A stretch of 64,000 nucleotides of DNA. Source: a virus. This document shows positions 1 through 64,000 of the stretch, piece by piece. The notes under the pieces were generated by a model. The model ran no database searches. It saw nothing but the letters and a program-made list of their open reading frames with translations, and had not been told where the DNA came from. Numbering within the stretch: the first letter of the stretch is position 1; every line of letters starts with the position of its first letter. The position numbers and the translations under genes are program-made. The stretch spans positions 90,886-154,885 of IMG/VR virus record IMGVR_UViG_3300020165_000008; one strand, given 5' to 3'.

Positions 1-170
1 TGTGGCACTCTATGTTCTAGTGCTACTTTGTTTCCATTCTCGGAAGTAAACCCAATAAGAAGATTGTATGAATAAAGGTTGCTTCCATCCGTGTGAAGTG
101 AGTGGCGACCATTTCGTGCGCTTTCACTATTAGTCCAAGCGTTGACAACTTGTTCATTTCTTTTAGCCAT
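1..170 (-). CDS. Phage hypothetical protein, N-terminal fragment (DUF8033-like)
   Basis: The ATG is at 170-168, preceded by AGGAAAGAAA, and the frame is open to the window edge, so only the first 56 residues are seen. The peptide begins MAKRNEQVVNAWTNSESAR and contains LHTDGSNLYSYNLLIG, a pattern I recall from small phage proteins of unknown function (DUF8033 type). It lies downstream of tRNA-Lys and of the two-box element at 347-376, probably in that leftward unit. The real length and function cannot be judged from this fragment. Confidence 0.6.
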   Translation of the reverse strand, partial: MAKRNEQVVNAWTNSESARNGRHSLHTDGSNLYSYNLLIGFTSENGNKVALEHRVP

Positions 171-200
171 TTTCTTTCCTTTTTTTGTGGTTTGAAGAAG

Positions 201-273
201 TGGGTTGTGTAGGGCTCGAACCTACGACCAAGAGATTAAAAGTCTCCTGCTCTACCAACTGAGCTAACAACCC
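201..273 (-). tRNA. tRNA-Lys (anticodon TTT)
   Basis: The reverse strand folds as a full cloverleaf of 73 nt. The acceptor GGGTTGT pairs with ACAACCC, the discriminator base is A, the D arm contains AGCTCAGTTGGTAGAGC, the anticodon loop is CTTTTAA (anticodon TTT), and the T arm is GTAGG-TTCGAGC-CCTAC. No CCA is encoded. It lies between the two-box element at 347-376 and the partial gene at the window start. Confidence 0.95.
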
Positions 274-346
274 GTTATTTCGTTCCTGAGAGGCAGCGGT
301 CGAAGCACCAAACCACGACGCCGACCGCCGCCCCCCTCTCTCATTA

Positions 347-376
347 GTTAGACGATCGGGGGAGGGATCTTATCCA
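347..376 (-). promoter_or_regulatory. Two-box element, copy 1 (minus)
   Basis: On the minus strand: TGGATAAGATCC, 9 bases, TCGTCTAAC. A T-run lies just upstream, as in most copies. It reads toward tRNA-Lys and the partial gene at the left edge. Promoter function is inferred from position and the fixed spacing shared with the other copies. Confidence 0.7.
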
Positions 377-491
377 CATAAAATGAAAAAAAACGACCGG
401 CCGGGGTGGTTATTTTCAATTGACGAATAGTTTCAATCGCCGGGGGCCGAGATCTTTCTTTCAATTCATTTGCATTAATTGGCGTTATTTA

Positions 492-521
492 TGGATAAGA
501 TCCCTTCTTTATTCGTCTAAC
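492..521 (+). promoter_or_regulatory. Two-box element, copy 2 (plus; only rightward copy)
   Basis: Plus strand TGGATAAGATCC, the 9 bases CTTCTTTAT, then TCGTCTAAC. Both boxes match the minus-strand copies while the spacer is unrelated, which shows which bases are under constraint. It points into a stretch with no supported gene, so it may drive a non-coding transcript. Confidence 0.65.
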
Positions 522-1206
522 TATTGAAGGTGATAAAAGTTTATCTTCCCTGCGGGGCATAGTGAACCAACCCCGCTGTTTTAGGGGGTTTCCGAGATCG
601 CCCTATTTTGGGATTTTGTCTTATTTGACCCTTCTGGAAAGCCATTATAACATATAATTGTTCTTTTATCAAGAATAATGCCTTCAATTGGGCTTTTTTG
701 CCTTTATAAGGATCGCCCGCAGGGGAGCATGAACCTATGGGGGAGTTGCGCTTATCCCCTCCTCTGTCGGCCCCCTGTTTGTTTCAAATGGGGGGTTTGT
801 TTGTTTATGGGGATGGTCTAACAAGGGGCTTAGATGGCGCTTAGGGGCAGTATACAAGGGGGTTTGAGGGGTATTGGCGTTTTGGTTTATTCTATACTAT
901 TTACTATGTTCTTGATTGGGTAAAATAGGTGTGCTAAGACCCAACCCCTGAGAGAGCCTTTTTGTTTATAAAGCCTATAGTTCTTTTGGTTATAGGGTTT
1001 ATTCTTACTAAAGCTTTTATTTAGGTTTATTCCCCCTTTATGGTATTGTTATAGCATACTGGGTTTTGTTTTGTTATAAGGATTCTGTTTTGTTTTGTTA
1101 TTGGATTCTGTTTTGTTTTGTTTTATGTTTCTTTTTTTTGTGGTCTTGGCGAAGTGTGAAGATTGTGGTTGGCTTGTTGTCAACGGTTAGGCACAACAAA
1201 CGGGTA
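522..1206 (+). other. Gene-free region with serial GC hairpins, possible ncRNA or origin
   Basis: No open frame here has a ribosome site and a believable protein. Right after the plus-strand two-box element come GATAAAAGTTTATC and a stem GCGGGG/CCCCGC with a 13-base loop (about 552-576). Further hairpins follow: GGGGA/TCCCC near 750-770 and CCCCC/GGGGG near 771-795. The strand composition is strongly G over C in 770-880. Nothing identifies a function; a structured RNA, replication origin or transcription boundary would all fit. Confidence 0.4.
644..672 (-). promoter_or_regulatory. Sigma70-like promoter (leftward)
   Basis: Minus strand TTGATA (672-667), 17 bases, TATAAT (649-644). It faces left and opposes the rightward two-box element at 492-521. 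Downstream lie two-box copy 1 and tRNA-Lys. Confidence 0.5.
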
Positions 1207-1234
1207 AACCTCCCCTGCGGAAACAGGGGAGGTT
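1207..1234 (-). terminator. Hairpin terminator after the ParB-like gene
   Basis: Perfect 11-bp stem AACCTCCCCTG / CAGGGGAGGTT with a 6-base loop, 26 bases past the stop of the ParB-like gene. The following T-run is only three bases on the minus strand, so its efficiency is uncertain. Confidence 0.6.
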
Positions 1235-1259
1235 CGAGATCAGACTATTATAGTGATTG

Positions 1260-2264
1260 CTACAGTAGTTTTCGTGGCTCCGATTCCGTATTGACAGGCC
1301 CACGGTTAATCTTCTGAGGCAGAACCCAAAGTTCAATTAAGTTTGCCTTCCTATGATGGCTTTTGAAATAGGCGTTAACTTTCTTAACTTCATTCTGCAT
1401 CTGAATCCTTACGCTGTCAAGTTGTTTGTCTCCGGGGACATTGGCGTAGCCAAACAATTTGACAGTCGGAATACAACTCATATCCCATGGGCCGGTACCC
1501 ATTTGATTGATCAAGCTCTTGATAATGCTGATGGGCTTTGCGCTCTTGTCAGCGCCTGTGATAGTGCCACAAAGAATTTTCTTGTCACTGCTAAATTCTA
1601 GACTGGCTTTCCCATCCCAGCTTGGGACTTGAGCCTGCATCGCCTTGAAAGCTGTATCCTTGTCATATGTTCTAAGTTGTTCGGTTGCCTGGCAATCAAG
1701 TAGTTTCAGTGTTCGATTGAGCACGTCTTTCCGACGAGACTTTGCGTTAGATCCTTTCAACTCATCCTTAAGCCATTCTTCCATTTGTTTGTTTAGGTCA
1801 TCAATACTATCCTGGTTTGTTCTGTCGATCTCTCCAAAAATACCTTTCTTGTCCATTGCTTCATGATATAAGTATTGGGCAATGTCGCCAGGTGTGTTTG
1901 GCGTGCAAATGTTCTGCATATGCTGATTCTGCTTATACTGATATGTTGAACGAGCAGAACGCCCATCAAACTTAACTACATTTACTTCGATTTCCCGCCA
2001 CTTGCTTTTTGGGCTGTTGATCTCTGCTTTGTATAACCTGCTCCAAGCAGCATGTCGATGGAAGCCATCAACCAAGACTGGTTCTTCGTTGTCATCGAAT
2101 TCAACAGAAATCTTATTTCTAAGGCCTTCTTCCTTAATACTTGTTTCAAGATCATTGATTATCATAGGATCTGCTTGGCCGGTTCCGCTTTGTCGGAACT
2201 GCTTTGTGTCATCCACCTTGATATCAGCGAACTTAATTGTCTGTGTGCTCTGGTCTGAAGCCAT
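1260..2264 (-). CDS. ParB/sulfiredoxin-fold N-terminal domain protein
   Basis: 334 residues from the ATG at 2264, which has AAAGGAG eight bases upstream; an in-frame ATG at 2285 lies before that site and is less likely. The N-terminal part reads FRQSGTGQADPMIINDLETSIKEEGL, then PVLVDGFHRHAAW, matching the ParB N-domain pattern (a helix followed by V-DG-HR-A). In this fold the motif binds or hydrolyses nucleotides and appears in partition proteins and phage regulators. The C-terminal 200 residues are charged and unrecognised; no helix-turn-helix is obvious. It is a single-gene unit with its own sigma70-like promoter (2429-2457) and a terminator (1207-1234). No parA partner is seen. Confidence 0.7.
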   Translation of the reverse strand: MASDQSTQTIKFADIKVDDTKQFRQSGTGQADPMIINDLETSIKEEGLRNKISVEFDDNEEPVLVDGFHRHAAWSRLYKAEINSPKSKWREIEVNVVKFDGRSARSTYQYKQNQHMQNICTPNTPGDIAQYLYHEAMDKKGIFGEIDRTNQDSIDDLNKQMEEWLKDELKGSNAKSRRKDVLNRTLKLLDCQATEQLRTYDKDTAFKAMQAQVPSWDGKASLEFSSDKKILCGTITGADKSAKPISIIKSLINQMGTGPWDMSCIPTVKLFGYANVPGDKQLDSVRIQMQNEVKKVNAYFKSHHRKANLIELWVLPQKINRGPVNTESEPRKLL

Positions 2265-2310
2265 TTTTCTTTCTCCTTTGGGCATGCTCGCCCTGTTAAA
2301 AGTTAATTTC

Positions 2311-2361
2311 GTAAGTTGAAATACTTATCGTTCCTTTTCTGGTACTCTTCCTTCAACTTAC
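2311..2361 (-). other. Long inverted repeat in the ParB-like gene leader
   Basis: GTAAGTTGAA at 2311-2320 is the exact complement of TTCAACTTAC at 2352-2361, separated by 31 bases. It lies between the promoter and the start codon, so it could fold in the leader RNA or serve as a DNA operator for the downstream ParB-fold protein. Function is inferred. Confidence 0.4.
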
Positions 2362-2428
2362 CTCTCTTCTCGTGATCGATCTACTCTATGTCATATTCTT
2401 CATCATACCTCCATTGGTTTATAGTATC

Positions 2429-2457
2429 ATTATAAACTAACCTTGCTGGAAAGTCAA
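2429..2457 (-). promoter_or_regulatory. Sigma70-like promoter of the ParB-like gene
   Basis: TTGACT (2457-2452), 17 bases, TATAAT (2434-2429) on the minus strand. The -35 box overlaps the stop codon of the upstream 79-residue gene. Confidence 0.8.
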
Positions 2458-2693
2458 GTTCTTCTTGTTAGTTCATTACAGAATGCTGGGTATTCCTCTT
2501 CATTGTATGGTTGGGTTTTTAGCTTGACTGCTTTACTGTCGCTGCTCACAAGATAGAAGCAACTGTTGAATGTTTCATTGTTACTCGTAAGCAAGAGGCC
2601 ATACTCCCAAGCCTCACGGGGATCTGTGAATACTCTTGTTGTTGCGATCTTGATTCCATTTCTTCCCATAGCTGTAGTCATAATGTGTGTCAT
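2454..2693 (-). CDS. Hypothetical protein, 79 residues
   Basis: Starts at 2693 with AAAGGAGAAAGA before the ATG. The protein (MTHIMTTAMGRNGIKIATTRVFTDPREAWEYG at the start) has no motif I recognise. It is the last gene after the six-gene repeat array and ends inside the promoter of the ParB-like gene. It is probably cytoplasmic, as no signal or membrane segment is visible. Confidence 0.55.
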   Translation of the reverse strand: MTHIMTTAMGRNGIKIATTRVFTDPREAWEYGLLLTSNNETFNSCFYLVSSDSKAVKLKTQPYNEEEYPAFCNELTRRT

Positions 2694-2762
2694 TCTTTCT
2701 CCTTTGGTTTTTCTATTTATTTTTTGTTGATCTTGGTGAAGTGCGAAGAGCCTTGTTTTCTC

Positions 2763-3125
2763 TTAGTCAAACTCCAAACTGTTTGTTTCACGGTTGTAAA
2801 AGCAGTAGATGTTTTTTGCGAGCCATAGATCCACAATGGTTTCCGGATCAACTTCTTCGTCGTTTAGATACCACCATTTTTCTCCGTTGGAACACTCACA
2901 AGCCGGGCCATCTTCACGGTGAAGCTTTCCGTTTAGCCACCACGCTTTGTATCCGTTGGCCCTCTCAATAGCCGGACCATCTTCACGGTGAAGCTTATCG
3001 TTTAGGAACCACTTTTTGGTTCCGTCGGCATCCTCAACAGCCGGACCATCTTCACGGTGATGCTTTCCGTTTAGATACCACACTTTGTCTCCGTTGGGAT
3101 AAGTTTTACATTCAGGTTTATTCAT
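2763..3125 (-). CDS. HREDGPA-repeat (MORN/YwqK-like) protein A6
   Basis: 120 residues with three HREDGPA repeats. As in all array members, the N-terminus is MNKPEC and the tail is the conserved DPETIVDLWLAKNIYCFYN...LEF segment. The variable tetrads before LN are KVWY, KKWF, KAWW and KWWY. The repeat resembles the aromatic-L-N-G-K-x-H pattern of MORN variant (YwqK-type) proteins; that relation is from family memory and the function is unknown. It ends in FD rather than the usual FE. Last gene of array A. Confidence 0.85.
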   Translation of the reverse strand: MNKPECKTYPNGDKVWYLNGKHHREDGPAVEDADGTKKWFLNDKLHREDGPAIERANGYKAWWLNGKLHREDGPACECSNGEKWWYLNDEEVDPETIVDLWLAKNIYCFYNRETNSLEFD

Positions 3126-3127
3126 CT

Positions 3128-3628
3128 TTACTCAAACTCTAAACTGTCCGTTTCAGAGTTGTAGAAACAGTAGATGTTCTGGGCCAAGTAGCGATCAACC
3201 AATGTCTCTGGCGAAACTAGTGCTCCGTCCAGGCACCACCCCTTGTTCCCGTAAGCGTCTATGATCGCCGGACCATCTTCACGGTGACGCTTTCCGTTTA
3301 GCCACCATTCTTTGGTTCCGTCGACACACTCTATAGCCGGGCCATCTTCACGGTGACGCTTTCCGTTTAGACACCACACTTTGTATCCGTTGGCCCACTC
3401 GCAAGCCGGACCATCTTCACGGTGGCGCTTTCCGTTTAGCCGCCATTCTTTGTTTCCGTTGGCCCACTCAACAGCCGGGCCATCTTCACGGTGGCGCTTT
3501 CCGTTTAGCCGCCATTCTTTGGTTCCGTTGGCCCACTCAACAGCCGGACCATCTTCACGGTGAAGCTTGCCGTTTAGATACCAGTCTTTGTGTCCGTTGG
3601 GATAAGTTGTACATTCAGGTTTATTCAT
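3128..3628 (-). CDS. HREDGPA-repeat protein A5, divergent tail
   Basis: 166 residues, five repeats; tetrads KDWY, KEWR, KEWR, KVWC, KEWW, KGWC. Its C-terminal cap differs from the other array members: DGALVSPETLVDRYLAQNIYCFYNSETDSLEFE. The repeats thus vary in number while the cap can also drift, which suggests the cap has a specific partner. The start directly follows the stop region of A4's neighbour with no spacer. Confidence 0.85.
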   Translation of the reverse strand: MNKPECTTYPNGHKDWYLNGKLHREDGPAVEWANGTKEWRLNGKRHREDGPAVEWANGNKEWRLNGKRHREDGPACEWANGYKVWCLNGKRHREDGPAIECVDGTKEWWLNGKRHREDGPAIIDAYGNKGWCLDGALVSPETLVDRYLAQNIYCFYNSETDSLEFE

Positions 3629-4060
3629 TTACTCAAACTCCAAACTGTTTGTTTCAGGGTTGTAAAAGCAGTAGATGTTCCTTGCCAGCCATAGATCCAC
3701 AATGGTTTCTGGATCGGCTTCTTCGTGGTTTAGATACCATTCTTTGTTTCCGTTGGCCCTCTCACAAGCCGGGCCATCTTCACGGTGAAGCTTTCCGTTT
3801 AGGAACCATTCTTTGTGTCCGCTGGCCCTCTCAACAGCCGGACCATCTTCACGGTGAAGCTTGCCGTTTAGGTACCACACTTTGTTTCCGTTGGCATCCT
3901 CAACAGCCGGACCATCTTCACGGTGATGCTTACCGTTTAGATACCACACTTTGTCTCCGTTGGCCCACTCAATAGCCGGGCCATCTTCACGGTGATGCTT
4001 ACCGTTTAGATACCACACTTTGTCTCCGTTGGGATAAGTTTTACATTCAGGTTTATTCAT
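3629..4060 (-). CDS. HREDGPA-repeat protein A4
   Basis: 143 residues, four repeats; tetrads KVWY, KVWY, KVWY, KEWF, KEWY. The first two repeats are nearly identical at DNA level (about 3924-4045), consistent with recent duplication of a 69-bp unit. ATG at 4060 follows the stop of A3 directly (TAA-ATG). Confidence 0.85.
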   Translation of the reverse strand: MNKPECKTYPNGDKVWYLNGKHHREDGPAIEWANGDKVWYLNGKHHREDGPAVEDANGNKVWYLNGKLHREDGPAVERASGHKEWFLNGKLHREDGPACERANGNKEWYLNHEEADPETIVDLWLARNIYCFYNPETNSLEFE

Positions 4061-4492
4061 TTACTCAAACTCCAAACTGTTTGTTTCAGGGTTGTAAAAG
4101 CAGTAGATGTTCCTTGCCAGCCATAGATCCACAATGGTTTCTGGATTGACTTCTTTGTTGTTTAGACACCAATATTTGGTTCCGTTGGTATACTCAACAG
4201 CAGGGCCATCTTCACGGTGAAGCTTGCCGTTTAGATACCAATATTTGGTTCCGTTGGCATACTCAGCAGCAGGGCCATCTTCACGGTGAAGCTTTCCGTT
4301 TAGCCGCCATTCTTTGCCTCCGTTGGCCCACTCAACAGCTGGGCCATCTTCACGGTGAAGCTTTCCGTTTAGGAACCATTCTTTGTTTCCGTTGGAATAC
4401 TCACAAGCAGGGCCATCTTCACGGTGACGCTTTCCGTTTAGATACCACGCTTTGGTTCCGTTGGGATAAGTTTTACATTCAGGTTTATTCAT
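4061..4492 (-). CDS. HREDGPA-repeat protein A3
   Basis: 143 residues, four repeats; tetrads KAWY, KEWF, KEWR, KYWY, KYWC. Two adjacent units share the rarer KYW tetrad and the NGT turn, again pointing to local unit duplication. Immediately abuts its neighbours, so translation is probably coupled. Confidence 0.85.
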   Translation of the reverse strand: MNKPECKTYPNGTKAWYLNGKRHREDGPACEYSNGNKEWFLNGKLHREDGPAVEWANGGKEWRLNGKLHREDGPAAEYANGTKYWYLNGKLHREDGPAVEYTNGTKYWCLNNKEVNPETIVDLWLARNIYCFYNPETNSLEFE

Positions 4493-4855
4493 TTACTCAA
4501 ACTCTAAACTGTTTGTTTCACGGTTGTAAAAACAGTAGATGTTTTTTGCGAGCCATAGATCCACAATAGTTTCCGGATCGACTTCTTCGTCGTTTAGCCA
4601 CCACTCTTTGGTTCCGTTGGCCCACTCAACAGCCGGACCATCTTCACGGTGAAGCTTGTCGTTTAGATACCATTCTTTGTCTCCGCTGGCATTCTCACAA
4701 GCAGGGCCATCTTCACGGTGGCGCTTTCCGTTTAGACACCACACTTTGGTTCCGCTGGGATACTCACAAGCCGGACCATCTTCACGGTGACGCTTTCCGT
4801 TTAGATACCACGCTTTGTGTCCGTTGGGATAAGTTTCACATTCAGGTTTATTCAT
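4493..4855 (-). CDS. HREDGPA-repeat protein A2
   Basis: 120 residues, three repeats; tetrads KAWY, KVWC, KEWY, KEWW. The N-terminal cap reads MNKPECETYPNG (E in place of the usual K at position 7). Two bases separate it from the stop of A1. Confidence 0.85.
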   Translation of the reverse strand: MNKPECETYPNGHKAWYLNGKRHREDGPACEYPSGTKVWCLNGKRHREDGPACENASGDKEWYLNDKLHREDGPAVEWANGTKEWWLNDEEVDPETIVDLWLAKNIYCFYNRETNSLEFE

Positions 4856-4857
4856 CT

Positions 4858-5289
4858 TTACTCAAACTCTAAGCAATCAGTTTCAACGTTGTAAAAGCAG
4901 TAGATGTTCTTTGCCAGCCATAGATCCACAATGGTTTCCGGATCAACTTCTTCGTCGTTTAGAAGCCATTCTTTGTATCCGTTGGTATCCTCACAAGCCG
5001 GACCATCTTCACGGTGGCGCTTTCCGTTTAGATACCACCCTTTGCGCCCGTTGGCATACTCAACAGCCGGGCCATCTTCACGGTGAAGCTTGTCGTTTAG
5101 CCACCACGCTTTGCTTCCGTTGGCATACTCAACAGCCGGGCCATCTTCACGGTGGTGTTCTCCGTTTAGAAACCATTCTTTGGTTCCGTTGGCCCTCTCA
5201 ATAGCCGGGCCATCTTCACGGTGGCGCTTTCCGTTTAGGAACCAATGTTTGTTTCCGCTGGGATAAGTTTTACATTCAGGTTTATTCAT
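4858..5289 (-). CDS. HREDGPA-repeat protein A1, first gene of array A
   Basis: 143 residues, four repeats; tetrads KHWF, KEWF, KAWW, KGWY, KEWL. The open frame extends upstream to 5364, but the family N-terminus MNKPEC begins at 5289 and that ATG overlaps the TGA of the preceding gene (ATGA), so 5289 is the start. The tail carries ETDCLEFE instead of ETNSLEFE. Confidence 0.85.
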   Translation of the reverse strand: MNKPECKTYPSGNKHWFLNGKRHREDGPAIERANGTKEWFLNGEHHREDGPAVEYANGSKAWWLNDKLHREDGPAVEYANGRKGWYLNGKRHREDGPACEDTNGYKEWLLNDEEVDPETIVDLWLAKNIYCFYNVETDCLEFE

Positions 5290-5582
5290 ACATCTTGGAA
5301 CTTGTGTAGCGATCCTCTTGACGTGAATCGGTTGATAGGTTTTGTGTAATAGTCTAAAAGCCACTCTTGACTATGCGGGATGCTTTCAGTTTCTTTTGGA
5401 GTCGGAAATGTTTGAAAGTATAGAGGTTCTAACTCCAACTTGACACCTCGGCCTGAATGTCGAACTTGGTTGTCTAGTATCAGTGAAACCAGAGAACATG
5501 GAACATAACTTGGACCACACTCCTCACAGTCTATGCGAACATTGACTTTCCTCACAACTAAGCTCCCAAGTTGATGACGCAT
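5286..5582 (-). CDS. Hypothetical protein between VWA gene and repeat array
   Basis: 98 residues from the ATG at 5582, chosen because GAGG lies nine bases upstream; a GTG at 5597 would overlap the VWA gene stop as GTGA but lacks a ribosome site. It contains a short C-E-E-C pattern (IDCEECGPS) and no recognisable domain. Its stop overlaps the start of the first repeat protein (ATGA), so it links the MoxR-VWA pair to the array translationally. Confidence 0.6.
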   Translation of the reverse strand: MRHQLGSLVVRKVNVRIDCEECGPSYVPCSLVSLILDNQVRHSGRGVKLELEPLYFQTFPTPKETESIPHSQEWLLDYYTKPINRFTSRGSLHKFQDV

Positions 5583-5593
5583 TTGTTCCAACC

Positions 5594-6829
5594 TCACTTT
5601 ACAACTAGCAGGCGCTCATTGACTGACTTTGGATCAAATGCTGGCCGTTCGGCATTTGCTTCATTCGTCAGCCACATTCGCTTTACCCGACAAGATCCAG
5701 GGGCCGGAGCACACAAGTCAGTGAGAACAATCAATGCGTCAAACTCTTTGCGCTCATTCACATACTCTGTGGGCGCTCTAAAGTCAGTTCCACCGCAATA
5801 CACCCTTTCCTTTGGGCCTTTCTTTCCTTTTTCATGAACATAAACATGCTCGTCAAGAACCTTAGTATCAAATGGCGCAACAGTGAAAGTCGCATACTTT
5901 GCAAGTCCATCAAGTTCAGCAAAGAAACTAGTGAGAAGTTTTTCATCTACCGAGCCTGACATATCCACAGCCACGGCAATGTTTGCAACATAGTTTTGTC
6001 GCCGTCCCGGTCGAATGTATGGCTTACGCCGATTGATCTTCATTACCGAGTTTCGCTTGTTTGCTTTTTGCGAAGACTGAATGAACTGGCGCAGAACAGA
6101 CTTCCAATTGATTTGTGGTGTCAATGCCTCAATGATCTTCTTTCGCATTTCAGCAGACACCATTCCCCAACTAGCAGCCTTTGTAGCTTCATTTGTAGCT
6201 TTTTGCAAAATCTGCTTTGCCTTCTGCTCTGCGATTTCTTGTGATCCACCTGCTGCTTCACTGGGATCGGAAAGCCATTCATCATGATTATCAAAGAACG
6301 AGTTTCCACTTGCGCCTTCACCATCTTCAGAAGCCTGCGATTCTGCCTCCTTCATCATTTCTTTGATCTTCTCTTCTAGCTTGTCCTGGTTTTCTTTCAG
6401 GATCTCAAAGTAGAAGTCAGCAGTTTTATTGTGTGGGAACTTCTCAAGATCCGAGAAAGGACCACGCCCCGGAACTAAGCAGAACTCCGGCAATAGATGA
6501 CTGATATGATCATTGATCGCAAGGTCGGTTGCATAGTTCCAAATCTTCATATACTTTGGTTCTGGCAGCCGAGTCGTAATGTGCTGGTTGATGAAATGAA
6601 ACAACTCATGAAGAATAACACCTCGACGATGCTTTGCCGACAACCCACCCATAAACTCAGGGTTGTACCACATAGTGAACTTGTTCTTTTCTTTGTGGTA
6701 GCCAATCGCCGCTGTTGGCAGATCGTTTGTAGGTGTGCGAGCAATTTGCGCAACGCAATGTGCCAAGAACACTTCGTTCTTTACAGTTGCGAAAAGGTCT
6801 TTGTTGAATTCTTTGCGTGTATATGACAT
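5594..6829 (-). CDS. VWA-like protein with N-terminal metallopeptidase domain (DUF2201 type)
   Basis: 411 residues. The N-terminal domain has HELFH at 74-78 (HExxH zinc motif), followed by WNYATDLAIN near 97-106, as in putative metallopeptidases fused to VWA-like domains. A charged linker (about 145-215) leads to a VWA-like domain with an intact metal-binding site: DMSGS at 289-293, T in GGTD near 348, and D in LTD near 371. In other bacteria and phages such proteins pair with MoxR ATPases, the ATPase remodelling the VWA partner. Here the MoxR gene lies immediately upstream (54-base gap) and both probably start from the element at 8098-8127. The role in this phage is unknown. Confidence 0.85.
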   Translation of the reverse strand: MSYTRKEFNKDLFATVKNEVFLAHCVAQIARTPTNDLPTAAIGYHKEKNKFTMWYNPEFMGGLSAKHRRGVILHELFHFINQHITTRLPEPKYMKIWNYATDLAINDHISHLLPEFCLVPGRGPFSDLEKFPHNKTADFYFEILKENQDKLEEKIKEMMKEAESQASEDGEGASGNSFFDNHDEWLSDPSEAAGGSQEIAEQKAKQILQKATNEATKAASWGMVSAEMRKKIIEALTPQINWKSVLRQFIQSSQKANKRNSVMKINRRKPYIRPGRRQNYVANIAVAVDMSGSVDEKLLTSFFAELDGLAKYATFTVAPFDTKVLDEHVYVHEKGKKGPKERVYCGGTDFRAPTEYVNERKEFDALIVLTDLCAPAPGSCRVKRMWLTNEANAERPAFDPKSVNERLLVVK

Positions 6830-6883
6830 TATCTTAGCTGGATTCTTTGTATTGACGGAGTTCTTAATTACTAGACGTGCTTA

Positions 6884-8023
6884 CTAAGACTGATTGATCT
6901 CATTGTCTGTCCTGTTGGAGTGCACAAACAGTTGGTTGAGGGCCTTACCACAGTACTTGTGGAATACCTTTCCTTCCTTTGTGCTCGTAACAATCTCCTT
7001 GAAGAAGGTTACAGAGTTGTCTGCCGGGAAAGTATCAGAAGCCATCCACTTTGCAACACGCTTTGCAACACGAGTCACCTCTTTTTCATCAGGATTGGAC
7101 TTTGACCAGTCAGAGAACCAACCCAAAGAAACAGCTTGTGATGTATAGCGAGTATGATCAACAGCGTCCCAAGCATTGAAGTCTGGTGTTTTCTTTCCAA
7201 GGAGGATATCATCCAGGCTTACATCAAACTTGTAGTTTTCCAAGAAGGACATAAACCCAACCGCCGCCTCAACACCAATAAAGCCTACTCCTAGATTGTG
7301 AATGACTGAAATGTCAAAACTATCTTTCTTCATTAGACCGGCTGCTTCAAGGCAATCATTGAAGCGCTTCCAAGAACGTCGAGAAGGGTATACTTTGTTA
7401 GGTTGGAAATCTCCCAAGTTCTCCAAGAATACACACACACCGGATGTGCTAGTATTCTTTTGTACGAACTCGGTGATCATCTTGTTGATGTTTCCATCAG
7501 TTGCCCATTGGATCCAATCCTGAACAGATGGTTCAACATCATAGCATACCCACCTATCCATTACAGCAGGATCAAAGTCTCGCACACTGTATTGATCAGC
7601 ACCTTCACGATCGCCGCCGTTTGTTGCAGCAATAATCAAAGTTTCAGGGTGTAGATGTTGCCCAGCAATCTTTCTACTATCTGTGAGTTCCATGAATGCC
7701 TGAGTAATGTCATCCGTTCCACGGTCTACCTCATCCAAGAATAGAAGCACCGGACGATCACACGCAATCCAAAGCCTTTCAGTTGGGCTGAACTTGGTAT
7801 ACTCCGATGTTTCAGAAACAATAGGAAGTCCCACAAGATCACCAACGTCGGCAAGCTGTGAAGCACGAATCTCCACAACAGGAAGTTTTCTTTCACGACC
7901 GATCATGTATGCAACCTCCGACTTTCCGACACCGTGACGACCTCGGACCATAACGGGAAGTTTCACGTCGAGAATGCTGTTGATAAGCGGAAGAGCAGAA
8001 GTAAAATCAAATTGTACAGTCAT
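6884..8023 (-). CDS. MoxR-type AAA+ ATPase
   Basis: 379 residues, ATG at 8023 with AAAGGAG upstream. Walker A is GRHGVGKSE (28-36), Walker B is LLFLDEVDRG (93-102) and a sensor-1 asparagine stands in IIAATNGG near 130. These mark the AAA+ family, and the partner gene makes MoxR the best subgroup. MoxR proteins use ATP to activate or assemble VWA-domain partners. It is first in its unit, 75 bases downstream of a two-box element, ahead of the VWA/metallopeptidase, a 98-residue gene and six repeat proteins. Confidence 0.85.
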   Translation of the reverse strand: MTVQFDFTSALPLINSILDVKLPVMVRGRHGVGKSEVAYMIGRERKLPVVEIRASQLADVGDLVGLPIVSETSEYTKFSPTERLWIACDRPVLLFLDEVDRGTDDITQAFMELTDSRKIAGQHLHPETLIIAATNGGDREGADQYSVRDFDPAVMDRWVCYDVEPSVQDWIQWATDGNINKMITEFVQKNTSTSGVCVFLENLGDFQPNKVYPSRRSWKRFNDCLEAAGLMKKDSFDISVIHNLGVGFIGVEAAVGFMSFLENYKFDVSLDDILLGKKTPDFNAWDAVDHTRYTSQAVSLGWFSDWSKSNPDEKEVTRVAKRVAKWMASDTFPADNSVTFFKEIVTSTKEGKVFHKYCGKALNQLFVHSNRTDNEINQS

Positions 8024-8097
8024 ACACTTTCTCCTTTAGAGAGTAATTATAAATGGCTAACCGCTCGCAGTGTAAGACGAGCGCCGCCGGTTCATTA

Positions 8098-8127
8098 GTT
8101 AGACGATCGAGCGGAGGATCTTATCCA
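8098..8127 (-). promoter_or_regulatory. Two-box element, copy 3
   Basis: TGGATAAGATCC, spacer TCCGCTCGA, TCGTCTAAC on the minus strand. It opens the MoxR-VWA-array A unit. Its leader contains a further hairpin, CGCTCG/CGAGCG, around 8062-8084. Confidence 0.7.
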
Positions 8128-8161
8128 CATAAAATCGAAAAAATCGGATCGGGGAGGGCTT

Positions 8162-8527
8162 TTATTCAAGAAAGACTGAAGACAGCCAGCCACTTGTTTC
8201 AAGAAGCATTTTCTGCACCTCCTGAGCACATTCTGTTGCTGCCTTCATTGGGCTGTCTGAATACACCAACCCAAGCTCTTCCCCTTCGGTGGTAAAGATT
8301 ACACACTCGTAAGCAAAGTCTTTGTCCTCTTCATTGACATAATACACCCACTCAACAAAGAACGTTCCTTCAAAGTGCGGAATACGTAGTTCTGCCTGTA
8401 ATGCTACAGTTCCTTCGTCTGGATCGATCCTTGGTTCTGTGTATAGCTCTGGATACAACCCTGAGATAAGTTCCTCAAGTTCCAGTGCTTTCTGTTCAAA
8501 GTATTCTTTCTGTTGGATCTTTACCAT
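8162..8527 (-). CDS. Hypothetical protein, 121 residues
   Basis: Begins MVKIQQKEYFEQKALELEELI, with an AAGGAAAAAAAC ribosome site. The middle (IPHFEGTFFVEWVYYVNEEDKDFAYECVIFTTEGEE) is beta-rich. No family is recognised. It ends just before the two-box element at 8098, so it belongs to the preceding unit. Confidence 0.55.
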   Translation of the reverse strand: MVKIQQKEYFEQKALELEELISGLYPELYTEPRIDPDEGTVALQAELRIPHFEGTFFVEWVYYVNEEDKDFAYECVIFTTEGEELGLVYSDSPMKAATECAQEVQKMLLETSGWLSSVFLE

Positions 8528-8592
8528 GTTTTTTTCCTTGTTCTTGGAGCGTTCTTCTAAATAGTGTGATGTTGTGTAAGCAATCGATGTTG

Positions 8593-8769
8593 TCAGGTGT
8601 TTGCTGCCTCCAGCCGGCGTGTGTTTCTAATGTAATAAGTTGAGCCGGTCAAGGCACTTTCAACGCAATACATTTCTTCATCGTCATTTTTATCGATAAA
8701 AGTAATAGTTCCATAGTCTGTTCCATCAACTACGACTTCTTGGCTAATTTCAAAATCTGGTGGCCTCAT
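8593..8769 (-). CDS. Small SH3-like hypothetical protein
   Basis: 58 residues from the ATG at 8769 (AAAGGAGAAAAG upstream); a longer in-frame start at 8811 lacks such a site. The order EISQEVVVDGTDYGTITFIDKNDDEEMYCVES resembles the other small beta-barrel-like proteins of this window (a G-x-V opening, then G-x-(V/I), then a late aromatic strand). Function unknown. Confidence 0.55.
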   Translation of the reverse strand: MRPPDFEISQEVVVDGTDYGTITFIDKNDDEEMYCVESALTGSTYYIRNTRRLEAANT

Positions 8770-8797
8770 CTTTTCTCCTTTGTTGTTTGTGTTTGTT

Positions 8798-8989
8798 TTA
8801 GGCTTCACCACTAGGGGGGATTGCTAGTACGATCGATCTGATTTGTTGCTCGAAAAACTCAATCATCTCAGTAGGTTCAGGTTCTTCAAGTCCTGATTCT
8901 TCACTTTCTGTGCGAACATCTTTAAGAAAAGAAACCCAATCTCCCATTAGTTCGATTGCTTTCAGGTATGTGTATTGTTCTCCTGTCAT
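8798..8989 (-). CDS. Hypothetical acidic small protein
   Basis: 63 residues, MTGEQYTYLKAIELMGDWVSF at the start, with a purine-rich GAGAGAGAAA ribosome site. Mainly helical and acidic in the middle (TESEESGLEEPEP). No domain recognised. The 300 bases upstream carry the tRNA-like element and no other gene. Confidence 0.5.
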   Translation of the reverse strand: MTGEQYTYLKAIELMGDWVSFLKDVRTESEESGLEEPEPTEMIEFFEQQIRSIVLAIPPSGEA

Positions 8990-9075
8990 TTTCTCTCTCT
9001 GCTCTTTTTGTTGTGGTGGTGCTTTCTTTCAAAAGCGGGGGGCCGAAAAAAGGTTTTGTTTCACAAAATTTTTAG

Positions 9076-9157
9076 TGCCGTAAAGAGGACTTGAACCTCT
9101 ATCTCCTTTGCCTTTTGATTGGACTTACTAGGCGGATTTCCTATTTCCCATTACGAC
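9076..9157 (-). other. tRNA-like element, anticodon arm not canonical
   Basis: On the minus strand GTCGTAA (9157-9151) pairs with TTACGGC (9083-9077; one G-T pair) and a discriminator-like A follows. A perfect T arm AGAGG-TTCAAGT-CCTCT and a three-pair D stem (GGA/TCC with AATAGGAAA between) are present. The 82-nt length suits a class II tRNA (Leu/Ser/Tyr), but the centre offers only GCCT/AGGC with a 16-base loop, not a 5-bp stem with a 7-base loop. I read it as a degenerate or unusual tRNA. The rest of 8990-9298 holds no gene that I can support. Confidence 0.45.
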
Positions 9158-9298
9158 TTTTTGTTGGGCTCTCACCAACACTGAGGTTTCGTAATAATAT
9201 TCGCTTTCCCAAGTTTACCTCTAACATTGGTCACTAACGGATAACTCGAACAAATGTCCAAGCTCTCAAAAGACTCTTCACAAGAGCAACTTATCTAA

Positions 9299-9613
9299 TC
9301 AGGCTTTTGTAATCTTTAGCCCGTATTGATTAGCCATTTTGATTAGTTCCTGCTCTGATAGTTCTGGCTTTTCTTTCTTTGTTCTTGACGAGATTAGAAA
9401 CCAGTCAATAAGAGAAAGAGCGATTGATGTTCCAACTAACAAAGCGTATGCGATCAAAAGCACCTTTCCAAGCTCTAGTTGTAAGGAAAGGATTGTTGCT
9501 GCGGCACAGATGCCTGTAAACTTACCAGCAACAAAACAAGCCAAAGCCACTGTATTGATTGGTGTAAGAGCGCCTTTTACAGCATCGATAGTATGTACGT
9601 CGTTCTTTTTCAT
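9299..9613 (-). CDS. Small membrane protein, two transmembrane segments
   Basis: 104 residues. Hydrophobic stretches at about 17-45 (INTVALACFVAGKFTGICAA) and 50-75 (LLIAYALLVGTSIALSLIDW) are separated by a short turn, with a charged C-terminus ending KMANQYGLKITKA. It follows the next gene by six bases. Holin or inner-membrane accessory protein are both possible; nothing decides. Confidence 0.6.
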   Translation of the reverse strand: MKKNDVHTIDAVKGALTPINTVALACFVAGKFTGICAAATILSLQLELGKVLLIAYALLVGTSIALSLIDWFLISSRTKKEKPELSEQELIKMANQYGLKITKA

Positions 9614-9619
9614 AAGTGG

Positions 9620-10300
9620 CTAAACCTTTTTGAGGTGACGCTCTTCAAAGTAAAGACTGTAAGGTGTGTCCCCTGAGATGTCTATAACTTTGTATAGTTT
9701 CGATCCCATAGAAGCAGTCCAAGTGTCTTTACAGATGCTCTCAATTAAGAACATATGCTTTTCTTTCTTTGCTTTCGCCCAATTGCTATGGCTATAAATG
9801 TGTGGCCTGGTTCCTAACTTACCATATGCGTTTTGTAGAAATATCTGATTTGGACTTTGGCCGTGCGCTCTTACTAGATCACCAACGTCAAAAGCCGGCT
9901 CTTTGTTTTTTAGTTCTAGCCACTTTTGGAAGTAGGTGTTTTCTGTCATCTTGATATACAAAGCCCGATGAGGAATAAACTCTTTGTTGTTTCTTGTTTC
10001 TCGGATGACATTAGAGTAATAAGGCGGGTTTTCTTCGTAGTAAGAGATTACTGCTTCCCACAGTTGCTGGGTGGTTCCATCTTCTTTGAACTGCTTCTCA
10101 AATTTGGCTTGTGCGTTGATCATACTAGGAGCGTGCTTTTGGTATACACCACCTAAAGTATCAATCTGGCGACTTGATAGTTCCCCACGATTCTTGAACT
10201 GTGTGCTTAGAGAATTTGTAAAACTCTTTTCCCAGTCTGAAAGGCGAGCTTGGATCTTTGAAGAAGCGAGATACTCTAAAGTAGCATTTACATTTTCCAT
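9620..10300 (-). CDS. Hypothetical protein, 226 residues
   Basis: Start at 10300 is preferred: AAGGAAG lies just upstream, whereas the ATG at 10333 has none. The N-terminal part (FTNSLSTQFKNRGELSSRQIDTLGGVYQK) follows a helical F-x-x-S-L-x-x-Q-F-x-x-K/R-G-x-L-S-x-x-Q pattern that I recall from phage proteins, where it lies next to zinc-finger or nucleic-acid-binding domains. The C-terminal half starts FDVGDLVRAHG, like the small SH3-like proteins of this window. Unit opened by the element at 10347-10376. Confidence 0.55.
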   Translation of the reverse strand: MENVNATLEYLASSKIQARLSDWEKSFTNSLSTQFKNRGELSSRQIDTLGGVYQKHAPSMINAQAKFEKQFKEDGTTQQLWEAVISYYEENPPYYSNVIRETRNNKEFIPHRALYIKMTENTYFQKWLELKNKEPAFDVGDLVRAHGQSPNQIFLQNAYGKLGTRPHIYSHSNWAKAKKEKHMFLIESICKDTWTASMGSKLYKVIDISGDTPYSLYFEERHLKKV

Positions 10301-10346
10301 TTTTTCTTCCTTGGTAATCGGTGTCGGGGTCATTCTGCGCTCAATA

Positions 10347-10376
10347 GTTAGACGATCGAGCGGAGGATCTTATCCA
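10347..10376 (-). promoter_or_regulatory. Two-box element, copy 4
   Basis: Boxes identical to copy 3, spacer TCCGCTCGA. It lies 46 bases past the end of array B. The flanking 45 bases up to the array stop are identical to those beside copy 6. Confidence 0.7.
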
Positions 10377-10377
10377 C

Positions 10378-10431
10378 ATAAAATCGAAAAAAGTGACGCA
10401 CCGGAGCGATTTGTTTCATTTTTACTCAAAC
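10378..10431 (-). repeat. Array-end/promoter junction duplicated at about 16705-16757
   Basis: The sequence from the T-run of the two-box element through GTGACGCACCGGAGCG and into the stop of the last array gene is the same at both places. It shows that an array end and the following promoter were copied together. Confidence 0.75.
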
Positions 10432-10784
10432 TCTAAACTGTTTGTTTCAACGTTGTAAAAGCAGTAGATGTTTTTTGCGAGCCATAGATCCACAATAGTT
10501 TCCGGATCGACTTCTTTATTGTTTAGCCACCATTCTTTGGATCCGTCGGCATACTCACAAGCAGGACCATCTTCACGGTGGAGTTCTCCGTTTAGCCACC
10601 ACACTTTGTTTCCGTTGGCCCACTCACTAGCCGGACCATCTTCACGGTGGCGCTTTCCGTTTAGCCGCCATTCTTTGGTTCCGTTGGCCCACTCAACAGC
10701 CGGACCATCTTCACGGTGAAGCATGCCGTTTAGATACCAGTCTTTGCTTCCGTTGGGATAAGTTGTACATTCAGGTTTATTCAT
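10422..10784 (-). CDS. HREDGPA-repeat protein B6
   Basis: 120 residues, three repeats; tetrads KDWY, KEWR, KVWW, KEWW. The first repeat is preceded by NGM rather than NGK. The DNA around 10660-10784 is almost identical to the start of A5 (3540-3628), which suggests exchange between arrays A and B. Confidence 0.85.
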   Translation of the reverse strand: MNKPECTTYPNGSKDWYLNGMLHREDGPAVEWANGTKEWRLNGKRHREDGPASEWANGNKVWWLNGELHREDGPACEYADGSKEWWLNNKEVDPETIVDLWLAKNIYCFYNVETNSLEFE

Positions 10785-11147
10785 TTACTCAAACTCCAAA
10801 CTGTTTGTTTCAGGGTTGTAAAAGCAGTAGATGTTCCTTGCCAGCCATAGATCCACAATGGTTTCCGGATCGACTTCTTTATTGTTTAGATACCACACTT
10901 TGGTTCCGTTGGCCCTCTCACTAGCCGGGCCATCTTCACGGTGGCGCCTTCCGTTTAGAAACCATTCTTTGGTTCCGCTGGCATACTCAACAGCCGGACC
11001 ATCTTCACGGTGAAGCTTTCCGTTTAGCCACCACGCTTTGGTTCCGCTGGCATACTCATAAGCAGGGCCATCTTCACGGTGACGCTTTCCGTTTAGATGC
11101 CACACTTTGTGTCCGTTGGGATAAGTTGTACATTCAGGTTTATTCAT
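10785..11147 (-). CDS. HREDGPA-repeat protein B5
   Basis: 120 residues, three repeats; tetrads KVWH, KAWW, KEWF, KVWY. The residue after HREDGPA in unit 1 is Y, seen nowhere else in the window. The tail has ARNIYCFYNPETNSLEFE, the same cap version as A3 and A4. Confidence 0.85.
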   Translation of the reverse strand: MNKPECTTYPNGHKVWHLNGKRHREDGPAYEYASGTKAWWLNGKLHREDGPAVEYASGTKEWFLNGRRHREDGPASERANGTKVWYLNNKEVDPETIVDLWLARNIYCFYNPETNSLEFE

Positions 11148-11510
11148 TTACTCAAACTCTAAACTGTTTGTTTCAACGTTGTAAAAGCAGTAGATGTTTT
11201 TTGCGAGCCATAGATCCACAATAGTTTCCGGATCGGCTTTTTCGTCGTCTAGATACCACACTTTGGTTCCGTTGGCCCACTCACTAGCCGGGCCATCTTC
11301 ACGGTGAAGCTTTCCGTTTAGAAACCATTCTTTGCGCCCGTTGGCATACTCAATAGCCGGGCCATCTTCACGGTGAAGCTTTCCGTTTAGAAACCATTCT
11401 TTGCGCCCGTTGGCCCACTCAACAGCCGGGCCATCTTCACGGTGAAGCTTGCCGTTTAGCGACCACACTTTGTCTCCGTTGGGATAAGTTTTACATTCAG
11501 GTTTATTCAT
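11148..11510 (-). CDS. HREDGPA-repeat protein B4
   Basis: 120 residues, three repeats; tetrads KVWS, KEWF, KEWF, KVWY. Units two and three (both NGRKEWFLNGKL) are near-identical, a recent duplication of a 69-bp unit. The last turn is LDDEKADPET. Confidence 0.85.
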   Translation of the reverse strand: MNKPECKTYPNGDKVWSLNGKLHREDGPAVEWANGRKEWFLNGKLHREDGPAIEYANGRKEWFLNGKLHREDGPASEWANGTKVWYLDDEKADPETIVDLWLAKNIYCFYNVETNSLEFE

Positions 11511-11873
11511 TTACTCAAACTCTAAACTGTTTGTTTCAACGTTGTAAAAGCAGTAGATGTTCTTTGCCAGCCATAGATCCACAATAGTTTCCGGATCGAC
11601 TTTTTCGTGGTTTAGATACCATTCTTTGGTTCCGCTGGCATACTCAACAGCCGGACCATCTTCACGGTGAAGCTTGTCGTTTAGATACCATTCTTTGTCT
11701 CCGCTGGCATACTCAATAGCCGGGCCATCTTCACGGTGGCGCTTTCCGTTTAGACACCACACTTTGTGTCCGTTGGCCCACTCAACAGCCGGACCATCTT
11801 CACGGTGATGCTCTCCGTTTAGGTACCACACTTTGTCTCCGTTGGGATAAGTTTTACATTCAGGTTTATTCAT
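11511..11873 (-). CDS. HREDGPA-repeat protein B3
   Basis: 120 residues, three repeats; tetrads KVWY, KVWC, KEWY, KEWY. Cap begins LNHEKVDPET, shared with B2 and B1. Two bases separate it from the stop of B2. Confidence 0.85.
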   Translation of the reverse strand: MNKPECKTYPNGDKVWYLNGEHHREDGPAVEWANGHKVWCLNGKRHREDGPAIEYASGDKEWYLNDKLHREDGPAVEYASGTKEWYLNHEKVDPETIVDLWLAKNIYCFYNVETNSLEFE

Positions 11874-11875
11874 CT

Positions 11876-12238
11876 TTACTCAAACTCTAAACTGTTTGTT
11901 TCAACGTTGTAAAAGCAGTAGATGTTCTTTGCCAGCCATAGATCCACAATAGTTTCCGGATCGACTTTTTCGTGGTTTAGATACCACGCTTTGTTTCCGT
12001 TGGCCAACTCAACAGCCGGGCCATCTTCACGGTGACACTTTCCGTTTAGATGCCACGATTTGTGTCCGTTGGCCAACTCAATTGCAGGGCCATCTTCACG
12101 GTGAAGCTTGTCGTTTAGATACCATTCTTTGTTTCCGTTGGCATACTCAACTGCAGGGCCATCTTCACGGTGAAGCCTGTCGTTTAGCCACCATTCTTTG
12201 GTTCCGTTGGCATAAGTTTTACATTCAGGTTTATTCAT
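11876..12238 (-). CDS. HREDGPA-repeat protein B2
   Basis: 120 residues, three repeats; tetrads KEWW, KEWY, KSWH, KAWY. The N-terminus is MNKPECKTYANG, a version otherwise found in array C (17183 and 17477 genes), which suggests exchange between arrays. Confidence 0.85.
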   Translation of the reverse strand: MNKPECKTYANGTKEWWLNDRLHREDGPAVEYANGNKEWYLNDKLHREDGPAIELANGHKSWHLNGKCHREDGPAVELANGNKAWYLNHEKVDPETIVDLWLAKNIYCFYNVETNSLEFE

Positions 12239-12240
12239 CT

Positions 12241-12672
12241 TTACTCAAACTCCAAACTGTTTGTTTCACGGTTATAAAAACAGTAGATGTTTTTTGCGAG
12301 CCATAGATCCACAATTGTTTCCGGATCGACTTTTTCGTGGTTTAGCCACCACGCTTTGTATCCGTTGGCCCACTCGCAAGCCGGGCCATCTTCACGGTGG
12401 CGCTTTCCGTTTAGATACCAATATTTGATTCCGCTGCCCAACTCACTAGCCGGACCATCTTCACGGTGACGCTTTCCGTTTAGCCACCATTCTTTGGTTC
12501 CGTCGCCCAACTCAGCAGCCGGACCATCTTCACGGTGAAGCTTGCCGTTTAGATACCACCATTTTTCTCCGTTGGCCCACTCAACAGCCGGACCATCTTC
12601 ACGGTGATGCTCTCCGTTTAGGAACCATTCTTTGTTTCCGTTGGGATAAGTTTTACATTCAGGTTTATTCAT
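12241..12672 (-). CDS. HREDGPA-repeat protein B1, first gene of array B
   Basis: 143 residues, four repeats; tetrads KEWF, KWWY, KEWW, KYWY, KAWW. Two units use the turn ELGDG/ELGSG instead of the common E-(Y/W)-ANG. It starts ten bases after the stop of the upstream small gene. Confidence 0.85.
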   Translation of the reverse strand: MNKPECKTYPNGNKEWFLNGEHHREDGPAVEWANGEKWWYLNGKLHREDGPAAELGDGTKEWWLNGKRHREDGPASELGSGIKYWYLNGKRHREDGPACEWANGYKAWWLNHEKVDPETIVDLWLAKNIYCFYNRETNSLEFE

Positions 12673-12682
12673 TTACTCAAAC

Positions 12683-12928
12683 TCATACCTTCATTAGGTA
12701 TTTACCACTAAACTTCTCAATGCTCCCACAGCTTGCTCCGGTTAGCCACTCAATACAATAGACACATTCTAGTGGCGGCTTGTCCTCACCCAGATCGGCA
12801 ATCACTGGCTCGATAATATCAACAACCAAGCCCATACTGCGGTCACTATCAAAGTTAGAGATGTCCTCGCCATATGTGGTCCCGTAGGTAGAACATACCA
12901 GATCTGCTAACTCAAACTTTTGCTTCAT
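12683..12928 (-). CDS. Small SH3-like protein with paired cysteines
   Basis: 81 residues from the ATG at 12928, which lies inside the end of the upstream zinc-ribbon gene (17-base overlap). A TTG further up at 12982 is an alternative without support. The order KFELADLVCSTYG, GLVVDIIEPVI, ECVYCIEWL follows the G-x-LV ... GLV ... W pattern of several small proteins here, and C-V-Y-C could bind a metal. Directly upstream of array B. Confidence 0.5.
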   Translation of the reverse strand: MKQKFELADLVCSTYGTTYGEDISNFDSDRSMGLVVDIIEPVIADLGEDKPPLECVYCIEWLTGASCGSIEKFSGKYLMKV

Positions 12929-13037
12929 TTTTATACTTTGTTTCGCAGTGTCGGCAAAGCGACTTCTTTTCTTTACTATCAATAAAACTAAAGCAAGCCT
13001 GACAAATTTGCTTTTTTGTGATTTTTTCTGAACTCAT
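12912..13037 (-). CDS. Zinc-ribbon microprotein, 41 residues
   Basis: The ATG at 13037 has AAGGAAAG six bases upstream and overlaps the TGA of the preceding gene (ATGA). The peptide has ICQACFSF then LCRHCETKY, two CxxC knuckles 12 residues apart, the usual spacing of a small zinc ribbon. Lysines follow both knuckles, which would suit nucleic acid binding. The overlaps on both sides and the ribosome site make it a likely gene despite its size. Confidence 0.65.
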   Translation of the reverse strand: MSSEKITKKQICQACFSFIDSKEKKSLCRHCETKYKNEAKV

Positions 13038-13201
13038 TTTCTTTCCTTGTTGTTTTGATGAACCCACTTGACACCTTCTTTGTCTTGAACGATGATCCGA
13101 TGCTGGGGTTTATACTTATAAGTTATTTCATTCTCTGCGTCTAAAAACCCTACAACCTTTACCTGCTGGGTCTTGTATTTTATCACTTTACCAATTCTCA
13201 A
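13034..13201 (-). CDS. Small SH3-like hypothetical protein (TTG start)
   Basis: The TTG at 13201 is chosen because a strong GGAGG lies seven bases upstream; the longer in-frame ATG at 13261 has no such site and would overlap the previous gene by about 58 bases. The 55 residues (LRIGKVIKYKTQQVKVVGFLDAENEITYKYK) look like a short beta barrel. Its stop overlaps the next start (ATGA). Confidence 0.5.
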   Translation of the reverse strand: MRIGKVIKYKTQQVKVVGFLDAENEITYKYKPQHRIIVQDKEGVKWVHQNNKERK

Positions 13202-13203
13202 TT

Positions 13204-13395
13204 CTATGCCTCCGATACGATTAGCAGGTCTTCTTTGTATTCGACCGATGGACTCATCCAAAACTTAGTTGGGTAAATCCAATCTATCCACGGATCTCCT
13301 GCTTCATCCCACCCAATAACTAAGCCTAGATTGTCGGGACACTCCCTTGTGCGCATAGGCATCATGGGCATAGTTACTAAATCCCCTTCTTTCAT
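13204..13395 (-). CDS. Small SH3-like protein, GDLV family
   Basis: 63 residues: MKEGDLVTMPM at the start, LGLVIGWDEAGDPWIDWIYP in the middle. The same skeleton (GDLV, then GLV, then D-W) recurs in the proteins at 15808, 18339, 35945 and 51978. The ATG overlaps the TGA of the 468-residue gene as ATGA. Confidence 0.6.
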   Translation of the reverse strand: MKEGDLVTMPMMPMRTRECPDNLGLVIGWDEAGDPWIDWIYPTKFWMSPSVEYKEDLLIVSEA

Positions 13396-14798
13396 TCATT
13401 CTCCTTTGACGACATTTCAGCAAAAGCGTATATTTCCAAAATGGAGTTTACAAGATCACTAATAGAGACTGAGCAATTGTTACCAGGGTAGAAGGCAACA
13501 TATGTAACAGCTTCAGGTTCGCCGTTCCACTTCTTTTGTCTCACATCCAATGTTCTCGCAATTGATGAGGAGCCGGTTGTTCCGCCGATCATTTTTCCCT
13601 TCTCAAACGTTTGTGCGTACCCGCCGGAATGAGCCATTTTTATGAAGTCACTAGCAAGATCTCTTGTCTTGCGTGGCTGAAGGAGAGCAGTACACTTTTC
13701 CATCATGTCGGTGGTGGCCTTCATAGGCGTGCCTTCTTCATAGAACAAGTTTCCACCGACTGTCACAGTGCTAAAGTAAGCAGAATTTACTTCGGCTGTA
13801 TTATTGACTCCATCTAGTTTGTTGTAGTTGGGTATCATAAAATCAATCAAGTGCGAAATCGTACTAATGCCGTATCCTCTACTGGCGGATTGCAATGTTA
13901 TACTCTTGGCATGGCTGAAAAGTAGCTCTTGCGCATACTCTTTGACTAAAGTTTCAATCTCTGACGTCAGCGCTTGTGTTAGCTTGAAGCTAAGGTTTCT
14001 ACTAAGCCGTTCATCATCCATCCAACTGATCTCTATGTCCGGAGACTGATCGTTATACCATTCTCCTTCATATTTTGTATGCTCTACATTCTTGTATGCT
14101 GAAGACTTGTTGCTTGAATCCATATGGATAGCAGAAACCATAGAAGAAAAGAACTCACTTCCACTACCGTTTCTTTTATTCAGCGCTGAACTTTGAACGT
14201 TCCTGAGATGAGAACGCAAGAAAGCAATGACTAGAGCACCTTCTTTTCCTTCATAATTTGAGTAGTTGCCGTTTTTCATAGTCGGCTCTACAACTTCCTT
14301 CCAAATCTTCTTGTACTGATTGTCGCTGTTGGCCTCTAGCATACTTTGAACAAAACCACTAAAGTCTAGTTCCAAAAACCCAATTGCCTTTTGTAACCTA
14401 AAATAATAGTGATTCTCATTGGGTACTTCTCCAGTTACAAAGAAAGACAGTACTTGGTTTTTACCTTCTTTGATCTTGATCGACATAGATTCTTTTAGCA
14501 ATCGAGAATCTTCAAATTGGAACTTAGAGTAATTGCTAATCTTATCAACAATCAAGTTCTGCAGTTCAGAAGACTGGTTCCAACTGAGCTTGATATAACC
14601 AGATCTTGGCGTTACTTCGCATTCAATCATTGATGCATCAAGCGAATGGATCGGAGCGGCTTTCTTGATTGCTGCTGGTAGATCTCTCAACAGGCGTGGC
14701 AAGATCTGTGCAGCCAAATCAGTTGTGCGAGCTTTCTCTTTACAACTGCGAACATTATGTCCGGCTTCACCACAATATCTACAAGTTCGTTCTGTCAT
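13392..14798 (-). CDS. Zinc-knuckle protein of unknown function
   Basis: 468 residues. The N-terminus reads CRYCGEAGHNVRSCKEK, a CCHC zinc knuckle (C-x2-C-x4-H-x4-C), a module that binds single-stranded nucleic acid. The remaining 440 residues are unrecognised, with alternating helical and beta stretches and a glycine-serine segment near 410-420. It leads the unit that ends in array B, 58 bases after a two-box element. A role in RNA or ssDNA binding is inferred only from the knuckle. Confidence 0.6.
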   Translation of the reverse strand: MTERTCRYCGEAGHNVRSCKEKARTTDLAAQILPRLLRDLPAAIKKAAPIHSLDASMIECEVTPRSGYIKLSWNQSSELQNLIVDKISNYSKFQFEDSRLLKESMSIKIKEGKNQVLSFFVTGEVPNENHYYFRLQKAIGFLELDFSGFVQSMLEANSDNQYKKIWKEVVEPTMKNGNYSNYEGKEGALVIAFLRSHLRNVQSSALNKRNGSGSEFFSSMVSAIHMDSSNKSSAYKNVEHTKYEGEWYNDQSPDIEISWMDDERLSRNLSFKLTQALTSEIETLVKEYAQELLFSHAKSITLQSASRGYGISTISHLIDFMIPNYNKLDGVNNTAEVNSAYFSTVTVGGNLFYEEGTPMKATTDMMEKCTALLQPRKTRDLASDFIKMAHSGGYAQTFEKGKMIGGTTGSSSIARTLDVRQKKWNGEPEAVTYVAFYPGNNCSVSISDLVNSILEIYAFAEMSSKENE

Positions 14799-14855
14799 TT
14801 TTTTCCTACTAGGTTGTTGTTTTTGCCTTTATCGGCGGGAATTCGTCTCTCATCA

Positions 14856-14885
14856 GTTAGACGATCGAGCGAGGGATCTTATCCA
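14856..14885 (-). promoter_or_regulatory. Two-box element, copy 5
   Basis: TGGATAAGATCC, spacer CTCGCTCGA, TCGTCTAAC on minus. It opens the zinc-knuckle to array B unit. Confidence 0.7.
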
Positions 14886-14919
14886 CATAAAATCGAAAAA
14901 AGTGGCCGATCGGGGTGAT

Positions 14920-15624
14920 TTATTTCAAGATAGATGAATTATCTAGGCTATTTATTGCTACTTTGCTATAAGCGCTTTCAGCTAATTTGCTAATTTTCTG
15001 ATTTGGAGAAGCCAGCAAAGGCACCAAGACGGAATTCCTTGTGCCCCGGCTTAGCATCTCAATATATTGACTGATAAACCAAGGCACATATTTATACGAG
15101 TGCCCGAGCTTTGTATCAGCCGCTGTGACGTGAGAAGAAACGAATGAACTTATGTCATACAAAGTTTGTTCGTCTAATCGGTCAATGTAATGACAACCGC
15201 TCCCCAGGAGAGATACAACGAATCTCCTAAGTTTGCCTGAACCTGATCCGTATAGCGGGTAGCCTGAAGACATCTGTTTATTGAACGCTCTTTTTACCAC
15301 CTCGGTCCAGGTCGCAAACATCCTGTTAGTTTCTTCATCAGATAAGCTTTTTTGAGAGGTAAAGAGGTATGTCTGTAGCTTAGTTGATCGCTTGTGGTGT
15401 TCTTGTAGTTCTTGGATATGTGTAGGCTGCAATTGTATTGTTCCAGCCATTTTGACTGCCCACTCACAACGCACAGGTCCGCTAAGACCCCTCCAAACCT
15501 CCATCATATCATTTTCTGGAATTGTTCCGCCGGCTTCTAGGATCTTGAACAAAGATCGCCTAATAGCGGAATCAGCTTGTACGAACTCTACTGAAGGGAT
15601 AGTCACTTTGATCTTCATAGACAT
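14920..15624 (-). CDS. Hypothetical protein, 234 residues
   Basis: The ATG at 15624 has GGAG seven bases upstream and shares a base with the previous stop (TAATG). The sequence is mostly helical, with a basic GSGSGKLRRFVVSLLGSG patch near 146-163 that resembles but does not match a P-loop. No family recognised. Last gene of its unit. Confidence 0.5.
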   Translation of the reverse strand: MSMKIKVTIPSVEFVQADSAIRRSLFKILEAGGTIPENDMMEVWRGLSGPVRCEWAVKMAGTIQLQPTHIQELQEHHKRSTKLQTYLFTSQKSLSDEETNRMFATWTEVVKRAFNKQMSSGYPLYGSGSGKLRRFVVSLLGSGCHYIDRLDEQTLYDISSFVSSHVTAADTKLGHSYKYVPWFISQYIEMLSRGTRNSVLVPLLASPNQKISKLAESAYSKVAINSLDNSSILK

Positions 15625-15815
15625 TATTCCACTCCTTTTCCACTTGGCGCAAACCCCATTGGCCTAGTTTTCTCTTCAATCTCTGCGGCTGGTTGTTGCA
15701 TTACAGAATAAATTAGTGTTTGTGCAGTTTTAGTTTGCATCGCCATTTGTACCACAACTTCTGCTACCATTTTGCCAGCTTGTTGTGAGAATCCGGACAT
15801 AAAAGTTCTAAGCAT
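15624..15815 (-). CDS. Small helical protein
   Basis: 63 residues, MLRTFMSGFSQQAGKMVAEVVVQMAMQ at the start, a likely amphipathic helix rich in methionine and glutamine, then a proline-containing tail. GGGAG lies seven bases before the ATG, inside the end of the preceding gene. Function unknown. Confidence 0.5.
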   Translation of the reverse strand: MLRTFMSGFSQQAGKMVAEVVVQMAMQTKTAQTLIYSVMQQPAAEIEEKTRPMGFAPSGKGVE

Positions 15816-16053
15816 TGTTATACTCCCTTACATAAGTTGCGTTACAAGTCTCCGTTCTTTGACCGTAAGGAGACTCAAGCCAATCAATAGTGCATTGACA
15901 AAAAATAAAGTTTGGATCTGTGTCTGAGATTTCTGATTTTGAATTCTTATTTTCTATGTCTCTAATGTTTGTGAGTAAGCCATAGTAGTTTTTGTATGGT
16001 TGCCCATTCTTAGGGTTTTCTAAAGTAACCAGATTTCCAAGTTTTAGTTTCAT
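15808..16053 (-). CDS. Small SH3-like protein, GNLV family
   Basis: 81 residues from the ATG at 16053. MKLKLGNLVTLENPKNGQPYKNYYGLLTNI, then CQCTIDWLESP, gives the same G-x-LV ... GL ... DW layout as the 13204 protein. C-Q-C is unusual in the set. Confidence 0.6.
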   Translation of the reverse strand: MKLKLGNLVTLENPKNGQPYKNYYGLLTNIRDIENKNSKSEISDTDPNFIFCQCTIDWLESPYGQRTETCNATYVREYNNA

Positions 16054-16094
16054 TGTTTTTTCCAAGAAGAAATAATTGATTATAGTGTTGTTTG

Positions 16095-16580
16095 TTATTC
16101 AGGCCATTTGAGTGCCGGGTAAACATTCTCCCAAGATCCATCTTCACACAAAACGTGTCTAAAGGGTAAGCAGTCATCCTCTACATACTGGCTCTCAATG
16201 AATGTTTCTTTTGGCTTACAAACTAAGGCAAGGAATTCTTGAAGTTGATCAACGGCTTCATAACATTCCTCTCCACAATAATCTTCCATTGTGATAGAAT
16301 TATGTGCGTATACATTCAAATTACCAAAGAAGCATTCCAAAAATGTGGTAAAGCAATTTGAATAAACAGCATCAACAAACTCTGAATGAAGGTCTTTTTG
16401 AGTGGAGTCCTGCCAACCCCAACGAGGATACTTTGTTTCATTCCTCGCTTCAAACAAGAAGTGCTCTCGTTCGTCAGCCGGCAGATCATACTCTTTCCAA
16501 AGTTCATCTGTTAATTTTCCAATGATCTTTTGATGATCTTCTTTGAGTTCAAATTCTACGTGCCAGTTCCATAACGACAT
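16095..16580 (-). CDS. Hypothetical acidic protein, 161 residues
   Basis: ATG at 16580 with AAAGGAAAAAAA upstream; a frame extension to 16616 lacks a ribosome site. Rich in Trp, Glu and Cys (MSLWNWHVEFELKEDHQKI; MEDYCGEECYEAVDQL). No domain recognised. First gene of the unit opened at 16674-16703; its leader has a GAGGGG/CCCCTC hairpin near 16614-16640. Confidence 0.5.
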   Translation of the reverse strand: MSLWNWHVEFELKEDHQKIIGKLTDELWKEYDLPADEREHFLFEARNETKYPRWGWQDSTQKDLHSEFVDAVYSNCFTTFLECFFGNLNVYAHNSITMEDYCGEECYEAVDQLQEFLALVCKPKETFIESQYVEDDCLPFRHVLCEDGSWENVYPALKWPE

Positions 16581-16673
16581 TTTTTTCCTTTGTTGTTGAA
16601 GGAGGGTTTGTTTCAAGAGAGGGGGCCGAAAACCCCTCGGTGCGCAGCTTGGTGGGCTTTTGGGCGCTCATTA

Positions 16674-16703
16674 GTTAGACGATCGAGGCGAGGATCTTAT
16701 CCA
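16674..16703 (-). promoter_or_regulatory. Two-box element, copy 6
   Basis: TGGATAAGATCC, spacer TCGCCTCGA, TCGTCTAAC on minus. Immediately past array C, with flank identical to that of copy 4. Confidence 0.7.
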
Positions 16704-16748
16704 CATAAAATCGAAAAAAGTGACGCACCGGAGCGATTTGTTTCATTT

Positions 16749-17180
16749 TTACTCAAACTCCAAACTGTTTGTTTCACGGTTGTAAAAACAGTAGATGTTC
16801 TTTGCGAGCCATAGATCCACAATGGTTTCCGGATCGACTTCTCCGTGGTTTAGCCACCACGCTTTGGTTCCGTTGGAATACTCAACAGCCGGGCCATCTT
16901 CACGGTGAAGATTGCCGTTTAGATACCAATGTTTGTCTCCGTTGGCATACTCACAAGCCGGGCCATCTTCACGGTGAAGCTTGCCGTTTAGGAACCATTC
17001 TTTTTCTCCGTCGAGCCACTCAAAAGCCGGACCATCTTCACGGTGACGCTTTCCGTTTAGGAACCATTCTTTGGATCCGTCGGCACACTCTAGAGCCGGG
17101 CCATCTTCACGGTGGCGCTTTCCGTTTAGCCGCCATTCTTTGGTTCCGTTGGCATAAATTTTACATTCAGGTTTATTCAT
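16749..17180 (-). CDS. HREDGPA-repeat protein C4
   Basis: 143 residues, four repeats; tetrads KEWR, KEWF, KEWF, KHWY, KAWW. N-terminus MNKPECKIYANG (I for T). Unit 3 has the turn EWLDGEKEW, with leucine in place of alanine. It ends at the duplicated promoter junction. Confidence 0.85.
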   Translation of the reverse strand: MNKPECKIYANGTKEWRLNGKRHREDGPALECADGSKEWFLNGKRHREDGPAFEWLDGEKEWFLNGKLHREDGPACEYANGDKHWYLNGNLHREDGPAVEYSNGTKAWWLNHGEVDPETIVDLWLAKNIYCFYNRETNSLEFE

Positions 17181-17182
17181 CT

Positions 17183-17476
17183 TTACTCAAACTCCAAACT
17201 GTTTGTTTCACGGTTGTAAAAACAGTAGATGTTCTTTGCGAGCCATAGATCCACAATAGTTTCCGGATCGGCTTTTTTGTTGTTTAGGAACCACCATTTG
17301 TTTCCGTTGGCATACTCAATTGCAGGGCCATCTTCACGGTGAAGCTTGTCGTTTAGGAACCACGCTTTGTTTCCGCTGGCCAACTCAACAGCCGGGCCAT
17401 CTTCACGGTGAAGCTTGCCGTTTAGATACCATTCTTTGGCTCCGTTGGCATAAGTTTTACATTCAGGTTTATTCAT
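17183..17476 (-). CDS. HREDGPA-repeat protein C3, shortest member
   Basis: 97 residues with only two repeats; tetrads KEWY, KAWF, KWWF. It keeps both caps in full (MNKPECKTYANG; KADPETIVDLWLAKNIYCFYN), so two units appear to be enough to keep the gene, and length change happens in whole 23-residue steps. Confidence 0.85.
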   Translation of the reverse strand: MNKPECKTYANGAKEWYLNGKLHREDGPAVELASGNKAWFLNDKLHREDGPAIEYANGNKWWFLNNKKADPETIVDLWLAKNIYCFYNRETNSLEFE

Positions 17477-17977
17477 TTACTCAAACTCCAAACTGTTTGT
17501 TTCAACGTTGTAAAAGCAGTAGATGTTTTTTGCGAGCCATAGATCCACAATGGTTTCCGGATCGGCTTCTTTGTTGTTTACGTACCATTCTTTGGTTCCG
17601 TTGGTATCCTCACAAGCCGGACCATCTTCACGGTGGCGCTTTCCGTTTAGATACCATTCTTTGTGTCCGTTGGTCCTCTCAACAGCCGGGCCATCTTCAC
17701 GGTGGCGCTTTCCGTTTAGATGCCACTCTTTGGCTCCGCTGGCATACTCAACAGCCGGGCCATCTTCACGGTGAAGCTTGCCGTTTAGCCGCCATTCTTT
17801 GTATCCGTTGGCCCTCTCAACAGCAGGACCATCTTCACGGTGAAGCTTGCCGTTTAGATACCATTCTTTGTTTCCGTTGGCCAACTCAACAGCCGGGCCA
17901 TCTTCACGGTGAAGCTTGCCGTTTAGATACCATTCTTTGGTTCCGTTGGCATAAGTTTTACATTCAGGTTTATTCAT
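17477..17977 (-). CDS. HREDGPA-repeat protein C2
   Basis: 166 residues, five repeats; tetrads KEWY, KEWY, KEWR, KEWH, KEWY, KEWY. Every tetrad starts KEW, so this member is far more uniform than others. The first two units are almost the same at DNA level. The last tetrad is followed by VNNKE rather than LN. Confidence 0.85.
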   Translation of the reverse strand: MNKPECKTYANGTKEWYLNGKLHREDGPAVELANGNKEWYLNGKLHREDGPAVERANGYKEWRLNGKLHREDGPAVEYASGAKEWHLNGKRHREDGPAVERTNGHKEWYLNGKRHREDGPACEDTNGTKEWYVNNKEADPETIVDLWLAKNIYCFYNVETNSLEFE

Positions 17978-17979
17978 CT

Positions 17980-18342
17980 TTACTCAAACTCCAAACTGTT
18001 TGTTTCACGGTTGTAAAAGCAGTAGATGTTTTTTGCGAGCCATAGATCCACAATAGTTTCCGGATCGACTTTTTTGTTGTTTAGATACCACCCTTTGCGC
18101 CCGTTGGCATACTCAACAGCCGGACCATCTTCACGGTGACGCTTACCGTTTAGATACCACAATTTGGCTCCGTTGGCCCACTCACAAGCCGGACCATCTT
18201 CACGGTGGCGCTTTCCGTTTAGCCACCATTCTTTGGTTCCGTTGGGATACTCACAAGCAGGGCCATCTTCACGGTGATGCTTTCCGTTTAGATACCACTC
18301 TTTGTCTCCGTTGGGATAAGTTTTACATTCAGGTTTATTCAT
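17980..18342 (-). CDS. HREDGPA-repeat protein C1, first gene of array C
   Basis: 120 residues, three repeats; tetrads KEWY, KEWW, KLWY, KGWY. The frame opens at 18414, but the family N-terminus and the ATGA overlap with the upstream stop set the start at 18342. Confidence 0.85.
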   Translation of the reverse strand: MNKPECKTYPNGDKEWYLNGKHHREDGPACEYPNGTKEWWLNGKRHREDGPACEWANGAKLWYLNGKRHREDGPAVEYANGRKGWYLNNKKVDPETIVDLWLAKNIYCFYNRETNSLEFE

Positions 18343-18536
18343 TTTATTTCTCTTAGCAAAGCTTTGGATATATAAGGTATGTATCTCACTTCCGTCCAAG
18401 GTAGTATGATCCAATCAACACTATAATGATCTGAATCGATTATTTTATCTACCAGCCCCATTCCATAGTACTTACTTGGTCCATTTCGATAGGCAAGTGG
18501 TAAGGAGCACATTTCTACTAAGTCACCAATTTTCAT
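18339..18536 (-). CDS. Small SH3-like protein, GDLV family
   Basis: 65 residues: MKIGDLVEMCSLPLAYR, then YYGMGLVDKIIDSDHYSVDWIILP. Same skeleton as the proteins at 13204 and 15808. It is first in the unit of array C and overlaps the first repeat gene as ATGA. Confidence 0.65.
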   Translation of the reverse strand: MKIGDLVEMCSLPLAYRNGPSKYYGMGLVDKIIDSDHYSVDWIILPWTEVRYIPYISKALLREIK

Positions 18537-18574
18537 TTTTCATCGTCGGGGGAGTAAGATCGGGGGGCTCGCTA

Positions 18575-18604
18575 GTTAGACGATCGAGGCGAGGATCTTA
18601 TCCA
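18575..18604 (-). promoter_or_regulatory. Two-box element, copy 7
   Basis: TGGATAAGATCC, spacer TCGCCTCGA, TCGTCTAAC on minus. A clear terminator ends the upstream gene 10 bases before it, so transcription must restart here. This is the best positional evidence that the element is a promoter. Confidence 0.75.
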
Positions 18605-18616
18605 CATAAAGACGAA

Positions 18617-18650
18617 AAAACCCCGCTGATCTTTCAACCAGCGGGGTTTT
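18617..18650 (-). terminator. Rho-independent terminator of the lipoprotein gene
   Basis: Stem CCCCGCTG / CAGCGGGG (18621-18628, 18639-18646) with a 10-base loop, flanked by an A-run and a T-run, so it can work on either strand. The minus-strand T-run is TTTTTT. Confidence 0.9.
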
Positions 18651-18727
18651 GCATTATAGCCGAAGAAGCTTCAGCAATGAATAAGCAAACTGTAAAAAGG
18701 ATTCACGATCCCAATACAGCATCTTTA

Positions 18728-19105
18728 TTACTCATCAGAATCAGATCCATCATCATCCTCTACATCGGTTTCATCAGTATCAGATCCGTCATCACTATCA
18801 GACGACGAACCGGAGTCATCCTCTACATCAGTTTCATCAGTATCGACTACTGTGTCTCCAACGGTATCTTCCGCCGAATCGGTTACTGCGTCCTCAACAC
18901 TGTCTTCAACAGTATCGGCTACTGTATCCTCAACGGTATCTTCAACAGTGTCGGTTTCAGGCACATCTCCTGATCCTTCAGCGTCGCTAATAACATCAGC
19001 AGCGCCAGTGTCATCAGTTGGGGGTGTTTCTTCCTCTTCCGAGCATCCCATAATAAGGATTGTTCCAAGAGCAAGAGCGATTGTTTGATACATAATGTTT
19101 TTCAT
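18728..19105 (-). CDS. Acidic low-complexity lipoprotein
   Basis: 125 residues, ATG at 19105 with AAAGGAG upstream. Residues 1-21 form a lipoprotein signal peptide ending in the lipobox LIMGC, so the mature protein would be lipid-anchored at Cys21. The rest is almost all D, E, T, V, S and G, with repeats of DTVEDTV and a duplicated DETDVEDD block. Such tails occur on surface lipoproteins of Myxococcota and Bradymonadales, from general knowledge. A phage lipoprotein of this kind could block superinfection or alter the host surface; that is inference. It is followed by a strong terminator. Confidence 0.8.
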   Translation of the reverse strand: MKNIMYQTIALALGTILIMGCSEEEETPPTDDTGAADVISDAEGSGDVPETDTVEDTVEDTVADTVEDSVEDAVTDSAEDTVGDTVVDTDETDVEDDSGSSSDSDDGSDTDETDVEDDDGSDSDE

Positions 19106-19129
19106 TTTTTCTCCTTTGTTAGTATCGGT

Positions 19130-19354
19130 TTATTCTTCTTCTGATCCAACTGGATCATCTTCCACAACTCGTGAAAGAATTTCTAGGCCGGCTTCAGCAT
19201 TTGCGACATCATTGATAAAATCTACTATGTCATCAACAATGTCTGTGTGGCTTCCAACTCCAACAGGGCTGGATAAGCAAACTTGTAGATTTGCTAGCGC
19301 TCGTGTTCGCACTGCCTCAAAATGTGCAACTGCTGCCGTTTGTAAGGGGTTCAT
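19130..19354 (-). CDS. Hypothetical protein, 74 residues
   Basis: GGAGAG lies seven bases before the ATG. MNPLQTAAVAHFEAVRTRALANLQVCLSSPVG then an acidic helix (DIVDDIVDFINDVANAEAG). Unknown. First gene behind a sigma70-like promoter, with the lipoprotein gene 24 bases downstream, so both probably share one transcript. Confidence 0.55.
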   Translation of the reverse strand: MNPLQTAAVAHFEAVRTRALANLQVCLSSPVGVGSHTDIVDDIVDFINDVANAEAGLEILSRVVEDDPVGSEEE

Positions 19355-19386
19355 AGTACAACTCTCCGTGTTTCAAGTGTTATACT

Positions 19387-19414
19387 ATTATACTGTATTC
19401 TGAGCGAAAGTCAA
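19387..19414 (-). promoter_or_regulatory. Sigma70-like promoter
   Basis: TTGACT (19414-19409), 16 bases, TATAAT (19392-19387) on minus. It drives the 74-residue gene and the lipoprotein gene. Confidence 0.8.
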
Positions 19415-19428
19415 GCGTTTTGTTTTAT

Positions 19429-19848
19429 TTATTTCTTGTTCTGCCACTCATAAGAAACGCTGTCTTTTGTTATTGGACCACCAGCAGCCCAAGTCATACA
19501 CGATCTCGCACTGTGGCATTTGAAAGAATGCATCCAACAATAACCTAAATGGCCTTCTTTATCTTCAACAGGCTCTGAGGTTGGTCCAGGCATACATTCT
19601 AACATTCTTTGTGAGATGTCAAATGCAACACAGTTCCCACAAAGGCTTTCTTTTGCCACCTCTTCTGTTGTGTTCCAATGATCAGCAAGTCCTTTCCAAT
19701 ATTCTTTATCTTCAAGGTTTAGCGGACCATACTTGATATAGTCTGCCTTGATCGCAGCGTTTCTGTTTTTTGTGTTTAGTTCTAAGTCCTGTGTTGGCTC
19801 AGGACAAGATAGAGCTGCTTTATTGTTCTTGATTGTTATCTTGATCAT
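19429..19848 (-). CDS. Cysteine-rich putative metal-binding protein
   Basis: 139 residues. The C-terminal half has SLCGNCVAFDISQRMLEC, then GYCWMHSFKCHSARSCMTW, i.e. a CxxC pair and a spaced C...C...C...C set that would suit an iron-sulfur or zinc site. I recall this pattern from conserved unknown proteins in marine T4-like phages. It overlaps the upstream gene by 29 bases. Confidence 0.6.
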   Translation of the reverse strand: MIKITIKNNKAALSCPEPTQDLELNTKNRNAAIKADYIKYGPLNLEDKEYWKGLADHWNTTEEVAKESLCGNCVAFDISQRMLECMPGPTSEPVEDKEGHLGYCWMHSFKCHSARSCMTWAAGGPITKDSVSYEWQNKK

Positions 19849-20647
19849 TTTGTTCTATCTCTTTGGTCGCAAGCATTTTCCTTACGCTCTCTGGATCGTC
19901 TAGTGTATAAGGCGATGATCCTTTAAATTGTAACCTTCCCTGTACACGAATTCCCGCACCAACGACACTTGTTCCATCTTTTCTTGTTTTCGATCCAGAT
20001 CTTCCAGGTCGAAGCTCAATATTGATATCACCTTCTAGTTTTGGAACTGGCAAATTTGCTGGATTTTCACCAAGGTAGAAAAGGCCAGATCCGCCAATTT
20101 GGATATAGTCAATTCCTTTTTTCTTATAGTGGTTGGTGATGAACCTTGTTGTTCTCTTGATCTTTACGTTCAAAGGCTTAAGCAAACCAAGAGCCACTGC
20201 TTCAACCCATTTATCTTTTTCTATTGTTGCCGGGAGCTTGCTAACGCCGACAAACTCTAAAAACTTATCTAGATCCGGAATGATTGGTGTTAAAGATTCC
20301 TCCATGATGTCGATTGTATCTTCTTCAACAGATTTGCAAACAATATCAAAGTACTTTCCGCCCTCTGTCCGATCGGGATAATAACGCAGTGATGTTCCGC
20401 CCATCTGCGCATCTTTATCAAGTTTTACTTCAATTTTGTAGATCTGATCTCCTATCTTGATGTCCGCATCGGCAGCAGCAGCAGATGCCCCTGCTCCTGA
20501 TGTGATATCTCCCGAAGCGCCTACCGCATTCAAAGCTGCAATGACTTCATTCTCGTACTCAAAGCCTCTTTGGTTTGAAGACTCTTCGATTGTGCCTTCG
20601 TTGATAAAGCCTCTCCAGTTTTCCATTATAAGTTTATGGTGCTTCAT
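19820..20647 (-). CDS. PD-(D/E)XK-like protein
   Basis: 275 residues. After MENWRGF, the N-terminal half has GFEYENEVIAAL (helix with E), then ADADIKIGDQIYKIEVKLD, the D ... E-x-K order of PD-(D/E)XK nucleases. The second half, YKKKGIDYIQIGGSGLFYLGEN ... IELRPG, matches the layout of the protein at 26420 (NTKGDDLIQINGLGLYKLSD), so the two look like paralogues. Phage structural or nuclease roles are both possible. Unit opened by the element at 20726-20755. Confidence 0.55.
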   Translation of the reverse strand: MKHHKLIMENWRGFINEGTIEESSNQRGFEYENEVIAALNAVGASGDITSGAGASAAAADADIKIGDQIYKIEVKLDKDAQMGGTSLRYYPDRTEGGKYFDIVCKSVEEDTIDIMEESLTPIIPDLDKFLEFVGVSKLPATIEKDKWVEAVALGLLKPLNVKIKRTTRFITNHYKKKGIDYIQIGGSGLFYLGENPANLPVPKLEGDINIELRPGRSGSKTRKDGTSVVGAGIRVQGRLQFKGSSPYTLDDPESVRKMLATKEIEQNDQDNNQEQ

Positions 20648-20725
20648 ACTGTAAATAGTTCCTTTTGCTTGTTTATTCGGGTCTGCGAAACGATTAGTGA
20701 ATTTGGCTGCTCGCCGGCCTCATAA

Positions 20726-20755
20726 GTTAGACGATCGAGGCGAGGATCTTATCCA
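20726..20755 (-). promoter_or_regulatory. Two-box element, copy 8
   Basis: TGGATAAGATCC, spacer TCGCCTCGA, TCGTCTAAC on minus. A short stem AACGC/GCGTT followed by TTTTTT (about 20769-20795) just upstream could terminate the previous gene. Confidence 0.7.
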
Positions 20756-20799
20756 CATAAAAATGAAAAAACGCCGGGGGGAGTGCGTTTTGTTTCAAA

Positions 20800-21393
20800 C
20801 TAGCTACCACCAAATCCAGGGGGTGCTGATTTTGAGCGGGTTTGTTTTGGCTTTTTGTTATAAGGTGCGCCAGCGGGTTGTGGCCCAGTCGTAAGATACT
20901 TATTTCGTTTCTTTACATAGCCTTTCTGTATTTTCTTTTGATAGGCTTCTAGCTCTTGTAGCACTAGTTTCCTTATCAAGATCTTAATAGCCGGCTCTTT
21001 TTTGCTTTCCCTCAAGAACATTGTTGGCAACTCAATTTTTGCTTTCTTGTCCTTTATTGCTTTGTGTTCATGAGGATCATCATCATAGTGCCTTATAACG
21101 TTCAAGTCAAGAAGAGTTTTCACTTTATCTTCGCCGTTAGTAAAATAAACGTCCTCAATACTTAGATCGTAGGCAATCTCAAACAAATCTTCATTATCAC
21201 GACCAAAGGCTGGTTTTGGACCGTATCGTGAAGTTACAATAACAACCTTATTACCAGCATTGCGCTCTTTTTTGATAAGGTCTGCTGTTATTGGGTCTAA
21301 ACCTACCGGAACATCCATTCCTTCTTCTTCATCCCATTCATTTTTTAGGATTGTGCTATCAAAGTCAAAGCTTACAGTCGGTTGGTCTTTCAT
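20800..21393 (-). CDS. HAD-superfamily hydrolase-like protein
   Basis: 197 residues. Motif I FDFDSTIL at 9-16 and motif II-like VVIVTSRYG near 49-57, then a D-rich stretch RHYDDDPHEH near 101-110, give the HAD phosphatase order. The C-terminal 60 residues are basic with prolines (KKPKQTRSKSAPP), suggesting nucleic acid contact. It could be a nucleotidase or the phosphatase half of a kinase-like protein; substrate unknown. Confidence 0.65.
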   Translation of the reverse strand: MKDQPTVSFDFDSTILKNEWDEEEGMDVPVGLDPITADLIKKERNAGNKVVIVTSRYGPKPAFGRDNEDLFEIAYDLSIEDVYFTNGEDKVKTLLDLNVIRHYDDDPHEHKAIKDKKAKIELPTMFLRESKKEPAIKILIRKLVLQELEAYQKKIQKGYVKKRNKYLTTGPQPAGAPYNKKPKQTRSKSAPPGFGGS

Positions 21394-21404
21394 TTTGCTT
21401 TCCT

Positions 21405-22046
21405 TTAGTAAGTTCGGATTGGTTTGAGTGTTTCTCTTTTAAAGTCTAGCTCGATCAAACCTTGGATCTTTGGATGAGAACAGCCTCCGTCAGAAGACCT
21501 TCCGAACGCTGCCCCTTTTATTTGTTGCATTTTCTTTACAGGAGAAGCGCCAGGGGTGAATTTGATTTTGATTAGGGTCTTCTCCCTTGCTACTCCTTTT
21601 TGTAGCTTGAAGTCCTGCCCTGGGATGATAGAAACAACTGTTACATCCTTGATCGAACGAAGGTCATTGACAATCTCTGACTTGTTTCTGTTTCGATCTG
21701 TAACCATTCTTACCACAACTTCGTAAATATATCCTTTTGTTGAGCCTTTTGCTTCTTGGATTGCTTTTTGTGAAGGGTTTTCTGTGATTTCAACAACCAA
21801 ATCACCGTGACCTTTGATGGTTCGGTGAAATTCTTCTTTAGGGATAAACAGTTGATCGCCTTCATTGAGCGCAACAGGAAGCTCATCGTCGTACTGGAAC
21901 TTCCAACCATTTGCCTCAATAACCTCAACCAAGCGACTTTCTTTATCACGGTGCCATTCTAGATCGTTTTTATCGATAGTGGCATGCTCGAAAAGTCGAA
22001 TGCGCTTATTTTCAGAAATTATCTTATCTTTATAGGGCTTGCTCAT
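21405..22046 (-). CDS. Cupin-domain protein
   Basis: 213 residues. The N-terminal part reads LEWHRDKESRLVEVIEANGW ... EGDQLFIPKEEFHRTI, the H-x(n)-G-D-x-x-x-I-P-x-x-x-x-H spacing of a cupin barrel. The second half has a YIYEVVVRMVTDRNRNKSEIVNDLR stretch, an alpha-beta fold with VVSIIPG, also seen in other marine phage proteins as I recall. AAAGGAAAC ribosome site. Function unknown. Confidence 0.6.
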   Translation of the reverse strand: MSKPYKDKIISENKRIRLFEHATIDKNDLEWHRDKESRLVEVIEANGWKFQYDDELPVALNEGDQLFIPKEEFHRTIKGHGDLVVEITENPSQKAIQEAKGSTKGYIYEVVVRMVTDRNRNKSEIVNDLRSIKDVTVVSIIPGQDFKLQKGVAREKTLIKIKFTPGASPVKKMQQIKGAAFGRSSDGGCSHPKIQGLIELDFKRETLKPIRTY

Positions 22047-22065
22047 TTTAGTTTCCTTTTATTTC

Positions 22066-23154
22066 TTACCAGTATGTTCCCGAAACGTTTTTGCCAAAGT
22101 GCCTATGACTCCGGCACGACCAATATCCCGGAGATGTTTTGTCTTTCTTCTCAGCACATTTATGTCTAGCAGCAAAAGACTTTCTAGCTTCTGGGTCATT
22201 CCAGTTAGATTTCATATCAGGAGAACCGTATGATACTTTCTTGACGTTTCCTGTTTTTGGATTCCTTACATAAACATAGTATTTTTTTGAGCCGCCTTTC
22301 TTTGGCTTCCCTAATTCTACTTCCTTGCCTTTATAATCGGCTTCGTCTAACTCTTGTTCTTCGAGCATCGGTATACCAAGCGGGACTTCTTGCCCTTCGT
22401 ATACACCAACGTCACCTAAATCACTCTCCAGAATGTCCTTCTCTTCCTCTGTGAGGGCTTCATACAGTCCAAGGGAGTATAGGTTGCGGGCTTCTTTCAT
22501 AAGGCTCATAAAGCCCTCTGAGAGCGGTCTATAGACAACCTCTGTTAGGGGTATTTTGTTATCTATGTGGTATTGCAATCCTTCTGAGATGTTTGTTGAC
22601 TCAAGAAGTTGCATTACCTCTAATAAGATTTGTTCTTCTATGTTTTCCATTGATTCATTCTTCTTCTTTGCCTTCTTTCCCCAGTTCCCTTTGTCCTTAC
22701 ATGCAGCCTTTGTGGGGCGGCAAGCAGGGTATTTAGATCTTTTCTCACCTTCTTGGCGACCGCAACTCTTATAACCTGTGATCTTACCGTCTTTCCTGAT
22801 CGGGGCATTACAGTCAACCCAACCGCCTTTTTTGCCTGGGGCACCCTTTCGGCCAAACCAATCTCGAAGTGAAGTTTCTGATGAAGGCTTTTTGGTTAGT
22901 TTTCTTTTCTTTTCGTCAAGCGGTTCATCTTCTTCTTCGGCCAAGATCTCTAAAAGTTCTTCTTCGGAAAGCTCTGCTAACTCTTCTTCTTTGAGGCCTT
23001 TCCAGATCTTCCCCTTGCGGCATCTTACAACAGCACCGGAAGCATAAGCAGAAGGCCAAACATCGTATTTACGCTTTGCGATACGAGTGCAGCGGTCTTC
23101 TTTCTTTTCTTCTATGATTTCCTCAATAAGAGAAATAAGATCTTGTTCAGTCAT
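22066..23154 (-). CDS. DUF5872-like protein, probable virion or scaffold component
   Basis: 362 residues. Near 15-50, RCTRIAKRKYDVWPSAYASG. Near 96-120, WFGRKGAPGKKGGWVDCN, which I recall as DUF5872. The C-terminus has KYYVYVRNPKTGNVKKVSYG, then KSFAARHKCAEKKDKTSPGYWSCR, a module that recurs in head and scaffold proteins of marine T4-like phages. Between them is an acidic helical spacer with many leucines (190-270). Three cysteine clusters are spread along the chain. Role inferred from module memory only. Confidence 0.55.
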   Translation of the reverse strand: MTEQDLISLIEEIIEEKKEDRCTRIAKRKYDVWPSAYASGAVVRCRKGKIWKGLKEEELAELSEEELLEILAEEEDEPLDEKKRKLTKKPSSETSLRDWFGRKGAPGKKGGWVDCNAPIRKDGKITGYKSCGRQEGEKRSKYPACRPTKAACKDKGNWGKKAKKKNESMENIEEQILLEVMQLLESTNISEGLQYHIDNKIPLTEVVYRPLSEGFMSLMKEARNLYSLGLYEALTEEEKDILESDLGDVGVYEGQEVPLGIPMLEEQELDEADYKGKEVELGKPKKGGSKKYYVYVRNPKTGNVKKVSYGSPDMKSNWNDPEARKSFAARHKCAEKKDKTSPGYWSCRSHRHFGKNVSGTYW

Positions 23155-23157
23155 TTA

Positions 23158-24861
23158 TTATTTATCCTTTAGTTCGCCCGTTTTCTTTTCAATGTTATCA
23201 GCATTTTTTTGAGCTGCGGACGCTTTTGCATCGTCTTCCAAACCACCAGCAAAATAGCCTTGAATGTTAGTTGTTAGAGCTTTGAGGTTATTGAAGATGT
23301 CAAATATGTTTTCATTCAACACTTCTGATACTTGTTTAAGAACTTCTGAAATTTTTGTTGATCCTATTTCTATAGAACCAATACCAACCTGGGATTGCCC
23401 TCCTGATAAGACGCCTTGGGTGGTTGGCTGGCTCAGGCCAACAATGTTCTGAATCATTTTTTCACTTAATTTAAACTGTTTATTGCTGCTATAGCCATAA
23501 GAAACTTGCAAGCACTTTTTCTTAAGCTCATCATTTGCTTTTTGATAAAAATCTTGTGATCTCTTTACTTGAATCTTTTTATCGCCACTAAAGTATTCTT
23601 TGCTTATTTTCGCTCTTTCTTCCTCTGATCTGCCTGTAGAAGTTTTAAGGTCTGCTATTATTGCATTGTTAACATCATTGGCCAAGGGTGCTAACCCCAG
23701 AGTGACCGACTCACCGTCTGTTTCTGTGTTGATTTGCAAAAAGGATAGTCTATTGGACGATTTAAATTTGTTTTTTCCTCTTACTTTGTTTGTATTGTAT
23801 AGATCATCATTGTTGGCAAAATCGATTTTACGCAAGGCCTCTTCTATCTCTTGATCTGTAAGGCCTAAAGAAGATGAAGCTTGTTCTTTAAACTTTTCAA
23901 CAAACATTTTGTTAACTTCTTCTGCTGAAGGAAATTGTTTTTTCTTTGACAAGCTTAGAGCGCTGATGTCTTTTCCGCCTGTTTTTATAAACGAAGCAGG
24001 AAGTAGCATGCAGTCGCTAGAGTCTTTTTGCCCAGAATTGCCAAAAATGTTATATAAGTTTTCTAGAGTAAAATTAAATGAATAGAACCTCAAACTGCCT
24101 TCTTGTATGCCGGCTGGACCACTTAAATTCTTAGTGACACAAATATATCTCATCTTACCATCTTTAAGAAGATCATTCACAAGGTCCCTATAGGATCCAG
24201 CCACTTCTAGGCTGCCTTCTTTATAAAGCTTGAGAGACACCGGCTCTCCTTGTCCTGTTCTAAAATCAGCAATTGTACCGGCGCCAGTTGCAATCTGTGA
24301 GCCACCAAGCAAAACAGCTAAGAAAGATTCAAAAGTAAAACCAGCCGCCGAAGCGTTAAAACTTGTTATAACCTGAGTCAAAGTTTTAAAGAAGGTCAAA
24401 TAAGAAATAGCTTCTGCGATTGCTTTTGAGGATGATTGAGCGCCGGCTAGTTTATTTTTAACAGAGTCGCCCATTTTATAGAAGTTAGATAGTGACGCCA
24501 CCTTGGCTTCTAGTGTTGCCCCATCAATGTTTTTTAAGAACTGCTCTAGTTGCTGGCGCTGCTGAGAAGGTACTTCTTTCCCTTCCTCTGTCGTGACCAT
24601 GGAAGACCAGCCAATTTCTGATATGGGAATGTCTGGAAGATCTGAGAAGGTTAATGATCTCCTCTCTTCAGATAGAACGGAGCGACCCTCTATAACTCTT
24701 GGTGTTGATAAGTCTATTTTTGACATTTCGTTGATAAGAATGTCAAATTTGTTTATTTCTTTTTCTAAATTTTCAAACAAAAGAGAAGTATCAACAACTT
24801 CTTCTTTGTCTTTGTCATTGGAAACAAAAGTACGCCATTTCTCATTGAAATTTTCACTCAT
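23158..24861 (-). CDS. Large unknown protein with nuclease-like N-terminal half
   Basis: 567 residues. Starts MSENFNEKWRTF, like the MENWRGF start of the 19820 gene. Around 175-225 comes AGFTFESFLAVLLGGSQIATGAGTIADF, then VSLKLYKEGSLEVAGSY. The F-E-x-F ... ADF ... SLK order looks like a diverged PD-(D/E)XK core. The remainder is mixed helical and lysine-rich; the last 60 residues are helical. It is preceded by a short AT-rich gap and the Hsp20 terminator. I do not recognise the whole protein. Confidence 0.5.
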   Translation of the reverse strand: MSENFNEKWRTFVSNDKDKEEVVDTSLLFENLEKEINKFDILINEMSKIDLSTPRVIEGRSVLSEERRSLTFSDLPDIPISEIGWSSMVTTEEGKEVPSQQRQQLEQFLKNIDGATLEAKVASLSNFYKMGDSVKNKLAGAQSSSKAIAEAISYLTFFKTLTQVITSFNASAAGFTFESFLAVLLGGSQIATGAGTIADFRTGQGEPVSLKLYKEGSLEVAGSYRDLVNDLLKDGKMRYICVTKNLSGPAGIQEGSLRFYSFNFTLENLYNIFGNSGQKDSSDCMLLPASFIKTGGKDISALSLSKKKQFPSAEEVNKMFVEKFKEQASSSLGLTDQEIEEALRKIDFANNDDLYNTNKVRGKNKFKSSNRLSFLQINTETDGESVTLGLAPLANDVNNAIIADLKTSTGRSEEERAKISKEYFSGDKKIQVKRSQDFYQKANDELKKKCLQVSYGYSSNKQFKLSEKMIQNIVGLSQPTTQGVLSGGQSQVGIGSIEIGSTKISEVLKQVSEVLNENIFDIFNNLKALTTNIQGYFAGGLEDDAKASAAQKNADNIEKKTGELKDK

Positions 24862-24920
24862 TTATTTTACCTTTTTTTACGATCTAACATAAATAGTCAT
24901 GCATGAACAAAAAAACAATA

Positions 24921-24946
24921 AAAAAAGCAGTCGTTTGACTGCTTTT
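24921..24946 (-). terminator. Rho-independent terminator after hsp20
   Basis: Perfect stem AAAAGCAGTC / GACTGCTTTT with a four-base loop, and a T-run on the minus strand, 19 bases past the Hsp20 stop. Confidence 0.9.
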
Positions 24947-24964
24947 CTCTTAGACTCAGCCTTT

Positions 24965-25363
24965 TTAGCTGACTGGGATTTGTTTTGTTGTAATCTGAAC
25001 TTCTGGCTCCTTTACAACAACACGTAGAATTCCATCTTCATAGGATGCTTGGATGTGGCTTTCAGAAGTGCCTTCGGTCGTTCTAAAAGTTGTGTCGAAA
25101 TCCTCAAACCCAAAGCCTAGTTCTGACTTGCAAGAGATAGCTAGGATGTTTCCGTCAAGAGAAACATTGATGTCCTCTCGTTTTGCACCTGGAAGTGGAA
25201 CCACGATTGTGCACTGCCCTTCCTCTCTTTGAATCCGATAAGCATTGTTTTCAGTATTCGCAGATAATTGTGCACGCATGTGTGCCGGTCGTCTGGCTGA
25301 CCAGTTATTTCCAAATAATGAATCAAGTAGTCGGTCGTGCCTTGTGTATGCTGTTCTTAACAT
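24965..25363 (-). CDS. Small heat shock protein (Hsp20/alpha-crystallin)
   Basis: 132 residues. The alpha-crystallin domain occupies about 40-125: CTIVVPLPGAKREDINVSLDG, LAISCKSE, then ASYEDGILRVVVKEPE, which carries the family G-x-L motif. Such proteins hold unfolded proteins, and phage copies are known, especially in cyanophages. A C-terminal I-P-V could be the I-x-I/V anchor. It stands alone between its own promoter (25406-25433) and a terminator. Confidence 0.9.
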   Translation of the reverse strand: MLRTAYTRHDRLLDSLFGNNWSARRPAHMRAQLSANTENNAYRIQREEGQCTIVVPLPGAKREDINVSLDGNILAISCKSELGFGFEDFDTTFRTTEGTSESHIQASYEDGILRVVVKEPEVQITTKQIPVS

Positions 25364-25405
25364 TTTTTTCTCCTTTAATTTTGTTTAAGATGTTAATTGG
25401 GTATA

Positions 25406-25433
25406 AATATATGCACTTTTATAATGGTGTCAA
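25406..25433 (-). promoter_or_regulatory. Sigma70-like promoter of hsp20
   Basis: TTGACA (25433-25428), 16 bases, TATATT (25411-25406) on minus, about 43 bases before the start codon. Confidence 0.65.
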
Positions 25434-25448
25434 ATATTTATTACCATT

Positions 25449-25730
25449 CTACCCCTTGAGTAGTTGTTTGTTTGACTCAAAGATCTTTTGTTCAACGAGT
25501 GCTGGATCTCCAACTACATTGATGGGAGTGTGGCCATTTATGTGAATTGTTGAAAAGCGATGCATCTGTGATACATCATCCGGCCAAGCTTCTTTAGATT
25601 CGTTCAGATTTCTTTTTAGGAGCACATTCTCCATTACGTAAGAAACTGATTCAGGATTGACGTATACTTCACTCAGGCTGAAGTTCTTGCCCACCTTCTC
25701 CACTCTCGTTAGTTTCACTAAGTTGCTCAT
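25449..25730 (-). CDS. FlbD-like small protein
   Basis: 93 residues, with GAGGAAAC before the ATG. The order LVKLTRVEKVGKNFSLSEVYVNPESVSYV ... INVVGDPALVEQKI resembles the FlbD family (I-x-L-T-R ... VNP-x-x-I ... G-x-x-x-x-V), small proteins first named in flagellar operons. It shares 62 bases with the upstream gene in another frame, an unusually long overlap for this genome. Confidence 0.55.
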   Translation of the reverse strand: MSNLVKLTRVEKVGKNFSLSEVYVNPESVSYVMENVLLKRNLNESKEAWPDDVSQMHRFSTIHINGHTPINVVGDPALVEQKIFESNKQLLKG

Positions 25731-26019
25731 TTGTTTCCTCTGTTTGTTTTTGTAATACCTGCTGCGCTACAACCATTTCATAACCTTCTAACATTGCTCC
25801 AATGTCAGCCAAAGTTGAGTCAAAATGCGCCAGCTGGGTTCTTAGTATCTCTATTTGTTTTAACGAGCCCTTGAGGCTCTCCTCCCCTAGTTTTGTTTCA
25901 AGCGTTTGAGAATTGGTAAAAATCTGTTGTAACACAGCTTCGTTCTTTCTCACGTGAAGTAAAGTCAGTTCTTTAAAGACGTCCTCTAATTCAATAGAGT
26001 ATTGTAAATTAACTCTCAT
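25669..26019 (-). CDS. Coiled-coil hypothetical protein
   Basis: 116 residues, MRVNLQYSIELEDVFKELTLLH start, heptad-like helices to about residue 90, then an acidic tail (NESGEGGQELQPE). First gene after the promoter at 26084-26111. No family recognised. Confidence 0.55.
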   Translation of the reverse strand: MRVNLQYSIELEDVFKELTLLHVRKNEAVLQQIFTNSQTLETKLGEESLKGSLKQIEILRTQLAHFDSTLADIGAMLEGYEMVVAQQVLQKQTEETNEQLSETNESGEGGQELQPE

Positions 26020-26052
26020 TTGTTTGTCTCCCTTAGTTTGCTTTGCGCCAAA

Positions 26053-26081
26053 TGAAAAACCACAGCCGCTTGACTATGGTT
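26053..26081 (-). terminator. Terminator overlapping a promoter start region
   Basis: On minus, AACCATAG pairs with CTGTGGTT (one T-G pair) around an eight-base loop, then TTTTT. It ends the upstream membrane-protein transcript and begins two bases past the -10 box of the next promoter. Confidence 0.6.
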
Positions 26082-26083
26082 TC

Positions 26084-26111
26084 ATTATAACACATCAGCT
26101 CTTTTTGTCAA
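26084..26111 (-). promoter_or_regulatory. Sigma70-like promoter
   Basis: TTGACA (26111-26106), 16 bases, TATAAT (26089-26084) on minus, both boxes perfect. It drives the coiled-coil and FlbD-like genes. Confidence 0.85.
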
Positions 26112-26114
26112 GCA

Positions 26115-26408
26115 CTATCCGGATAAATCAAAGCCAAATTTTATAAGGATGCCAGTCATGCCCGAAGTAATAATCCAAAGAAACTTTGTAATGTTTGCTT
26201 TAAACTCTTTTAAATCTTCAAGATCTGACTCTTGCTCTTTGAGGCGAGCATAAAGCCCTTCATCTGGATTGTAGATTGCTTTTTCAATGTTCGTGACCTT
26301 TTCATACATATCCGTTTGAGCAAATCTAATTGACTCAATCGTGTCTGTTAGCCGATCAATCTTCCCATCTAACTTAGTTACCGTAACTTCAAACTGTTCC
26401 TGTGGCAC
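26115..26408 (-). CDS. Coiled-coil protein with C-terminal membrane anchor
   Basis: 97 residues. A helical region (TKLDGKIDRLTDTIESIRF, EKVTNIEKAIYNPDEGLYARLKEQESDLEDL) leads to one membrane segment near 76-93 (ITKFLWIITSGMTGILI). This layout matches XhlA-type haemolysin/holin-associated proteins and similar marine phage proteins. Lysis or membrane role is inferred. Confidence 0.6.
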   Translation of the reverse strand: MPQEQFEVTVTKLDGKIDRLTDTIESIRFAQTDMYEKVTNIEKAIYNPDEGLYARLKEQESDLEDLKEFKANITKFLWIITSGMTGILIKFGFDLSG

Positions 26409-26419
26409 AACTTTATCTC

Positions 26420-27220
26420 CTAGATTTCTTTAATAAGTTTATTTGCGTCTTCTTTTTTTGATATATCCAATCTTGACATTTTGCTTCTGTCCTGATCTAA
26501 ATCATCAGCACGAAAAGCAATGTTGAAAGTAAAAGAATCGCCGTGGTTTTTGATATGAAACTTTGCATCCGCTCTGAACACCAATTCACTAAAGTAGGGA
26601 ATGGCTATATCAAAGCGGTCAGATAATTTATACAAGCCCAAGCCGTTGATCTGGATTAGATCATCTCCCTTGGTGTTATAATACTTTTGTAGAATGGCTG
26701 GGGATAACTCTATTCTGTGTTCCTTGCCTTCTCCAAACCAAGAATTCTGCATTGCCTCAAGTGTTTTCTTATGCCCCGGTTCCTTGTAAAGCCCAACAAC
26801 TATTTGATCTCGCTCTCCTCTTTTCTTTAGGATGTTGTTTGATCCTGCGGGAGGTTTAAGATCTTTTAGGTATGGTTGAAGATACTTTACAAAGAACCGG
26901 TCCATATACTTTTTATTTTCTTTACTCTTGTCTTTGTTAAAGTTCGAGTTGTGGATCACCCATCGTTCTCTTTCTGTGTCGTAGCCGACTGTTAATTGAC
27001 CGAACTCTGTATCTAACGTTGTCTTTACTTCAATTCCAATTGGGTCTTGGTGGCCCGGAACTTCAATCACAATGTCGGACTTTACTCGATCATTCTTTGC
27101 TGTCCCGTCCTGAACAAGATACTGTGAAAAGTAAGATTCAATCTTGTTTTCATTTTTGTATCCTGTTTCGGTGGAACGCTTGTCTTCAGTTAACAGTTTT
27201 CGAAAGATGGAATGAAGCAC
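26420..27220 (-). CDS. PD-(D/E)XK-like protein, paralogue of the 19820 gene
   Basis: 266 residues. N-terminal TEDKRSTETGYKNENKIESYF, then KSDIVIEVPGHQDPIGIEVKTT, with D ... E-V-K as the candidate catalytic set. The C-terminal half has YYNTKGDDLIQINGLGLYKLSD and ends in a helical tail. The shared order with the 19820 protein (including K-G-D/I-D-x-I-Q-I-x-G-x-G-L) supports common origin. Role unknown; phage nuclease or repair enzyme is possible. Confidence 0.55.
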   Translation of the reverse strand: MLHSIFRKLLTEDKRSTETGYKNENKIESYFSQYLVQDGTAKNDRVKSDIVIEVPGHQDPIGIEVKTTLDTEFGQLTVGYDTERERWVIHNSNFNKDKSKENKKYMDRFFVKYLQPYLKDLKPPAGSNNILKKRGERDQIVVGLYKEPGHKKTLEAMQNSWFGEGKEHRIELSPAILQKYYNTKGDDLIQINGLGLYKLSDRFDIAIPYFSELVFRADAKFHIKNHGDSFTFNIAFRADDLDQDRSKMSRLDISKKEDANKLIKEI

Positions 27221-27222
27221 AG

Positions 27223-28809
27223 TTAGCCCTCTACAATAGCATAGTCTGTAGTAATTAGTGTGCCGGCAACAGAAACTGCGTTCAAGACAGCATTTTTTGT
27301 AACCTTGACCGGATCGAGGATGCCTGTTTCATAAGCATCAACAACTCCTTCCTTTGTAAAGTCCCAAGAACGGCCTTCCTGATGGAGCTGCCTACTGATC
27401 AAATCAAAGGACTCTCCAGCATTATCACACATAATCTGTAAAGGAGCTTTTGTTGCTTCTCTCATAATAGCCACTGCGGTTCTTTGATCCGGATGATCCA
27501 TCTCCCAGTCATCGTAACCAAGTGATTCACGACTACCCAGACGGCGACCAATACGATAAAGGGTAGAACCCCCACCAGCAATGATTCCTTCAGCCTGCGC
27601 TGCGCTGACTGCTTCTAGGGCATCTTCAATGCGGTGCTTTTTCTCGGTCATTTCTACTTCTGTTGAAGCACCAACACGAATAATAGCAACGCCAGAAGCA
27701 AGGCGAGTAATTCTTTCCTGGATTCTTTCACAAAGAACCATGTCATCGCATAGCGCAATTTCGTTTTTAAGGGTGTCAATACGTTCCTGTACATCTTCTA
27801 GATCTCCTTTTCCGCCGACAACGACAGTTTGAGCACGACCAATGCTAATAGACTTACAGAGGCCCAGATCTTTCAAAGCTAGATCTTTCACGAGCACTCC
27901 AGCATCAACAGAAGCCAAGGTTGCGCCTGTTGATGCGGCTAAGTCCTTAAGAATGTTCTTTCTTTCTTCTCCGTATCTTGGTGCTTTTACGGCAACCACT
28001 TTCATTGTGCCTCGCTGCGAGTTCATAATAAGCGCAGCAAGAGCCTGTCCGTCAATCTGATCGGCAACAATAACTAGTGGCCTTCCTTCTCTAGCGACCA
28101 ACTCAAGCACTGGAAAGATTTGTTCGACTGTATCGATCTTCTCATCAGCAACCAAAATCAGGGCATTCTCATAGTTGCAAGTCCCTGCTCTTTCGTTTGT
28201 AATGAATGCTGGAGAAACAAACCCAGAGTCAAAACGGAAGCCTTCTAGGATGTCGACAGTTGTATCAACTGAACGAGCTTCTTCAATTTGGACTGATCCA
28301 TCGTTTCCAGCCTTATCAATTGCAGTTGCAACAATGTCGCCAATCACACTATCGTTATTAGCAGAGATGGTTGCGATGTGCCTTACGTCTTCCAAGCTCT
28401 CAACAGGTCGCTTGTTTTCTTCTAACTCATCAACAATCGCTGCGGCCACTTTGTCTAGACCACGTTTGATCTCAATGGGCGCTGTTCCAGCAAGAACGTG
28501 TCGGCGTGCTTGCTGATAGATTGCGTTTGCTAGAACTGTTGTTGTTGTAGTTCCATCACCAGCATTCTGCGCAGTTTTACGAGCAGCCTGTTTTACAATC
28601 TGTGCTGCCGAGTTTTGGAATGGATCTTCAAACTCAATAAACTCTGAAATGGTTACACCATCTTTCGTAATGATGGGTGGCGCATCCTTCTTGTGAAGAA
28701 TAACATTTCGTCCTCTCGGACCTAAAGTTGTTTGGACGTTCTCAGCTAAAGTCTGAACTGCTTCTGAGATACTATTAGATAGATTTTGTTTGCTTTGATA
28801 GTTCTTCAT
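27223..28809 (-). CDS. groEL: Chaperonin GroEL
   Basis: 528 residues, near the usual 540-550. TLGPRGRNV (28-36), the ATP loop GDGTTTT (84-90), and RIEDALEAVSAAQAEGIIAGGGS, which carries the catalytic aspartate, are all present. The C-terminus ends ITTDYAIVEG with no GGM repeat tail. Phage GroEL proteins fold capsid or other phage proteins. Its likely partner is the GroES-like gene at 47065, far away in the window. ClpP is directly upstream in the same unit, nine bases apart, so protein quality-control genes are grouped. Confidence 0.95.
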   Translation of the reverse strand: MKNYQSKQNLSNSISEAVQTLAENVQTTLGPRGRNVILHKKDAPPIITKDGVTISEFIEFEDPFQNSAAQIVKQAARKTAQNAGDGTTTTTVLANAIYQQARRHVLAGTAPIEIKRGLDKVAAAIVDELEENKRPVESLEDVRHIATISANNDSVIGDIVATAIDKAGNDGSVQIEEARSVDTTVDILEGFRFDSGFVSPAFITNERAGTCNYENALILVADEKIDTVEQIFPVLELVAREGRPLVIVADQIDGQALAALIMNSQRGTMKVVAVKAPRYGEERKNILKDLAASTGATLASVDAGVLVKDLALKDLGLCKSISIGRAQTVVVGGKGDLEDVQERIDTLKNEIALCDDMVLCERIQERITRLASGVAIIRVGASTEVEMTEKKHRIEDALEAVSAAQAEGIIAGGGSTLYRIGRRLGSRESLGYDDWEMDHPDQRTAVAIMREATKAPLQIMCDNAGESFDLISRQLHQEGRSWDFTKEGVVDAYETGILDPVKVTKNAVLNAVSVAGTLITTDYAIVEG

Positions 28810-28817
28810 AATACTCC

Positions 28818-29486
28818 TTAGATTACTTCGTCAGCGATCCCATACTCAACAGCTTGTTCTGCTGAGATGTAATGATTTGAGTTTGACGAAAACATTTTCT
28901 TGATCTTCTTGATGGATAAGTTTGAGTTCTCGGCAACGCAGCGAACATACATATCCTGCAGGACCTTTACTTCTTCCAGTTCGTTCTCCATGTTGTGCAC
29001 AGAGCCCATTGTCCCTGCGGACGCTTGGTGAAGCATAAGACGACAGTTTCGGGCAACAAGACGCTTACCCTTTGTCCCAGCAGCTAGAATAGCTACGCCG
29101 GCAGACATTACTTTGCCTAGGCCAATAGTCTCAATGTCGACACCACTAGACTTTGTCATGTTCATAAGGTCAATAATACCAAACATCTCTAAGACCTCTC
29201 CGCCATAAGTTGAGATGATCATACGAATGTCTTGTTCGGGTTGCAACAACCCTTCGTGTTCTGCTAACTCCTCCTCGGTAAACAACTCTGGGGTGTTCTG
29301 CCAAAGATAATAAATGCCTGATGTAACATCTGCGCACTTCTCTTCGTTGATTGCTCCAAAAACGGCTACGGTTCGGAGGTCCTTCTCGGCTGGTTGTGCT
29401 GGCAGCGAGAAATGGATTGCGCCAGGGGATTCTTCTTCTACTGTCTCTTCATGCTCTTCGTTTAGATTGTTCTTCTTCTTCTTCAT
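28818..29486 (-). CDS. clpP: ClpP-like serine protease with changed aspartate position
   Basis: 222 residues. The fold markers are clear: STYGGEVLE (oxyanion region), GKVMSAGVAILAAGTKG with nucleophile Ser128, and RLMLHQAS with His153. The third catalytic position, Asp in the usual R-D-x-(F/Y)-x-S-A motif, is Asn204 here (NSNHYISAEQA), so activity may be lowered or the triad completed differently. An extra acidic 20-residue N-terminus and an insertion near 65-85 also stand out. Substrates may be phage (head maturation) or host proteins; no ClpX is in the window. Confidence 0.9.
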   Translation of the reverse strand: MKKKKNNLNEEHEETVEEESPGAIHFSLPAQPAEKDLRTVAVFGAINEEKCADVTSGIYYLWQNTPELFTEEELAEHEGLLQPEQDIRMIISTYGGEVLEMFGIIDLMNMTKSSGVDIETIGLGKVMSAGVAILAAGTKGKRLVARNCRLMLHQASAGTMGSVHNMENELEEVKVLQDMYVRCVAENSNLSIKKIKKMFSSNSNHYISAEQAVEYGIADEVI

Positions 29487-29513
29487 TTTACCTCGTTTTG
29501 TGAAGAATAAATT

Positions 29514-29888
29514 TTATTTGTTTACCTCGCTAAAGGCATCCTTGATCTTATCACAGATCTCATTAGTTTTCAAGACTTTTGAGAACTCTTTTGGAATAAC
29601 GGCAACAACACGGACAAACGTAACAGATTGCCAGTCATTGAGAGTTTTTTCCATTCTTTTTTTCATGACTTCTTTTTCTTTTTCCGGAATGTCTAGATCT
29701 TCCATTTGCTTAATTAGCCTTTCTTTAACTGTTACTACATCTTTTCCAAACGATCTAATCATAGTCAAGCAAGAAGCAAGGCAGTATGTTAGAAAGTTAT
29801 AGGAATGTGTATAGTTTAAGAGTGATGCTAGAAAGCGATAAGAGAATACTCCTAGAAAAAACACGCCAATGATAGTCCACGTATCCAT
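29514..29888 (-). CDS. Membrane-anchored helical protein
   Basis: 124 residues. One or two membrane segments at 5-22 (TIIGVFFLGVFSYRFLAS) and about 30-45, then a charged helical domain (TVKERLIKQMEDLDIPEKEKEVMKKRMEKTL). No family known. AGAGGAAAAA ribosome site. Confidence 0.55.
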   Translation of the reverse strand: MDTWTIIGVFFLGVFSYRFLASLLNYTHSYNFLTYCLASCLTMIRSFGKDVVTVKERLIKQMEDLDIPEKEKEVMKKRMEKTLNDWQSVTFVRVVAVIPKEFSKVLKTNEICDKIKDAFSEVNK

Positions 29889-29901
29889 TTTTTCCTCTAA
29901 T

Positions 29902-29932
29902 AAAAAAAGACCGCATAATCTGCGGTCTTTTA
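29902..29932 (-). terminator. Rho-independent terminator after the acidic protein gene
   Basis: AAAGACCGCA / TGCGGTCTTT with a four-base loop and TTTTTTT on minus. It separates the acidic scaffold-like gene from the membrane-protein/ClpP/GroEL unit. Confidence 0.9.
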
Positions 29933-29964
29933 AAGTTAAACACTTATTTTTCTAAGTCAAGGTC

Positions 29965-30534
29965 TTAGCCAAGTTTTGCTGCGATCTTCGCTGCTAGAAC
30001 TTCGGCAAGTTTGTCCTGCTTTGACTCTTTGACTAGTCGCTCCGCAACTCTGCGGGTGACTTTCTTTACGATGTCCTGAGTATCGACAACCTCAACGGTT
30101 TCGTTTAGCTCTTCGTACATGTCTTCTTCCATATGGTCACCACATGATGTCTCTTCCATTGGGTGAGCCATTTCTTCCACTGGCTCGGCCATTTCGTCCA
30201 TCTCATCGGCTGCGTCAACAGCGATGTCTGTTTCCGGAGCGGCTTTGATGGCGTCAATGAGTTGCTCAAGAGCGGCTTTGATTGCGTCCTCGCCGTCGTC
30301 GGCAGGTGCGTCCATTTCCATCTCCTCTTCACCCATTTCCATTTCCATGTCGCCTTCAGGAGCGTCCATTTCCACTTCTTCCTCTTCCTCGACTTCTTCA
30401 GCTTCGGTGAGTTCGGTTGCTTCTTCCATTGGCTCTTCTTCTTCTGAGAGGAAGTTTTCGGTAAGAGGCCCAATAGCCGCAAGCTTCATGAACTTACGAA
30501 TGTGTCCCTCTGAAAGTAGTGTCTTCTTAGCCAT
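29965..30534 (-). CDS. Highly acidic protein, scaffold-like
   Basis: 189 residues. It starts LLSEGHIRKFMKLAAIGPLTENFLSE, an N-terminal segment I recall from marine phage head and scaffold proteins. A run of E, M and D follows (about 31-85), then a helical region and a basic C-terminus (VKKVTRRVAERLVKESKQDKLAE). The acidic centre plus a basic tail suits a prohead core protein. It is bracketed by an AT-rich leader carrying TATAAATA and a strong terminator, so it is a single-gene unit. Confidence 0.6.
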   Translation of the reverse strand: MAKKTLLSEGHIRKFMKLAAIGPLTENFLSEEEEPMEEATELTEAEEVEEEEEVEMDAPEGDMEMEMGEEEMEMDAPADDGEDAIKAALEQLIDAIKAAPETDIAVDAADEMDEMAEPVEEMAHPMEETSCGDHMEEDMYEELNETVEVVDTQDIVKKVTRRVAERLVKESKQDKLAEVLAAKIAAKLG

Positions 30535-30619
30535 TTGTTATAACTCCTTTGTTATATTAAAAATAAGTGTTTGTAGTAAATAGTATGATAAAAATAAAAA
30601 AACTTTTTATTCCACCAGT

Positions 30620-30641
30620 TATAAATAGTATGTTATTTATA
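30620..30641 (-). promoter_or_regulatory. TATAAATA inverted pair, possible T4-late-type promoter
   Basis: TATAAATA (plus, 30620-30627) and TATTTATA (30634-30641; TATAAATA on minus) form an 8-bp inverted repeat with six bases between. The octamer is the T4 late promoter consensus, and the minus copy is about 100 bases upstream of the scaffold-like gene. The region is very AT-rich, so chance is possible. Confidence 0.35.
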
Positions 30642-30645
30642 AAAA

Positions 30646-30999
30646 CTACAAGTCAGGCATTTCTATTTCAATAATGTCAAAAATAGATCCTAACTCTTCT
30701 TCTGAAAGAGAGAAACTTTGTCTCACTTTCTTTGTTTTTTCTTTTTCCTTGCGGATCTTTTTTTCACGGGTTTTGGAAAGGTTTCCGTTGTCTTTCTTGT
30801 ATTCTTCAATCAGCTTCTCTAAGAGTGATGTTTGATTTACGAACTGGAGAATAACCCAACGAAGAAACTTTCCTTGGCCAATGCCTTCATACTTTAGTCT
30901 AATACGAAAATCAGCGTGGAGCTTTTCGCCAATAGAGAAAGTTAAGTTTTTATACTTTGGCTCATACTCTACTATGTTTGGCTTTTGATCTTCGCTCAT
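30646..30999 (-). CDS. Small basic protein, ribbon-helix-helix-like
   Basis: 117 residues. The N-terminal part (KYKNLTFSIGEKLHADFRIRLKYEGIGQGKFLRWVILQFV) has the strand-helix-helix layout of ribbon-helix-helix regulators. A long lysine-rich helix (KTREKKIRKEKEKTKKVR) and an acidic tail follow. DNA binding is inferred. The start overlaps the stop of the purine gene as ATGA. Confidence 0.5.
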   Translation of the reverse strand: MSEDQKPNIVEYEPKYKNLTFSIGEKLHADFRIRLKYEGIGQGKFLRWVILQFVNQTSLLEKLIEEYKKDNGNLSKTREKKIRKEKEKTKKVRQSFSLSEEELGSIFDIIEIEMPDL

Positions 31000-32018
31000 C
31001 GATGTAAGATGTGGGTGCTGGACTCAACTGCTGCGTTGTGGGACTGGCGAATGAATGTTGCTTTGCTTTGTAGCTCAACAATGTCTCTCGCTCCGGAATA
31101 GGAAAAGCCTGACCTCACACCAGTAAGTAGTTCTTCTACAACATTGTATACAGAGCCTTTACAAGGAATAGTGGTAGATACGCCTTCTAAGGACGAAGTT
31201 TTTCCACGCCAAGCTTTTTGTGCTTCGGCAGATGCCATACCACGATAAGCTTTAAAGCAGCGACCATCACGATTGCGGAAAGTTTCACTGGGCGTTTCAT
31301 CAGTTCCGGCCAATAACGAACCCAACATTACAGCATCAGCGCCAGCAGCCAAAGCTTTTACAATGTCACCAGAGTTTTTGATACCGCCGTCAGCAATAAG
31401 AATGGCGCTGCGATCTGTTTGAGCACAGTCAATAATAGACTGAAGGGTTGGAACGCCGTGGCCTGTTTGGATACGGGTTGAGCAAATACTTCCTCCACCA
31501 ATGCCTACACGAATAGAGTCAGCACCCCAATCGGCCAATCGGTTGAAGCCTTCAAGCGTCGCAACATTGCCGGCCATAATGTGAACGTTCATTCCAAGCT
31601 CTCTTCGCAAGGAATCAATAGCCTCGCTTACAAGAGAATGATCGCCGTGAGCAACATCAATACAAATAACTTTTGCTCCTGACGCATAACATTCAATGGC
31701 TCGCTCAATAAAGTCTCCACTCACACCAACTGCTGCTCCAACAACAGAACAGTTTGGTACATCCAAGGCGTCTTCTACCTCGGCTGCTTGTTCAGCGATT
31801 GTATTGTATCTATGAACAACAGCCATTCCTCCAAGCTTAGACATTGCTGCAGCCATTTCCCATTCACTTACTGTGTCCATCGGAGAAGCAATAATGGGAA
31901 TCTCTAGATTTAGTTCATAATCCAAAGGCGTTGCTAGTGAAATTTGTTTCCTTGATATAATGTCGGAGTATTGTGGTTCCAACAAAACATCCCCAAATGT
32001 GATTGTTTGTTTATACAT
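30996..32018 (-). CDS. IMP dehydrogenase / GMP reductase family enzyme
   Basis: 340 residues, without the CBS domains that lengthen bacterial Gua[13 protein letters not shown] (41-52), then the active-site loop [11 protein letters not shown] with Cys179, the phosphate-site motif [13 protein letters not shown], and [10 protein letters not shown] follow the barrel order. In the family, IMPDH makes XMP for GMP synthesis and GMPR makes IMP from GMP; the loop [11 protein letters not shown] is closer to IMPDH, the size closer to GMPR, so the direction stays open. Next genes are a DUF3310 protein, a methylase, dUTPase and adenylosuccinate synthetase, a purine/deoxynucleotide cluster. Confidence 0.85.
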
Positions 32019-32220
32019 TTTTTTCCTCTTGATCGATCATTCTTTCTAGATACCATTTGGCTTTCTTGAGATCTTCTGGGCCGCCTTTCATTGAGTATCG
32101 TGAAACATACTTGATCACGTTTCCTTGATTGAAATCCATTTTCCAGCTTTCAATGTAATCAATTGTTTCAATGCCTTTATTGTAGTGGTCGGGGTGATCT
32201 ACTGCTTCTTTTGATTTCAT
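32011..32220 (-). CDS. DUF3310 protein
   Basis: 69 residues from the ATG at 32220 (ATGA overlap with the methylase stop). VDHPDHYNKGIETIDYIESW, GNVIKYVSRYSMKGGPEDLKKAKWYLERM is the full DUF3310 signature, common in phages and of unknown function, often near nucleotide genes. Confidence 0.8.
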   Translation of the reverse strand: MKSKEAVDHPDHYNKGIETIDYIESWKMDFNQGNVIKYVSRYSMKGGPEDLKKAKWYLERMIDQEEKNV

Positions 32221-32714
32221 GCTCTTTCCATCATTGAGACAACCGGGCCACAAAGATTTTGCTGTCCATTGTGACCGCCTCTGAAAACAACGACTGCTGA
32301 CGGGAATGGTGCTGGATCGTTTGCTTCACCACCACCAAACTTTAGACGACCTTTCACAAAGCGGATTTCATTGGCTTGCATAACATATTCTGCCCAATAC
32401 TTTGTGTCTGGGCGTGCCGGGATAAGCATAACTACAGTAGTTCCTGAGTCCTTGCTTTCTTCATAGGCCTTACGAATCCATTCTTTTAGCACTCGGCCAT
32501 AAGGCGGATTAACATAACAAGTCTCGCCCTTCCACGATTGGACTAAGGCATCTTCTGCTTCTGTGAAATAGTTTGTACATAAAGCATTTGAGCCATTTGT
32601 TGCCGGGTCTAGTGTAAAGCTAAACTCCTTGTTCAATTTGCTATAAAATTCTTTTGGTGTTTGCCAGTCCATCTTTTTTGATGACATCATTGTGTTCATT
32701 GTTTGCTTATTCAT
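32217..32714 (-). CDS. Phage DNA N6-adenine methyltransferase (Dam-like)
   Basis: 165 residues; ATG at 32714 with AAAAGGAGATCA. WQTPKEFYSKLNKEF, LDPATNGSNALC and TCYVNPPYGRVLKEWI, with NPPY the catalytic motif, match phage N6-adenine methylases (Pfam Dam type). VVMLIPARPDTKYWAEY and VKGRLKFGG complete the pattern. It protects phage DNA from host nucleases or marks replication; the target site cannot be read from sequence. Confidence 0.85.
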   Translation of the reverse strand: MNKQTMNTMMSSKKMDWQTPKEFYSKLNKEFSFTLDPATNGSNALCTNYFTEAEDALVQSWKGETCYVNPPYGRVLKEWIRKAYEESKDSGTTVVMLIPARPDTKYWAEYVMQANEIRFVKGRLKFGGGEANDPAPFPSAVVVFRGGHNGQQNLCGPVVSMMERA

Positions 32715-32961
32715 TGATCTCCTTTTGATTGTTTTGAGAAGTTTGTGTTGCTTGGGCGCATACCCAAGCAACATCGCTGCCGGCCGGAATGATTTGTCCT
32801 TCCTGTTCTAAACATTCGATCCGGGCTTGCGCATCCTTGCCTGATGCGACCAAACCCAAGCCAAATAGTGCTAGAAGGAAAAGCCCCGTGAAAGCGTAAA
32901 GTATGAGCCTTGTTTCCTTGCGGCGCTGTTGGATAAGTAACTGTGCGTGATAATCATTCAT
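32707..32961 (-). CDS. Small single-span membrane protein
   Basis: 84 residues from the ATG at 32961. A membrane helix at about 17-40 (LILYAFTGLFLLALFGLGLVAS) is followed by a periplasmic-looking tail with two cysteines (IECLEQEG ... VAWVCAQ). Short overlaps with the dUTPase and methylase genes on either side. Possible spanin/holin-like or accessory; unknown. Confidence 0.55.
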   Translation of the reverse strand: MNDYHAQLLIQQRRKETRLILYAFTGLFLLALFGLGLVASGKDAQARIECLEQEGQIIPAGSDVAWVCAQATQTSQNNQKEINE

Positions 32962-33409
32962 CTCGCACCCCTGTTGATCCAAAACCACCTTCTCCACGGT
33001 TGCTATCATCTAGATCTTCCACAAACACAAAGTCTTCTTGTGAAATGTGTTCTGGAATCATTTGTGCGATACGATCACCACGATTGATGATAAATGCTCC
33101 GGTGCTCTCCTCGGTCGTAACAGAATGGTTTCTCAAAATAACTCCAATCTCTCCACGATAAGAAGAGTCAATAACACCGGCCATTACATCAATGCCGTTT
33201 TTATAGGCAAGACCAGAGCGTGGCGCAATACGAAGATAGTAATCAGCTGAAAACGAAACAGAGATGCCTGTTTTTACCAGTGTTTGTTCTCCTGGTCGGA
33301 CAATACAATCTTCTGTTGCGTAAAGATCAATACCAGCATCGCCTTGTCCTCTTTGCTTGAGGTTGTAAAAGTTCTCAAGTTGTTTTACTTTTAGGTTTAG
33401 TTTAGTCAT
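32954..33409 (-). CDS. dut: dUTPase (trimeric type)
   Basis: 151 residues. The family motifs are in order: GDAGIDLYA (motif 1), PRSGLAYKNGI (2), GVIDSSYRGEIGV (3), INRGDRIAQM (4), and RGEGGFGSTG (5, the flexible C-terminal loop). It converts dUTP to dUMP, keeping uracil out of DNA and feeding ThyX (46013). Confidence 0.95.
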   Translation of the reverse strand: MTKLNLKVKQLENFYNLKQRGQGDAGIDLYATEDCIVRPGEQTLVKTGISVSFSADYYLRIAPRSGLAYKNGIDVMAGVIDSSYRGEIGVILRNHSVTTEESTGAFIINRGDRIAQMIPEHISQEDFVFVEDLDDSNRGEGGFGSTGVRDE

Positions 33410-33412
33410 TTT

Positions 33413-33808
33413 TTATACCTCTGTTAGTTTGTATTTCTTTCCATCAATCTCGACAACCTTTGCGGAAAGTGTTTGGGCGCATGGGGTGCTGGGTGGCTTG
33501 GTTGGTGTGACTAGCCAGTGTTCATCTTCGGTCAGTTGTTGTCCATCTAAGAACCACATTTTGTCTCCGCTGGCCCTCTCAACAGCCGGGCCATCTTCAC
33601 GGTGACGCTTTCCGTTTAGATACCATTCTTTGGTTCCGCTGGCATACTCAACAGCAGGACCATCTTCACGGTGAAGCTTGTCGTTTAGCCGCCATTCTTT
33701 GTATCCGTTGGCCCTCTCAACAGCAGGACCATCTTCACGGTGAAGCTTGCCGTTTAGGTACCACACTTTGCTTCCGTTGGACCATGCTTTTACTTTATAT
33801 TCAATCAT
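33413..33808 (-). CDS. Stand-alone HREDGPA-repeat protein with different caps
   Basis: 131 residues from the ATG at 33808, with GGAGG about nine bases upstream; the frame extends to 33898 inside purA. Three HREDGPA repeats, tetrads KVWY, KEWR, KEWY, KMWF. Both caps differ from the arrays: MIEYKVKAWSNG at the start and DGQQLTEDEHWLVTPTKPPS ... VVEIDGKKYKLTEV at the end. So the repeat has been placed on an unrelated C-terminal segment. It follows purA directly. Confidence 0.8.
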   Translation of the reverse strand: MIEYKVKAWSNGSKVWYLNGKLHREDGPAVERANGYKEWRLNDKLHREDGPAVEYASGTKEWYLNGKRHREDGPAVERASGDKMWFLDGQQLTEDEHWLVTPTKPPSTPCAQTLSAKVVEIDGKKYKLTEV

Positions 33809-33809
33809 T

Positions 33810-34850
33810 TTATGCTGCCTCCTGTGAAAGAATAGAATAGGGGTTGTCTGAGAAGTAAACTCGTGGAACGCCGCATTGTTCGGCAACGTTTGATACACGA
33901 TGGCGGAAGTCGCTTTCCCACTCTTCGTCTCCCATTACCTCACGCATAACATCCATCTTGTTGATCACGAGGTCAGTTACACCATTCATTCTACACGATT
34001 TAGCGAGAAAGTCAAGATCAATCCAGTTTGTTTGGCGCTTTCTTCCTGTGGTTGCTCCAAACTCTTGGCCGGCCTCTTGTAGTTGTCCTAAAAGAGGATC
34101 GTCACCTTGGAAATTTTTTGCTCCAACATAAGTTTCATAAACCTTCGCAGCACCCCAAACACGGTTGATTGCTTGTGGTGGAATACCGTTCAGAAGCGCA
34201 CCAGCCGTCGTACAGTGGCTTGATGTAACATAAGGGTAATCACCCCAGTCAATGTCAATACCAAAGCCTTGTGCGCCCTCACAGAGCACATAAGTGTTTT
34301 TGTCGCTATAAAACTCTTCGTAAAGATCAATAACCAAATCTTTCATAAAGGCCAGCTCACCTACAAAAGAGCATCCACCAGCATGTACGCCACTTCGACC
34401 ATATTTATCACGATAAGCAGGACCACAACCTCTTCTAGTCGTTCCAATCTTTTCGTCTCTTTTATCTTCATTTTTATGTTCCTTTGTAATAATGTGTGCG
34501 TTTTGAGCAATGCGAAGGTTTGATACAACATCAATACCAGCCGCCTCAAGATCTTTGATTTCTTGTAGGAGGGCATAGGGGTCAATAACGCATCCGTTGC
34601 CAATAATAGATTTGATCCCAAAGAACACTCCACTAGGAATGTGATGAGTTACAAGCTTTTGGCCTTCATGATAGATTGTATGACCGGCATTTGGACCGCC
34701 GCCAAACCTCATAACGTGAGTGTAATGGCCGTTCTTACATAGATCGTGTGTAATTTTTCCCTTACCACAATCACCATACTGAAGCCCAACAACAACATCT
34801 GCTGTGATTTCGCCGGCTGGCTTTACGCCGCCCATTGTTTCTCTATACAT
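33810..34850 (-). CDS. purA: Adenylosuccinate synthetase, short phage/archaeal type (PurA; PurZ-like to be tested)
   Basis: 346 residues from the ATG at 34850, which has AAAGGAG upstream; the open frame continues to 35474 but that part overlaps another gene and is not family-like. The P-loop VVVGLQYGDCGKGK (20-32) keeps the catalytic Asp27, GGGPNAGHT holds the catalytic His, and IGTTRRGCGPAYRDK is the IMP-site motif. Bacterial PurA has about 430 residues; the 340-350 size is that of archaeal enzymes and of the phage PurZ relatives that make the dZ (2-aminoadenine) precursor from dGMP. In the PurZ proteins I recall, the catalytic Asp is changed; here it is kept, which favours PurA activity. 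Confidence 0.85.
   Translation of the reverse strand: MYRETMGGVKPAGEITADVVVGLQYGDCGKGKITHDLCKNGHYTHVMRFGGGPNAGHTIYHEGQKLVTHHIPSGVFFGIKSIIGNGCVIDPYALLQEIKDLEAAGIDVVSNLRIAQNAHIITKEHKNEDKRDEKIGTTRRGCGPAYRDKYGRSGVHAGGCSFVGELAFMKDLVIDLYEEFYSDKNTYVLCEGAQGFGIDIDWGDYPYVTSSHCTTAGALLNGIPPQAINRVWGAAKVYETYVGAKNFQGDDPLLGQLQEAGQEFGATTGRKRQTNWIDLDFLAKSCRMNGVTDLVINKMDVMREVMGDEEWESDFRHRVSNVAEQCGVPRVYFSDNPYSILSQEAA
33988..34015 (-). promoter_or_regulatory. Possible internal sigma70-like promoter in purA
   Basis: TTGACT (34015-34010), 16 bases, TAGAAT (33993-33988) on minus, inside purA. It could add transcription of the stand-alone repeat protein. A chance match in coding sequence cannot be excluded. Confidence 0.25.
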
Positions 34851-34896
34851 TCTCACTCCTTTTATTTCTTTTACGTTTTGGTAAGTATTTTTCATG

Positions 34897-35361
34897 TTAA
34901 TAAGGGCCGTTCGGTTCTCCAACATCCTCCATCCAATGGCCGCACGCCCTTGCCCAATCATCTTGCAAGGAAATTGTGTTTTCGGCGGCCTCTCTGAACC
35001 CGTCGTCAGCGTGAACTCTATGCCAATGTTTTTTCTGCGGGTCCCACCAGAAGCCATGTTCTTTAAGCGCCTGGACCACGAGATCTCCCGGCCAATTGAC
35101 AAAGGAAATATAGTCTCGCTTGTGTCTAGTGCCTGGTACGAGCCTGGTTTTAAAGTTGATGGTATTGCGTTCGCTAACTGGAATAAATCCCATTTTGCTA
35201 ATAACGTCAAGCATGGAATGGTGGTGCTTCTTTGTTCTACCTTTCTCCTTTTTAGCGGAGAGTTCATTTTTTTCGTCACAGCAGGGATTGGGGCATGATC
35301 GCCATCCGAACACCCCCGGATCAGCAAGGCATTCCCCGTCCCAATAATCATTAAGATACAT
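34897..35361 (-). CDS. Hypothetical protein, 154 residues
   Basis: AAAGGAGAAAAG ribosome site. Contains a C-P-N-P-C-C cluster near 22-29 (GWRSCPNPCCDEKNE), then NFKTRLVPGTRHKRDYISFVNWPGDLVVQALKEHGFWWDPQKKHWHR, a segment ending in HWHR. The last part resembles the W-x-P-x-x-K-x-W pattern of small DNA-binding or plasmid/phage accessory proteins, but no family can be named. Confidence 0.5.
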   Translation of the reverse strand: MYLNDYWDGECLADPGVFGWRSCPNPCCDEKNELSAKKEKGRTKKHHHSMLDVISKMGFIPVSERNTINFKTRLVPGTRHKRDYISFVNWPGDLVVQALKEHGFWWDPQKKHWHRVHADDGFREAAENTISLQDDWARACGHWMEDVGEPNGPY

Positions 35362-35374
35362 TTTCTTTTCTCCT

Positions 35375-35632
35375 TTATTCTGTAAGTCCGAGTCGGTTGT
35401 ATTTTTTTAGGACTTTTTCGATAACGTATTCGTGCGCAGGCTCTGAAGAGAATGCGACAACCAAGTCTATCCAATCCACAACCTCTCCCTCGGCGTTGGC
35501 ATAGAATGCCGCCGTTTCGTACGAAGCGACGACCTTGTCTGAGAAGGATGTTTGGATATACACACCATCAGGCATTTGCCATAACTTTCTATTGCTGTCA
35601 ATGTCTTTTATAAACCTTGCGTTAGTTTTCAC
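35375..35632 (-). CDS. Hypothetical protein, 85 residues (GTG start)
   Basis: The GTG at 35632 overlaps the preceding TGA (GTGA). MPDGVYIQTSFSDKVVASYETAAFYANAEGEVVDW in the middle; one D-W near the end of a beta segment recalls the small SH3-like set, though weakly. Unknown. Confidence 0.5.
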   Translation of the reverse strand: MKTNARFIKDIDSNRKLWQMPDGVYIQTSFSDKVVASYETAAFYANAEGEVVDWIDLVVAFSSEPAHEYVIEKVLKKYNRLGLTE

Positions 35633-35916
35633 TGGGCGGTCGTATCAGACTGCTTGCTTTGATGAAGAGCCTCAATAAGAGCCTCGGCGTTTACATTGAT
35701 CAACTTAGAACAGCGAATCCATTCAGTTTCTGGGTTGTAATCTTCTCTTCGGATCTCCAACAAGCTCTCAAGGTTTGTTTCGATCCCTTGTCGTGCCTCT
35801 GTCGGAACCCAATCTACCCGAGCAAAAAGCCATCCGTTCTCCTTCTTTGTTTCGCTGACTGTGCCAACAAGCAAAGAGTTTCCTTGGACCTGCATTACTG
35901 TATCATTAATAATCAT
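35629..35916 (-). CDS. Small SH3-like protein with helical tail
   Basis: 95 residues from the ATG at 35916 (AGGAGAAAA). MIINDTVMQVQGNSLLVGTVSETKKENGWLFARVDWVP has the G-x-V ... V-D-W order of the small barrel set. The C-terminal half adds a helical segment (NVNAEALIEALHQSKQ) also present in the 36254 protein as DPEELFESLSELY. Confidence 0.55.
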   Translation of the reverse strand: MIINDTVMQVQGNSLLVGTVSETKKENGWLFARVDWVPTEARQGIETNLESLLEIRREDYNPETEWIRCSKLINVNAEALIEALHQSKQSDTTAQ

Positions 35917-35944
35917 TTTTCTCCTATTAGTTATTTCCATTGTT

Positions 35945-36145
35945 TTATTCACTGATCAAGTATAGTCTTTTATCAAACCTACTTATTGTATTGGGGGTCA
36001 ATACTTTCTTATCTTTTCTTCCAAACCAATCAACACGAATAATGTGTGAGGTTCGAGGATCGCTGCTGCCTCCAACGACGATCCCGTAATCGCCACGAGG
36101 GCTGTCCCAGCCAACGAGCGATCCGATTCTAATTTCGGTGTCCAT
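35945..36145 (-). CDS. Small SH3-like protein, GSLV family
   Basis: 66 residues from the ATG at 36145 with GGAGG close upstream. EIRIGSLVGWDSPRGDYGIVVGGSSDPRTSHIIRVDWFG is a clean example of the G-x-LV ... GIV ... VDW skeleton. It lies first behind the sigma70-like promoter at 36182-36211. Confidence 0.65.
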   Translation of the reverse strand: MDTEIRIGSLVGWDSPRGDYGIVVGGSSDPRTSHIIRVDWFGRKDKKVLTPNTISRFDKRLYLISE

Positions 36146-36181
36146 ACGCCTCCGAGCGTTGTTTTTCCACGATAGAGCCGT

Positions 36182-36211
36182 ATTATACCACGGTTCAGGG
36201 CCGGATGTCAA
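36182..36211 (-). promoter_or_regulatory. Sigma70-like promoter
   Basis: TTGACA (36211-36206), 18 bases, TATAAT (36187-36182) on minus. Drives 35945 and probably the genes down to purA. The 3-prime flank TACGGCTCT is shared with the promoter at 42217-42245. Confidence 0.8.
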
Positions 36212-36253
36212 GCATTCCGTGCCCGCCGTGGGGTTGAATATAATACTAGTGGT

Positions 36254-36580
36254 TTATTCTTTTCCGGCTAAAAACCTTGCAGCGTAAGCCGAAACACACA
36301 TCCTTTGCAACCTAGGGAGAGCATTATAGTCCTCCCGGTAAAGTTCACTTAGGCTTTCAAAAAGCTCTTCTGGATCAAATACAACTAGTTTTTCACCGTC
36401 AACCCACTCTAGATCTTCGTCTTGGCTGCAATTGTTTGTGCTGCTTCCGGAAGACACAGGCCTGATCCAATGCACTCTTGCACTGATGGGCCTATAAAAA
36501 CTACTTTCTTTCACCTCTTTGACTTCTCCTAGGTAGATCGCACCTTCTTGAAGCTTGATTACTTTTTGGCCCTTCTCCAC
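36254..36580 (-). CDS. Small SH3-like protein with helical tail
   Basis: 108 residues, GTG start with AAGGAGG upstream. KVIKLQEGAIYLGEVKEVKESSFYRPISARVHWIRP follows the set's barrel order, then an acidic linker and a helical tail (FDPEELFESLSELYREDYNALPRLQR). Closest relative in the window seems to be 35629. Confidence 0.55.
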   Translation of the reverse strand: MEKGQKVIKLQEGAIYLGEVKEVKESSFYRPISARVHWIRPVSSGSSTNNCSQDEDLEWVDGEKLVVFDPEELFESLSELYREDYNALPRLQRMCVSAYAARFLAGKE

Positions 36581-36619
36581 ACTTCCTCCTTTGTCTTAGT
36601 TAGTTGGCTGATGTTCTTA

Positions 36620-39600
36620 TCAGGAAAGCAACTTGAAGCGATGTTTGATTGAGCGAGTTGAAAAGCCCCAGTTGTCGCAATAGTCAAGCTTTGCTGCGTA
36701 GGGTCTGTTTAGATGAACAACATCATTCTTTTGGACAGCCCAGCACTTGATTGCGATCATCTCACTGTTGCTGTCTGTAACATCAACAATCCAGTATGTT
36801 TTTCCTTTCTTTGTCTTGCGCTCAGTTACTTTGCGAGGAATGAACCAGCAAACCAAAAGCTCAGGATCGAACTCAGAGATAGGGGGCACACCTTGATGGT
36901 GAAGATCTTGGAGCAAGTTATCATCAACAACTAGCGACATTGGGAACACCCCGGTCAGATCTGAGAGATACTCAATCCTTTCAACATCTGAGAAGTCCTT
37001 TTCGGGAGCATACTCTTTGATGTTCTCGGCTAGTTTATCGTGTGACTTTTGGATCTTCTTATAGATCTTTGGCCGATCGACACACACAGCAGACCAAAAG
37101 TGTTTCAGTCCTGTAAACCTTTCATCGACCAAAGAGTTTAGAGCCTGAGCCCGACAAAGAACATCGAGCGCTTTCTTGTTTAGCTTGGAGTATGAAATCT
37201 CTTCTGAAAAGATAAGGTCTTCTACTTTGTGAAATGGGCGATGAGCCATAATTTCATTGATAGCAGCGTCACCCAACCCCTTGATAGAAGATAGTGGCTG
37301 ATAAAGAGTTTGACCATCTTGAGAGATTTCCCAGCAACGACCGGAAGAGTTGATGCTGATCTTCTCTACATTAAATCCTGCTCCTTTCGCTGTCGCAATC
37401 GCTGCTTCCTTTTTCGCATCCGGTTCGTTATCCAAAAACGCAGCGGTCCATTCGGATGGAAAATACTTATAAAGCCAAGCGCACTGATAGCTAATAACAG
37501 AATAACAAACAGCGTGAGACTTGTTAAAGCCGTAGCCAGAGAAGTACTCAAACTTTCTCCAAAGCTCTTCGCCGCCCTTATAACCCTTTTCATAACAGCC
37601 CTCCAAGAACTTTTGTTTAATGTCTGCTTTCTCCTTCATCTTCTTTTCAGAGAGGCCCTTCTTTGTAAGCAACTTTCTAAGCTTGTTTCCATCATCAAGA
37701 GTAAGGCCCTTTCCAAGTTCAGCAGCCAACTGAGCAATCTGCTCCTGGAAAATCATAAAGCCGTATGTTGGCTCCAAGATCGTGCGAATGATTGGATGGT
37801 CGTACTTGATGTACTGAGGGCTTTCCTTTGCTGCGATATAATCTTTATCAACACCAGCCGAAAGAGGCCCAGGTCGATAAATGGAAGTCACGGCGGAAAG
37901 ATCAATAATGGACTCTACTTTTGAGTTTGAGCAAAGCTTTTGTGCTCCTTCATTGGCGAATTGGAAGATGCCGGCCCACTTTCCTGCTTGGAAAATGTCA
38001 TTGTATACTTCTGCATCGTCTAGATCGATCTTGTCCGGATGAAGGTTTTTATCATAAAAGTCTCGGATCTGATCGAACGTTGGCTCTTCAATGCCGTGAT
38101 GCCTACGAAGAATGTGATAGATCGCACCTTCCATAATGGCTAGTGTTGTTAGGCCAAGAACATCAAACTTGATAAAGCCAAGTGGCTCCAAGTGGCGAAC
38201 GTTTTGTCCTTCTGACCACGGGGTTTGTACAACTCCACCAGATGCGATAAGGGGCATCCACTTCTTTAGATCGTCTCCAACAACAACACCACCGGCGTGC
38301 CTAGAAAGAGAACGGACTTGTCCTAATAAAGCACTAAGGCGCTCACCAACTTCAGGATACTTTGCTAGGAAACTCTGTAAGCTTTCGGAATAGAGAACTG
38401 TTTCTTCATAAGTTGGTACATACATACCGGCAGTCATACCGTGCGCTGCCTTTGCTAGTGGCGTGGCTTCCTTGATCATAACAGAAGTTACTTTGTTGAC
38501 CTCTGTGAAGGGAATACCATAGAACTTTGAGACATCTTTGATTAGAGATCTTAGTTTGAGAGTGTTGAAGTTTGAGATTGGTACAACCGAATCCTCACCC
38601 CATTCTTTTGCCAACACTTCTTTGATCTCCATACTGCGTGAGACATCAAAGTCAATATCCGGATAGTCTGTTGCGTCTTTCGTCATAAAACGAGAGAACA
38701 AAAGCCCGTGCTTGATTGGATCGATCTGTGTAATCTTTAGCACATAAGCCAAAAGAGAGCCTGCTGCTGAACCACGACCTGGGCCTGAAAGCATCATCTC
38801 GTTGGCTCTATCAGCAATTGCCTTCATTGTAAGAAAGTATTTTGCAAAACCTCGCTCTTTGATTACTTCTATCTCTTCACGGATCCTGGCAACATACTCG
38901 TCATTATCAGCGAGGCCAAACTCTGTCATTCCTTCAATCGCTAGTTTCACCAACTGGCTATCAGCTGTTTCACTTTCCGGCACAACAAAGTCAGGAAGGC
39001 GAACTTCAGCATCCGGCTCAAAGTCAGAAATCAGTTCGTGTGTGATCCAGTGAGTTCTTTCAATACTACCACGGACTAGATCATCATCGTAAGTTTCTCC
39101 AACTTCAGCAGAATAGTCTTTGTATGCCTGCCACATCTGATCGCCATTCTTAGGATACAGCTCATACCCAACTTCCTCTAAGGTTTCAGGGATGCTGATC
39201 TCATAGTCTGGATTGGACTTTCTGTTCATCCAACCCAAGTTCCTGTAAAGCAAGCGGTCCTTCCAAAGCTCTGGGCTGGGATAGTGTGCATCCGCAGTTG
39301 ATACAAGCTCAATGTTTAGTTCTTGAGCCACAGCAATAATAATCTTGTTTAGTCTGTGCTGCTCTGGGATAGAGTTCCACTGTAGTTCTAGAAAGAATCG
39401 CTCTCCAAAGATCTCAAGCATTTCTTTGGATTGGCTTACCGCTTCTGCGATGATCTCCTCATCAGATTGATCTAACATCTGCCACATAATCTTAGCAATG
39501 TATCCGCCAAGACAAGCAGAAGTTACAATAACCCCTTCGGAGTGCTCACGAAGAAGATCGTAATCCATTCTGGGATATCGATAATAGTTGTCCCCTTGGT

Positions 39601-40063
39601 GTGACTTAGAGACAAGCGAGAAAAGATTGTTTAGACCGGTCTGGTTCTGCGCCAAGAGCACAAGGTGACGTCGGTGATTGATTGGAGAGTTTCTTGAACG
39701 AGTCGATCCCTCATCCTCAATAGACATTCCTTCAGCCTTGGCCAGCTTCTTTGCTTGCTTCTTGTCTTCTTCGATACGAAGCTTTTCTTCTTTCCAATCT
39801 TTGATCGAAGGATGGAAGTAAGCCTCAACCCCATACACGGCCTTAAACTCTTTTCCTTCGTTCTTCATCTTCTTCCAATGAAGGTATTGATGAGAAAAGC
39901 CGTTCATGTTTCCATGATCGGTTAGAGCAACAGCATCACACCCATTGTTGTAGCTGAAGTCCATGTGCTCATCCGGATAGCCTAGAGCGTCAAAAGGAGA
40001 TCCAACACAAGAGTGCCCATGTAAGTTTACAAATTTAAGTTTTGATTCAGTTCTTTCTTTCAT
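36620..40063 (-). CDS. dnaE: DNA polymerase III alpha subunit, DnaE type
   Basis: 1147 residues, close to bacterial DnaE. The N-terminal PHP domain has NLHGHSCVGSPFDALG and ALTDHGNMNG (residues about 12-60). The palm carries GPGRGSAAGSLLAYVLKIT and, near 467, YPDIDFDV with two catalytic aspartates; KFDVLGL supplies the third. A helix-hairpin-helix (SIKGLGDAAINEIMAHRPF) and an OB-like end (KVTERKTKKGKTYWIVDVTD) follow. It could be the main replicative enzyme. A phage DnaE is less common than family A or B enzymes, and a second, short family A polymerase lies at 55630. Confidence 0.95.
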   Translation of the reverse strand: MKERTESKLKFVNLHGHSCVGSPFDALGYPDEHMDFSYNNGCDAVALTDHGNMNGFSHQYLHWKKMKNEGKEFKAVYGVEAYFHPSIKDWKEEKLRIEEDKKQAKKLAKAEGMSIEDEGSTRSRNSPINHRRHLVLLAQNQTGLNNLFSLVSKSHQGDNYYRYPRMDYDLLREHSEGVIVTSACLGGYIAKIMWQMLDQSDEEIIAEAVSQSKEMLEIFGERFFLELQWNSIPEQHRLNKIIIAVAQELNIELVSTADAHYPSPELWKDRLLYRNLGWMNRKSNPDYEISIPETLEEVGYELYPKNGDQMWQAYKDYSAEVGETYDDDLVRGSIERTHWITHELISDFEPDAEVRLPDFVVPESETADSQLVKLAIEGMTEFGLADNDEYVARIREEIEVIKERGFAKYFLTMKAIADRANEMMLSGPGRGSAAGSLLAYVLKITQIDPIKHGLLFSRFMTKDATDYPDIDFDVSRSMEIKEVLAKEWGEDSVVPISNFNTLKLRSLIKDVSKFYGIPFTEVNKVTSVMIKEATPLAKAAHGMTAGMYVPTYEETVLYSESLQSFLAKYPEVGERLSALLGQVRSLSRHAGGVVVGDDLKKWMPLIASGGVVQTPWSEGQNVRHLEPLGFIKFDVLGLTTLAIMEGAIYHILRRHHGIEEPTFDQIRDFYDKNLHPDKIDLDDAEVYNDIFQAGKWAGIFQFANEGAQKLCSNSKVESIIDLSAVTSIYRPGPLSAGVDKDYIAAKESPQYIKYDHPIIRTILEPTYGFMIFQEQIAQLAAELGKGLTLDDGNKLRKLLTKKGLSEKKMKEKADIKQKFLEGCYEKGYKGGEELWRKFEYFSGYGFNKSHAVCYSVISYQCAWLYKYFPSEWTAAFLDNEPDAKKEAAIATAKGAGFNVEKISINSSGRCWEISQDGQTLYQPLSSIKGLGDAAINEIMAHRPFHKVEDLIFSEEISYSKLNKKALDVLCRAQALNSLVDERFTGLKHFWSAVCVDRPKIYKKIQKSHDKLAENIKEYAPEKDFSDVERIEYLSDLTGVFPMSLVVDDNLLQDLHHQGVPPISEFDPELLVCWFIPRKVTERKTKKGKTYWIVDVTDSNSEMIAIKCWAVQKNDVVHLNRPYAAKLDYCDNWGFSTRSIKHRFKLLS

Positions 40064-40074
40064 TCTTCTCCTTT

Positions 40075-40314
40075 TTATGTAATTTCGCCAGACACGAGAG
40101 TTTTCTTAATCTCTGTGATTGGGGCTCTCGACAAGGCAAAATAAAGCTTCATTTCTTCATCTTCTGCCAAGTCTTGTTTAAGTTCTTTAATCAAAACAGA
40201 AATCAGTTTGTTTAGATTCTTCTTTCTTTCTGTCTTCTTTCTTGGTGCGTCCATCATCTTTCGAAGTGTATTCAAGCTTGATTCACGCACCGTTCTATCA
40301 TTTAGTTCTGCCAT
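40075..40314 (-). CDS. Hypothetical basic helical protein
   Basis: 79 residues from the ATG at 40314 (a GTG directly before it is in frame; AAGGAGG lies upstream). MAELNDRTVRESSLNTLRKMMDAPRKKTERKKNLNKL, lysine-rich then acidic. Unknown. It lies between tRNA-Thr and dnaE, 11 bases before dnaE. Confidence 0.5.
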   Translation of the reverse strand: MAELNDRTVRESSLNTLRKMMDAPRKKTERKKNLNKLISVLIKELKQDLAEDEEMKLYFALSRAPITEIKKTLVSGEIT

Positions 40315-40331
40315 CACTCCTCCTTATCTAA

Positions 40332-40403
40332 AGCCGCCGATCGGATTTGAACCGATAGCCTACGCATTACAAGTGCGTTGCTCTGCCGTTGAGCTACGGC
40401 GGC
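40332..40403 (-). tRNA. tRNA-Thr (anticodon TGT)
   Basis: 72 nt on the minus strand: acceptor GCCGCCG / CGGCGGC, D arm GCTC...GAGC, anticodon loop CTTGTAA, T arm ATCGG-TTCAAAT-CCGAT. No encoded CCA. It lies 16 bases after a two-box element, at the head of the unit holding dnaE. Confidence 0.95.
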
Positions 40404-40418
40404 GTTCCGGGTCCATCT

Positions 40419-40448
40419 ATTAGACGAACGAGCCGAGGATCTTATCCA
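40419..40448 (-). promoter_or_regulatory. Two-box element, copy 9
   Basis: TGGATAAGATCC, spacer TCGGCTCGT, TCGTCTAAT on minus. The upstream flank is GCACGTGAGTG after an A-run, unlike the T-rich flank of the first copies; copy 10 shares it. It opens tRNA-Thr, the 79-residue gene and dnaE. Confidence 0.7.
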
Positions 40449-40470
40449 CACTCACGTGCGTTTTTTCGGA

Positions 40471-41436
40471 CTACTGGCTGCATAGCTCATTTTTCCTCTT
40501 TGTTTGTTGTGGTTCTAAACTTTCTAGAAAAACTTCTTTTGCTTTTTCGTTGACGTCGATTACCATATATTGTCGACCCAAGTTTAAAGCGGCTCGGGCA
40601 GTTGTGCCTGACCCTCCAAAGGGGTCTAGCACGCTGTCTCCCTCATTGCTGTAAAGATAGATAATCCTTTCTAATAGTTTAACGGGCTTTTGTGTTGGAT
40701 AGTCTAGTTTCTCATTGCCTTGTATTTGAGGAATGTCTAACCACAAGTCTTTTATTGGGATCCCGTCCATCTCATCCAAGTATCTTTTGATTCTAGGTAT
40801 ACCCTTAGCATTGTAAACCAACCTTTCATTATGATGAAGGTGTTTCATTTTCTCTTCTAACACATACCACTGCTTATGATGCCCATTCCAAGAATATCTC
40901 AAATTCTTTCTCGGGTTTACATCTGGTTGTGAATTATGTATTGCTGTCGTAACGAACCAACGTCCTGTTTTTTCACATCTCTTTGCGGATGACCTTTTCT
41001 TGTATTTTTCATCATACGGAAGATATAGGGGATTATAAATAGATTTTTTAGATTTCGAATAAACGATTATTGTATCGTGATATCTTCCTAGTTGCTTTTT
41101 GTTTTTTGCATTTCCGCCACTTTTCCAGGCTATTTCGTTTCGGAATAGTTTCTGACCAAAAACATCATCCAGAACAAGACGAACATAGTGGCTGTTTTTT
41201 GGTTCTACGTGAACAATAATGTTGCCATCTTTCTTTAAGATCCTGTGGCATTCTTTGATTCTTGGCGCTAAAAACCCCTGTGCATACTCTGCCATAGATC
41301 CAAACTTGTCATCAAACTCTCCAAAGTTCCTACCGGTATTGTAAGGAGGATCTAGATAGACCATACTAATACTTTCTTCTTCTAGCCCCTTCATCGCTTC
41401 TAGGCAATCTCCTACAAAAAAACTATTTTCTTTCAT
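40471..41436 (-). CDS. DNA methyltransferase, beta-class (N4-C or N6-A)
   Basis: 321 residues. The catalytic motif YLDPPYNTGRNF lies near 28-39 and the SAM motif DPFGGSGTTARAA near 266-278, so catalytic comes before SAM-binding (beta order). YPTQKPVKLLERII is the usual link between them. Such enzymes belong to type II or III modification systems. The gene directly upstream overlaps it by 14 bases and has the look of a nuclease, so the pair may be a restriction-modification set. Confidence 0.9.
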   Translation of the reverse strand: MKENSFFVGDCLEAMKGLEEESISMVYLDPPYNTGRNFGEFDDKFGSMAEYAQGFLAPRIKECHRILKKDGNIIVHVEPKNSHYVRLVLDDVFGQKLFRNEIAWKSGGNAKNKKQLGRYHDTIIVYSKSKKSIYNPLYLPYDEKYKKRSSAKRCEKTGRWFVTTAIHNSQPDVNPRKNLRYSWNGHHKQWYVLEEKMKHLHHNERLVYNAKGIPRIKRYLDEMDGIPIKDLWLDIPQIQGNEKLDYPTQKPVKLLERIIYLYSNEGDSVLDPFGGSGTTARAALNLGRQYMVIDVNEKAKEVFLESLEPQQTKRKNELCSQ

Positions 41437-42001
41437 TCTGCTTCTCCCGTTCTAACTCTTCTAGAACCTCTTTAGCTTTCCCGATATAATCTTTATAAAC
41501 TTTCTTCGGAACACTTCTCTTCAAGAAGCCAGGGTGTTTTGGGTCTTCTAGTGCTTTAGCTGGAATCGCTAATATCTCTGCATTTTCAGGATCTTCATAA
41601 TTACCATGGGGGCGAGTGAACACAAATACATCTGCCTCATCAACACCATAGGCTACATGCCCACTAGCGGAAGCTGACCCTGTGTTTTTCTTGCTGATCC
41701 TTCTGGTGCACTCTAAGTGAAGTGTGCTGGAGCGAAATTTACTTTGAATTCTTAATTTATTTAAAGAAAGTAGATCATACCCTGACCGGTTCTTATCATT
41801 GTCGTTTCCTAGAGTCTCTGCAGTAACATGTAAGCTTGTATTAAAATTAATCCAATCTCTTTGAAAATATTCATTAGCTTGTGCTAGAAACTTCCCTAGT
41901 TCTCTTGTGTCGTTCTCTTTTAGCATCCCTTTATAAGCTTCATCAACATAGGACGTCCAGTTCTCCTTGATTCTCTCTTTTTGATTATTTGTCAATGACA
42001 C
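41423..42001 (-). CDS. Candidate restriction endonuclease partner of the methylase
   Basis: 192 residues from the GTG at 42001, with AAAGGAG upstream; the ATG at 42073 lies in the two-box element and is rejected. GYDLLSLNKLRIQSKFRSSTLHLECTRRISKK gives a D ... Q-S-K core of PD-(D/E)XK type, followed by VAYGVDEADVFVFTRP, a stretch common after such cores in type II enzymes. Adjacent to and overlapping a methylase gene, which is the normal layout. No close family can be named, so endonuclease is an inference. Confidence 0.55.
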   Translation of the reverse strand: MSLTNNQKERIKENWTSYVDEAYKGMLKENDTRELGKFLAQANEYFQRDWINFNTSLHVTAETLGNDNDKNRSGYDLLSLNKLRIQSKFRSSTLHLECTRRISKKNTGSASASGHVAYGVDEADVFVFTRPHGNYEDPENAEILAIPAKALEDPKHPGFLKRSVPKKVYKDYIGKAKEVLEELEREKQNERK

Positions 42002-42040
42002 TTTCTCTCCTTTGGTTTGGGCGCTAAGGCCGGTGTATTT

Positions 42041-42070
42041 GTTAGACGAACGAGCCGAGGATCTTATCCA
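42041..42070 (-). promoter_or_regulatory. Two-box element, copy 10
   Basis: TGGATAAGATCC, spacer TCGGCTCGT, TCGTCTAAC on minus, 39 bases before the GTG of the candidate endonuclease. Same GCACGTGAGTG flank as copy 9. Confidence 0.7.
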
Positions 42071-42154
42071 CACTCACGTGCGTTTTTTTCGATTGGCCGG
42101 TGTCGGCGGGGCGGTGGGTAAGCTAGTGAGCCACCAGAATCGGCGGGCTCATCT

Positions 42155-42184
42155 ATTAGACGAACGAGCCGAGGATCTTATCCA
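42155..42184 (-). promoter_or_regulatory. Two-box element, copy 11
   Basis: TGGATAAGATCC, spacer TCGGCTCGT, TCGTCTAAT on minus. It lies 114 bases upstream of copy 10 and behind the sigma70-like promoter at 42217, so the methylase/endonuclease unit has three candidate starts in a row. Confidence 0.65.
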
Positions 42185-42216
42185 CATTTATTTACGTTTT
42201 TTCACGCCAGAGCCGT

Positions 42217-42245
42217 ATTGTACCACGGCCAGGGTCAGAAGTCAA
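42217..42245 (-). promoter_or_regulatory. Sigma70-like promoter
   Basis: TTGACT (42245-42240), 17 bases, TACAAT (42222-42217) on minus. The -35 overlaps the last codons of the split methylase. It reads into the candidate restriction-modification pair. Confidence 0.75.
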
Positions 42246-43128
42246 GCGTTCCGAGGACATCGTTCTGCTGGGCGTAATACAGATACAAAGCATTGTCATC
42301 GATAAATTCTTTCCAAAAGTCTTTTCGAAACAAAGCGATAACTCTATGGTTGTATGTAACTTTTAAACCACCAACATCACAAAACTTCATTAGCTCAACA
42401 AACTTCTTGCTTTGCATTGCTTGTTTGACCAGTGGTAGTGCTAATTCTTTATCAATAATTGCTCTACCATCTTCGCAAAGGCCGTATTCTCCTTTGGCGT
42501 CGACAAGAACATTGGCGCCTCGTTTACCGAAGATAACTTTCTTTTCCCCAAAGTGGCCTTTCTTGCGCTTCGACCACCATAATGATAGTTTATCTTCTTT
42601 GGCAACGTTTATTATACAAGGGTAAACAAACGTTGATGTCTTTTCTTTGTTCATCCATTCACGCTGACTGTGGTAAGATGAATCATATATCATTTCTACA
42701 GTATCTTGCTGCTCGGTGGCTACTAGTTTGAAGATCTCCTCAAACTTACCACTGGGAATGAAATCTAAGTTTGATATATCGTAGGTATATACCTTGTTGT
42801 TTTGATCTTTGATCAGTGTCTCGCCGCCGGCTTCTTTGTTTTGGAGGACATACCAGTCATATCTTGTCTGAACGTCGAAAGTTGCGATGCCGGCCTTTAC
42901 ATCGTTGATATCTAAATATAAAAACTTTCTTTCTAACATCTTGTTGGCTAGTTTTTTCCATCGTCCTCCATAGTTGCGCCAACCAGCCGGATGGACTAAG
43001 CAAAGATAAGCTTCTTTATTTAGGAGATCTAATGTTCTATCAACAAACTTATCCCAGATCTTTTTTGAGGTTTTGTTCTCGGCTTTCTTTTCTTGATAAG
43101 GTGGATTTCCAACTATAACGTCAAACAT
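42235..43128 (-). CDS. Split N6-adenine methylase, C-terminal part (NPPY half)
   Basis: 297 residues from the ATG at 43128. Starts MFDVIVGNPPYQEKK, the catalytic motif of gamma-class (Eco57I-like) adenine methylases, then FVDRTLDLL and AYLCLVHPAGWR. The SAM-binding half is in the gene just upstream, in another frame, and the two overlap by eight bases at AATGTTTGA. Either the enzyme works as two chains from coupled genes, or a single gene was broken by one base. The C-terminal part would recognise the target. Confidence 0.75.
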   Translation of the reverse strand: MFDVIVGNPPYQEKKAENKTSKKIWDKFVDRTLDLLNKEAYLCLVHPAGWRNYGGRWKKLANKMLERKFLYLDINDVKAGIATFDVQTRYDWYVLQNKEAGGETLIKDQNNKVYTYDISNLDFIPSGKFEEIFKLVATEQQDTVEMIYDSSYHSQREWMNKEKTSTFVYPCIINVAKEDKLSLWWSKRKKGHFGEKKVIFGKRGANVLVDAKGEYGLCEDGRAIIDKELALPLVKQAMQSKKFVELMKFCDVGGLKVTYNHRVIALFRKDFWKEFIDDNALYLYYAQQNDVLGTLDF

Positions 43129-43501
43129 TGAAAAACTCAACAAAATCATCAATCTCTAAGAAATTGCCTTGTCGAATGTTTCTGTCTACAATCTCCCTAG
43201 CCGCCTCATCATCAACGTTTAGACCTGCTGCTAAGATTGCTCGCCACTTCATTTTTATAACGTTGTCTTCCATTAGTTCGACTGCGTATGTGGTTTGTAG
43301 TGCTTTGTGCGGATCGTGGCCTCGTGACACTTTCTCTTTGATAATAGCCTCTACAAAGTTTCCGTCGCCTCCTGCTGGCTCTAAGAATGTTTTATCTGGT
43401 TCCCAAGCATCTTCTGGAAGCTTGCCTAACATTTCTTTTACTAGCCAGTCAGGTGTGAAGACCTCTCCGTTCTTTTTTATTCGATCTTCTGTCTTGATCA
43501 T
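43121..43501 (-). CDS. Split N6-adenine methylase, N-terminal part (SAM motif half)
   Basis: 126 residues. GEVFTPDWLVKEML and TFLEPAGGDGNFVEAII (motif I) near 13-56, then YAVELMEDNVIKMKWR and RQGNFLEIDDFVEFF. In unbroken relatives this last segment runs straight into FDVIVGNPPY, which here begins the next gene in the +1 frame. Without that half it cannot be catalytic alone. Confidence 0.75.
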   Translation of the reverse strand: MIKTEDRIKKNGEVFTPDWLVKEMLGKLPEDAWEPDKTFLEPAGGDGNFVEAIIKEKVSRGHDPHKALQTTYAVELMEDNVIKMKWRAILAAGLNVDDEAAREIVDRNIRQGNFLEIDDFVEFFNV

Positions 43502-43935
43502 TATTTTTTCAGTTCGTCTAGTTTTCGAAGCGCCAACCCTAATACAAAGTTAGCATTCTCTGTGCTTAGTTGTGCTTTGTTGTCAGGTGGAAAGCTTCCG
43601 TAAACAAAATAAGTTGCGTCTTGAAGCTTGTTGTTTGCTTTTTCGGCTAGCTTCGTATAAAGAATCTTTGCTTCTTTTTTTAGCTTGGTATTCCATTTAC
43701 CCTCAGCAAAGTCATCAATCACTTGTTTTACTTGTTTTCCATTCTTTTTGCCTTGACTAAACTCTTCAGCTAGTCTTGCAAGGTCCTGATAGGCATACCA
43801 GCCCTCTCCGTCGGCTCGGACCAAGGCAAGGGTAGTGCTACAAATCCAAATCCTTCCAGCGTTGATATGCGGAAGAATGTGACTAATGTAAATAAACATT
43901 TTAGCGTGGATTGGATTTGTTCTTTCAATAGCCAT
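43501..43935 (-). CDS. Hypothetical protein, 144 residues
   Basis: Helical, with RIWICSTTLALVRADGEGWYAYQDLARLAEEFSQGKKNGKQVKQ in the middle. Its stop shares a base with the methylase start (TAATG), so it is translated with the split methylase. Unknown; a specificity or accessory role would be guesswork. Confidence 0.5.
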   Translation of the reverse strand: MAIERTNPIHAKMFIYISHILPHINAGRIWICSTTLALVRADGEGWYAYQDLARLAEEFSQGKKNGKQVKQVIDDFAEGKWNTKLKKEAKILYTKLAEKANNKLQDATYFVYGSFPPDNKAQLSTENANFVLGLALRKLDELKK

Positions 43936-43955
43936 TTTCTGATATACCGGATATG

Positions 43956-44255
43956 CTAATAGCAGTTATGTGGACTTACGTATTCTCTGATTCGCCACTC
44001 GTTATTGTATTGCTCTTCAAAGCGAATCTCTAAGCTTACTCTATACTGGCCATCATAAGATGCGCAGTGCCACTTACAAACGTGTGAGTCATAGCCCGTT
44101 GTATGTTGAAGATCTGAGTTATAGCAATCAGGCCCATACCACGTATCAAAAGAATAATGTGGGACTACTGGATCTCTCATGTAAACTTGGTTAGTATAGA
44201 TTTCGCAACTCGTCATAAACAACGTTGCTAAAAGTAAAGCAAATAACTTATTCAT
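43956..44255 (-). CDS. Cysteine-rich lipoprotein
   Basis: 99 residues from the ATG at 44255 (AAAGGAGAAT). MNKLFALLLATLFMTSC is a lipoprotein signal with Cys17. The mature part has six more cysteines in about 60 residues (PDCYNS, HVCKWHC, HNC), likely disulfide-bonded outside the cytoplasm. No homologue recognised. Confidence 0.65.
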   Translation of the reverse strand: MNKLFALLLATLFMTSCEIYTNQVYMRDPVVPHYSFDTWYGPDCYNSDLQHTTGYDSHVCKWHCASYDGQYRVSLEIRFEEQYNNEWRIREYVSPHNCY

Positions 44256-45087
44256 TTTTATTCTCCTTTGTGCTTGTTCGGTCAAACCAAACTTTTGGTA
44301 CGAGCCAGTTCTTCTTTTTATAATCAAAAGCTAGGCTGGACCCATAATAGTTTCTTAGATCTTGGAATGTTCTTAGGGGATAAAACTCCTCTATAGTAAT
44401 TAGCTCGTAATCTTTGTTTTTTATGTTATCAAAGACCCATTTTGTTCCTTCTTCGTATATTTCTTTGCCTTTTTCGGTAAAAAGCCGACGAAGGTTTCTT
44501 CGGGACTCGATAAAATCTTCTGCGGTAAAACAAAAACCAAGCGGTATGTCGTGTGTTGCGTCTTTGTTGTCGTATTGTAAAAAGACATTGTTTTTTCGGA
44601 TGATCTCTCGCTTTTCTCTTAGGACCTCAAAGTCATACACCCCAAAAGGAGAAGAAACATAAACTTTATCGTATGTTGTCCATTTTGAGATAAACTTTGA
44701 TACATAATAAGATGAATGTGCTGCCCAAATGATTTGCCAAGCAACACTCTCCATTTTGTTTATGTGCATTGAGTTTATAGGCACATAAAAAATTGGAATA
44801 TATCTTTTGAGTTTCCATCCTTCTTTCTCAAAAGGCCGCCTTGCCCAAACTGGGTCTAATGCGACCTCCCCTATCCTTTCTTTTGTTAGAGGAATCATGT
44901 GAGGGTCGCAACAAATCCAAATACTGGAACATCCAACAGTTGCGCACTCCATTACCGACCTTTCTAGAAGGGTATAGTCGTGTTCTAATGGTGTTAGGCA
45001 ATCATCCCATTCAAAACCAAAGTCAATGCGTCGGTCAAAAGAAGGAATAACTCCAACCATGTTTGTTACTGTTCCTAGTCCTGTCAT
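44248..45087 (-). CDS. Nucleotidyltransferase-like hypothetical protein
   Basis: 279 residues from the ATG at 45087, chosen because it overlaps the preceding TGA (ATGA); the ATG at 45132 would give a 49-base overlap. MVGVIPSFDRRIDFGFEWDDCLTPLEHDYTLLERSVMECATVGCSSIWICC has the shape of sugar-nucleotide transferases (G-x-I-P ... L-x-P-L ... L-E-x-x-V ... G-x-x-x-I-x-I), but the usual G-x-G-x-R loop is missing. Family assignment is weak. Confidence 0.4.
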   Translation of the reverse strand: MTGLGTVTNMVGVIPSFDRRIDFGFEWDDCLTPLEHDYTLLERSVMECATVGCSSIWICCDPHMIPLTKERIGEVALDPVWARRPFEKEGWKLKRYIPIFYVPINSMHINKMESVAWQIIWAAHSSYYVSKFISKWTTYDKVYVSSPFGVYDFEVLREKREIIRKNNVFLQYDNKDATHDIPLGFCFTAEDFIESRRNLRRLFTEKGKEIYEEGTKWVFDNIKNKDYELITIEEFYPLRTFQDLRNYYGSSLAFDYKKKNWLVPKVWFDRTSTKENKNE

Positions 45088-45938
45088 AGCGCCGGTAAAT
45101 CCAATTTTAGTAAACTTTCGCAAACACCCCATCTATGTTGGACGTTTGGGAAGCGAAAATTATCCACATTTTTATAATTTTTTTTCTCTAAAGAGTAAAT
45201 TTCTCTTTTTTGAGGTCTTAATGAGATGCCACGAAAAAGGTGTGGCTTGTCTGCTCTAGCGTATCCTGTGATGCCGGCAGCCTTCATTATGTCTTGTGCT
45301 TTGAAACGAACAGAATAGTCAGCATAGTTGTGTCTGTTTATCTGACGGCTGTTTAGATAAGAGATCGCATAATGTTCTCTAACGTTTTTTGTGATGATCT
45401 CATTTACAAAAAAGTCATTGCCCTGAACTCCATTGCCTGGATATCTCAGTGGCTTCTTTGCTATAAGATAATCAACTATTCGAAACTCTTTTTTATTTTC
45501 GATGCTCTCGACCTCAAACGATTTGTTTTTTATCTGTTCAGCATCGAAAACGTGGTATGTGTTGGCTTTTACGTGAAAGTCAAACTTGTTGCTTGCGATA
45601 ATCCTCATCTTTCCTTTGTGGAAATACATTCCATCGTTGAAAGGGCAATAGATTTTTGGGTAATGCCTTCCATGATACAAATGAAGAATCCCAAGCAGCT
45701 CTGATAAGCCGGAACTCATTATCTTTTTTGTATGAGTTTTATAATCGGCTTCCCAGTGATCGCTTGGGATCCCCACTTTATCAAACGTTTCTACCCATCT
45801 TTCATCGTATTCTAATCTATCATACATCTGAAAGTCTTCCCATCGGGTTGAGATGATTGGAAGTTTATTTTCTATGGCAAAAACCAATGAAGAAATGTTG
45901 CCCCCAACAACAACTTCATCGTATTCATACTCAATCAT
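45084..45938 (-). CDS. Hypothetical protein with Rossmann-like N-terminus
   Basis: 284 residues. DEVVVGGNISSLVFAIENKLPIIST (7-31) is a beta-glycine-rich-helix start as in nucleotide- or FAD-binding folds, but the second half (FRIVDYLIAKKPLRYPGNGVQGNDFF, ITGYARADKPHLFRGISL) matches nothing I know. It is translated with the next gene through an ATGA overlap and with the 29-residue membrane peptide upstream. Confidence 0.45.
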   Translation of the reverse strand: MIEYEYDEVVVGGNISSLVFAIENKLPIISTRWEDFQMYDRLEYDERWVETFDKVGIPSDHWEADYKTHTKKIMSSGLSELLGILHLYHGRHYPKIYCPFNDGMYFHKGKMRIIASNKFDFHVKANTYHVFDAEQIKNKSFEVESIENKKEFRIVDYLIAKKPLRYPGNGVQGNDFFVNEIITKNVREHYAISYLNSRQINRHNYADYSVRFKAQDIMKAAGITGYARADKPHLFRGISLRPQKREIYSLEKKNYKNVDNFRFPNVQHRWGVCESLLKLDLPAL

Positions 45939-46020
45939 CCCCTTTCAGTGCTGAAAGATAGGCAAAGCCAAAAACGAGAACGAACGATGCAGTCAGTCCA
46001 AAAATAAAATAATCAATCAT
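45931..46020 (-). CDS. Membrane microprotein, 29 residues
   Basis: The ATG at 46020 has GGAGG six bases upstream. MIDYFIFGLTASFVLVFGFAYLSALKGDD is one membrane helix with an acidic end. It overlaps the thyX stop and the next start, as genes in this operon typically do. Conserved start/stop overlaps plus a strong ribosome site support it despite its size. Confidence 0.55.
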   Translation of the reverse strand: MIDYFIFGLTASFVLVFGFAYLSALKGDD

Positions 46021-46717
46021 AACCAGCCTCCATTGCTTTTGCTGTGTGTGGGAACTCTCTTTCTAAGAACTTTTTCATTGCTTGTGCTAACACCCGAATC
46101 TCTTGTTGTGCTTCCGGCTTGTCTCTAAGCCCAATGAACTTTATAATGTTTGAGACATTAGCCGATGCATAGTAAGTTGTGTAGAGGTTCTGAGGCAGTA
46201 CTCCTCTTGCTTGTTCTCGACAAACTCCTGCTCCAATCATTGTATCGAAAAGCTCAATACTTTGAACATGGTGGACCCGAACGTGATCGCTGACCCTTCG
46301 GGTTCGTAAGCAATGTTGTAGCTCTGGGTTGATCAGATCTTTATCGTTTGATGCTTGCCTGTTGCTTTTATGCTGGGTTCTAAAGCTTTCTGGCTCATAG
46401 AACTGCAGGTTGACGTTTGTGTATCGCCTTGAGATCTCGTTATAAGACCAAGTCCTATGGCGATGATGTTGAGAGCGTACAAACAAAGGCACAACACATC
46501 TAAAAGTGATTCCGCCGTGCTCAAACACTGACGTATGTTTATGCTTCACTAAAAAGTTGATAAGTTTTTTATCTTTTTCATCTAGATCTTCTTTCTCAAC
46601 GCCAAATGAGGCTCTGGCCGCATTGACAGCCATAATGTCATTTCCCCATGATTGTATAAAGTCGCATCTTCCGATCTCATCTCCATACAAATAGATTGTT
46701 TCATCTTTGATTTCCAT
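46013..46717 (-). CDS. thyX: Flavin-dependent thymidylate synthase ThyX
   Basis: 234 residues from the ATG at 46717 (TAATG overlap, GAGGG upstream). RSQHHRHRTWSYNEISRRY near 80-98 carries the ThyX signature R-H-R-x-x-S-x-N-E-x-S-x-R-Y. It makes dTMP from dUMP with FAD and NADPH. With dUTPase, dCMP deaminase and ribonucleotide reductase in the window, the phage has a full route to dTTP precursors. Confidence 0.95.
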   Translation of the reverse strand: MEIKDETIYLYGDEIGRCDFIQSWGNDIMAVNAARASFGVEKEDLDEKDKKLINFLVKHKHTSVFEHGGITFRCVVPLFVRSQHHRHRTWSYNEISRRYTNVNLQFYEPESFRTQHKSNRQASNDKDLINPELQHCLRTRRVSDHVRVHHVQSIELFDTMIGAGVCREQARGVLPQNLYTTYYASANVSNIIKFIGLRDKPEAQQEIRVLAQAMKKFLEREFPHTAKAMEAGYD

Positions 46718-47055
46718 TAGCAACCCTCGATTGTATCAACAAGGCGTCGCCTCATTGATGGTCTAACATTATCACAGTCATAAACAGCAGTCCCGCATTC
46801 ACTACAAGTATGTTGATCACAGACCAGCTCAGTCAAGCCGGATGGCCACTCTCCAATTGGAATGATCTCCCATACTCTATTGTCTTCTCCGATAACTTCT
46901 GGTATTTGACAAGGATCGGTATCCTGCAGGCATTCTAAAGTTGCATACTCATAGTCTGATTGCCAGTTAATACCGTAACAAATACAATCGGCTGCTGCTT
47001 TACGGGAAAACCCTAGCGCCAATAAGAGGGTACCCACTACTATTAGTTTTCTCAT
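46717..47055 (-). CDS. Secreted cysteine-rich protein
   Basis: 112 residues. MRKLIVVGTLLLALGFSRKAAADC is a Sec signal peptide with a likely cut after AAA. The mature part has ten cysteines (CICYG, LECLQDTDPCQ, VCDQHTCSECGTAVYDC), suited to disulfide bonds in the periplasm or outside. AAAGGAGATAA ribosome site. Unknown role; it lies among nucleotide genes. Confidence 0.6.
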   Translation of the reverse strand: MRKLIVVGTLLLALGFSRKAAADCICYGINWQSDYEYATLECLQDTDPCQIPEVIGEDNRVWEIIPIGEWPSGLTELVCDQHTCSECGTAVYDCDNVRPSMRRRLVDTIEGC

Positions 47056-47064
47056 TTATCTCCT

Positions 47065-47361
47065 TTATCGGTAAGTGCCTAAAATGTGACTTTCTAGAAT
47101 GAAAAACTGCTCTTTTCCGCTTGGATCGACAAAGCTTTCCATCATAGTTGTATCGACTACGACCAAGGTACTACCAACGTCGCTAGAAGAAAACACTGTG
47201 CACTGCTCTCCAACACCAAGAAGGCTAGCTGTTCGGTATCTTTGTTTTACTTCTTTCAGGTAGTCGTCTGGAAGCAGCACTTTTGCTTCTTTAGTTTCTT
47301 TTTCAGGCTCAGGCTCAATCAATGAAATATGCAAGAACCGATTGCAAGGGTTAAGATGCAT
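47065..47361 (-). CDS. GroES-like co-chaperonin
   Basis: 98 residues, the size of GroES. NRFLHISLIEPEPEKETKEAKVLLPDDY at the start, DVGSTLVVVD in the middle and QFFILESHILG at the end follow the co-chaperonin order: N-terminal strand, mobile loop region, V-G-D-like turn, then the E-x-x-I-L-A-type end. I recall similar proteins in marine phages taken as gp31/GroES equivalents. It would cap the phage GroEL at 27223. Confidence 0.65.
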   Translation of the reverse strand: MHLNPCNRFLHISLIEPEPEKETKEAKVLLPDDYLKEVKQRYRTASLLGVGEQCTVFSSSDVGSTLVVVDTTMMESFVDPSGKEQFFILESHILGTYR

Positions 47362-47620
47362 CTGAATAACCTCGCTTTGTTGAGATAGTAGTCAAAAGCT
47401 TACTATACATTTCTTGTAGTTCTTCTAGGTTTTCATCCTTCTTGAGCATACGATAGGCCCTTACTGCTAGTCGCATCTCATCTCCGGTAAGCCATTCGTT
47501 TTCTTTGTAGTTCGCACGAAGATCTCGCTTTGCGTCCTTGTAGGGTTCCATTTCTTGCTCAATAGCATCAAAAGTCTGAATGAACTCTCGGATCTTTTCT
47601 GTCTTTTCTTCTTCTTTCAT
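47351..47620 (-). CDS. Helical hypothetical protein, 89 residues
   Basis: Charged, helical: REFIQTFDAIEQEMEPYKDAKRDLRANYKENEWLTGDEMRLAVRAYRMLKK. Likely coiled coil. First gene after the promoter at 47688 and overlapping the GroES-like start by 11 bases. No family named. Confidence 0.55.
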   Translation of the reverse strand: MKEEEKTEKIREFIQTFDAIEQEMEPYKDAKRDLRANYKENEWLTGDEMRLAVRAYRMLKKDENLEELQEMYSKLLTTISTKRGYSDAS

Positions 47621-47687
47621 AATTGTCCTCCATTTATGTTAGTTTGCGAGCCGGGGGCGACGGGCGCTCCTCCACTCAACAGATATC

Positions 47688-47716
47688 ATTCTAGCACGCA
47701 TCCGGCCGGAAGTCAA
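47688..47716 (-). promoter_or_regulatory. Sigma70-like promoter
   Basis: TTGACT (47716-47711), 17 bases, TAGAAT (47693-47688) on minus. Drives the 89-residue gene, the GroES-like gene, the secreted protein and thyX. Confidence 0.7.
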
Positions 47717-47739
47717 GTGTTATTTGCTTCCGGCCGGAT
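47700..47739 (-). other. 13-bp inverted repeat around the -35 box
   Basis: ATCCGGCCGGAAG (47700-47712) and CTTCCGGCCGGAT (47727-47739) are perfect inverse copies with 14 bases between. The -35 box starts in the loop side and the left arm fills the space to the -10. It could be a repressor operator, or the end hairpin of the RNR transcript (no T-run follows). Confidence 0.55.
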
Positions 47740-47754
47740 CGAGCAGAGCGGTCG

Positions 47755-49614
47755 TTATTTTACTTCGCAGCTTCCGGCGACGCAAGCTAGTTCGCCTGCT
47801 AAGTCTGTATTGTCTTCTGTTTCAATGATCTTTGTAAGATCAACATCTTTTAGCGCTCCAAGCAAAGCATTGTATTCTTCTTTTGAGCACTCTTGGAAAG
47901 GTAACTGAACGTGCGTGTGATCAGAATAGGGAAGAACAGAGAGACCGTTATAGACATTCCTGTTTTCCCACATCCATTCACCAACATCATCCCATTCACT
48001 TTCACGAACTGAGACAGTTGCTGAAACGTTGTGTGTGTTCTCTCCCTTCCGGTGTCCGGACTTTACCCAATCACGTGAAACTCGTTCAATGCGCTTGAGT
48101 AGTGATAGGGCGCTTTCTGTTCGGTAGATAGCCCCTTCAGGAGCCTTTTGAGGAACTGAAACAACTGCTGTGTCGTGTGGTCGGAAGTATTCATCCTCAA
48201 CTAACTCTGGATGGTTCTCCGAGAGATAAGAATAGATTGCTTCATTCTTGCCCAAGCGAAGCCGACGAATGTAATAGTCACTATGCCACGCATGAATACC
48301 TGATGATGTTCCAAGCGTTAGTGAAGTTGTACCAGCCGGCTTCACACAAGTGGTTCTTGCGGCTTGTCGAATACCAATAAGATCGGCAACTCTTTTATTT
48401 TCTTCTTTTACTGATCTTGCGCCTGCTTCCATATCCAGATCCAACACTGCTCCTGATGCGATGCCGGTCATTGATACGCCAATAAGTGCGTCTTTCTCTG
48501 TTGTTCTTCGCCAAACATCACGCAAGTAGTGAAAGTCTGTATAGCCGGCTTGGAGCGTGCCTAGGAAAGCAGCAGCACGGCAACGAGCTTCATACTCTTC
48601 TTGTGAGTCAAGATCTGAAGCATTGATCTCAGTTAGGTTACAGAACTGATAAGGGCGAAGTGCGATTTCACAACAAGGGTTTGTCCCCCAATCCTTATCG
48701 TTTGATAGGTAGATACCGGGCTCACCTGAACCTGACTTTTGGATTCGATCCCAAAGTGAAAGAAAATAATCTTTATCAACTTTGTGGCGTAGGATTACAG
48801 CTGAGTTGTTTGCTCGACCACGGTGTGGGTTTGCTTCCCACCAGTCTCCAACCTTTGAAGCAATCATTTCATCATCATCAGCTGAGAAAAGAGCGATAAG
48901 AGCGGCACGGCGAATGCCTCCCGCAAGGACAGCATCCGCAATATGGCAAATCATATCATGGACTTCGATTGGGTCAAGCTTATCACCATCTTCCTTCTGT
49001 GAAAGAATGCCTTCAAGCTTTACAAGACACTCACGCAAAGGCTGCGGTCCTGGCGCTTTGCCTCCTGATGTAACTAGACGAGCACCTTTTGGTCGGATGT
49101 CTGAAAAGTCAAAACGAATCCTAGAAGTACCACGATAGTAAGATAAGATTAGTGCTTTTACAGAATCAGCCCAGCCTTCAATTGAGTCGCCAATAAGAAA
49201 ACGACGGGTTCTTTTTTCATTTGGCCGGCGGATCTCAGGAAGCTTTTCAACGTGGTGAGTTTGTACTGAGTATCCCACACCTGTTCCTCCAAGAAGAAGA
49301 AACATTGTCTCGGAAAAAGCTGCTGAGTGGTCGATAGGCAGGTAGGCGCAGTTGTATACTCTGTTTGGCGCAACCTCAATAGGCTTTCCAGCAAACTGCA
49401 TTGAGCGCATTGAAGGAAGAACCTTTCTAGGTCTTACATAGTCCTCATAAACATTGACGATCTCCCCGGCTAGATCTGGGTATTTCTTAACATGCAAATA
49501 CATATTTCTATTTACCAACTCGTCCCAACTTTCCCTACGCTGTTGGACCGGGTCGTATTTGGCGTACTTCATGTGCACCGTGATGTCTGATAAAATCTTT
49601 GTAGCAAGTTCCAT
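47755..49614 (-). CDS. nrdJ: Ribonucleotide reductase, class II (B12-dependent) type
   Basis: 619 residues, single-chain size. PSMRSMQFAGKPIE and LLGGTGVGYSVQ near the start, then DWGTNPCCEIALRPYQFCNLTEI near 312-335 with the active-site cysteines, and ARTTCVKPAGTTSLTLGTSSGIHAWHS. The C-terminal ACVAGSC gives the redox cysteine pair. The layout fits monomeric adenosylcobalamin enzymes; no NrdB or NrdG partner is seen. It reduces ribonucleotides to deoxyribonucleotides. Confidence 0.9.
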   Translation of the reverse strand: MELATKILSDITVHMKYAKYDPVQQRRESWDELVNRNMYLHVKKYPDLAGEIVNVYEDYVRPRKVLPSMRSMQFAGKPIEVAPNRVYNCAYLPIDHSAAFSETMFLLLGGTGVGYSVQTHHVEKLPEIRRPNEKRTRRFLIGDSIEGWADSVKALILSYYRGTSRIRFDFSDIRPKGARLVTSGGKAPGPQPLRECLVKLEGILSQKEDGDKLDPIEVHDMICHIADAVLAGGIRRAALIALFSADDDEMIASKVGDWWEANPHRGRANNSAVILRHKVDKDYFLSLWDRIQKSGSGEPGIYLSNDKDWGTNPCCEIALRPYQFCNLTEINASDLDSQEEYEARCRAAAFLGTLQAGYTDFHYLRDVWRRTTEKDALIGVSMTGIASGAVLDLDMEAGARSVKEENKRVADLIGIRQAARTTCVKPAGTTSLTLGTSSGIHAWHSDYYIRRLRLGKNEAIYSYLSENHPELVEDEYFRPHDTAVVSVPQKAPEGAIYRTESALSLLKRIERVSRDWVKSGHRKGENTHNVSATVSVRESEWDDVGEWMWENRNVYNGLSVLPYSDHTHVQLPFQECSKEEYNALLGALKDVDLTKIIETEDNTDLAGELACVAGSCEVK

Positions 49615-51002
49615 TAACTATTTTCTCCTTCAGTTTTCATTTGTTTGTATTGTTCTCGCAGATGATTCATCTGTCTTTTTGCTGTATTCTTTTTTAGATC
49701 TTCGATTGATTCATTTGTTGGCTCCAAAACTCGAATCTTAACATTGCTGGTATCCATATATAAAGGAAAAACTAGCCCATCCGCACCGTTTCTGTTTTTT
49801 GCGACATACAAACGGCCGGTATTATTGTTTCGATCATCGATTGTCCTAGAGAGCGAGCAAATAAAATCAGCAACAAAGCACTTACTAAATGCTTCTGAAA
49901 TAGCTTCCATCGTTACGATTTCGGCATTAACACCAGAGCGGTTTGTCTGAGATGCGGTCCAAATAGGACAAGCGTATTTTTGTGCTAGACCTCGTAGGTT
50001 TTCATAGATAGATTCAAGTTCAAATCTTTTGTCCTTATAACTAGTTACGGACTTTAAAAGATCGGCATAATCAACAACGATTGTTCCAATAGGAATGCCT
50101 CTTGATACTAGCTTTTCCAAGTGGCGGTCAAGAGTCGCAACAGATGCTGATTTTGTTGGATACTCCTTTACAATAATGGCGCCCTCAATCTCTTTAATCG
50201 AGTCTAAAACATCTTCTTTTCTATTTCTTAGTTCGTTTAGTTTGATCTCGGAAATACAAGAATCGTATCTTTGTGCTACCACCTTATCAGACAGCTCTAG
50301 TGTATAATGAACAACAGTCTTACCTGCTTTCGCAGCTTGTGCTCCTAGATGGGCCAAGGCCATTGATTTTCCTGCTCCTGTTGGTGCGATAACTACACCT
50401 AGTTCTCCAATACCGTGGCCACCTTGTGTTAGATCGTCAATAAGCGACCATCCTGTTGTAACGGGGTGCCTGGGCTTTTCCACATACCGAGCATCAAAGT
50501 CCTTGATAAAGTCGTGACCAAAGTCATTGTCCATTCCAAGCTTTAGTGCTTCGTCGATAACTCCTTTCACCTCGTCAAACGAAGAGCTTTTGATCAAAGA
50601 GATAGAATGTAAAATAGCTTCTTGGAGTTTCTGCTTCTTGCAAAAGTCTAATGCCTGATTCTTAATATAATCAGAATCTGCTACAATCTGGTTTCCAATA
50701 GATTTTGCAACAAAGTTTCGAATCGTTGCCTGGACTGACTCTGGAAGATCTGTGATTTCAGTTCTTACCAAAGTCTCTAAGGTTTCTTCGGACGGATGAA
50801 CACTGTATTCTGTTCTATGTCTGAAAATAAGCTTTGTTAGTTCTTGTAAAGCTTTGTTCTCGAAAAAAGACACGTCCAGGACTTCTTCCATTTGATCGGC
50901 AAAAGGACGATCGAACATAATAAGTTTGCAAAGCTTTTCTTGGAAAGACTTACCAAACTTCTCGAACCCGTCTTTATTACCAAATGTTGTATCTTTAATC
51001 AT
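49614..51002 (-). CDS. Replicative DNA helicase, DnaB/gp41 type
   Basis: 462 residues. The RecA-like C-terminal domain has Walker A APTGAGKSM near 206 and Walker B TIVVDYADLLK near 309, then IWTASQTNRSG, the sensor strand. The N-terminal 180 residues are helical. Such helicases unwind the fork as hexamers. Next upstream are the exonuclease, an SH3-like gene, deaminase, UvsX and SSB. Confidence 0.9.
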   Translation of the reverse strand: MIKDTTFGNKDGFEKFGKSFQEKLCKLIMFDRPFADQMEEVLDVSFFENKALQELTKLIFRHRTEYSVHPSEETLETLVRTEITDLPESVQATIRNFVAKSIGNQIVADSDYIKNQALDFCKKQKLQEAILHSISLIKSSSFDEVKGVIDEALKLGMDNDFGHDFIKDFDARYVEKPRHPVTTGWSLIDDLTQGGHGIGELGVVIAPTGAGKSMALAHLGAQAAKAGKTVVHYTLELSDKVVAQRYDSCISEIKLNELRNRKEDVLDSIKEIEGAIIVKEYPTKSASVATLDRHLEKLVSRGIPIGTIVVDYADLLKSVTSYKDKRFELESIYENLRGLAQKYACPIWTASQTNRSGVNAEIVTMEAISEAFSKCFVADFICSLSRTIDDRNNNTGRLYVAKNRNGADGLVFPLYMDTSNVKIRVLEPTNESIEDLKKNTAKRQMNHLREQYKQMKTEGENS

Positions 51003-51004
51003 AG

Positions 51005-51988
51005 CTATGCTCCTTGTTTCGCTAGGGTTCTTTGGTTGTTCATTACCATTCTAGAAAAAAGACGGAGTGAGGACCAGTCATAGGCACCCAACCCTTCTTT
51101 AATCAGTTTCGCATCAAAGTCTTTTTGACTATACGAGAACGGTTCATTATACACTTCTTTTGTGCCGTCCGCAACCCCAATCGGAATGTCTGGCGCATAA
51201 AGTTGCATCATTTTGTAATTGCTGTATAAAAGGTCCTTGGACTCTAGCAGCTTTTTATGGACAGACATTTTCTTTTCTACCTTTCTACAGCCTTTGAGAA
51301 TGTCATCAACCCCATAGAACTTATCCTCTGAAAGGAACGGAAAGGCCTTTACAAGCGTCTTGATGCCGACACCCTTCACACCGGGTAGGTTGTCTGATTT
51401 GTCGCCCTCTACGGCCCTAGCCAGCGCCATATTGGTTGGGTGAACTTTATACTTTTCTGTTACTGTTTTATGAGTCTCAAAACTATCTGAAATGGGACGG
51501 TATAAAATAGTATCATTAGAGCAAAGCTGTAAAAAGTCCTTGTCGCTGGATACAATGATCTTTACTGCGTCTTTCGAGCCTGGGAAAGTACATAAATAAG
51601 CAATAATATCATCAGCCTCTATTCCTTTGTGGAGGTATTGCTTTACCGGCAAGGTCTCCAAATACTCTATCAAGCGCAGTTGTTGCCAAACTTTGTTTTT
51701 TAGTTTGTCATCGTCAGTAAGATGGTTATAGTTCCAATTCATTTTGATTGGCTTACGACCTTCTTTGTATCCTTTGTTCTCGGATCTTTTGCGAACTGCC
51801 CCTCCTGGTCCGTCCCAACAGATGTGGACTTCTTGCGGATCGATCTCACGAATACATTTCTGCATTGACTTGAGAAAGCCATAGAACCCACCGATCGGAT
51901 CCCCATTAGGTCCAAGAGAGGGGTTTACAACATATGACCTCAAAAACATATTGAGGGCATCGATGATCATAATCTTTTTATTCGGCAT
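51005..51988 (-). CDS. 5'-3' exonuclease / flap endonuclease (FEN family)
   Basis: 327 residues from the ATG at 51988. MIIDALNMFLRS (Asp near 10), YKEGRK, GIEADDIIAYL, VSSDKDFLQL and EGDKSDNLPGVKGVGIKT provide the metal-binding aspartates and the helix-three-turn-helix. It corresponds to the 5' nuclease of Pol I or T4 RNase H and would remove RNA primers. The family A polymerase at 55630 lacks such a domain, so the two may work together. Confidence 0.9.
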   Translation of the reverse strand: MPNKKIMIIDALNMFLRSYVVNPSLGPNGDPIGGFYGFLKSMQKCIREIDPQEVHICWDGPGGAVRKRSENKGYKEGRKPIKMNWNYNHLTDDDKLKNKVWQQLRLIEYLETLPVKQYLHKGIEADDIIAYLCTFPGSKDAVKIIVSSDKDFLQLCSNDTILYRPISDSFETHKTVTEKYKVHPTNMALARAVEGDKSDNLPGVKGVGIKTLVKAFPFLSEDKFYGVDDILKGCRKVEKKMSVHKKLLESKDLLYSNYKMMQLYAPDIPIGVADGTKEVYNEPFSYSQKDFDAKLIKEGLGAYDWSSLRLFSRMVMNNQRTLAKQGA

Positions 51989-52373
51989 TTGCAAACCATC
52001 CCTCACTCAGAAAATAGTCGACTAGTTCTTCGGCCATCTGGGCTGGTAAGAAACTAATCTCTCCTTCAAGTGTCCCGTCTGCTAATGTGTTCGCAAATAC
52101 AAGGGTCTTTGTAGGGGCCACACCCCCATTTCTTGTCTTCCAAAGTCGTTCAAAATGGTCTTGGATTGACCCTTGACGAGTATACATGTCTTCTGGTGTT
52201 AGTCTAATAAAAGCTTTTTCGCCTGACGTTCTTGTTGTCGGCCCGAACTTGCCTCCGGATAATGCGTGCCAGCTTGTCGCAATCAACGTTTTTCCATCTT
52301 TTCGCATTTCTTTTACAACACCATACCGCTCGCCATATGATGGGTTGTGGTATTCAACTAGTTGTCCGTTCAT
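51978..52373 (-). CDS. Small SH3-like protein, GQLV family
   Basis: 131 residues from the ATG at 52373, which overlaps the deaminase stop (ATGA). MNGQLVEYHNPSYGERYGVVKEMRKDGKTLIATSWHAL is again the G-x-LV ... YGVV ... W skeleton, followed by 85 extra residues (VFANTLADGTLEGEISFLPAQMAEELVDYFL). Largest member of the set. Function unknown; it sits in the middle of the replication genes. Confidence 0.55.
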   Translation of the reverse strand: MNGQLVEYHNPSYGERYGVVKEMRKDGKTLIATSWHALSGGKFGPTTRTSGEKAFIRLTPEDMYTRQGSIQDHFERLWKTRNGGVAPTKTLVFANTLADGTLEGEISFLPAQMAEELVDYFLSEGWFANAE

Positions 52374-52801
52374 AATTTCATTTCTCCTATAAATTTTTCG
52401 TCGACAGAGTAAATCACTCGTCTGATACCAACGTGCCGCATTGCGGCTTGGCACATACAACAAGGCTTTGACATACGCCATTCTCCTTGTGGGCTAATGC
52501 GCACGACATAAATGGTTGCTCCAGAGGTTGAACGTCTGTCAACCCCTAGAATACAACCAAGTTCTGCGTGAACAGTAGCGTGTTCTGGTTTTTTCTTGAA
52601 CTTAGCCGCAAAAGAATTAAACTGATTCTTATTGACGCCCAAACTCAAAACTTTTGATCCCTTCGCTAAAACAGCACCGTGCCTAAACACAGGGAAGTTA
52701 GAGGTGCTGGCCTGCTTTGCAGCAAGGCCCAGCATCCTCCTTTCCCTACTCGTCGGTGCTCTCTTCGTCGTAGTAATCTTCTGCGTTTCCTGTTCTTTCA
52801 T
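52370..52801 (-). CDS. Deoxycytidylate deaminase-like enzyme
   Basis: 143 residues from the ATG at 52801. HAELGCILG and KPCCMCQAAM hold the zinc ligands His, Cys, Cys and the catalytic Glu of the cytidine/dCMP deaminase fold; FRHGAVLAKG is the family entry strand. It would turn dCMP to dUMP for ThyX. The N-terminus overlaps uvsX by 56 bases; a start at the ATG 52735, just after a GGAGG, would avoid that and also keep the whole fold. Confidence 0.85.
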   Translation of the reverse strand: MKEQETQKITTTKRAPTSRERRMLGLAAKQASTSNFPVFRHGAVLAKGSKVLSLGVNKNQFNSFAAKFKKKPEHATVHAELGCILGVDRRSTSGATIYVVRISPQGEWRMSKPCCMCQAAMRHVGIRRVIYSVDEKFIGEMKL

Positions 52802-53831
52802 CGAATTTCCTTACTACTACTTCGTCCATGATATCTAAGATCTCACGTCGGAATAAAGGATCTTCTAGCTCTTTGAGCCAATCAGCAGCACGGAACTTTT
52901 TCTCGGTCCCATCACGGAACGTTAGAGTATACCACGCACCGGACTTTACTCGATCGGAAATCTTAATTGCATCCAACCAAGACTCCTCATCAAGAATACC
53001 TGGGCTGTCTGTCCCAAACATAATCTTGAACTCACAGTTTCGACCTTCGGTTCCAAACCTTGACTTTTCTAGCTTACAGCGCACAAGCTTACCAAGGCGG
53101 AAGCCAGTTTCATCTGTAATAAAGTTTTTCTTTGCTTTTGAACCTGTAAGCCAAATCCGAAGCGAATAAACATACGAAAGTGCTTTGCCGCCTGGAGTGA
53201 AGAAAGGTGTGGTCATTGCCTCAGCGATGTTTGAGGTAATGTTTGTTTTGAGCTGATTTAGAATCAAAACAGTTGCTTGCTTGTCTGCGACTGGAATTGA
53301 AAGCTTTTCTGTTCCCTTTGCTAGCACTCTTGGCTTCATTGCCATTGTTGCTTGAGGGTTGAAATCTTTCTCTAGATCTGCTCTTGCTGGTGTCATAGCC
53401 AACGAGTCCCAAATAAACAAAACACGATCTTCGGTTTGTTCTAGGATTGTTTCTATTGATCCAAGCACATCTTCAACGGTAGTTGCCTGAACATAAAGCA
53501 AATCCTCTAGCTCACAACCTGCCGACGTCAAGAAAGCAGGATCGATTGATGATTCTGAATCAAAATAAACAACCTGAATACCTTTACGTTGAGCCGAAGC
53601 AGCAATCTGTGCCGCCATGTAAGACTTACCCGTCGACTCCAGGCCGGCGATTTCAGTCCACTTCCCAACAGGGATCCCGGCAACTTGACCCTTACAAATA
53701 ATAGAGTCAAGCCACCGAGAACCTGTGGGGATCCAATCTTTCACCTCTGTTGGGTTTTCCTTTGTAAGATCATGAGCGACGATTGCGCCCATTTTCTTAT
53801 TTAGGATATCTTTTAGATCTTTGATCCCCAT
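52746..53831 (-). CDS. uvsX: Recombinase UvsX (RecA family)
   Basis: 361 residues from the ATG at 53831; the frame runs further up but overlaps the SSB gene. Walker A GLESTGKSY near 64, QVVYFDSESSID, Walker B VLFIWDSLAM near 140, and the loop ILNQLKTN with the GGKALSY turn match RecA/UvsX. It pairs strands in recombination-dependent replication with the SSB directly upstream. Confidence 0.9.
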   Translation of the reverse strand: MGIKDLKDILNKKMGAIVAHDLTKENPTEVKDWIPTGSRWLDSIICKGQVAGIPVGKWTEIAGLESTGKSYMAAQIAASAQRKGIQVVYFDSESSIDPAFLTSAGCELEDLLYVQATTVEDVLGSIETILEQTEDRVLFIWDSLAMTPARADLEKDFNPQATMAMKPRVLAKGTEKLSIPVADKQATVLILNQLKTNITSNIAEAMTTPFFTPGGKALSYVYSLRIWLTGSKAKKNFITDETGFRLGKLVRCKLEKSRFGTEGRNCEFKIMFGTDSPGILDEESWLDAIKISDRVKSGAWYTLTFRDGTEKKFRAADWLKELEDPLFRREILDIMDEVVVRKFDERTGNAEDYYDEESTDE

Positions 53832-53838
53832 AAACCCC

Positions 53839-54576
53839 CTATACCAAGTCGGCAATTGCGTTGGCCACTCGACTGCCGCCACCAGAGCGGATAGTCTCAC
53901 TAGCCATCTCTTCCGGATCTACGTCGTCAGACATAAGAAAGGCATCTAGGATTTCCTGAACCTCTGCCGGAGTCTTTCGGGTTTGCATTCCATCAATGTC
54001 CGGAAGGTTTGCGAGCCACTCTTCGGTCTGATTCTCATCCTTGGAAAGCTTTGTAGCCTTTGGTCGAGGACGAACCACGGTCTCAGGATACATCTTACCA
54101 TTCGGCTTATCGTAAGTAACCTTGAGATCGAATCCAGCACTTGGGTCTGTGATGTCACCAAAGTCCGGATCCAGCACAGTCTTTAGAAGCTCCTGGTATA
54201 CAGTCTTCGAGTAAGACCAAACCTTTGGACCATCATCTTCCTGTCCACGAACAATTACAGGTGAGAAGAAACGAGCCTTAGCAGACAAGTCACGAGCCAT
54301 GTTTCGGCTTTCTTCCGAACCCTCATCATAAAGTTTTCGCACGAACCGATCAAGCGCATCATCCTCGTTGAAGTTCTTCTTTGGCGAGAGGAACGGTTGA
54401 GAGTCGCCCACACGATAGTGGACAAAATACTGCTTGAATGGATCGCCATCAGGCGTAGGAAGAATACGAATCTCATAAGTATTCCCGATCTCCATCTTTA
54501 GATACCGACCTCCGCCGTTACCCTTGTTGTTCAGCTTGTCAAGCTTCTTCTTCATTTTGCTCATATCAATAGCCAT
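53839..54576 (-). CDS. Single-stranded DNA binding protein, gp32-like
   Basis: 245 residues. The basic N-terminus MSKMKKKLDKLNNKG (LAST-like motif), then YLKMEIGNTYEIRILPTPDGDPFKQYFVHYRVG, and an acidic C-terminus (DDVDPEEMASET) correspond to the three parts of T4 gp32, though the usual zinc-binding cysteines are missing. AGGAGG before the ATG. First gene after a perfect sigma70-like promoter and upstream of uvsX. Confidence 0.8.
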   Translation of the reverse strand: MAIDMSKMKKKLDKLNNKGNGGGRYLKMEIGNTYEIRILPTPDGDPFKQYFVHYRVGDSQPFLSPKKNFNEDDALDRFVRKLYDEGSEESRNMARDLSAKARFFSPVIVRGQEDDGPKVWSYSKTVYQELLKTVLDPDFGDITDPSAGFDLKVTYDKPNGKMYPETVVRPRPKATKLSKDENQTEEWLANLPDIDGMQTRKTPAEVQEILDAFLMSDDVDPEEMASETIRSGGGSRVANAIADLV

Positions 54577-54629
54577 GTGTACCTCCTATGGTTGGCTGCG
54601 GCGACCCGAATGGCCACCGAATTTAGTTT

Positions 54630-54658
54630 ATTATACACCAGAGAGTGGCGAATGTCAA
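54630..54658 (-). promoter_or_regulatory. Sigma70-like promoter of the SSB gene
   Basis: TTGACA (54658-54653), 17 bases, TATAAT (54635-54630) on minus: both boxes perfect, ideal spacing. A two-box element lies 46 bases upstream, so this unit has both classes. Confidence 0.9.
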
Positions 54659-54703
54659 GCACTCGTTTCTCATCGGTCAGACGCCCTTGAGCGCCTCACA
54701 TTA

Positions 54704-54733
54704 GTTAGACGATCGAGCGCCGGATCTTATCCA
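54704..54733 (-). promoter_or_regulatory. Two-box element, copy 12
   Basis: TGGATAAGATCC, spacer GGCGCTCGA, TCGTCTAAC on minus. A weaker partial copy of the second box (CGTCTGAC) lies at 54675-54682. Both precede the SSB-UvsX-helicase-RNR unit. Confidence 0.7.
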
Positions 54734-54772
54734 CGTAAAAACGAAAAAATGTCCGGCGGCGATCGTGGTGCC

Positions 54773-55633
54773 TCAGTTCTGGTTTTCTATCAACTGTTCT
54801 TGGATCATCGTGCTGTATTGAACAATATATCCATAGTTGTGTTCTAAGTCCGAGCGATAAATAACAAATGATGATGCATTTGATGGCTCTGTATTGTTTG
54901 CTGCTGTGTTGATGTCTTTAATGTTCATCAGCCTAGCCGGTTCCTTTAGCGCCTCATCGTTCAGAACATAAGTATAGCTCGTCTCTCTCGGGAAGTCAAG
55001 AGAATAAAAAAGTTTTTTTTCACCGTTCTCGACGTTAAAGGCTCCAAACGTTGCGATGCGGGCGGTTTCCACCGGATCGTCCGTCGTATTTAGCACGGGG
55101 CGCTGGTCCTTACAGAAGTTGATCATGTGAAAAGTCGAAACAATAAGATCGTTTAGTTGTTCATAATAGTTTAGAATGTTGACTTCTGGGCTGATCTTCT
55201 CTAAGGCCATATTATCAACAATAAACATTTTTTCGATCAATCCGGAGCGAGCAAACTCCTGCATAACCATCAGGGCGGCTCTTTGTTGTAATTTTGCTGT
55301 TCCGTTGATTGTATTTGGGTCTGATTTAACAAAGATAACCGTTTTTGGGTTTTCTTTGACTTCTTCCATCAAAACCAAGGAAGTTGCTGCTGACCTTGCT
55401 GCTCCATTAACAACAAAAAGCAACTTATCGTCTGCAGCAAAGGTTTTTAATGTTTTTGACCACTTTTTCTTGGTCTCGAACATCTTACTTTCTAACTCTT
55501 CTACTTTTTTCGTTTTCGGGATCTTGATATCACCTTTTTCAGAAACGCAAAGAACAGAATAATCATAATACTTTTTAAAATGTTCGGCAATCTGGCTTCC
55601 GCCGTCGCCAATACCAATAACTTTTTCAATCAT
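54773..55633 (-). CDS. Divergent tubulin/FtsZ-superfamily-like protein
   Basis: 286 residues. KVIGIGDGGSQIAEHF (4-19) stands where FtsZ has its first nucleotide loop (I-G-x-G-G-x-G-x-N). LLFVVNGAARSAATSLVLMEE (71-91) is at the place of the G-G-G-T-G-T-G signature loop, then KTVIFVKSDPN, a helix with KLQQRAALMVMQEF, and KMFIVDNMAL, matching the order V-T-x-P ... LIV-I-P-N-x-x-L. The signature loop has lost its glycines, so GTP binding is uncertain. Known phage relatives are PhuZ filaments. The start overlaps the polymerase stop (ATGA). Confidence 0.5.
   Translation of the reverse strand: MIEKVIGIGDGGSQIAEHFKKYYDYSVLCVSEKGDIKIPKTKKVEELESKMFETKKKWSKTLKTFAADDKLLFVVNGAARSAATSLVLMEEVKENPKTVIFVKSDPNTINGTAKLQQRAALMVMQEFARSGLIEKMFIVDNMALEKISPEVNILNYYEQLNDLIVSTFHMINFCKDQRPVLNTTDDPVETARIATFGAFNVENGEKKLFYSLDFPRETSYTYVLNDEALKEPARLMNIKDINTAANNTEPSNASSFVIYRSDLEHNYGYIVQYSTMIQEQLIENQN
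54971..54999 (-). promoter_or_regulatory. Possible internal sigma70-like promoter
   Basis: TTGACT (54999-54994), 17 bases, TATACT (54976-54971) on minus, within the tubulin-like gene. If real it would give an extra start toward the SSB unit. Confidence 0.3.
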
Positions 55634-56814
55634 AAAGCAATCTCCTGCATACCGCCGAGTGTCTTACCTGCCTTGAGGGTCGTTCGAAAGTCTCCAAAGC
55701 GAGTGTTAGAGAAAGTATGCACCAAATCGTCGATCAAGTCAAGATCTTTTTTGCTTAGGTCCAAAATAATACAGTCGTGAACGATAAAGGCTAAGCTTGT
55801 TTGGCGTCCTTTCAGAAGTTCATTGACTTTGCTTGCATTCTCATAAACAACGTCTGCGGTTGTTGACTGAATAACATAATTGATTGCGTGGTCGTCATCA
55901 CACTCAATCGCACGACCAAATGGTGTCTTGATAAAATCGTGATGGAACCAGTCAGTTTTGATCTTATCTTTATCGTAAACCTTTTCCAAAGTTTTGTTTG
56001 CGGCGGTTTTACCGTAAAGCCACTGGAAAGCTTTCTTCTTTGCTTGATCACGATCCTCAATGCGAGAGAACACGTTTTTCATGTTCCATTCGTGGATGTC
56101 TTCTTCGGGCTGTTCTTTACCGGCCAAAGCCAACATTGTGCGAAGTTCAGCTGCGTTATAGTCCAACTCAACAAAAAGATCGTTATGCGGACGCACTGCT
56201 GTTTTGAACTCGTGCGGGAGGTTGAGAATCGGGAACGTATTTGGCTTTGTGCTCAACCTTCCTGTGATTGTGCCATAAGGATCGTAGTGAACCCACTTGT
56301 TTATACCTCTCAGGCTTCGTAGTTTGCCTTGTAAGGCCTTTGTCGTGCTTACCTGTGCCGCCACATCAAAGTCAAAAAGAACTTGCTTGTGGTTCATCTC
56401 AGAGAGAAGTCGGTGTACTTCCAATAGGTGGTCATAAGATCTTGGCTTGGTATAGTTTTGTAGAACGTTTTCAGTTATTTTATTTTTTACCTCGCAAAGA
56501 TCAATCAGGAAAGAAAGCGGCATAAAGTCGTATACGCACCATTCTTGGACGTTAAAGTCGACGGCGCCAAAAGCCATGTTAAAAGCTTGGAGTTTTTTCT
56601 CAATCTCCAAGTATTCTGGCATAACATCGGCTGGGCAACATTCTTTTAGAGAGCGACCACCAGCCCAAATGTTTCCAACCTGTAGCTCTTCTTTGTCGGT
56701 TGCGTGGTGATAAGACCAAGTTTTTGCGGCTTTTGTTTCAGCACCGTCAAAATGAAAAACGCCGTCTTCATAGACAGCGTGGCATTTGTTTTTCGTATCA
56801 AGGGTTTGGAACAT
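55630..56814 (-). CDS. Compact family A DNA polymerase
   Basis: 394 residues. The palm and fingers motifs are present: motif A VELDYNAAELR near 218, motif B AKKKAFQWLYG near 265, and motif C IVHDC near 345, where most family members have VHDE. PYGTITGRLSTKPNTFPILNLP is the family GRL-S-x-x-P-N-x-Q/F motif. The first 150 residues are short and not a recognisable 3'-5' exonuclease, so proofreading is probably missing. Pol I is about 900 and T7 polymerase about 700 residues. No ribosome site; its start shares a base with the preceding stop (TAATG). Confidence 0.85.
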   Translation of the reverse strand: MFQTLDTKNKCHAVYEDGVFHFDGAETKAAKTWSYHHATDKEELQVGNIWAGGRSLKECCPADVMPEYLEIEKKLQAFNMAFGAVDFNVQEWCVYDFMPLSFLIDLCEVKNKITENVLQNYTKPRSYDHLLEVHRLLSEMNHKQVLFDFDVAAQVSTTKALQGKLRSLRGINKWVHYDPYGTITGRLSTKPNTFPILNLPHEFKTAVRPHNDLFVELDYNAAELRTMLALAGKEQPEEDIHEWNMKNVFSRIEDRDQAKKKAFQWLYGKTAANKTLEKVYDKDKIKTDWFHHDFIKTPFGRAIECDDDHAINYVIQSTTADVVYENASKVNELLKGRQTSLAFIVHDCIILDLSKKDLDLIDDLVHTFSNTRFGDFRTTLKAGKTLGGMQEIAL

Positions 56815-57896
56815 TAAAAAACCGGGGTGAGCGTGGTGGTCTTGGACGATCTCCTGACTTGGGCTACAGTATAGCGCATTGCGGACGGCATGTCAAGAGA
56901 ATTCGCCACGGCCAAAGCGTTATGAAATACCTTGTCTTTATTTGGCATCTCGTTTTGGTTTGTTTCCGATAGAAGCGCAAAAAAGTAAAGTTTTAGTTTT
57001 TGCTCTTTTGTTAATGTTCCTTCTTTATTAATGTTTTCTTTTATTGTTCTTATTTGGTTCTTGCACATCTCGTTTGGAAAATAGATCTTGTCCTTGTCAG
57101 AGAAGTGGTTCGCAAAACGGTCTTTGTTGTATTGATTATACATTGTTGTAATCATCATGTCAAGATAACTAAACTCTAAATCAAAATAGTTAAAAAAGTT
57201 GTCAGTATAGAACTGCTTGATGTCAACGTTATTTATCTTTCTGTATGGATTATACACCAAGCGATAAGGATTTGCAAGATCAACCTCAAAGCCTTGTAAA
57301 TTTGCTATCTTTACATAATCGTTGGTGCTTCTGGTATTTCTAAGAAAGTCTGTAAAGATCCCTGTTGGGCTACCAGCGCCTTTTTGCTTTATGACTATTG
57401 ATAATCCGGTGTTTTCGAAATACAACCGTTTCTTAAAGTTTAAGTTGTAAAAAGTCAAGGGCAAGATGTTAGAGTATTTTCCAATGTAATCTAGAAAGGT
57501 ATTATAAAAATCTGTGACGTTTCTTATCTTTATATTTCTTCCGTCTATGTAATTTACAAGTAAGCCATAATAAGTATTTAGATTGTTTGCGTATGCTTCT
57601 AATAAGTTGTTATTGGAAAAGTCTGGTTTTTTTGTAAAGTTATAAAACTCGAAACCAACTTTCTTCTGAAGCATTTTTCTTGTTATTAGATCTGTAAACT
57701 TTTTGTATTGTTCGGCTACTTCTTCTAAAACAAAAGAATCTTGACTAAACCCAATAAGTTTGTCGTCTTTTGGGATAAGTGGAAACAAGTCTGTATCTAA
57801 GAAAAGCTTATAGTCTAGATCACTATTATAGTTTGTTCTAATCCTTCTTGAGGAGTTTTGTATGATTTTGCCTATGTTAAATTCTTGTATGGTCAT
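56814..57896 (-). CDS. Hypothetical protein, probable structural
   Basis: 360 residues rich in Asn, Tyr, Phe and Lys (KIIQNSSRRIRTNYNSDLDYKLFLDTDLFPLIPKDDK). No domain recognised. It is between the tail genes and the polymerase and is co-translated with the polymerase. The next promoter lies within its 3' end, so it probably closes the tail transcript. Confidence 0.5.
   Translation of the reverse strand: MTIQEFNIGKIIQNSSRRIRTNYNSDLDYKLFLDTDLFPLIPKDDKLIGFSQDSFVLEEVAEQYKKFTDLITRKMLQKKVGFEFYNFTKKPDFSNNNLLEAYANNLNTYYGLLVNYIDGRNIKIRNVTDFYNTFLDYIGKYSNILPLTFYNLNFKKRLYFENTGLSIVIKQKGAGSPTGIFTDFLRNTRSTNDYVKIANLQGFEVDLANPYRLVYNPYRKINNVDIKQFYTDNFFNYFDLEFSYLDMMITTMYNQYNKDRFANHFSDKDKIYFPNEMCKNQIRTIKENINKEGTLTKEQKLKLYFFALLSETNQNEMPNKDKVFHNALAVANSLDMPSAMRYTVAQVRRSSKTTTLTPVF
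56868..56896 (-). promoter_or_regulatory. Sigma70-like promoter of the polymerase gene
   Basis: TTGACA (56896-56891), 17 bases, TATACT (56873-56868) on minus, inside the end of the preceding gene. It separates polymerase expression from the tail block. Confidence 0.75.
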
Positions 57897-57903
57897 TTAA
57901 TTA

Positions 57904-60900
57904 TTAAAATCCGAGATCTGAGAGTGTTGAGTTCACGTTTCGGCCGGCTTGTGTGGTCGCTGCGGCTGCTGGCTGGCTAACATTGTTGTTTAAGGTCTGG
58001 CCGGCTTGTGTAACCGCTGCAGCTGCTGGCTGGCTATAATTGTTGTTTAAGGCTTGGCCGGCGCTTGTAACTATGTCGCTAGCAGCCGACGCAAGTCTCT
58101 CAAGGGCGGTGGGCGGTTCTTGAAGTACTTCATCCGCTGCGCTGGAACCGGCCTGAATGATTTCCAATTCAGGTCTGTTGCAACTGGTGCCGGAAAACGC
58201 CTCCCAACTAGCTTCAACTTCTGTTTCAAATTTTCCATCGGATCCAATTGAGTTTATAACTTTATTAATAAAATAATACCCACCCAAGCCTAAAACTCTT
58301 GCTGCAGAAGTAGAACCGTGACCATAGCCGACCATTGATGGGTTGATATATATATACGTCCCTGGAAAAATGAAAGGGGCACCAAAGATTGTTATCGTAG
58401 CATCATACTTTTCTCTTAGTGCTGACAGGTTTAAACCACCAGCACGGACAATCCTGCCTTCTCGGCGTCCTTCAATTTCATCTTTTCGAAATTTAATTGA
58501 TTTTAAAATACCTCTGTCTGAACCTAACTTCACGTGATATATCCCTACCCGAGCATCCTCTTCTTCATCAGCTTTGCGCTCTATGGTCTGACCATTACTG
58601 CGTAGGATAAAATAAGAGATTAACCTTTGATCGCCAGACGATGGAGCGGCGGATATCACATTGCCAACACTTCCTGCATAGACAGGCTCCTTGTCAGCAA
58701 CGCTATTCCTATAATCTATACCGGCCTGGAGGTCAGGCGCCAGGCCGGGACCGCCGAATATAGCGTCTCGGGTTGCAGCGTCTCGAAGCTGGTCGCTTAT
58801 ACCTATGTCCGGACCTTCAAAAGAAGCAACATGCGGCACTCCTTCAGGGCTAACAATGTCACCAGATGAAGCCAATCTAATTGAGTTGACATAGGAAAAC
58901 TTACTTGCCAAATCCTTAATAAAAGCAGTCAAGCTGTACCTTGTTTTTAATGGCCTTATGATATTTTCAATAAAGAAAGATCTAAAGCCATCAATTGAAA
59001 TGAGCATATCGGAATAATTATAAGCTTTTCTAGTGTTGTCCATATCTCTATAGGTGTAGAGCCCGGTAATAAATTTAAAATCGTCCGATCTTTCCTTCAA
59101 AGCAGTGCCTTCTGTGTTTTTTAGGCCCTCAACAACTCTGTCTATGAGGTCTCCTAATCTTATAAAGTTTATTACAAGCCGGGCGCCGTCGTTCTCGCTA
59201 TAGTTTTCTAGAAGTCTTTCTCGTTGAGCTGCATCCAGATCAGCATCAGAAAGGTTCGGTGTGTCGGCGGCGGCGGCGCTAGCAGCGACTTCGCCGGGGT
59301 CGATTCCAGTTCCCTGGTGGAAGAACCCCTGGCTGACATTGAATTGGGAATTAGCGCTAAGGTTCATTAGGACACTTTCTGTAAGGCGCCTTATTTCGAG
59401 GCTTCTGAAGTCATCGTTAAACGGAACCCGAGATTCCTTAACTTCGGCGGCTCTTATTTCTTCAATGACGTCTGCGTTTATTGTAACTTTCCAAACCTTG
59501 TTGCCTTCCAGCAGTCCAGTAAATATATTATTATAATTTTGAATAATATTATCATTTCCAGTAGTTCTCAACGCATCCAATAGAGCAACCTCTCGTTCGT
59601 TCAACTCGTCGGTGTCGGTGTCAGTATCGGCAGAGTTGTCGCTAGTGCTAGTTCTAGAAGTCGCACAAGGATCCAATTCTTGCTTGTCGGCTGGAGATTC
59701 TTGCTCCGTTTGGCCGGCAGTATTTGCAGCTGCTTGATTAACTGACTCGATAGCGGGAGGAAGACCGATTCTTAGTATGTTAAGCGACTCGTCAGAAAAA
59801 TACTCATCGATAGCTGAAAAATAGCTAATGTCTAAAGTTAATGTGCCGTCGGCATTGAAGTTTAGGCTATGATCCTTTAAAGATAGACGCAATCTGGTAT
59901 TTGTTTGGTTGATGATCTCTTTTAGTGCTCTTACACTTTGATCGTTGGCAAGGTCGTGGTTGATTTTATGATCAATTTCCCAACCTACATGTGCTAAAAT
60001 TTCATATTTATAAAGAGGTTGCGCAGATTCATCATCACCGTTTGCGATTCCAACACCAGCACCAATAAGGCTGATCAAGTCAGTATTTCTGGGGTCCTCT
60101 AGGGCAGCTTGTGCATCATTGGCACTAATTCCAATAAAGTCGCTTAAGCTTTGAAAGAATAACGATATATCAAAATTAACAAACGATCTAACGGTTTCTG
60201 GATTGTTGCCTTCGTACGACCAATTAACACTTTTAATTCCAGCGCCGCCGGCTCTTCCAGATTTAGATTGAGTTATTCTTTCAAGTGATTTATTTTCTGT
60301 AAATGATTTAAATTTAAATTCTAATATCCCGTTGTCGATTTCACTGTATGACCCATCGTTGTTTTTTTTATATATTTTTTTATACAGTCTTATTTTTGGC
60401 ACTAATAAAGATAGATAAGGAGTTCTGATCGCAAAAAATGGAAGAAGGTCGGGTCTTCTTAAAAGAAAATTGATCAACAGGTGCTCATCTGGTGTGCTTA
60501 CTTGCACGATGTTTGTCTGACTGGTGTTTTCTAAATCAAAAAAGCTCTCAATTATTCGTTCGTTAAGACATGCCAACACTCCTTGCTGCCTGTTTAACAG
60601 AAAGTTTGCCGCTTCGTTTTCGTCGGTTGTTTCGAATTGCTCTGAAGTACTGGTTACGCTACCAGGGTCGTCTCTGATTTGAATTTCAAGTTCACGCACT
60701 TCATCGGCGTCGTGGCCACTGGTGACGACCAAGTCTCGGTTTGCCTTGCGTTCGTCGAGGGCGTCTTCCCGCATCCTACGTGTAACCAGCTCCCCTTCAA
60801 ACCTCGGCCGGCCGCTCCGGAGCACGTCTCGAAATTCCCAAGTGAAATTTTGTTCCTGGAAGCTGCCTAGTTCAAATGTGGCTCCTTGTCTCTGCTTCGC

Positions 60901-60993
60901 CTGGGTGAAAGCCAACCAAGGTTCTATGATGTCCCGAGTCAACCTTACATTTTCCCTTAGCAGCTCTCGGTCACTATCTGAAAGCGCAGCCAT
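57904..60993 (-). CDS. Large tail/baseplate protein (hub-like)
   Basis: 1029 residues, GAGG nine bases upstream. The central part has long beta stretches (KIRLYKKIYKKNNDGSYSEIDNGILEFKFKSF). Near the C-terminus GGYYFINKVINSIGSDGKFETEVEASWEAFSG resembles the end of phage hub/baseplate beta domains, where a late-gene K-F-x-T-x-(L/V)-x-A-x-W motif is common. The last 70 residues repeat SQPAAAA-TQAG-LNNN three times. It lies right next to the LysM/gp53-like gene. A baseplate hub or its spike support is the best guess. Confidence 0.6.
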   Translation of the reverse strand: MAALSDSDRELLRENVRLTRDIIEPWLAFTQAKQRQGATFELGSFQEQNFTWEFRDVLRSGRPRFEGELVTRRMREDALDERKANRDLVVTSGHDADEVRELEIQIRDDPGSVTSTSEQFETTDENEAANFLLNRQQGVLACLNERIIESFFDLENTSQTNIVQVSTPDEHLLINFLLRRPDLLPFFAIRTPYLSLLVPKIRLYKKIYKKNNDGSYSEIDNGILEFKFKSFTENKSLERITQSKSGRAGGAGIKSVNWSYEGNNPETVRSFVNFDISLFFQSLSDFIGISANDAQAALEDPRNTDLISLIGAGVGIANGDDESAQPLYKYEILAHVGWEIDHKINHDLANDQSVRALKEIINQTNTRLRLSLKDHSLNFNADGTLTLDISYFSAIDEYFSDESLNILRIGLPPAIESVNQAAANTAGQTEQESPADKQELDPCATSRTSTSDNSADTDTDTDELNEREVALLDALRTTGNDNIIQNYNNIFTGLLEGNKVWKVTINADVIEEIRAAEVKESRVPFNDDFRSLEIRRLTESVLMNLSANSQFNVSQGFFHQGTGIDPGEVAASAAAADTPNLSDADLDAAQRERLLENYSENDGARLVINFIRLGDLIDRVVEGLKNTEGTALKERSDDFKFITGLYTYRDMDNTRKAYNYSDMLISIDGFRSFFIENIIRPLKTRYSLTAFIKDLASKFSYVNSIRLASSGDIVSPEGVPHVASFEGPDIGISDQLRDAATRDAIFGGPGLAPDLQAGIDYRNSVADKEPVYAGSVGNVISAAPSSGDQRLISYFILRSNGQTIERKADEEEDARVGIYHVKLGSDRGILKSIKFRKDEIEGRREGRIVRAGGLNLSALREKYDATITIFGAPFIFPGTYIYINPSMVGYGHGSTSAARVLGLGGYYFINKVINSIGSDGKFETEVEASWEAFSGTSCNRPELEIIQAGSSAADEVLQEPPTALERLASAASDIVTSAGQALNNNYSQPAAAAVTQAGQTLNNNVSQPAAAATTQAGRNVNSTLSDLGF

Positions 60994-61329
60994 TTAGATA
61001 AACCTCTCGTAGATTTGCTCCAAAGGAAAAGGAATCAAAACTTCATCCCCCACAGAAAAGTGTGCGTCGGTTGGCTTTTGATTGAACCAAGCAATAACCC
61101 ACCAAAGCTTTGAGTCTCCATAAAATTCAAAAGCTAATTTAAACAACCTTGTTCTTCTTTGCCAAATAGCAGTTCGCATTGAATATTTTTTCCTTTCCTC
61201 GTTGGAGAGAGGCTGGATATGAGCTGTTTCAATCAACCTGGTGTTTATTAGGTCTCTGGATCTTAGCATTTCTCTTGTTGCCGGCGCTCTATTGGCTTGG
61301 AAAATTCTTTTGTTTAAATATCTTGACAT
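60994..61329 (-). CDS. Baseplate wedge protein, gp53/LysM-like
   Basis: 111 residues. LFKLAFEFYGDSKLWWVIAWFNQKPTDAHFSVGDEVLIPFPLEQIY gives a LysM-type layout (Y-G-x-x-x-x-W-x-I-A-x-x-N ... G-x-x-L/V-I-P), as found in T4 gp53-like baseplate proteins. Its TAA directly precedes the hub-like gene start (TAAATG). Confidence 0.7.
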   Translation of the reverse strand: MSRYLNKRIFQANRAPATREMLRSRDLINTRLIETAHIQPLSNEERKKYSMRTAIWQRRTRLFKLAFEFYGDSKLWWVIAWFNQKPTDAHFSVGDEVLIPFPLEQIYERFI

Positions 61330-61344
61330 TGTTTAACTCTTTTG

Positions 61345-62133
61345 CTAGTCGGTTCCGGATTCTGTTATCCCGCTTGTATCACCGGCCGTACTTGCCTCGG
61401 ATAAGGCATTCGTTGCTGTGAAGCCAAGAGCGACAGCTGCTTGGCCAGCTTCGGTAGCGCCGGCAGCTGCGGAATCAATACTTGCCAAGGCCCTTCCAAT
61501 GCGACCTTCGGAAGTTGAGGGTGTAGAGTCGGATATAAAATAAGGAAATTCGGTCATGTTTGTTGCTGGCATACCTTCAACATATCCCAGGTCGTGGGTG
61601 TGAAGGATTGTGGCTGAAAAACTTATTGAGAAGAAAGCAGGAATTGCCGAACCAACTTTATCAACCCAGCCGGCAGACCCATCAAATTTAAAACTATGGG
61701 AAAAGTTGTTTATGCCGCAAACTAGTCCAGATTCTGGGCTGTCACCGGAAATTCCTTTTGAATGGTCATAAATCAAATTTGCAAACTTTATACGCAATAA
61801 AGGAGATGCTGATATCGTATTTGAAGTGCCACTAGTTGAATATGCTGGATAAAGAAAACTAATCAATCGGTTGAGATTGGTTAAGTTTCTTTCTGCCGTT
61901 TCGATACTGTCGGAGGGCACATCAAAAGCAACATCGATTGTTCTTTCAGTGTTTTGAAAAGTTAAGATTGGATCCTGTCGTCCAAAAACGTTCTCAGAAG
62001 TCCAATTCGGAGAAAACTTATCTTCCAACTGAGTTATCAAGGCCGGGAATGCAACAAACATACCGGAGATTACAGAATAGAATTGAAAATAATATTGCTT
62101 TTTTTGCGCATATGTAGATATATAATTTGCCAT
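61345..62133 (-). CDS. Tail/baseplate structural protein
   Basis: 262 residues; AGGAGAAACTG before the ATG. PALITQLEDKFSPNWTSENVFGRQDPILTFQNTERTIDVAFDVPSDS and FLYPAYS ... SPLLRIKFANLIYD follow a pattern I recall from conserved tail proteins of marine myoviruses that carry a G-R-x-D-P-I motif. The C-terminal 70 residues are Ala/Ser/Thr-rich and flexible. It is between tape measure and the gp53-like gene, a usual baseplate position. Confidence 0.6.
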   Translation of the reverse strand: MANYISTYAQKKQYYFQFYSVISGMFVAFPALITQLEDKFSPNWTSENVFGRQDPILTFQNTERTIDVAFDVPSDSIETAERNLTNLNRLISFLYPAYSTSGTSNTISASPLLRIKFANLIYDHSKGISGDSPESGLVCGINNFSHSFKFDGSAGWVDKVGSAIPAFFSISFSATILHTHDLGYVEGMPATNMTEFPYFISDSTPSTSEGRIGRALASIDSAAAGATEAGQAAVALGFTATNALSEASTAGDTSGITESGTD

Positions 62134-62147
62134 CAGTTTCTCCTATT

Positions 62148-64000
62148 TTATCGAGCGAGAGCGGCGCCCGTAAATCTTGCAGTATCATAGCGGTCAAGCC
62201 ACTTAGCCAACACTCGCCCATCAAGCTCTATCACGTTCGTTGTTCCTTCATTGTTGGCTCGCTCGTTGACCAGTCTGCTAATTGCTGCAACCAGCTGGTT
62301 AGTGCTTTCAGCACCTTCAGCGTTTGAGACGGCGCCAATAATCGTCTCTATTCTTGCTACTTGTTCAGCTTCGACGGTTGAGGCAATTCGCATTAGGTTG
62401 GCCAATGAGTCTGCTGTTGCCTTGAAAGCAACCGTTTTTTCTGTGCTATCGGGGAGTTCATCTAAAGCTTTACCAATAGCAGCTATATATTCAGGCACTC
62501 CCGTATCTGTTAAGGACATTGATGCTAGTTGCGCCATAGAAGAAAGGACTGTGGCAAAGGACGATACTTTTTCAACATTTAATAGATCTATCTGCTCTCT
62601 AACCTTCCGGAACATTTTTCCTAACTTTCTAATCCCGAATCCGGCGCCGGGTATAGCTAGAACTGCTACAGCTGCTGCGAGGGCTAGCGCCCCAAGGGAC
62701 ATTTTAAGCAAACTTTCTCCTATTGCCAAAATGTTTCCTGCATCCATCCCTGCAAAGCTCGCAACTAGTTTTGACACCCCAAGAGCAGCGACGAACGTGC
62801 CGGCACCGACCGCAAGCATAGCGACGCCAAATGCCGAGAACCCGGCAATTGCGGGCGCACCTGCGGTCGCCATTAGATAGCCAAGGCCAACAATTGCGGC
62901 ACCAAGCAGCCCAATTGCAAGAACAGCACCGGCGATCTGGCCACCATTTAAATCACCGAACGCCGCAACCAATGTCGACATCCCCCAAGCAGCCAAACCA
63001 ATGCCGGCGCCGACCATAAGCATTGCTGCGCCAAACGCCAGCAAGCCCTTGGAGCCCTCGGCGGCTTTCTTACCGAAGCTTTTAACTGCATCACCGGTAT
63101 TTCCTGCAATCTCTTCAACACCTTCAGAAGCCTCTGCGGCAGAACCTACTAGACTTTTAAATTTCGACGAGACTTTGTCGACCAGGAACTCGACGCTAGC
63201 GCCCGCCGCCTTGGAAAATAGTATAAATGCTGCCTTCGCACCGATCAAGCCGAGGGTCAGAGCAGCGAAAGAGCCAATTATTGAACCGCCGAGGGCGTCG
63301 GAAAGTTTCAAGAGACCATTAACCAGCCCGTTTAAAGTTTGCACAATAGGCCCAACAATGAGCGCCAAGTTGCCCATAAGAACCTTAAACTTATCCATTG
63401 CGGTTGAAGCTTCTCTTGTCCTATCGGCTAACTCTTCTGCAGACATCCCGGCATGCATTAGCTCTGCGGCTGTTTCGTGCACTTCTTCACGAGTTGCTCC
63501 AAATAACTGTGCTGCCTCTTCCATCGAGATGTTAAGTGCATCTGAAACTTCCCTTTTCTGGAAGCGATCCATTTCGTCAAAAGTCATTGAAGACTGTTCC
63601 ATTGCTCTTTGTAATAGTTCTATTCTTTCTTCTTCTGTAGCATTCAAAAGAGAATACGTATCAAGCAAGTTACCACCTAAGACCATGTTCAGGCGTCCGG
63701 CTGCTTGTGATGAGGCCTCAAAGGTATCGTATTGGCCCACAATGTTATAAAGGCTCTGAACGGACATTCCGGTTGCTTTTGCGGCTGCTTGTAGTTCCAA
63801 GAAAACGTCAAGTGCGCCATCACCCATCTTTGCAAACAGCTCGCCCATTCCGACAAGGTCAGCCGACACTTGACTAAAAGGTATACCAAGAGCATCTGCT
63901 GCGCCGGCAACTTCTCTCATTGCCGTTTCTGTTTCAGCTAATGACATTCCTGCGACTTTTGTAAATGTCTGTGCCATACCTGCGGCGTCGCCAACAAGTT
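62148..64000 (-). CDS. Tail tape-measure-like protein (5' end outside window)
   Basis: At least 616 residues seen; the frame stays open from the first ATG (63977) to the window edge (LVGDAAGMAQTF), so the real start is beyond 64000. Helical and Ala/Gly/Leu-rich: a globular start (TAMREVAGAADALGIPFSQVSADLVGMGELF), then repeated hydrophobic segments such as LLAFGAAMLMVGAGIGLAAWGMSTLV and their close repeats at about 340-440, which span membranes in tape-measure proteins of tailed phages. In T4-like phages such proteins set tail length. The repeats ELAG/AIAG and VGAGTFVAA suggest internal duplication. Confidence 0.7.
   Translation of the reverse strand, partial: LVGDAAGMAQTFTKVAGMSLAETETAMREVAGAADALGIPFSQVSADLVGMGELFAKMGDGALDVFLELQAAAKATGMSVQSLYNIVGQYDTFEASSQAAGRLNMVLGGNLLDTYSLLNATEEERIELLQRAMEQSSMTFDEMDRFQKREVSDALNISMEEAAQLFGATREEVHETAAELMHAGMSAEELADRTREASTAMDKFKVLMGNLALIVGPIVQTLNGLVNGLLKLSDALGGSIIGSFAALTLGLIGAKAAFILFSKAAGASVEFLVDKVSSKFKSLVGSAAEASEGVEEIAGNTGDAVKSFGKKAAEGSKGLLAFGAAMLMVGAGIGLAAWGMSTLVAAFGDLNGGQIAGAVLAIGLLGAAIVGLGYLMATAGAPAIAGFSAFGVAMLAVGAGTFVAALGVSKLVASFAGMDAGNILAIGESLLKMSLGALALAAAVAVLAIPGAGFGIRKLGKMFRKVREQIDLLNVEKVSSFATVLSSMAQLASMSLTDTGVPEYIAAIGKALDELPDSTEKTVAFKATADSLANLMRIASTVEAEQVARIETIIGAVSNAEGAESTNQLVAAISRLVNERANNEGTTNVIELDGRVLAKWLDRYDTARFTGAALAR

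Follow-up and report, generated by a model that had tools for sequence, protein, structure and literature searches.

Lamprey variable lymphocyte receptors, TAL effector repeats and PRDM9 zinc fingers share a common design, in which near-identical frames carry a few variable contact positions and whole units recombine. The predicted fold of the proteins considered here matches that of the MORN proteins, which are known, according to the excerpt of PMC7725318, to bind a protein in their groove, and because a myosin tail is bound there with very high affinity, the fold is evidently able to bind proteins. The excerpt of PMC8208085 counts MORN proteins as one of the paralogous families most abundant in marseilleviruses, and the excerpt of PMC3482391 mentions neither MORN nor YwqK. 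No mention of the motif HREDGPA was found in the literature, nor was any description of arrays such as the present ones found among titles and abstract openings. We analysed a window of 64,000 nucleotides of a phage genome from IMG/VR (positions 90,886 to 154,885 of IMGVR_UViG_3300020165_000008), in which the HREDGPA repeat family reported in an earlier note proved genuine. In a search for cultivated relatives of this phage, its DNA polymerase had at most 30.9% identity to the best 12 of 1,356 matching records.

Organization of the repeat genes

In the window, 17 ORFs, all on the minus strand, carry 59 HREDGPA units of 23 residues, which confirms the previous count of 16 genes in three tandem arrays plus one at 33413. 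The arrays span 2763-5289 (6 genes), 10422-12672 (6) and 16749-18342 (4), and the lone gene ends at 33413. These genes, and one further gene discussed below, are:

2763..3125, minus strand, array 1 repeat gene, 120 aa, 3 full units
3128..3628, minus strand, array 1 repeat gene, 166 aa, 5 units, divergent C-cap SPETLVDRYLAQ
3629..4060, minus strand, array 1 repeat gene, 143 aa, 4 units
4061..4492, minus strand, array 1 repeat gene, 143 aa, 4 units
4493..4855, minus strand, array 1 repeat gene, 120 aa, 3 units
4858..5289, minus strand, array 1 first gene read, 143 aa, 4 units; mechanical ORF start further upstream, at 5364
10422..10784, minus strand, array 2 repeat gene, 120 aa, 3 units
10785..11147, minus strand, array 2 repeat gene, 120 aa, 3 units
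11148..11510, minus strand, array 2 repeat gene, 120 aa, 3 units
11511..11873, minus strand, array 2 repeat gene, 120 aa, 3 units
11876..12238, minus strand, array 2 repeat gene, 120 aa, 3 units
12241..12672, minus strand, array 2 first gene read, 143 aa, 4 units
16749..17180, minus strand, array 3 repeat gene, 143 aa, 4 units (sister G017: 8)
17183..17476, minus strand, array 3 repeat gene, 97 aa, 2 units (sister G017: 2)
17477..17977, minus strand, array 3 repeat gene, 166 aa, 5 units (sister G017: 6), the member modelled with AlphaFold2
17980..18342, minus strand, array 3 first gene read, 120 aa, 3 units (sister G017: 4); mechanical ORF start further upstream, at 18414
33413..33808, minus strand, lone relative with other caps (MIEYKVKAW ... 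VVEIDGKKYKLTEV), about 131 aa, 3 units (sister L007: 6)
52746..53900, minus strand, UvsX-like recombinase (phrog_97, E 8.5e-56)

The 16 array proteins measure 97, 120, 143 or 166 aa, so their lengths do change in multiples of 23, and every gene closes with a partial unit that lacks HREDGPA and is additional to the 59 full ones. The caps said to be common to the family hold for the 16 array genes and fail for the gene at 33413, whose likely ATG, read from the sequence, lies at 33808 with AGGAGG just 5' of it. Nor does the C-cap have one fixed form: gene 3128-3628 departs from it, and RETN, VETN and PETN forms occur too. Just left of the window, the same virus record (G000) holds 3 further genes with 8 further HREDGPA units (G000:C1, about 89049-90210). 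A chance origin of the units is excluded by the many distinct units, their exact 69-bp spacing and their common codons. Another record, IMGVR 3300020595_000009, which may not be an independent assembly, has 0 differences from the window arrays in 4,734 repeat bases (L026) and 0 in 5,391 (L024), these two comparisons overlapping and jointly spanning the three arrays with their ends trimmed.

The unit reads x-E-x-A-N-G-x-K-x-W-x-L-N-G-K-x-HREDGPA, and the last seven residues are, as had been claimed, identical in 59/59 units; G6, K8, W10, L12 and N13 are likewise invariant. A new observation is that most invariant residues are invariant codons as well (AAA, TGG, CTA, AAC, CAC, CGT, GAA and GAT, each 59/59), while codons 1, 3, 7, 9 and 11 vary. 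In the alignment of the 59 units, entropy at columns 7, 9 and 11 is 3.03, 2.29 and 2.28 bits, and it is 0 at columns 8, 10 and 12. Column 7 accommodates 11 residues, with NNC codons in 57/59 units, and column 4 uses the codons GCC, CCC, TCC, GGC, GTC, CTC and ACC. The proposed invariant scaffold with few variable positions was recovered in other viruses, at largely the same positions: in a set of 23 viruses that includes this virus and its sisters as four members, entropy is above 1 bit at columns 3 and 9 in all 23, at column 7 in 22 and at column 1 in 21, and at column 11 it reaches 0.9 in 22. The alternation x7 K8 x9 W10 x11 L12, strict in this virus group whereas many others vary at columns 8 and 12 too, suggests that the variable residues sit on one exposed face.

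Fold and distribution of the family

One member (17477..17977) was predicted by AlphaFold2 to form a single-layer beta-sheet of hairpins (pLDDT 92.1, pTM 0.76). Foldseek with this model returned 11 matches at E<=0.001, namely MORN1, MORN4 and two that we take to be MORN proteins as well, junctophilin-2 and a radial-spoke chain; the MORN match 6t68_A had an E-value of 7.1e-6. The suggested MORN-like nature of the unit is thus upheld by the predicted sheet, whose best solved matches are MORN proteins. Of the features that define MORN proteins, the 23-residue repeat is present (59 units, 69-bp spacing within genes) and the single-layer sheet of hairpins appears in the predicted model. Among the 6/17 window proteins scanned, none passed the Pfam MORN cut-offs; the best score for MORN_2 (PF07661), presumably the family of YwqK, was a sub-threshold 23.4 bits against a gathering cut-off of 29.6, and that for DUF6745 (PF20530) was 23.5 against 27, a cut-off that 5/10 fetched relatives passed by whole-protein score. 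The consensus GxG, G10 and YEGEW, given in the excerpt of PMC7725318, is absent from the unit, and a sequence search of solved structures with profile A1 gave nothing below E 0.56. A GKGTxWCT domain fused in relatives yielded a poor model (pLDDT 56). MORN4 binds its ligand through the conserved side of its groove, whereas hand matching places the variable residues on the opposite side, and the binding precedent of MORN4 is therefore not directly transferable.

The family is widespread in uncultured phages, present in some bacteria and near-absent from cultivated phages, where 5/50,697 phage records correspond to three distinct phages. The earlier note knew of no phage with this many copies, a statement overtaken by other IMG/VR viruses, in which single loci hold 73 and 48 distinct units; other IMG/VR loci have 17 and 15 repeat ORFs, by a pattern count that may contain a few overlapping frames. 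Bacterial relatives form multi-gene clusters at mobile-element-like loci, and fusion to a larger phage ORF occurs in some relatives. In BFVD, the fold matches have 28-65% identity and comprise Mimivirus R871 and proteins of Powai lake megavirus and Harvfovirus (“MORN repeat-containing protein”), and tblastn found relatives in Agrobacterium phage Atu_ph07 and Celeribacter phage P12053L.

Sister phages and the probable roles of recombination and selection

Codon homozygosity is 0.90 in this virus against 0.37 expected from flanking frames, and 0.75 over 23 viruses against 0.42 expected, with 0.47 between viruses; this pattern, with codon choice more homogeneous inside each virus than its usage would predict and differing from one virus to another, points to concerted evolution. 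The units do not group by gene or array, the nearest unit lying in a different array for 30/40 (26.7 expected), and 2/78 column pairs are associated at z>3. The UvsX-like recombinase might act on the arrays as a candidate enzyme for exchange between units. Together, the codon homogeneity, the absence of grouping and this recombinase back the recombination-driven diversification that had been put forward.

A sister phage, G017, has flanks about 93-97% identical to the window, and in four syntenic genes its unit counts are 4, 6, 2 and 8 vs 3, 5, 2 and 4 in the window, three of the four differing. Units of syntenic genes are no more alike (0.794) than other units (0.791). Both unit number and variable residues differ between sisters, in support of the reading in the earlier note. 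Identical arrays in all relatives, which would have spoken against it, are not seen among diverged sisters; near-identical strains, however, mostly share identical arrays. Scans with flanking genes gave no sisters beyond two contigs already known. G006 seems to be without the 6-unit gene of G017, as the first 405 bases past the join match exactly and the gene ends are identical over 105 bp, but its contig ends inside the array and the absence may be an assembly collapse. Short-read assembly can scramble repeat arrays.

Thirteen strain pairs were hand-picked from the near-identical pairs, one per pair of distinct contigs and each with at least one counted difference, leaving 300 bases uncounted at each alignment end. 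This selection omits same-contig loci, repeats of a pair via another locus (L159/L163 and L160/L163 included, with one difference outside repeats) and pairs without counted differences; also omitted are G000 vs G001 and G011 via other loci, G000 and G001 differing by two single differences and a one-base gap, all outside repeats. In 12/13 pairs, 9 differences fell in 9,437 repeat bases vs 66 in 82,895 others (p 0.57). The exceptional pair, L138/L148, differs at 40 of 320 repeat bases, situated no more than about 900 bases from a contig end. L004/L006 has only two counted differences, adjacent to each other, which turn D into T at column 7 of one unit, a single event that is no more than suggestive; 12 more repeat differences in the last 74 aligned bases at a contig end were uncounted.

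Over 67 units, pN was 0.19-0.55 and pS 0.00-0.05 at columns 3, 4, 5 and 7, and pS was high at columns 1, 9 and 11 (0.39, 0.80 and 0.78); the seven variable columns together gave a pN of 0.44 and a pS of 0.28, with a frame pN of 0.002. Codon positions 1-2 were more diverse than position 3 in 4/5 viruses, the test in virus G003 being not significant. At columns 4, 5 and 7, pi3 was 0.04, 0.00 and 0.08 vs pi1/pi2 from 0.16 to 0.70, and at columns 3, 9 and 11 third-position diversity equalled or nearly equalled that of position 2. Between the window and its sister, pN/pS was below 1 for caps and whole units (0.32, 0.55, 0.48), so that the case for positive selection depends on columns chosen after the variation was seen.

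Possible function of the arrays

The interpretation offered in the earlier note is partly supported. We consider it somewhat more probable than not that the arrays are a diversified repertoire of MORN-like binders, with the fold taken from the predicted model, and with binding, the kind of target and selection as the driver being presumed. Each 23-residue unit would extend one single-layer beta-sheet, with G6, K8, W10, L12, N13 and the HREDGPA loop as invariant frame and with variable side chains from positions 1, 3, 7, 9 and 11 (4, 5 and 14-16 less) probably on one face. Homologous recombination between codon-identical frames would add or remove whole units and genes and mix units across arrays, thereby keeping the frames uniform while combinations of variable residues turn over among related phages. 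The likeliest use would be the binding of changing partners in the infected cell, e.g., host defence or other interfering proteins. A more specific version, which we hold only tentatively, is a phage adaptive repertoire against bacterial defences, an antibody-like library of about 20 MORN-like binders at five genome places, in which recombination would reshuffle one sheet face, at least three arrays would form one pool and sister phages would differ in their specificities.

The pN/pS below 1 for whole units between sisters and the 12/13 strain pairs without substitution excess in repeats would also suit a rather unlikely explanation, tolerated variation, by which a homogenised, recombining repeat with a generic structural or scaffolding role has a constrained frame and exposed positions that drift, the diversity having no target; concerted evolution alone accounts for the codon homogeneity, and columns 3, 9 and 11 have third positions as variable as their second. 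Free drift, however, predicts third positions at least as variable as first and second, yet they are near-constant at columns 4, 5 and 7, and the residues are restricted, column 3 being Y/W/R/L in 54/59 units and column 11 Y/F/W/R in 52/59. Continued rewriting of the variable codons by programmed hypermutation, e.g., by a diversity-generating retroelement, is very improbable. The NNC codons of column 7 do resemble adenine-mutagenesis targets, but such a retroelement varies adenine-derived positions only, and column 4 changes at G and C, not A; moreover, RVT_1 reverse transcriptase matched in 0/9 virus records (this virus and 8 more, possibly incomplete), the control search detecting it in 3/14 genomes. 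The retroelement was rejected on both counts, and so was programmed hypermutation as a general rule, given that near-identical strains, L138/L148 excepted, are no more different in repeats than elsewhere. With no reverse transcriptase found and no excess in 12/13 pairs, recombination plus selection fits better.

The sub-threshold MORN_2 match, the clustered bacterial relatives at mobile-element-like loci and the listing of YwqJ/YwqK as a toxin-antitoxin pair in the excerpt of PMC6562991 would agree with YwqK-like antitoxin or immunity proteins, each of which would neutralise a toxin of its own, whether from the host or from a competing element. We judge this improbable, as no toxin family or toxin pair was detected among the scanned neighbours, most of which matched nothing (padloc and ncbifam libraries left out). 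Such antitoxins would be a special case of a binding repertoire. More doubtful still is that the proteins are virion or surface parts varying to alter host attachment; the fusion of some relatives to larger phage ORFs is in its favor, whereas no tail or baseplate family was detected among the same neighbours, most matching nothing, and the proteins are of 97-166 aa, none secreted-looking by eye. If the variable face of the putative binders does bind, phages would own a modular binder system that is retargeted by recombination and common in uncultured viruses; this would make testable what such viral repeat families do, those of giant viruses included, and might provide a natural scaffold for engineered binders.

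Comparison with known systems

The proteins of Mimivirus (R871), Powai lake megavirus, Harvfovirus, Atu_ph07 and P12053L are homologues of the unit, and they are annotated as uncharacterised or MORN-like. MORN1, MORN4 and junctophilin, the best solved matches of the model, share with it the 23-residue period and the single-layer beta-sheet. Unlike them, the window units have an invariant HREDGPA loop, codon-level homogenisation and diversified columns, and fall below the Pfam cut-offs. The likeness to lamprey variable lymphocyte receptors, TAL effector repeats and PRDM9 zinc fingers is meant as an analogy of working, and, in contrast to those three systems, the present arrays display little within-strain diversification.

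Organisation of the repeat genes

The 154,885-base uncultured virus record, whose last 64 kb on the right form the window, is that of a tailed phage judged by gene content, as it carries genes for a DnaE-like DNA polymerase, a DnaB-like helicase, a UvsX-like recombinase, ribonucleotide reductase, thymidylate synthase and GroEL, besides a weak tape-measure match. Counting in the window confirmed the 59 full 23-residue HREDGPA units in 17 ORFs reported in the earlier note, all on the minus strand, with 16 ORFs in three arrays (6, 6 and 4 genes) and one separate; 3 more repeat genes, with 8 units between them, sit immediately beyond its left edge. The non-repeat ends, or caps, said to be common to the whole family, are shared by the 16 array genes but differ in the separate gene. 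Array genes are tightly packed (stop to next ATG, 0 bp at 7 junctions and 2 bp at 6), and their starts are preceded by (G/A)GAGTTTGAGTAA, the end of the preceding gene's LEFE codons, which may, from its sequence, double as a ribosome-binding site. The usual repeat-gene 3' end, GAGTTTGAGTAA, also occurs at 12673-12684 before the first array 2 gene, where there is no full repeat gene, and may be what remains of a copy since lost.

Separate repeat gene and neighbouring genes in the window
5594-6829, minus strand, DUF2201 VWA/metallopeptidase-like protein, paired with the AAA ATPase, adjoining array 1
6884-8023, minus strand, AAA ATPase, paired with the DUF2201 protein, adjoining array 1
18728-19105, minus strand, small putative lipoprotein (likely, by eye), adjoining array 3
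24965-25363, minus strand, Hsp20-like protein (PF00011)
27223-28809, minus strand, GroEL (phrog_5725)
33413-33808, minus strand, lone (17th) repeat gene, caps unlike those of array genes
33810-35474, minus strand, adenylosuccinate-synthetase-like, phage 2-aminoadenine type (phrog_1211, E 3.5e-69)

The last of these lies immediately upstream of the lone repeat gene and is open for ~220 residues ahead of its phage-matched part; the virus may have DNA with 2-aminoadenine. The putative lipoprotein has a very acidic tail with DTVEDTV-type repeats.

Homogenisation and exchange of units

The invariant scaffold with few variable positions described previously is evident in the column entropies of the 59 units (consensus x-E-x-A-N-G-x-K-x-W-x-L-N-G-K-x-HREDGPA), which reach 3.03, 2.29 and 2.28 bits at columns 7, 9 and 11 against none at columns 8, 10 and 12. 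G6, K8, W10, L12, N13 and H17-A23 never change; the codons are also constant at K8, W10, L12, N13, H17, R18, E19 and D20, and synonymous change is present at G6, G21, P22 and A23. Usage does not dictate the choice of frame codons: L12 is CTA in 59/59 units, whereas CTA makes up ~18% of leucine codons in the open frames of the flanks, a set that includes spurious frames. The 67 units counted for this virus are 67 distinct sequences as DNA and 65 as protein.

In a set of 23 viruses, each having 12 or more distinct units and four being this virus and its sisters, two units of the same virus shared a frame codon with a mean probability of 0.75, compared with 0.42 expected from codon usage, an expectation exceeded in 223 of 247 virus-columns. 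Units of different viruses reached only 0.47, and therefore the frame is homogenised inside each virus and turns over between viruses. When the first unit of each of the 16 array genes was set aside, the other 40 showed almost the same identity within a gene (0.844), within an array (0.830) and between arrays (0.836). For 30 of them the closest relative sat in a different array (26.7 expected), so the three arrays act as one pool. Association between columns at z>3 was limited to 2 of 78 pairs, each with its columns 6 bp from one another.

The flanks of the sister phage contig 3300031957_002512 align with the window at ~93-97% identity over long stretches. In the comparison that the earlier note proposed, arrays differ between sisters: array 3 has 4, 6, 2 and 8 units there and 3, 5, 2 and 4 here, the lone gene has 6 units in 3300032083_002352 and 3 here, and the left array, adjoining one matching flank, has 6 genes in 3300032083_003484 and 3 here, with assembly error a standing caveat on array comparisons, several contigs ending inside arrays. 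Unit identity between the window and 3300031957_002512 was 0.794 in syntenic genes (78 pairs) and 0.791 in other pairs (1,042), hence unit orthology has been lost, and pS was 0.26-0.30 in position-matched array parts versus 0.115 in flanking genes. With the pair L138/L148 excepted, near-identical strains differed at 9 of 9,437 repeat bases and at 66 of 82,895 others (p 0.57); including that pair brought the counts to 49 of 9,757 and 69 of 88,586. This strain-level calm fits rare block replacement more than steady hypermutation.

The observation of the earlier note holds, and the present analysis adds to it the codon homogenisation within viruses and the lost unit orthology between sisters. The recombination and diversification mechanism proposed earlier is the best one available. 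Recombination between units is well supported, and the encoded UvsX-like recombinase may take part in the exchange.

Selection or drift at the variable columns

Over all unit pairs within the virus, pN was 0.19-0.55 and pS 0.00-0.05 at columns 3, 4, 5 and 7, compared with 0.002 and 0.135 in frame columns; the seven variable columns pooled gave 0.44 and 0.28, although these columns were chosen because they vary, which counts against a selection reading. Codon positions 1 and 2 of variable columns were more diverse than position 3 in four of five viruses (0.445 vs 0.279 in the present virus; 95% interval of the difference, 0.128-0.193), the excess not being significant in the fifth, G003. Also counting against selection are the high pS at columns 1, 9 and 11, third codon positions about as variable as second ones at columns 3, 9 and 11, and a pN/pS of 0.32-0.55 for whole caps and units between sisters (0.22 in nine flanking genes). 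Diversification restricted to few sites is suggested rather than proven. A diversified surface on the repeat proteins is likely, and their putative binding of host targets is plausible.

Distribution and relation to MORN repeats

Relatives were found by tblastn in 5 of 50,697 phage and 7 of 72,556 plasmid records, and by pattern scan in at least 567 stretches of IMG/VR and 95 of the genome collection; by title, many of the 77 loci retained from the genome collection are from Alphaproteobacteria and some from Burkholderiales. The earlier note knew of no phage with so many copies, but equally large arrays occur in other viruses, at L139 (73 distinct units, 17 repeat ORFs) and L117 (48 and 15). 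Three loci of other phages (L020 6480-9116, L122 7164-8420, L157 5281-6534) encode the repeats joined to a GKxTxWCT-motif domain, which Pfam could not assign to a family with confidence and whose model was too poor for a fold search. HREDGPA genes also occur at L045, L072, L074 and L077 (Duganella, Zoogloea, Acidovorax, Janthinobacterium), three of these four loci having several such genes, near genes that by eye are mobilisation-, regulator- and methyltransferase-like; a non-phage mobile element may carry the family. A gene of a Chthoniobacter bin (L088 5986-7398) combines HREDGPA-type repeats with a SAM methyltransferase domain (PF08241, E 4.5e-17) in one fusion.

The MORN resemblance suspected from sequence was recovered in the predicted fold, and the family is a divergent MORN-like repeat. 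The AlphaFold2 model of a 166-aa member, built from a 27-sequence alignment (mean pLDDT 92.1, pTM 0.76), had 11 solved Foldseek matches at E<=0.001, namely MORN1, MORN4, junctophilin-2 and a radial-spoke chain (best, 6t68_A, E 7.1e-6); giant-virus proteins, Mimivirus R871 among them, also matched in fold. VIA-align scored radial-spoke and MORN1 chains highest (Z up to 8.8) and the single-layer sheets of CPAP G-box and OspA lower, all of them values of an order that can be common. According to PMC7725318, MORN repeats have 23 residues forming two strands and a loop, and a groove of MORN4, lined by the YEGEW side, binds the myosin 3a tail. With patterns aligned by eye, phage K8, W10 and L12 would correspond to that side, and x7, x9, x11, x1 and x3 would lie opposite. 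As far as our searches of the literature show, a phage repertoire both homogenised and diversified in this manner is new.
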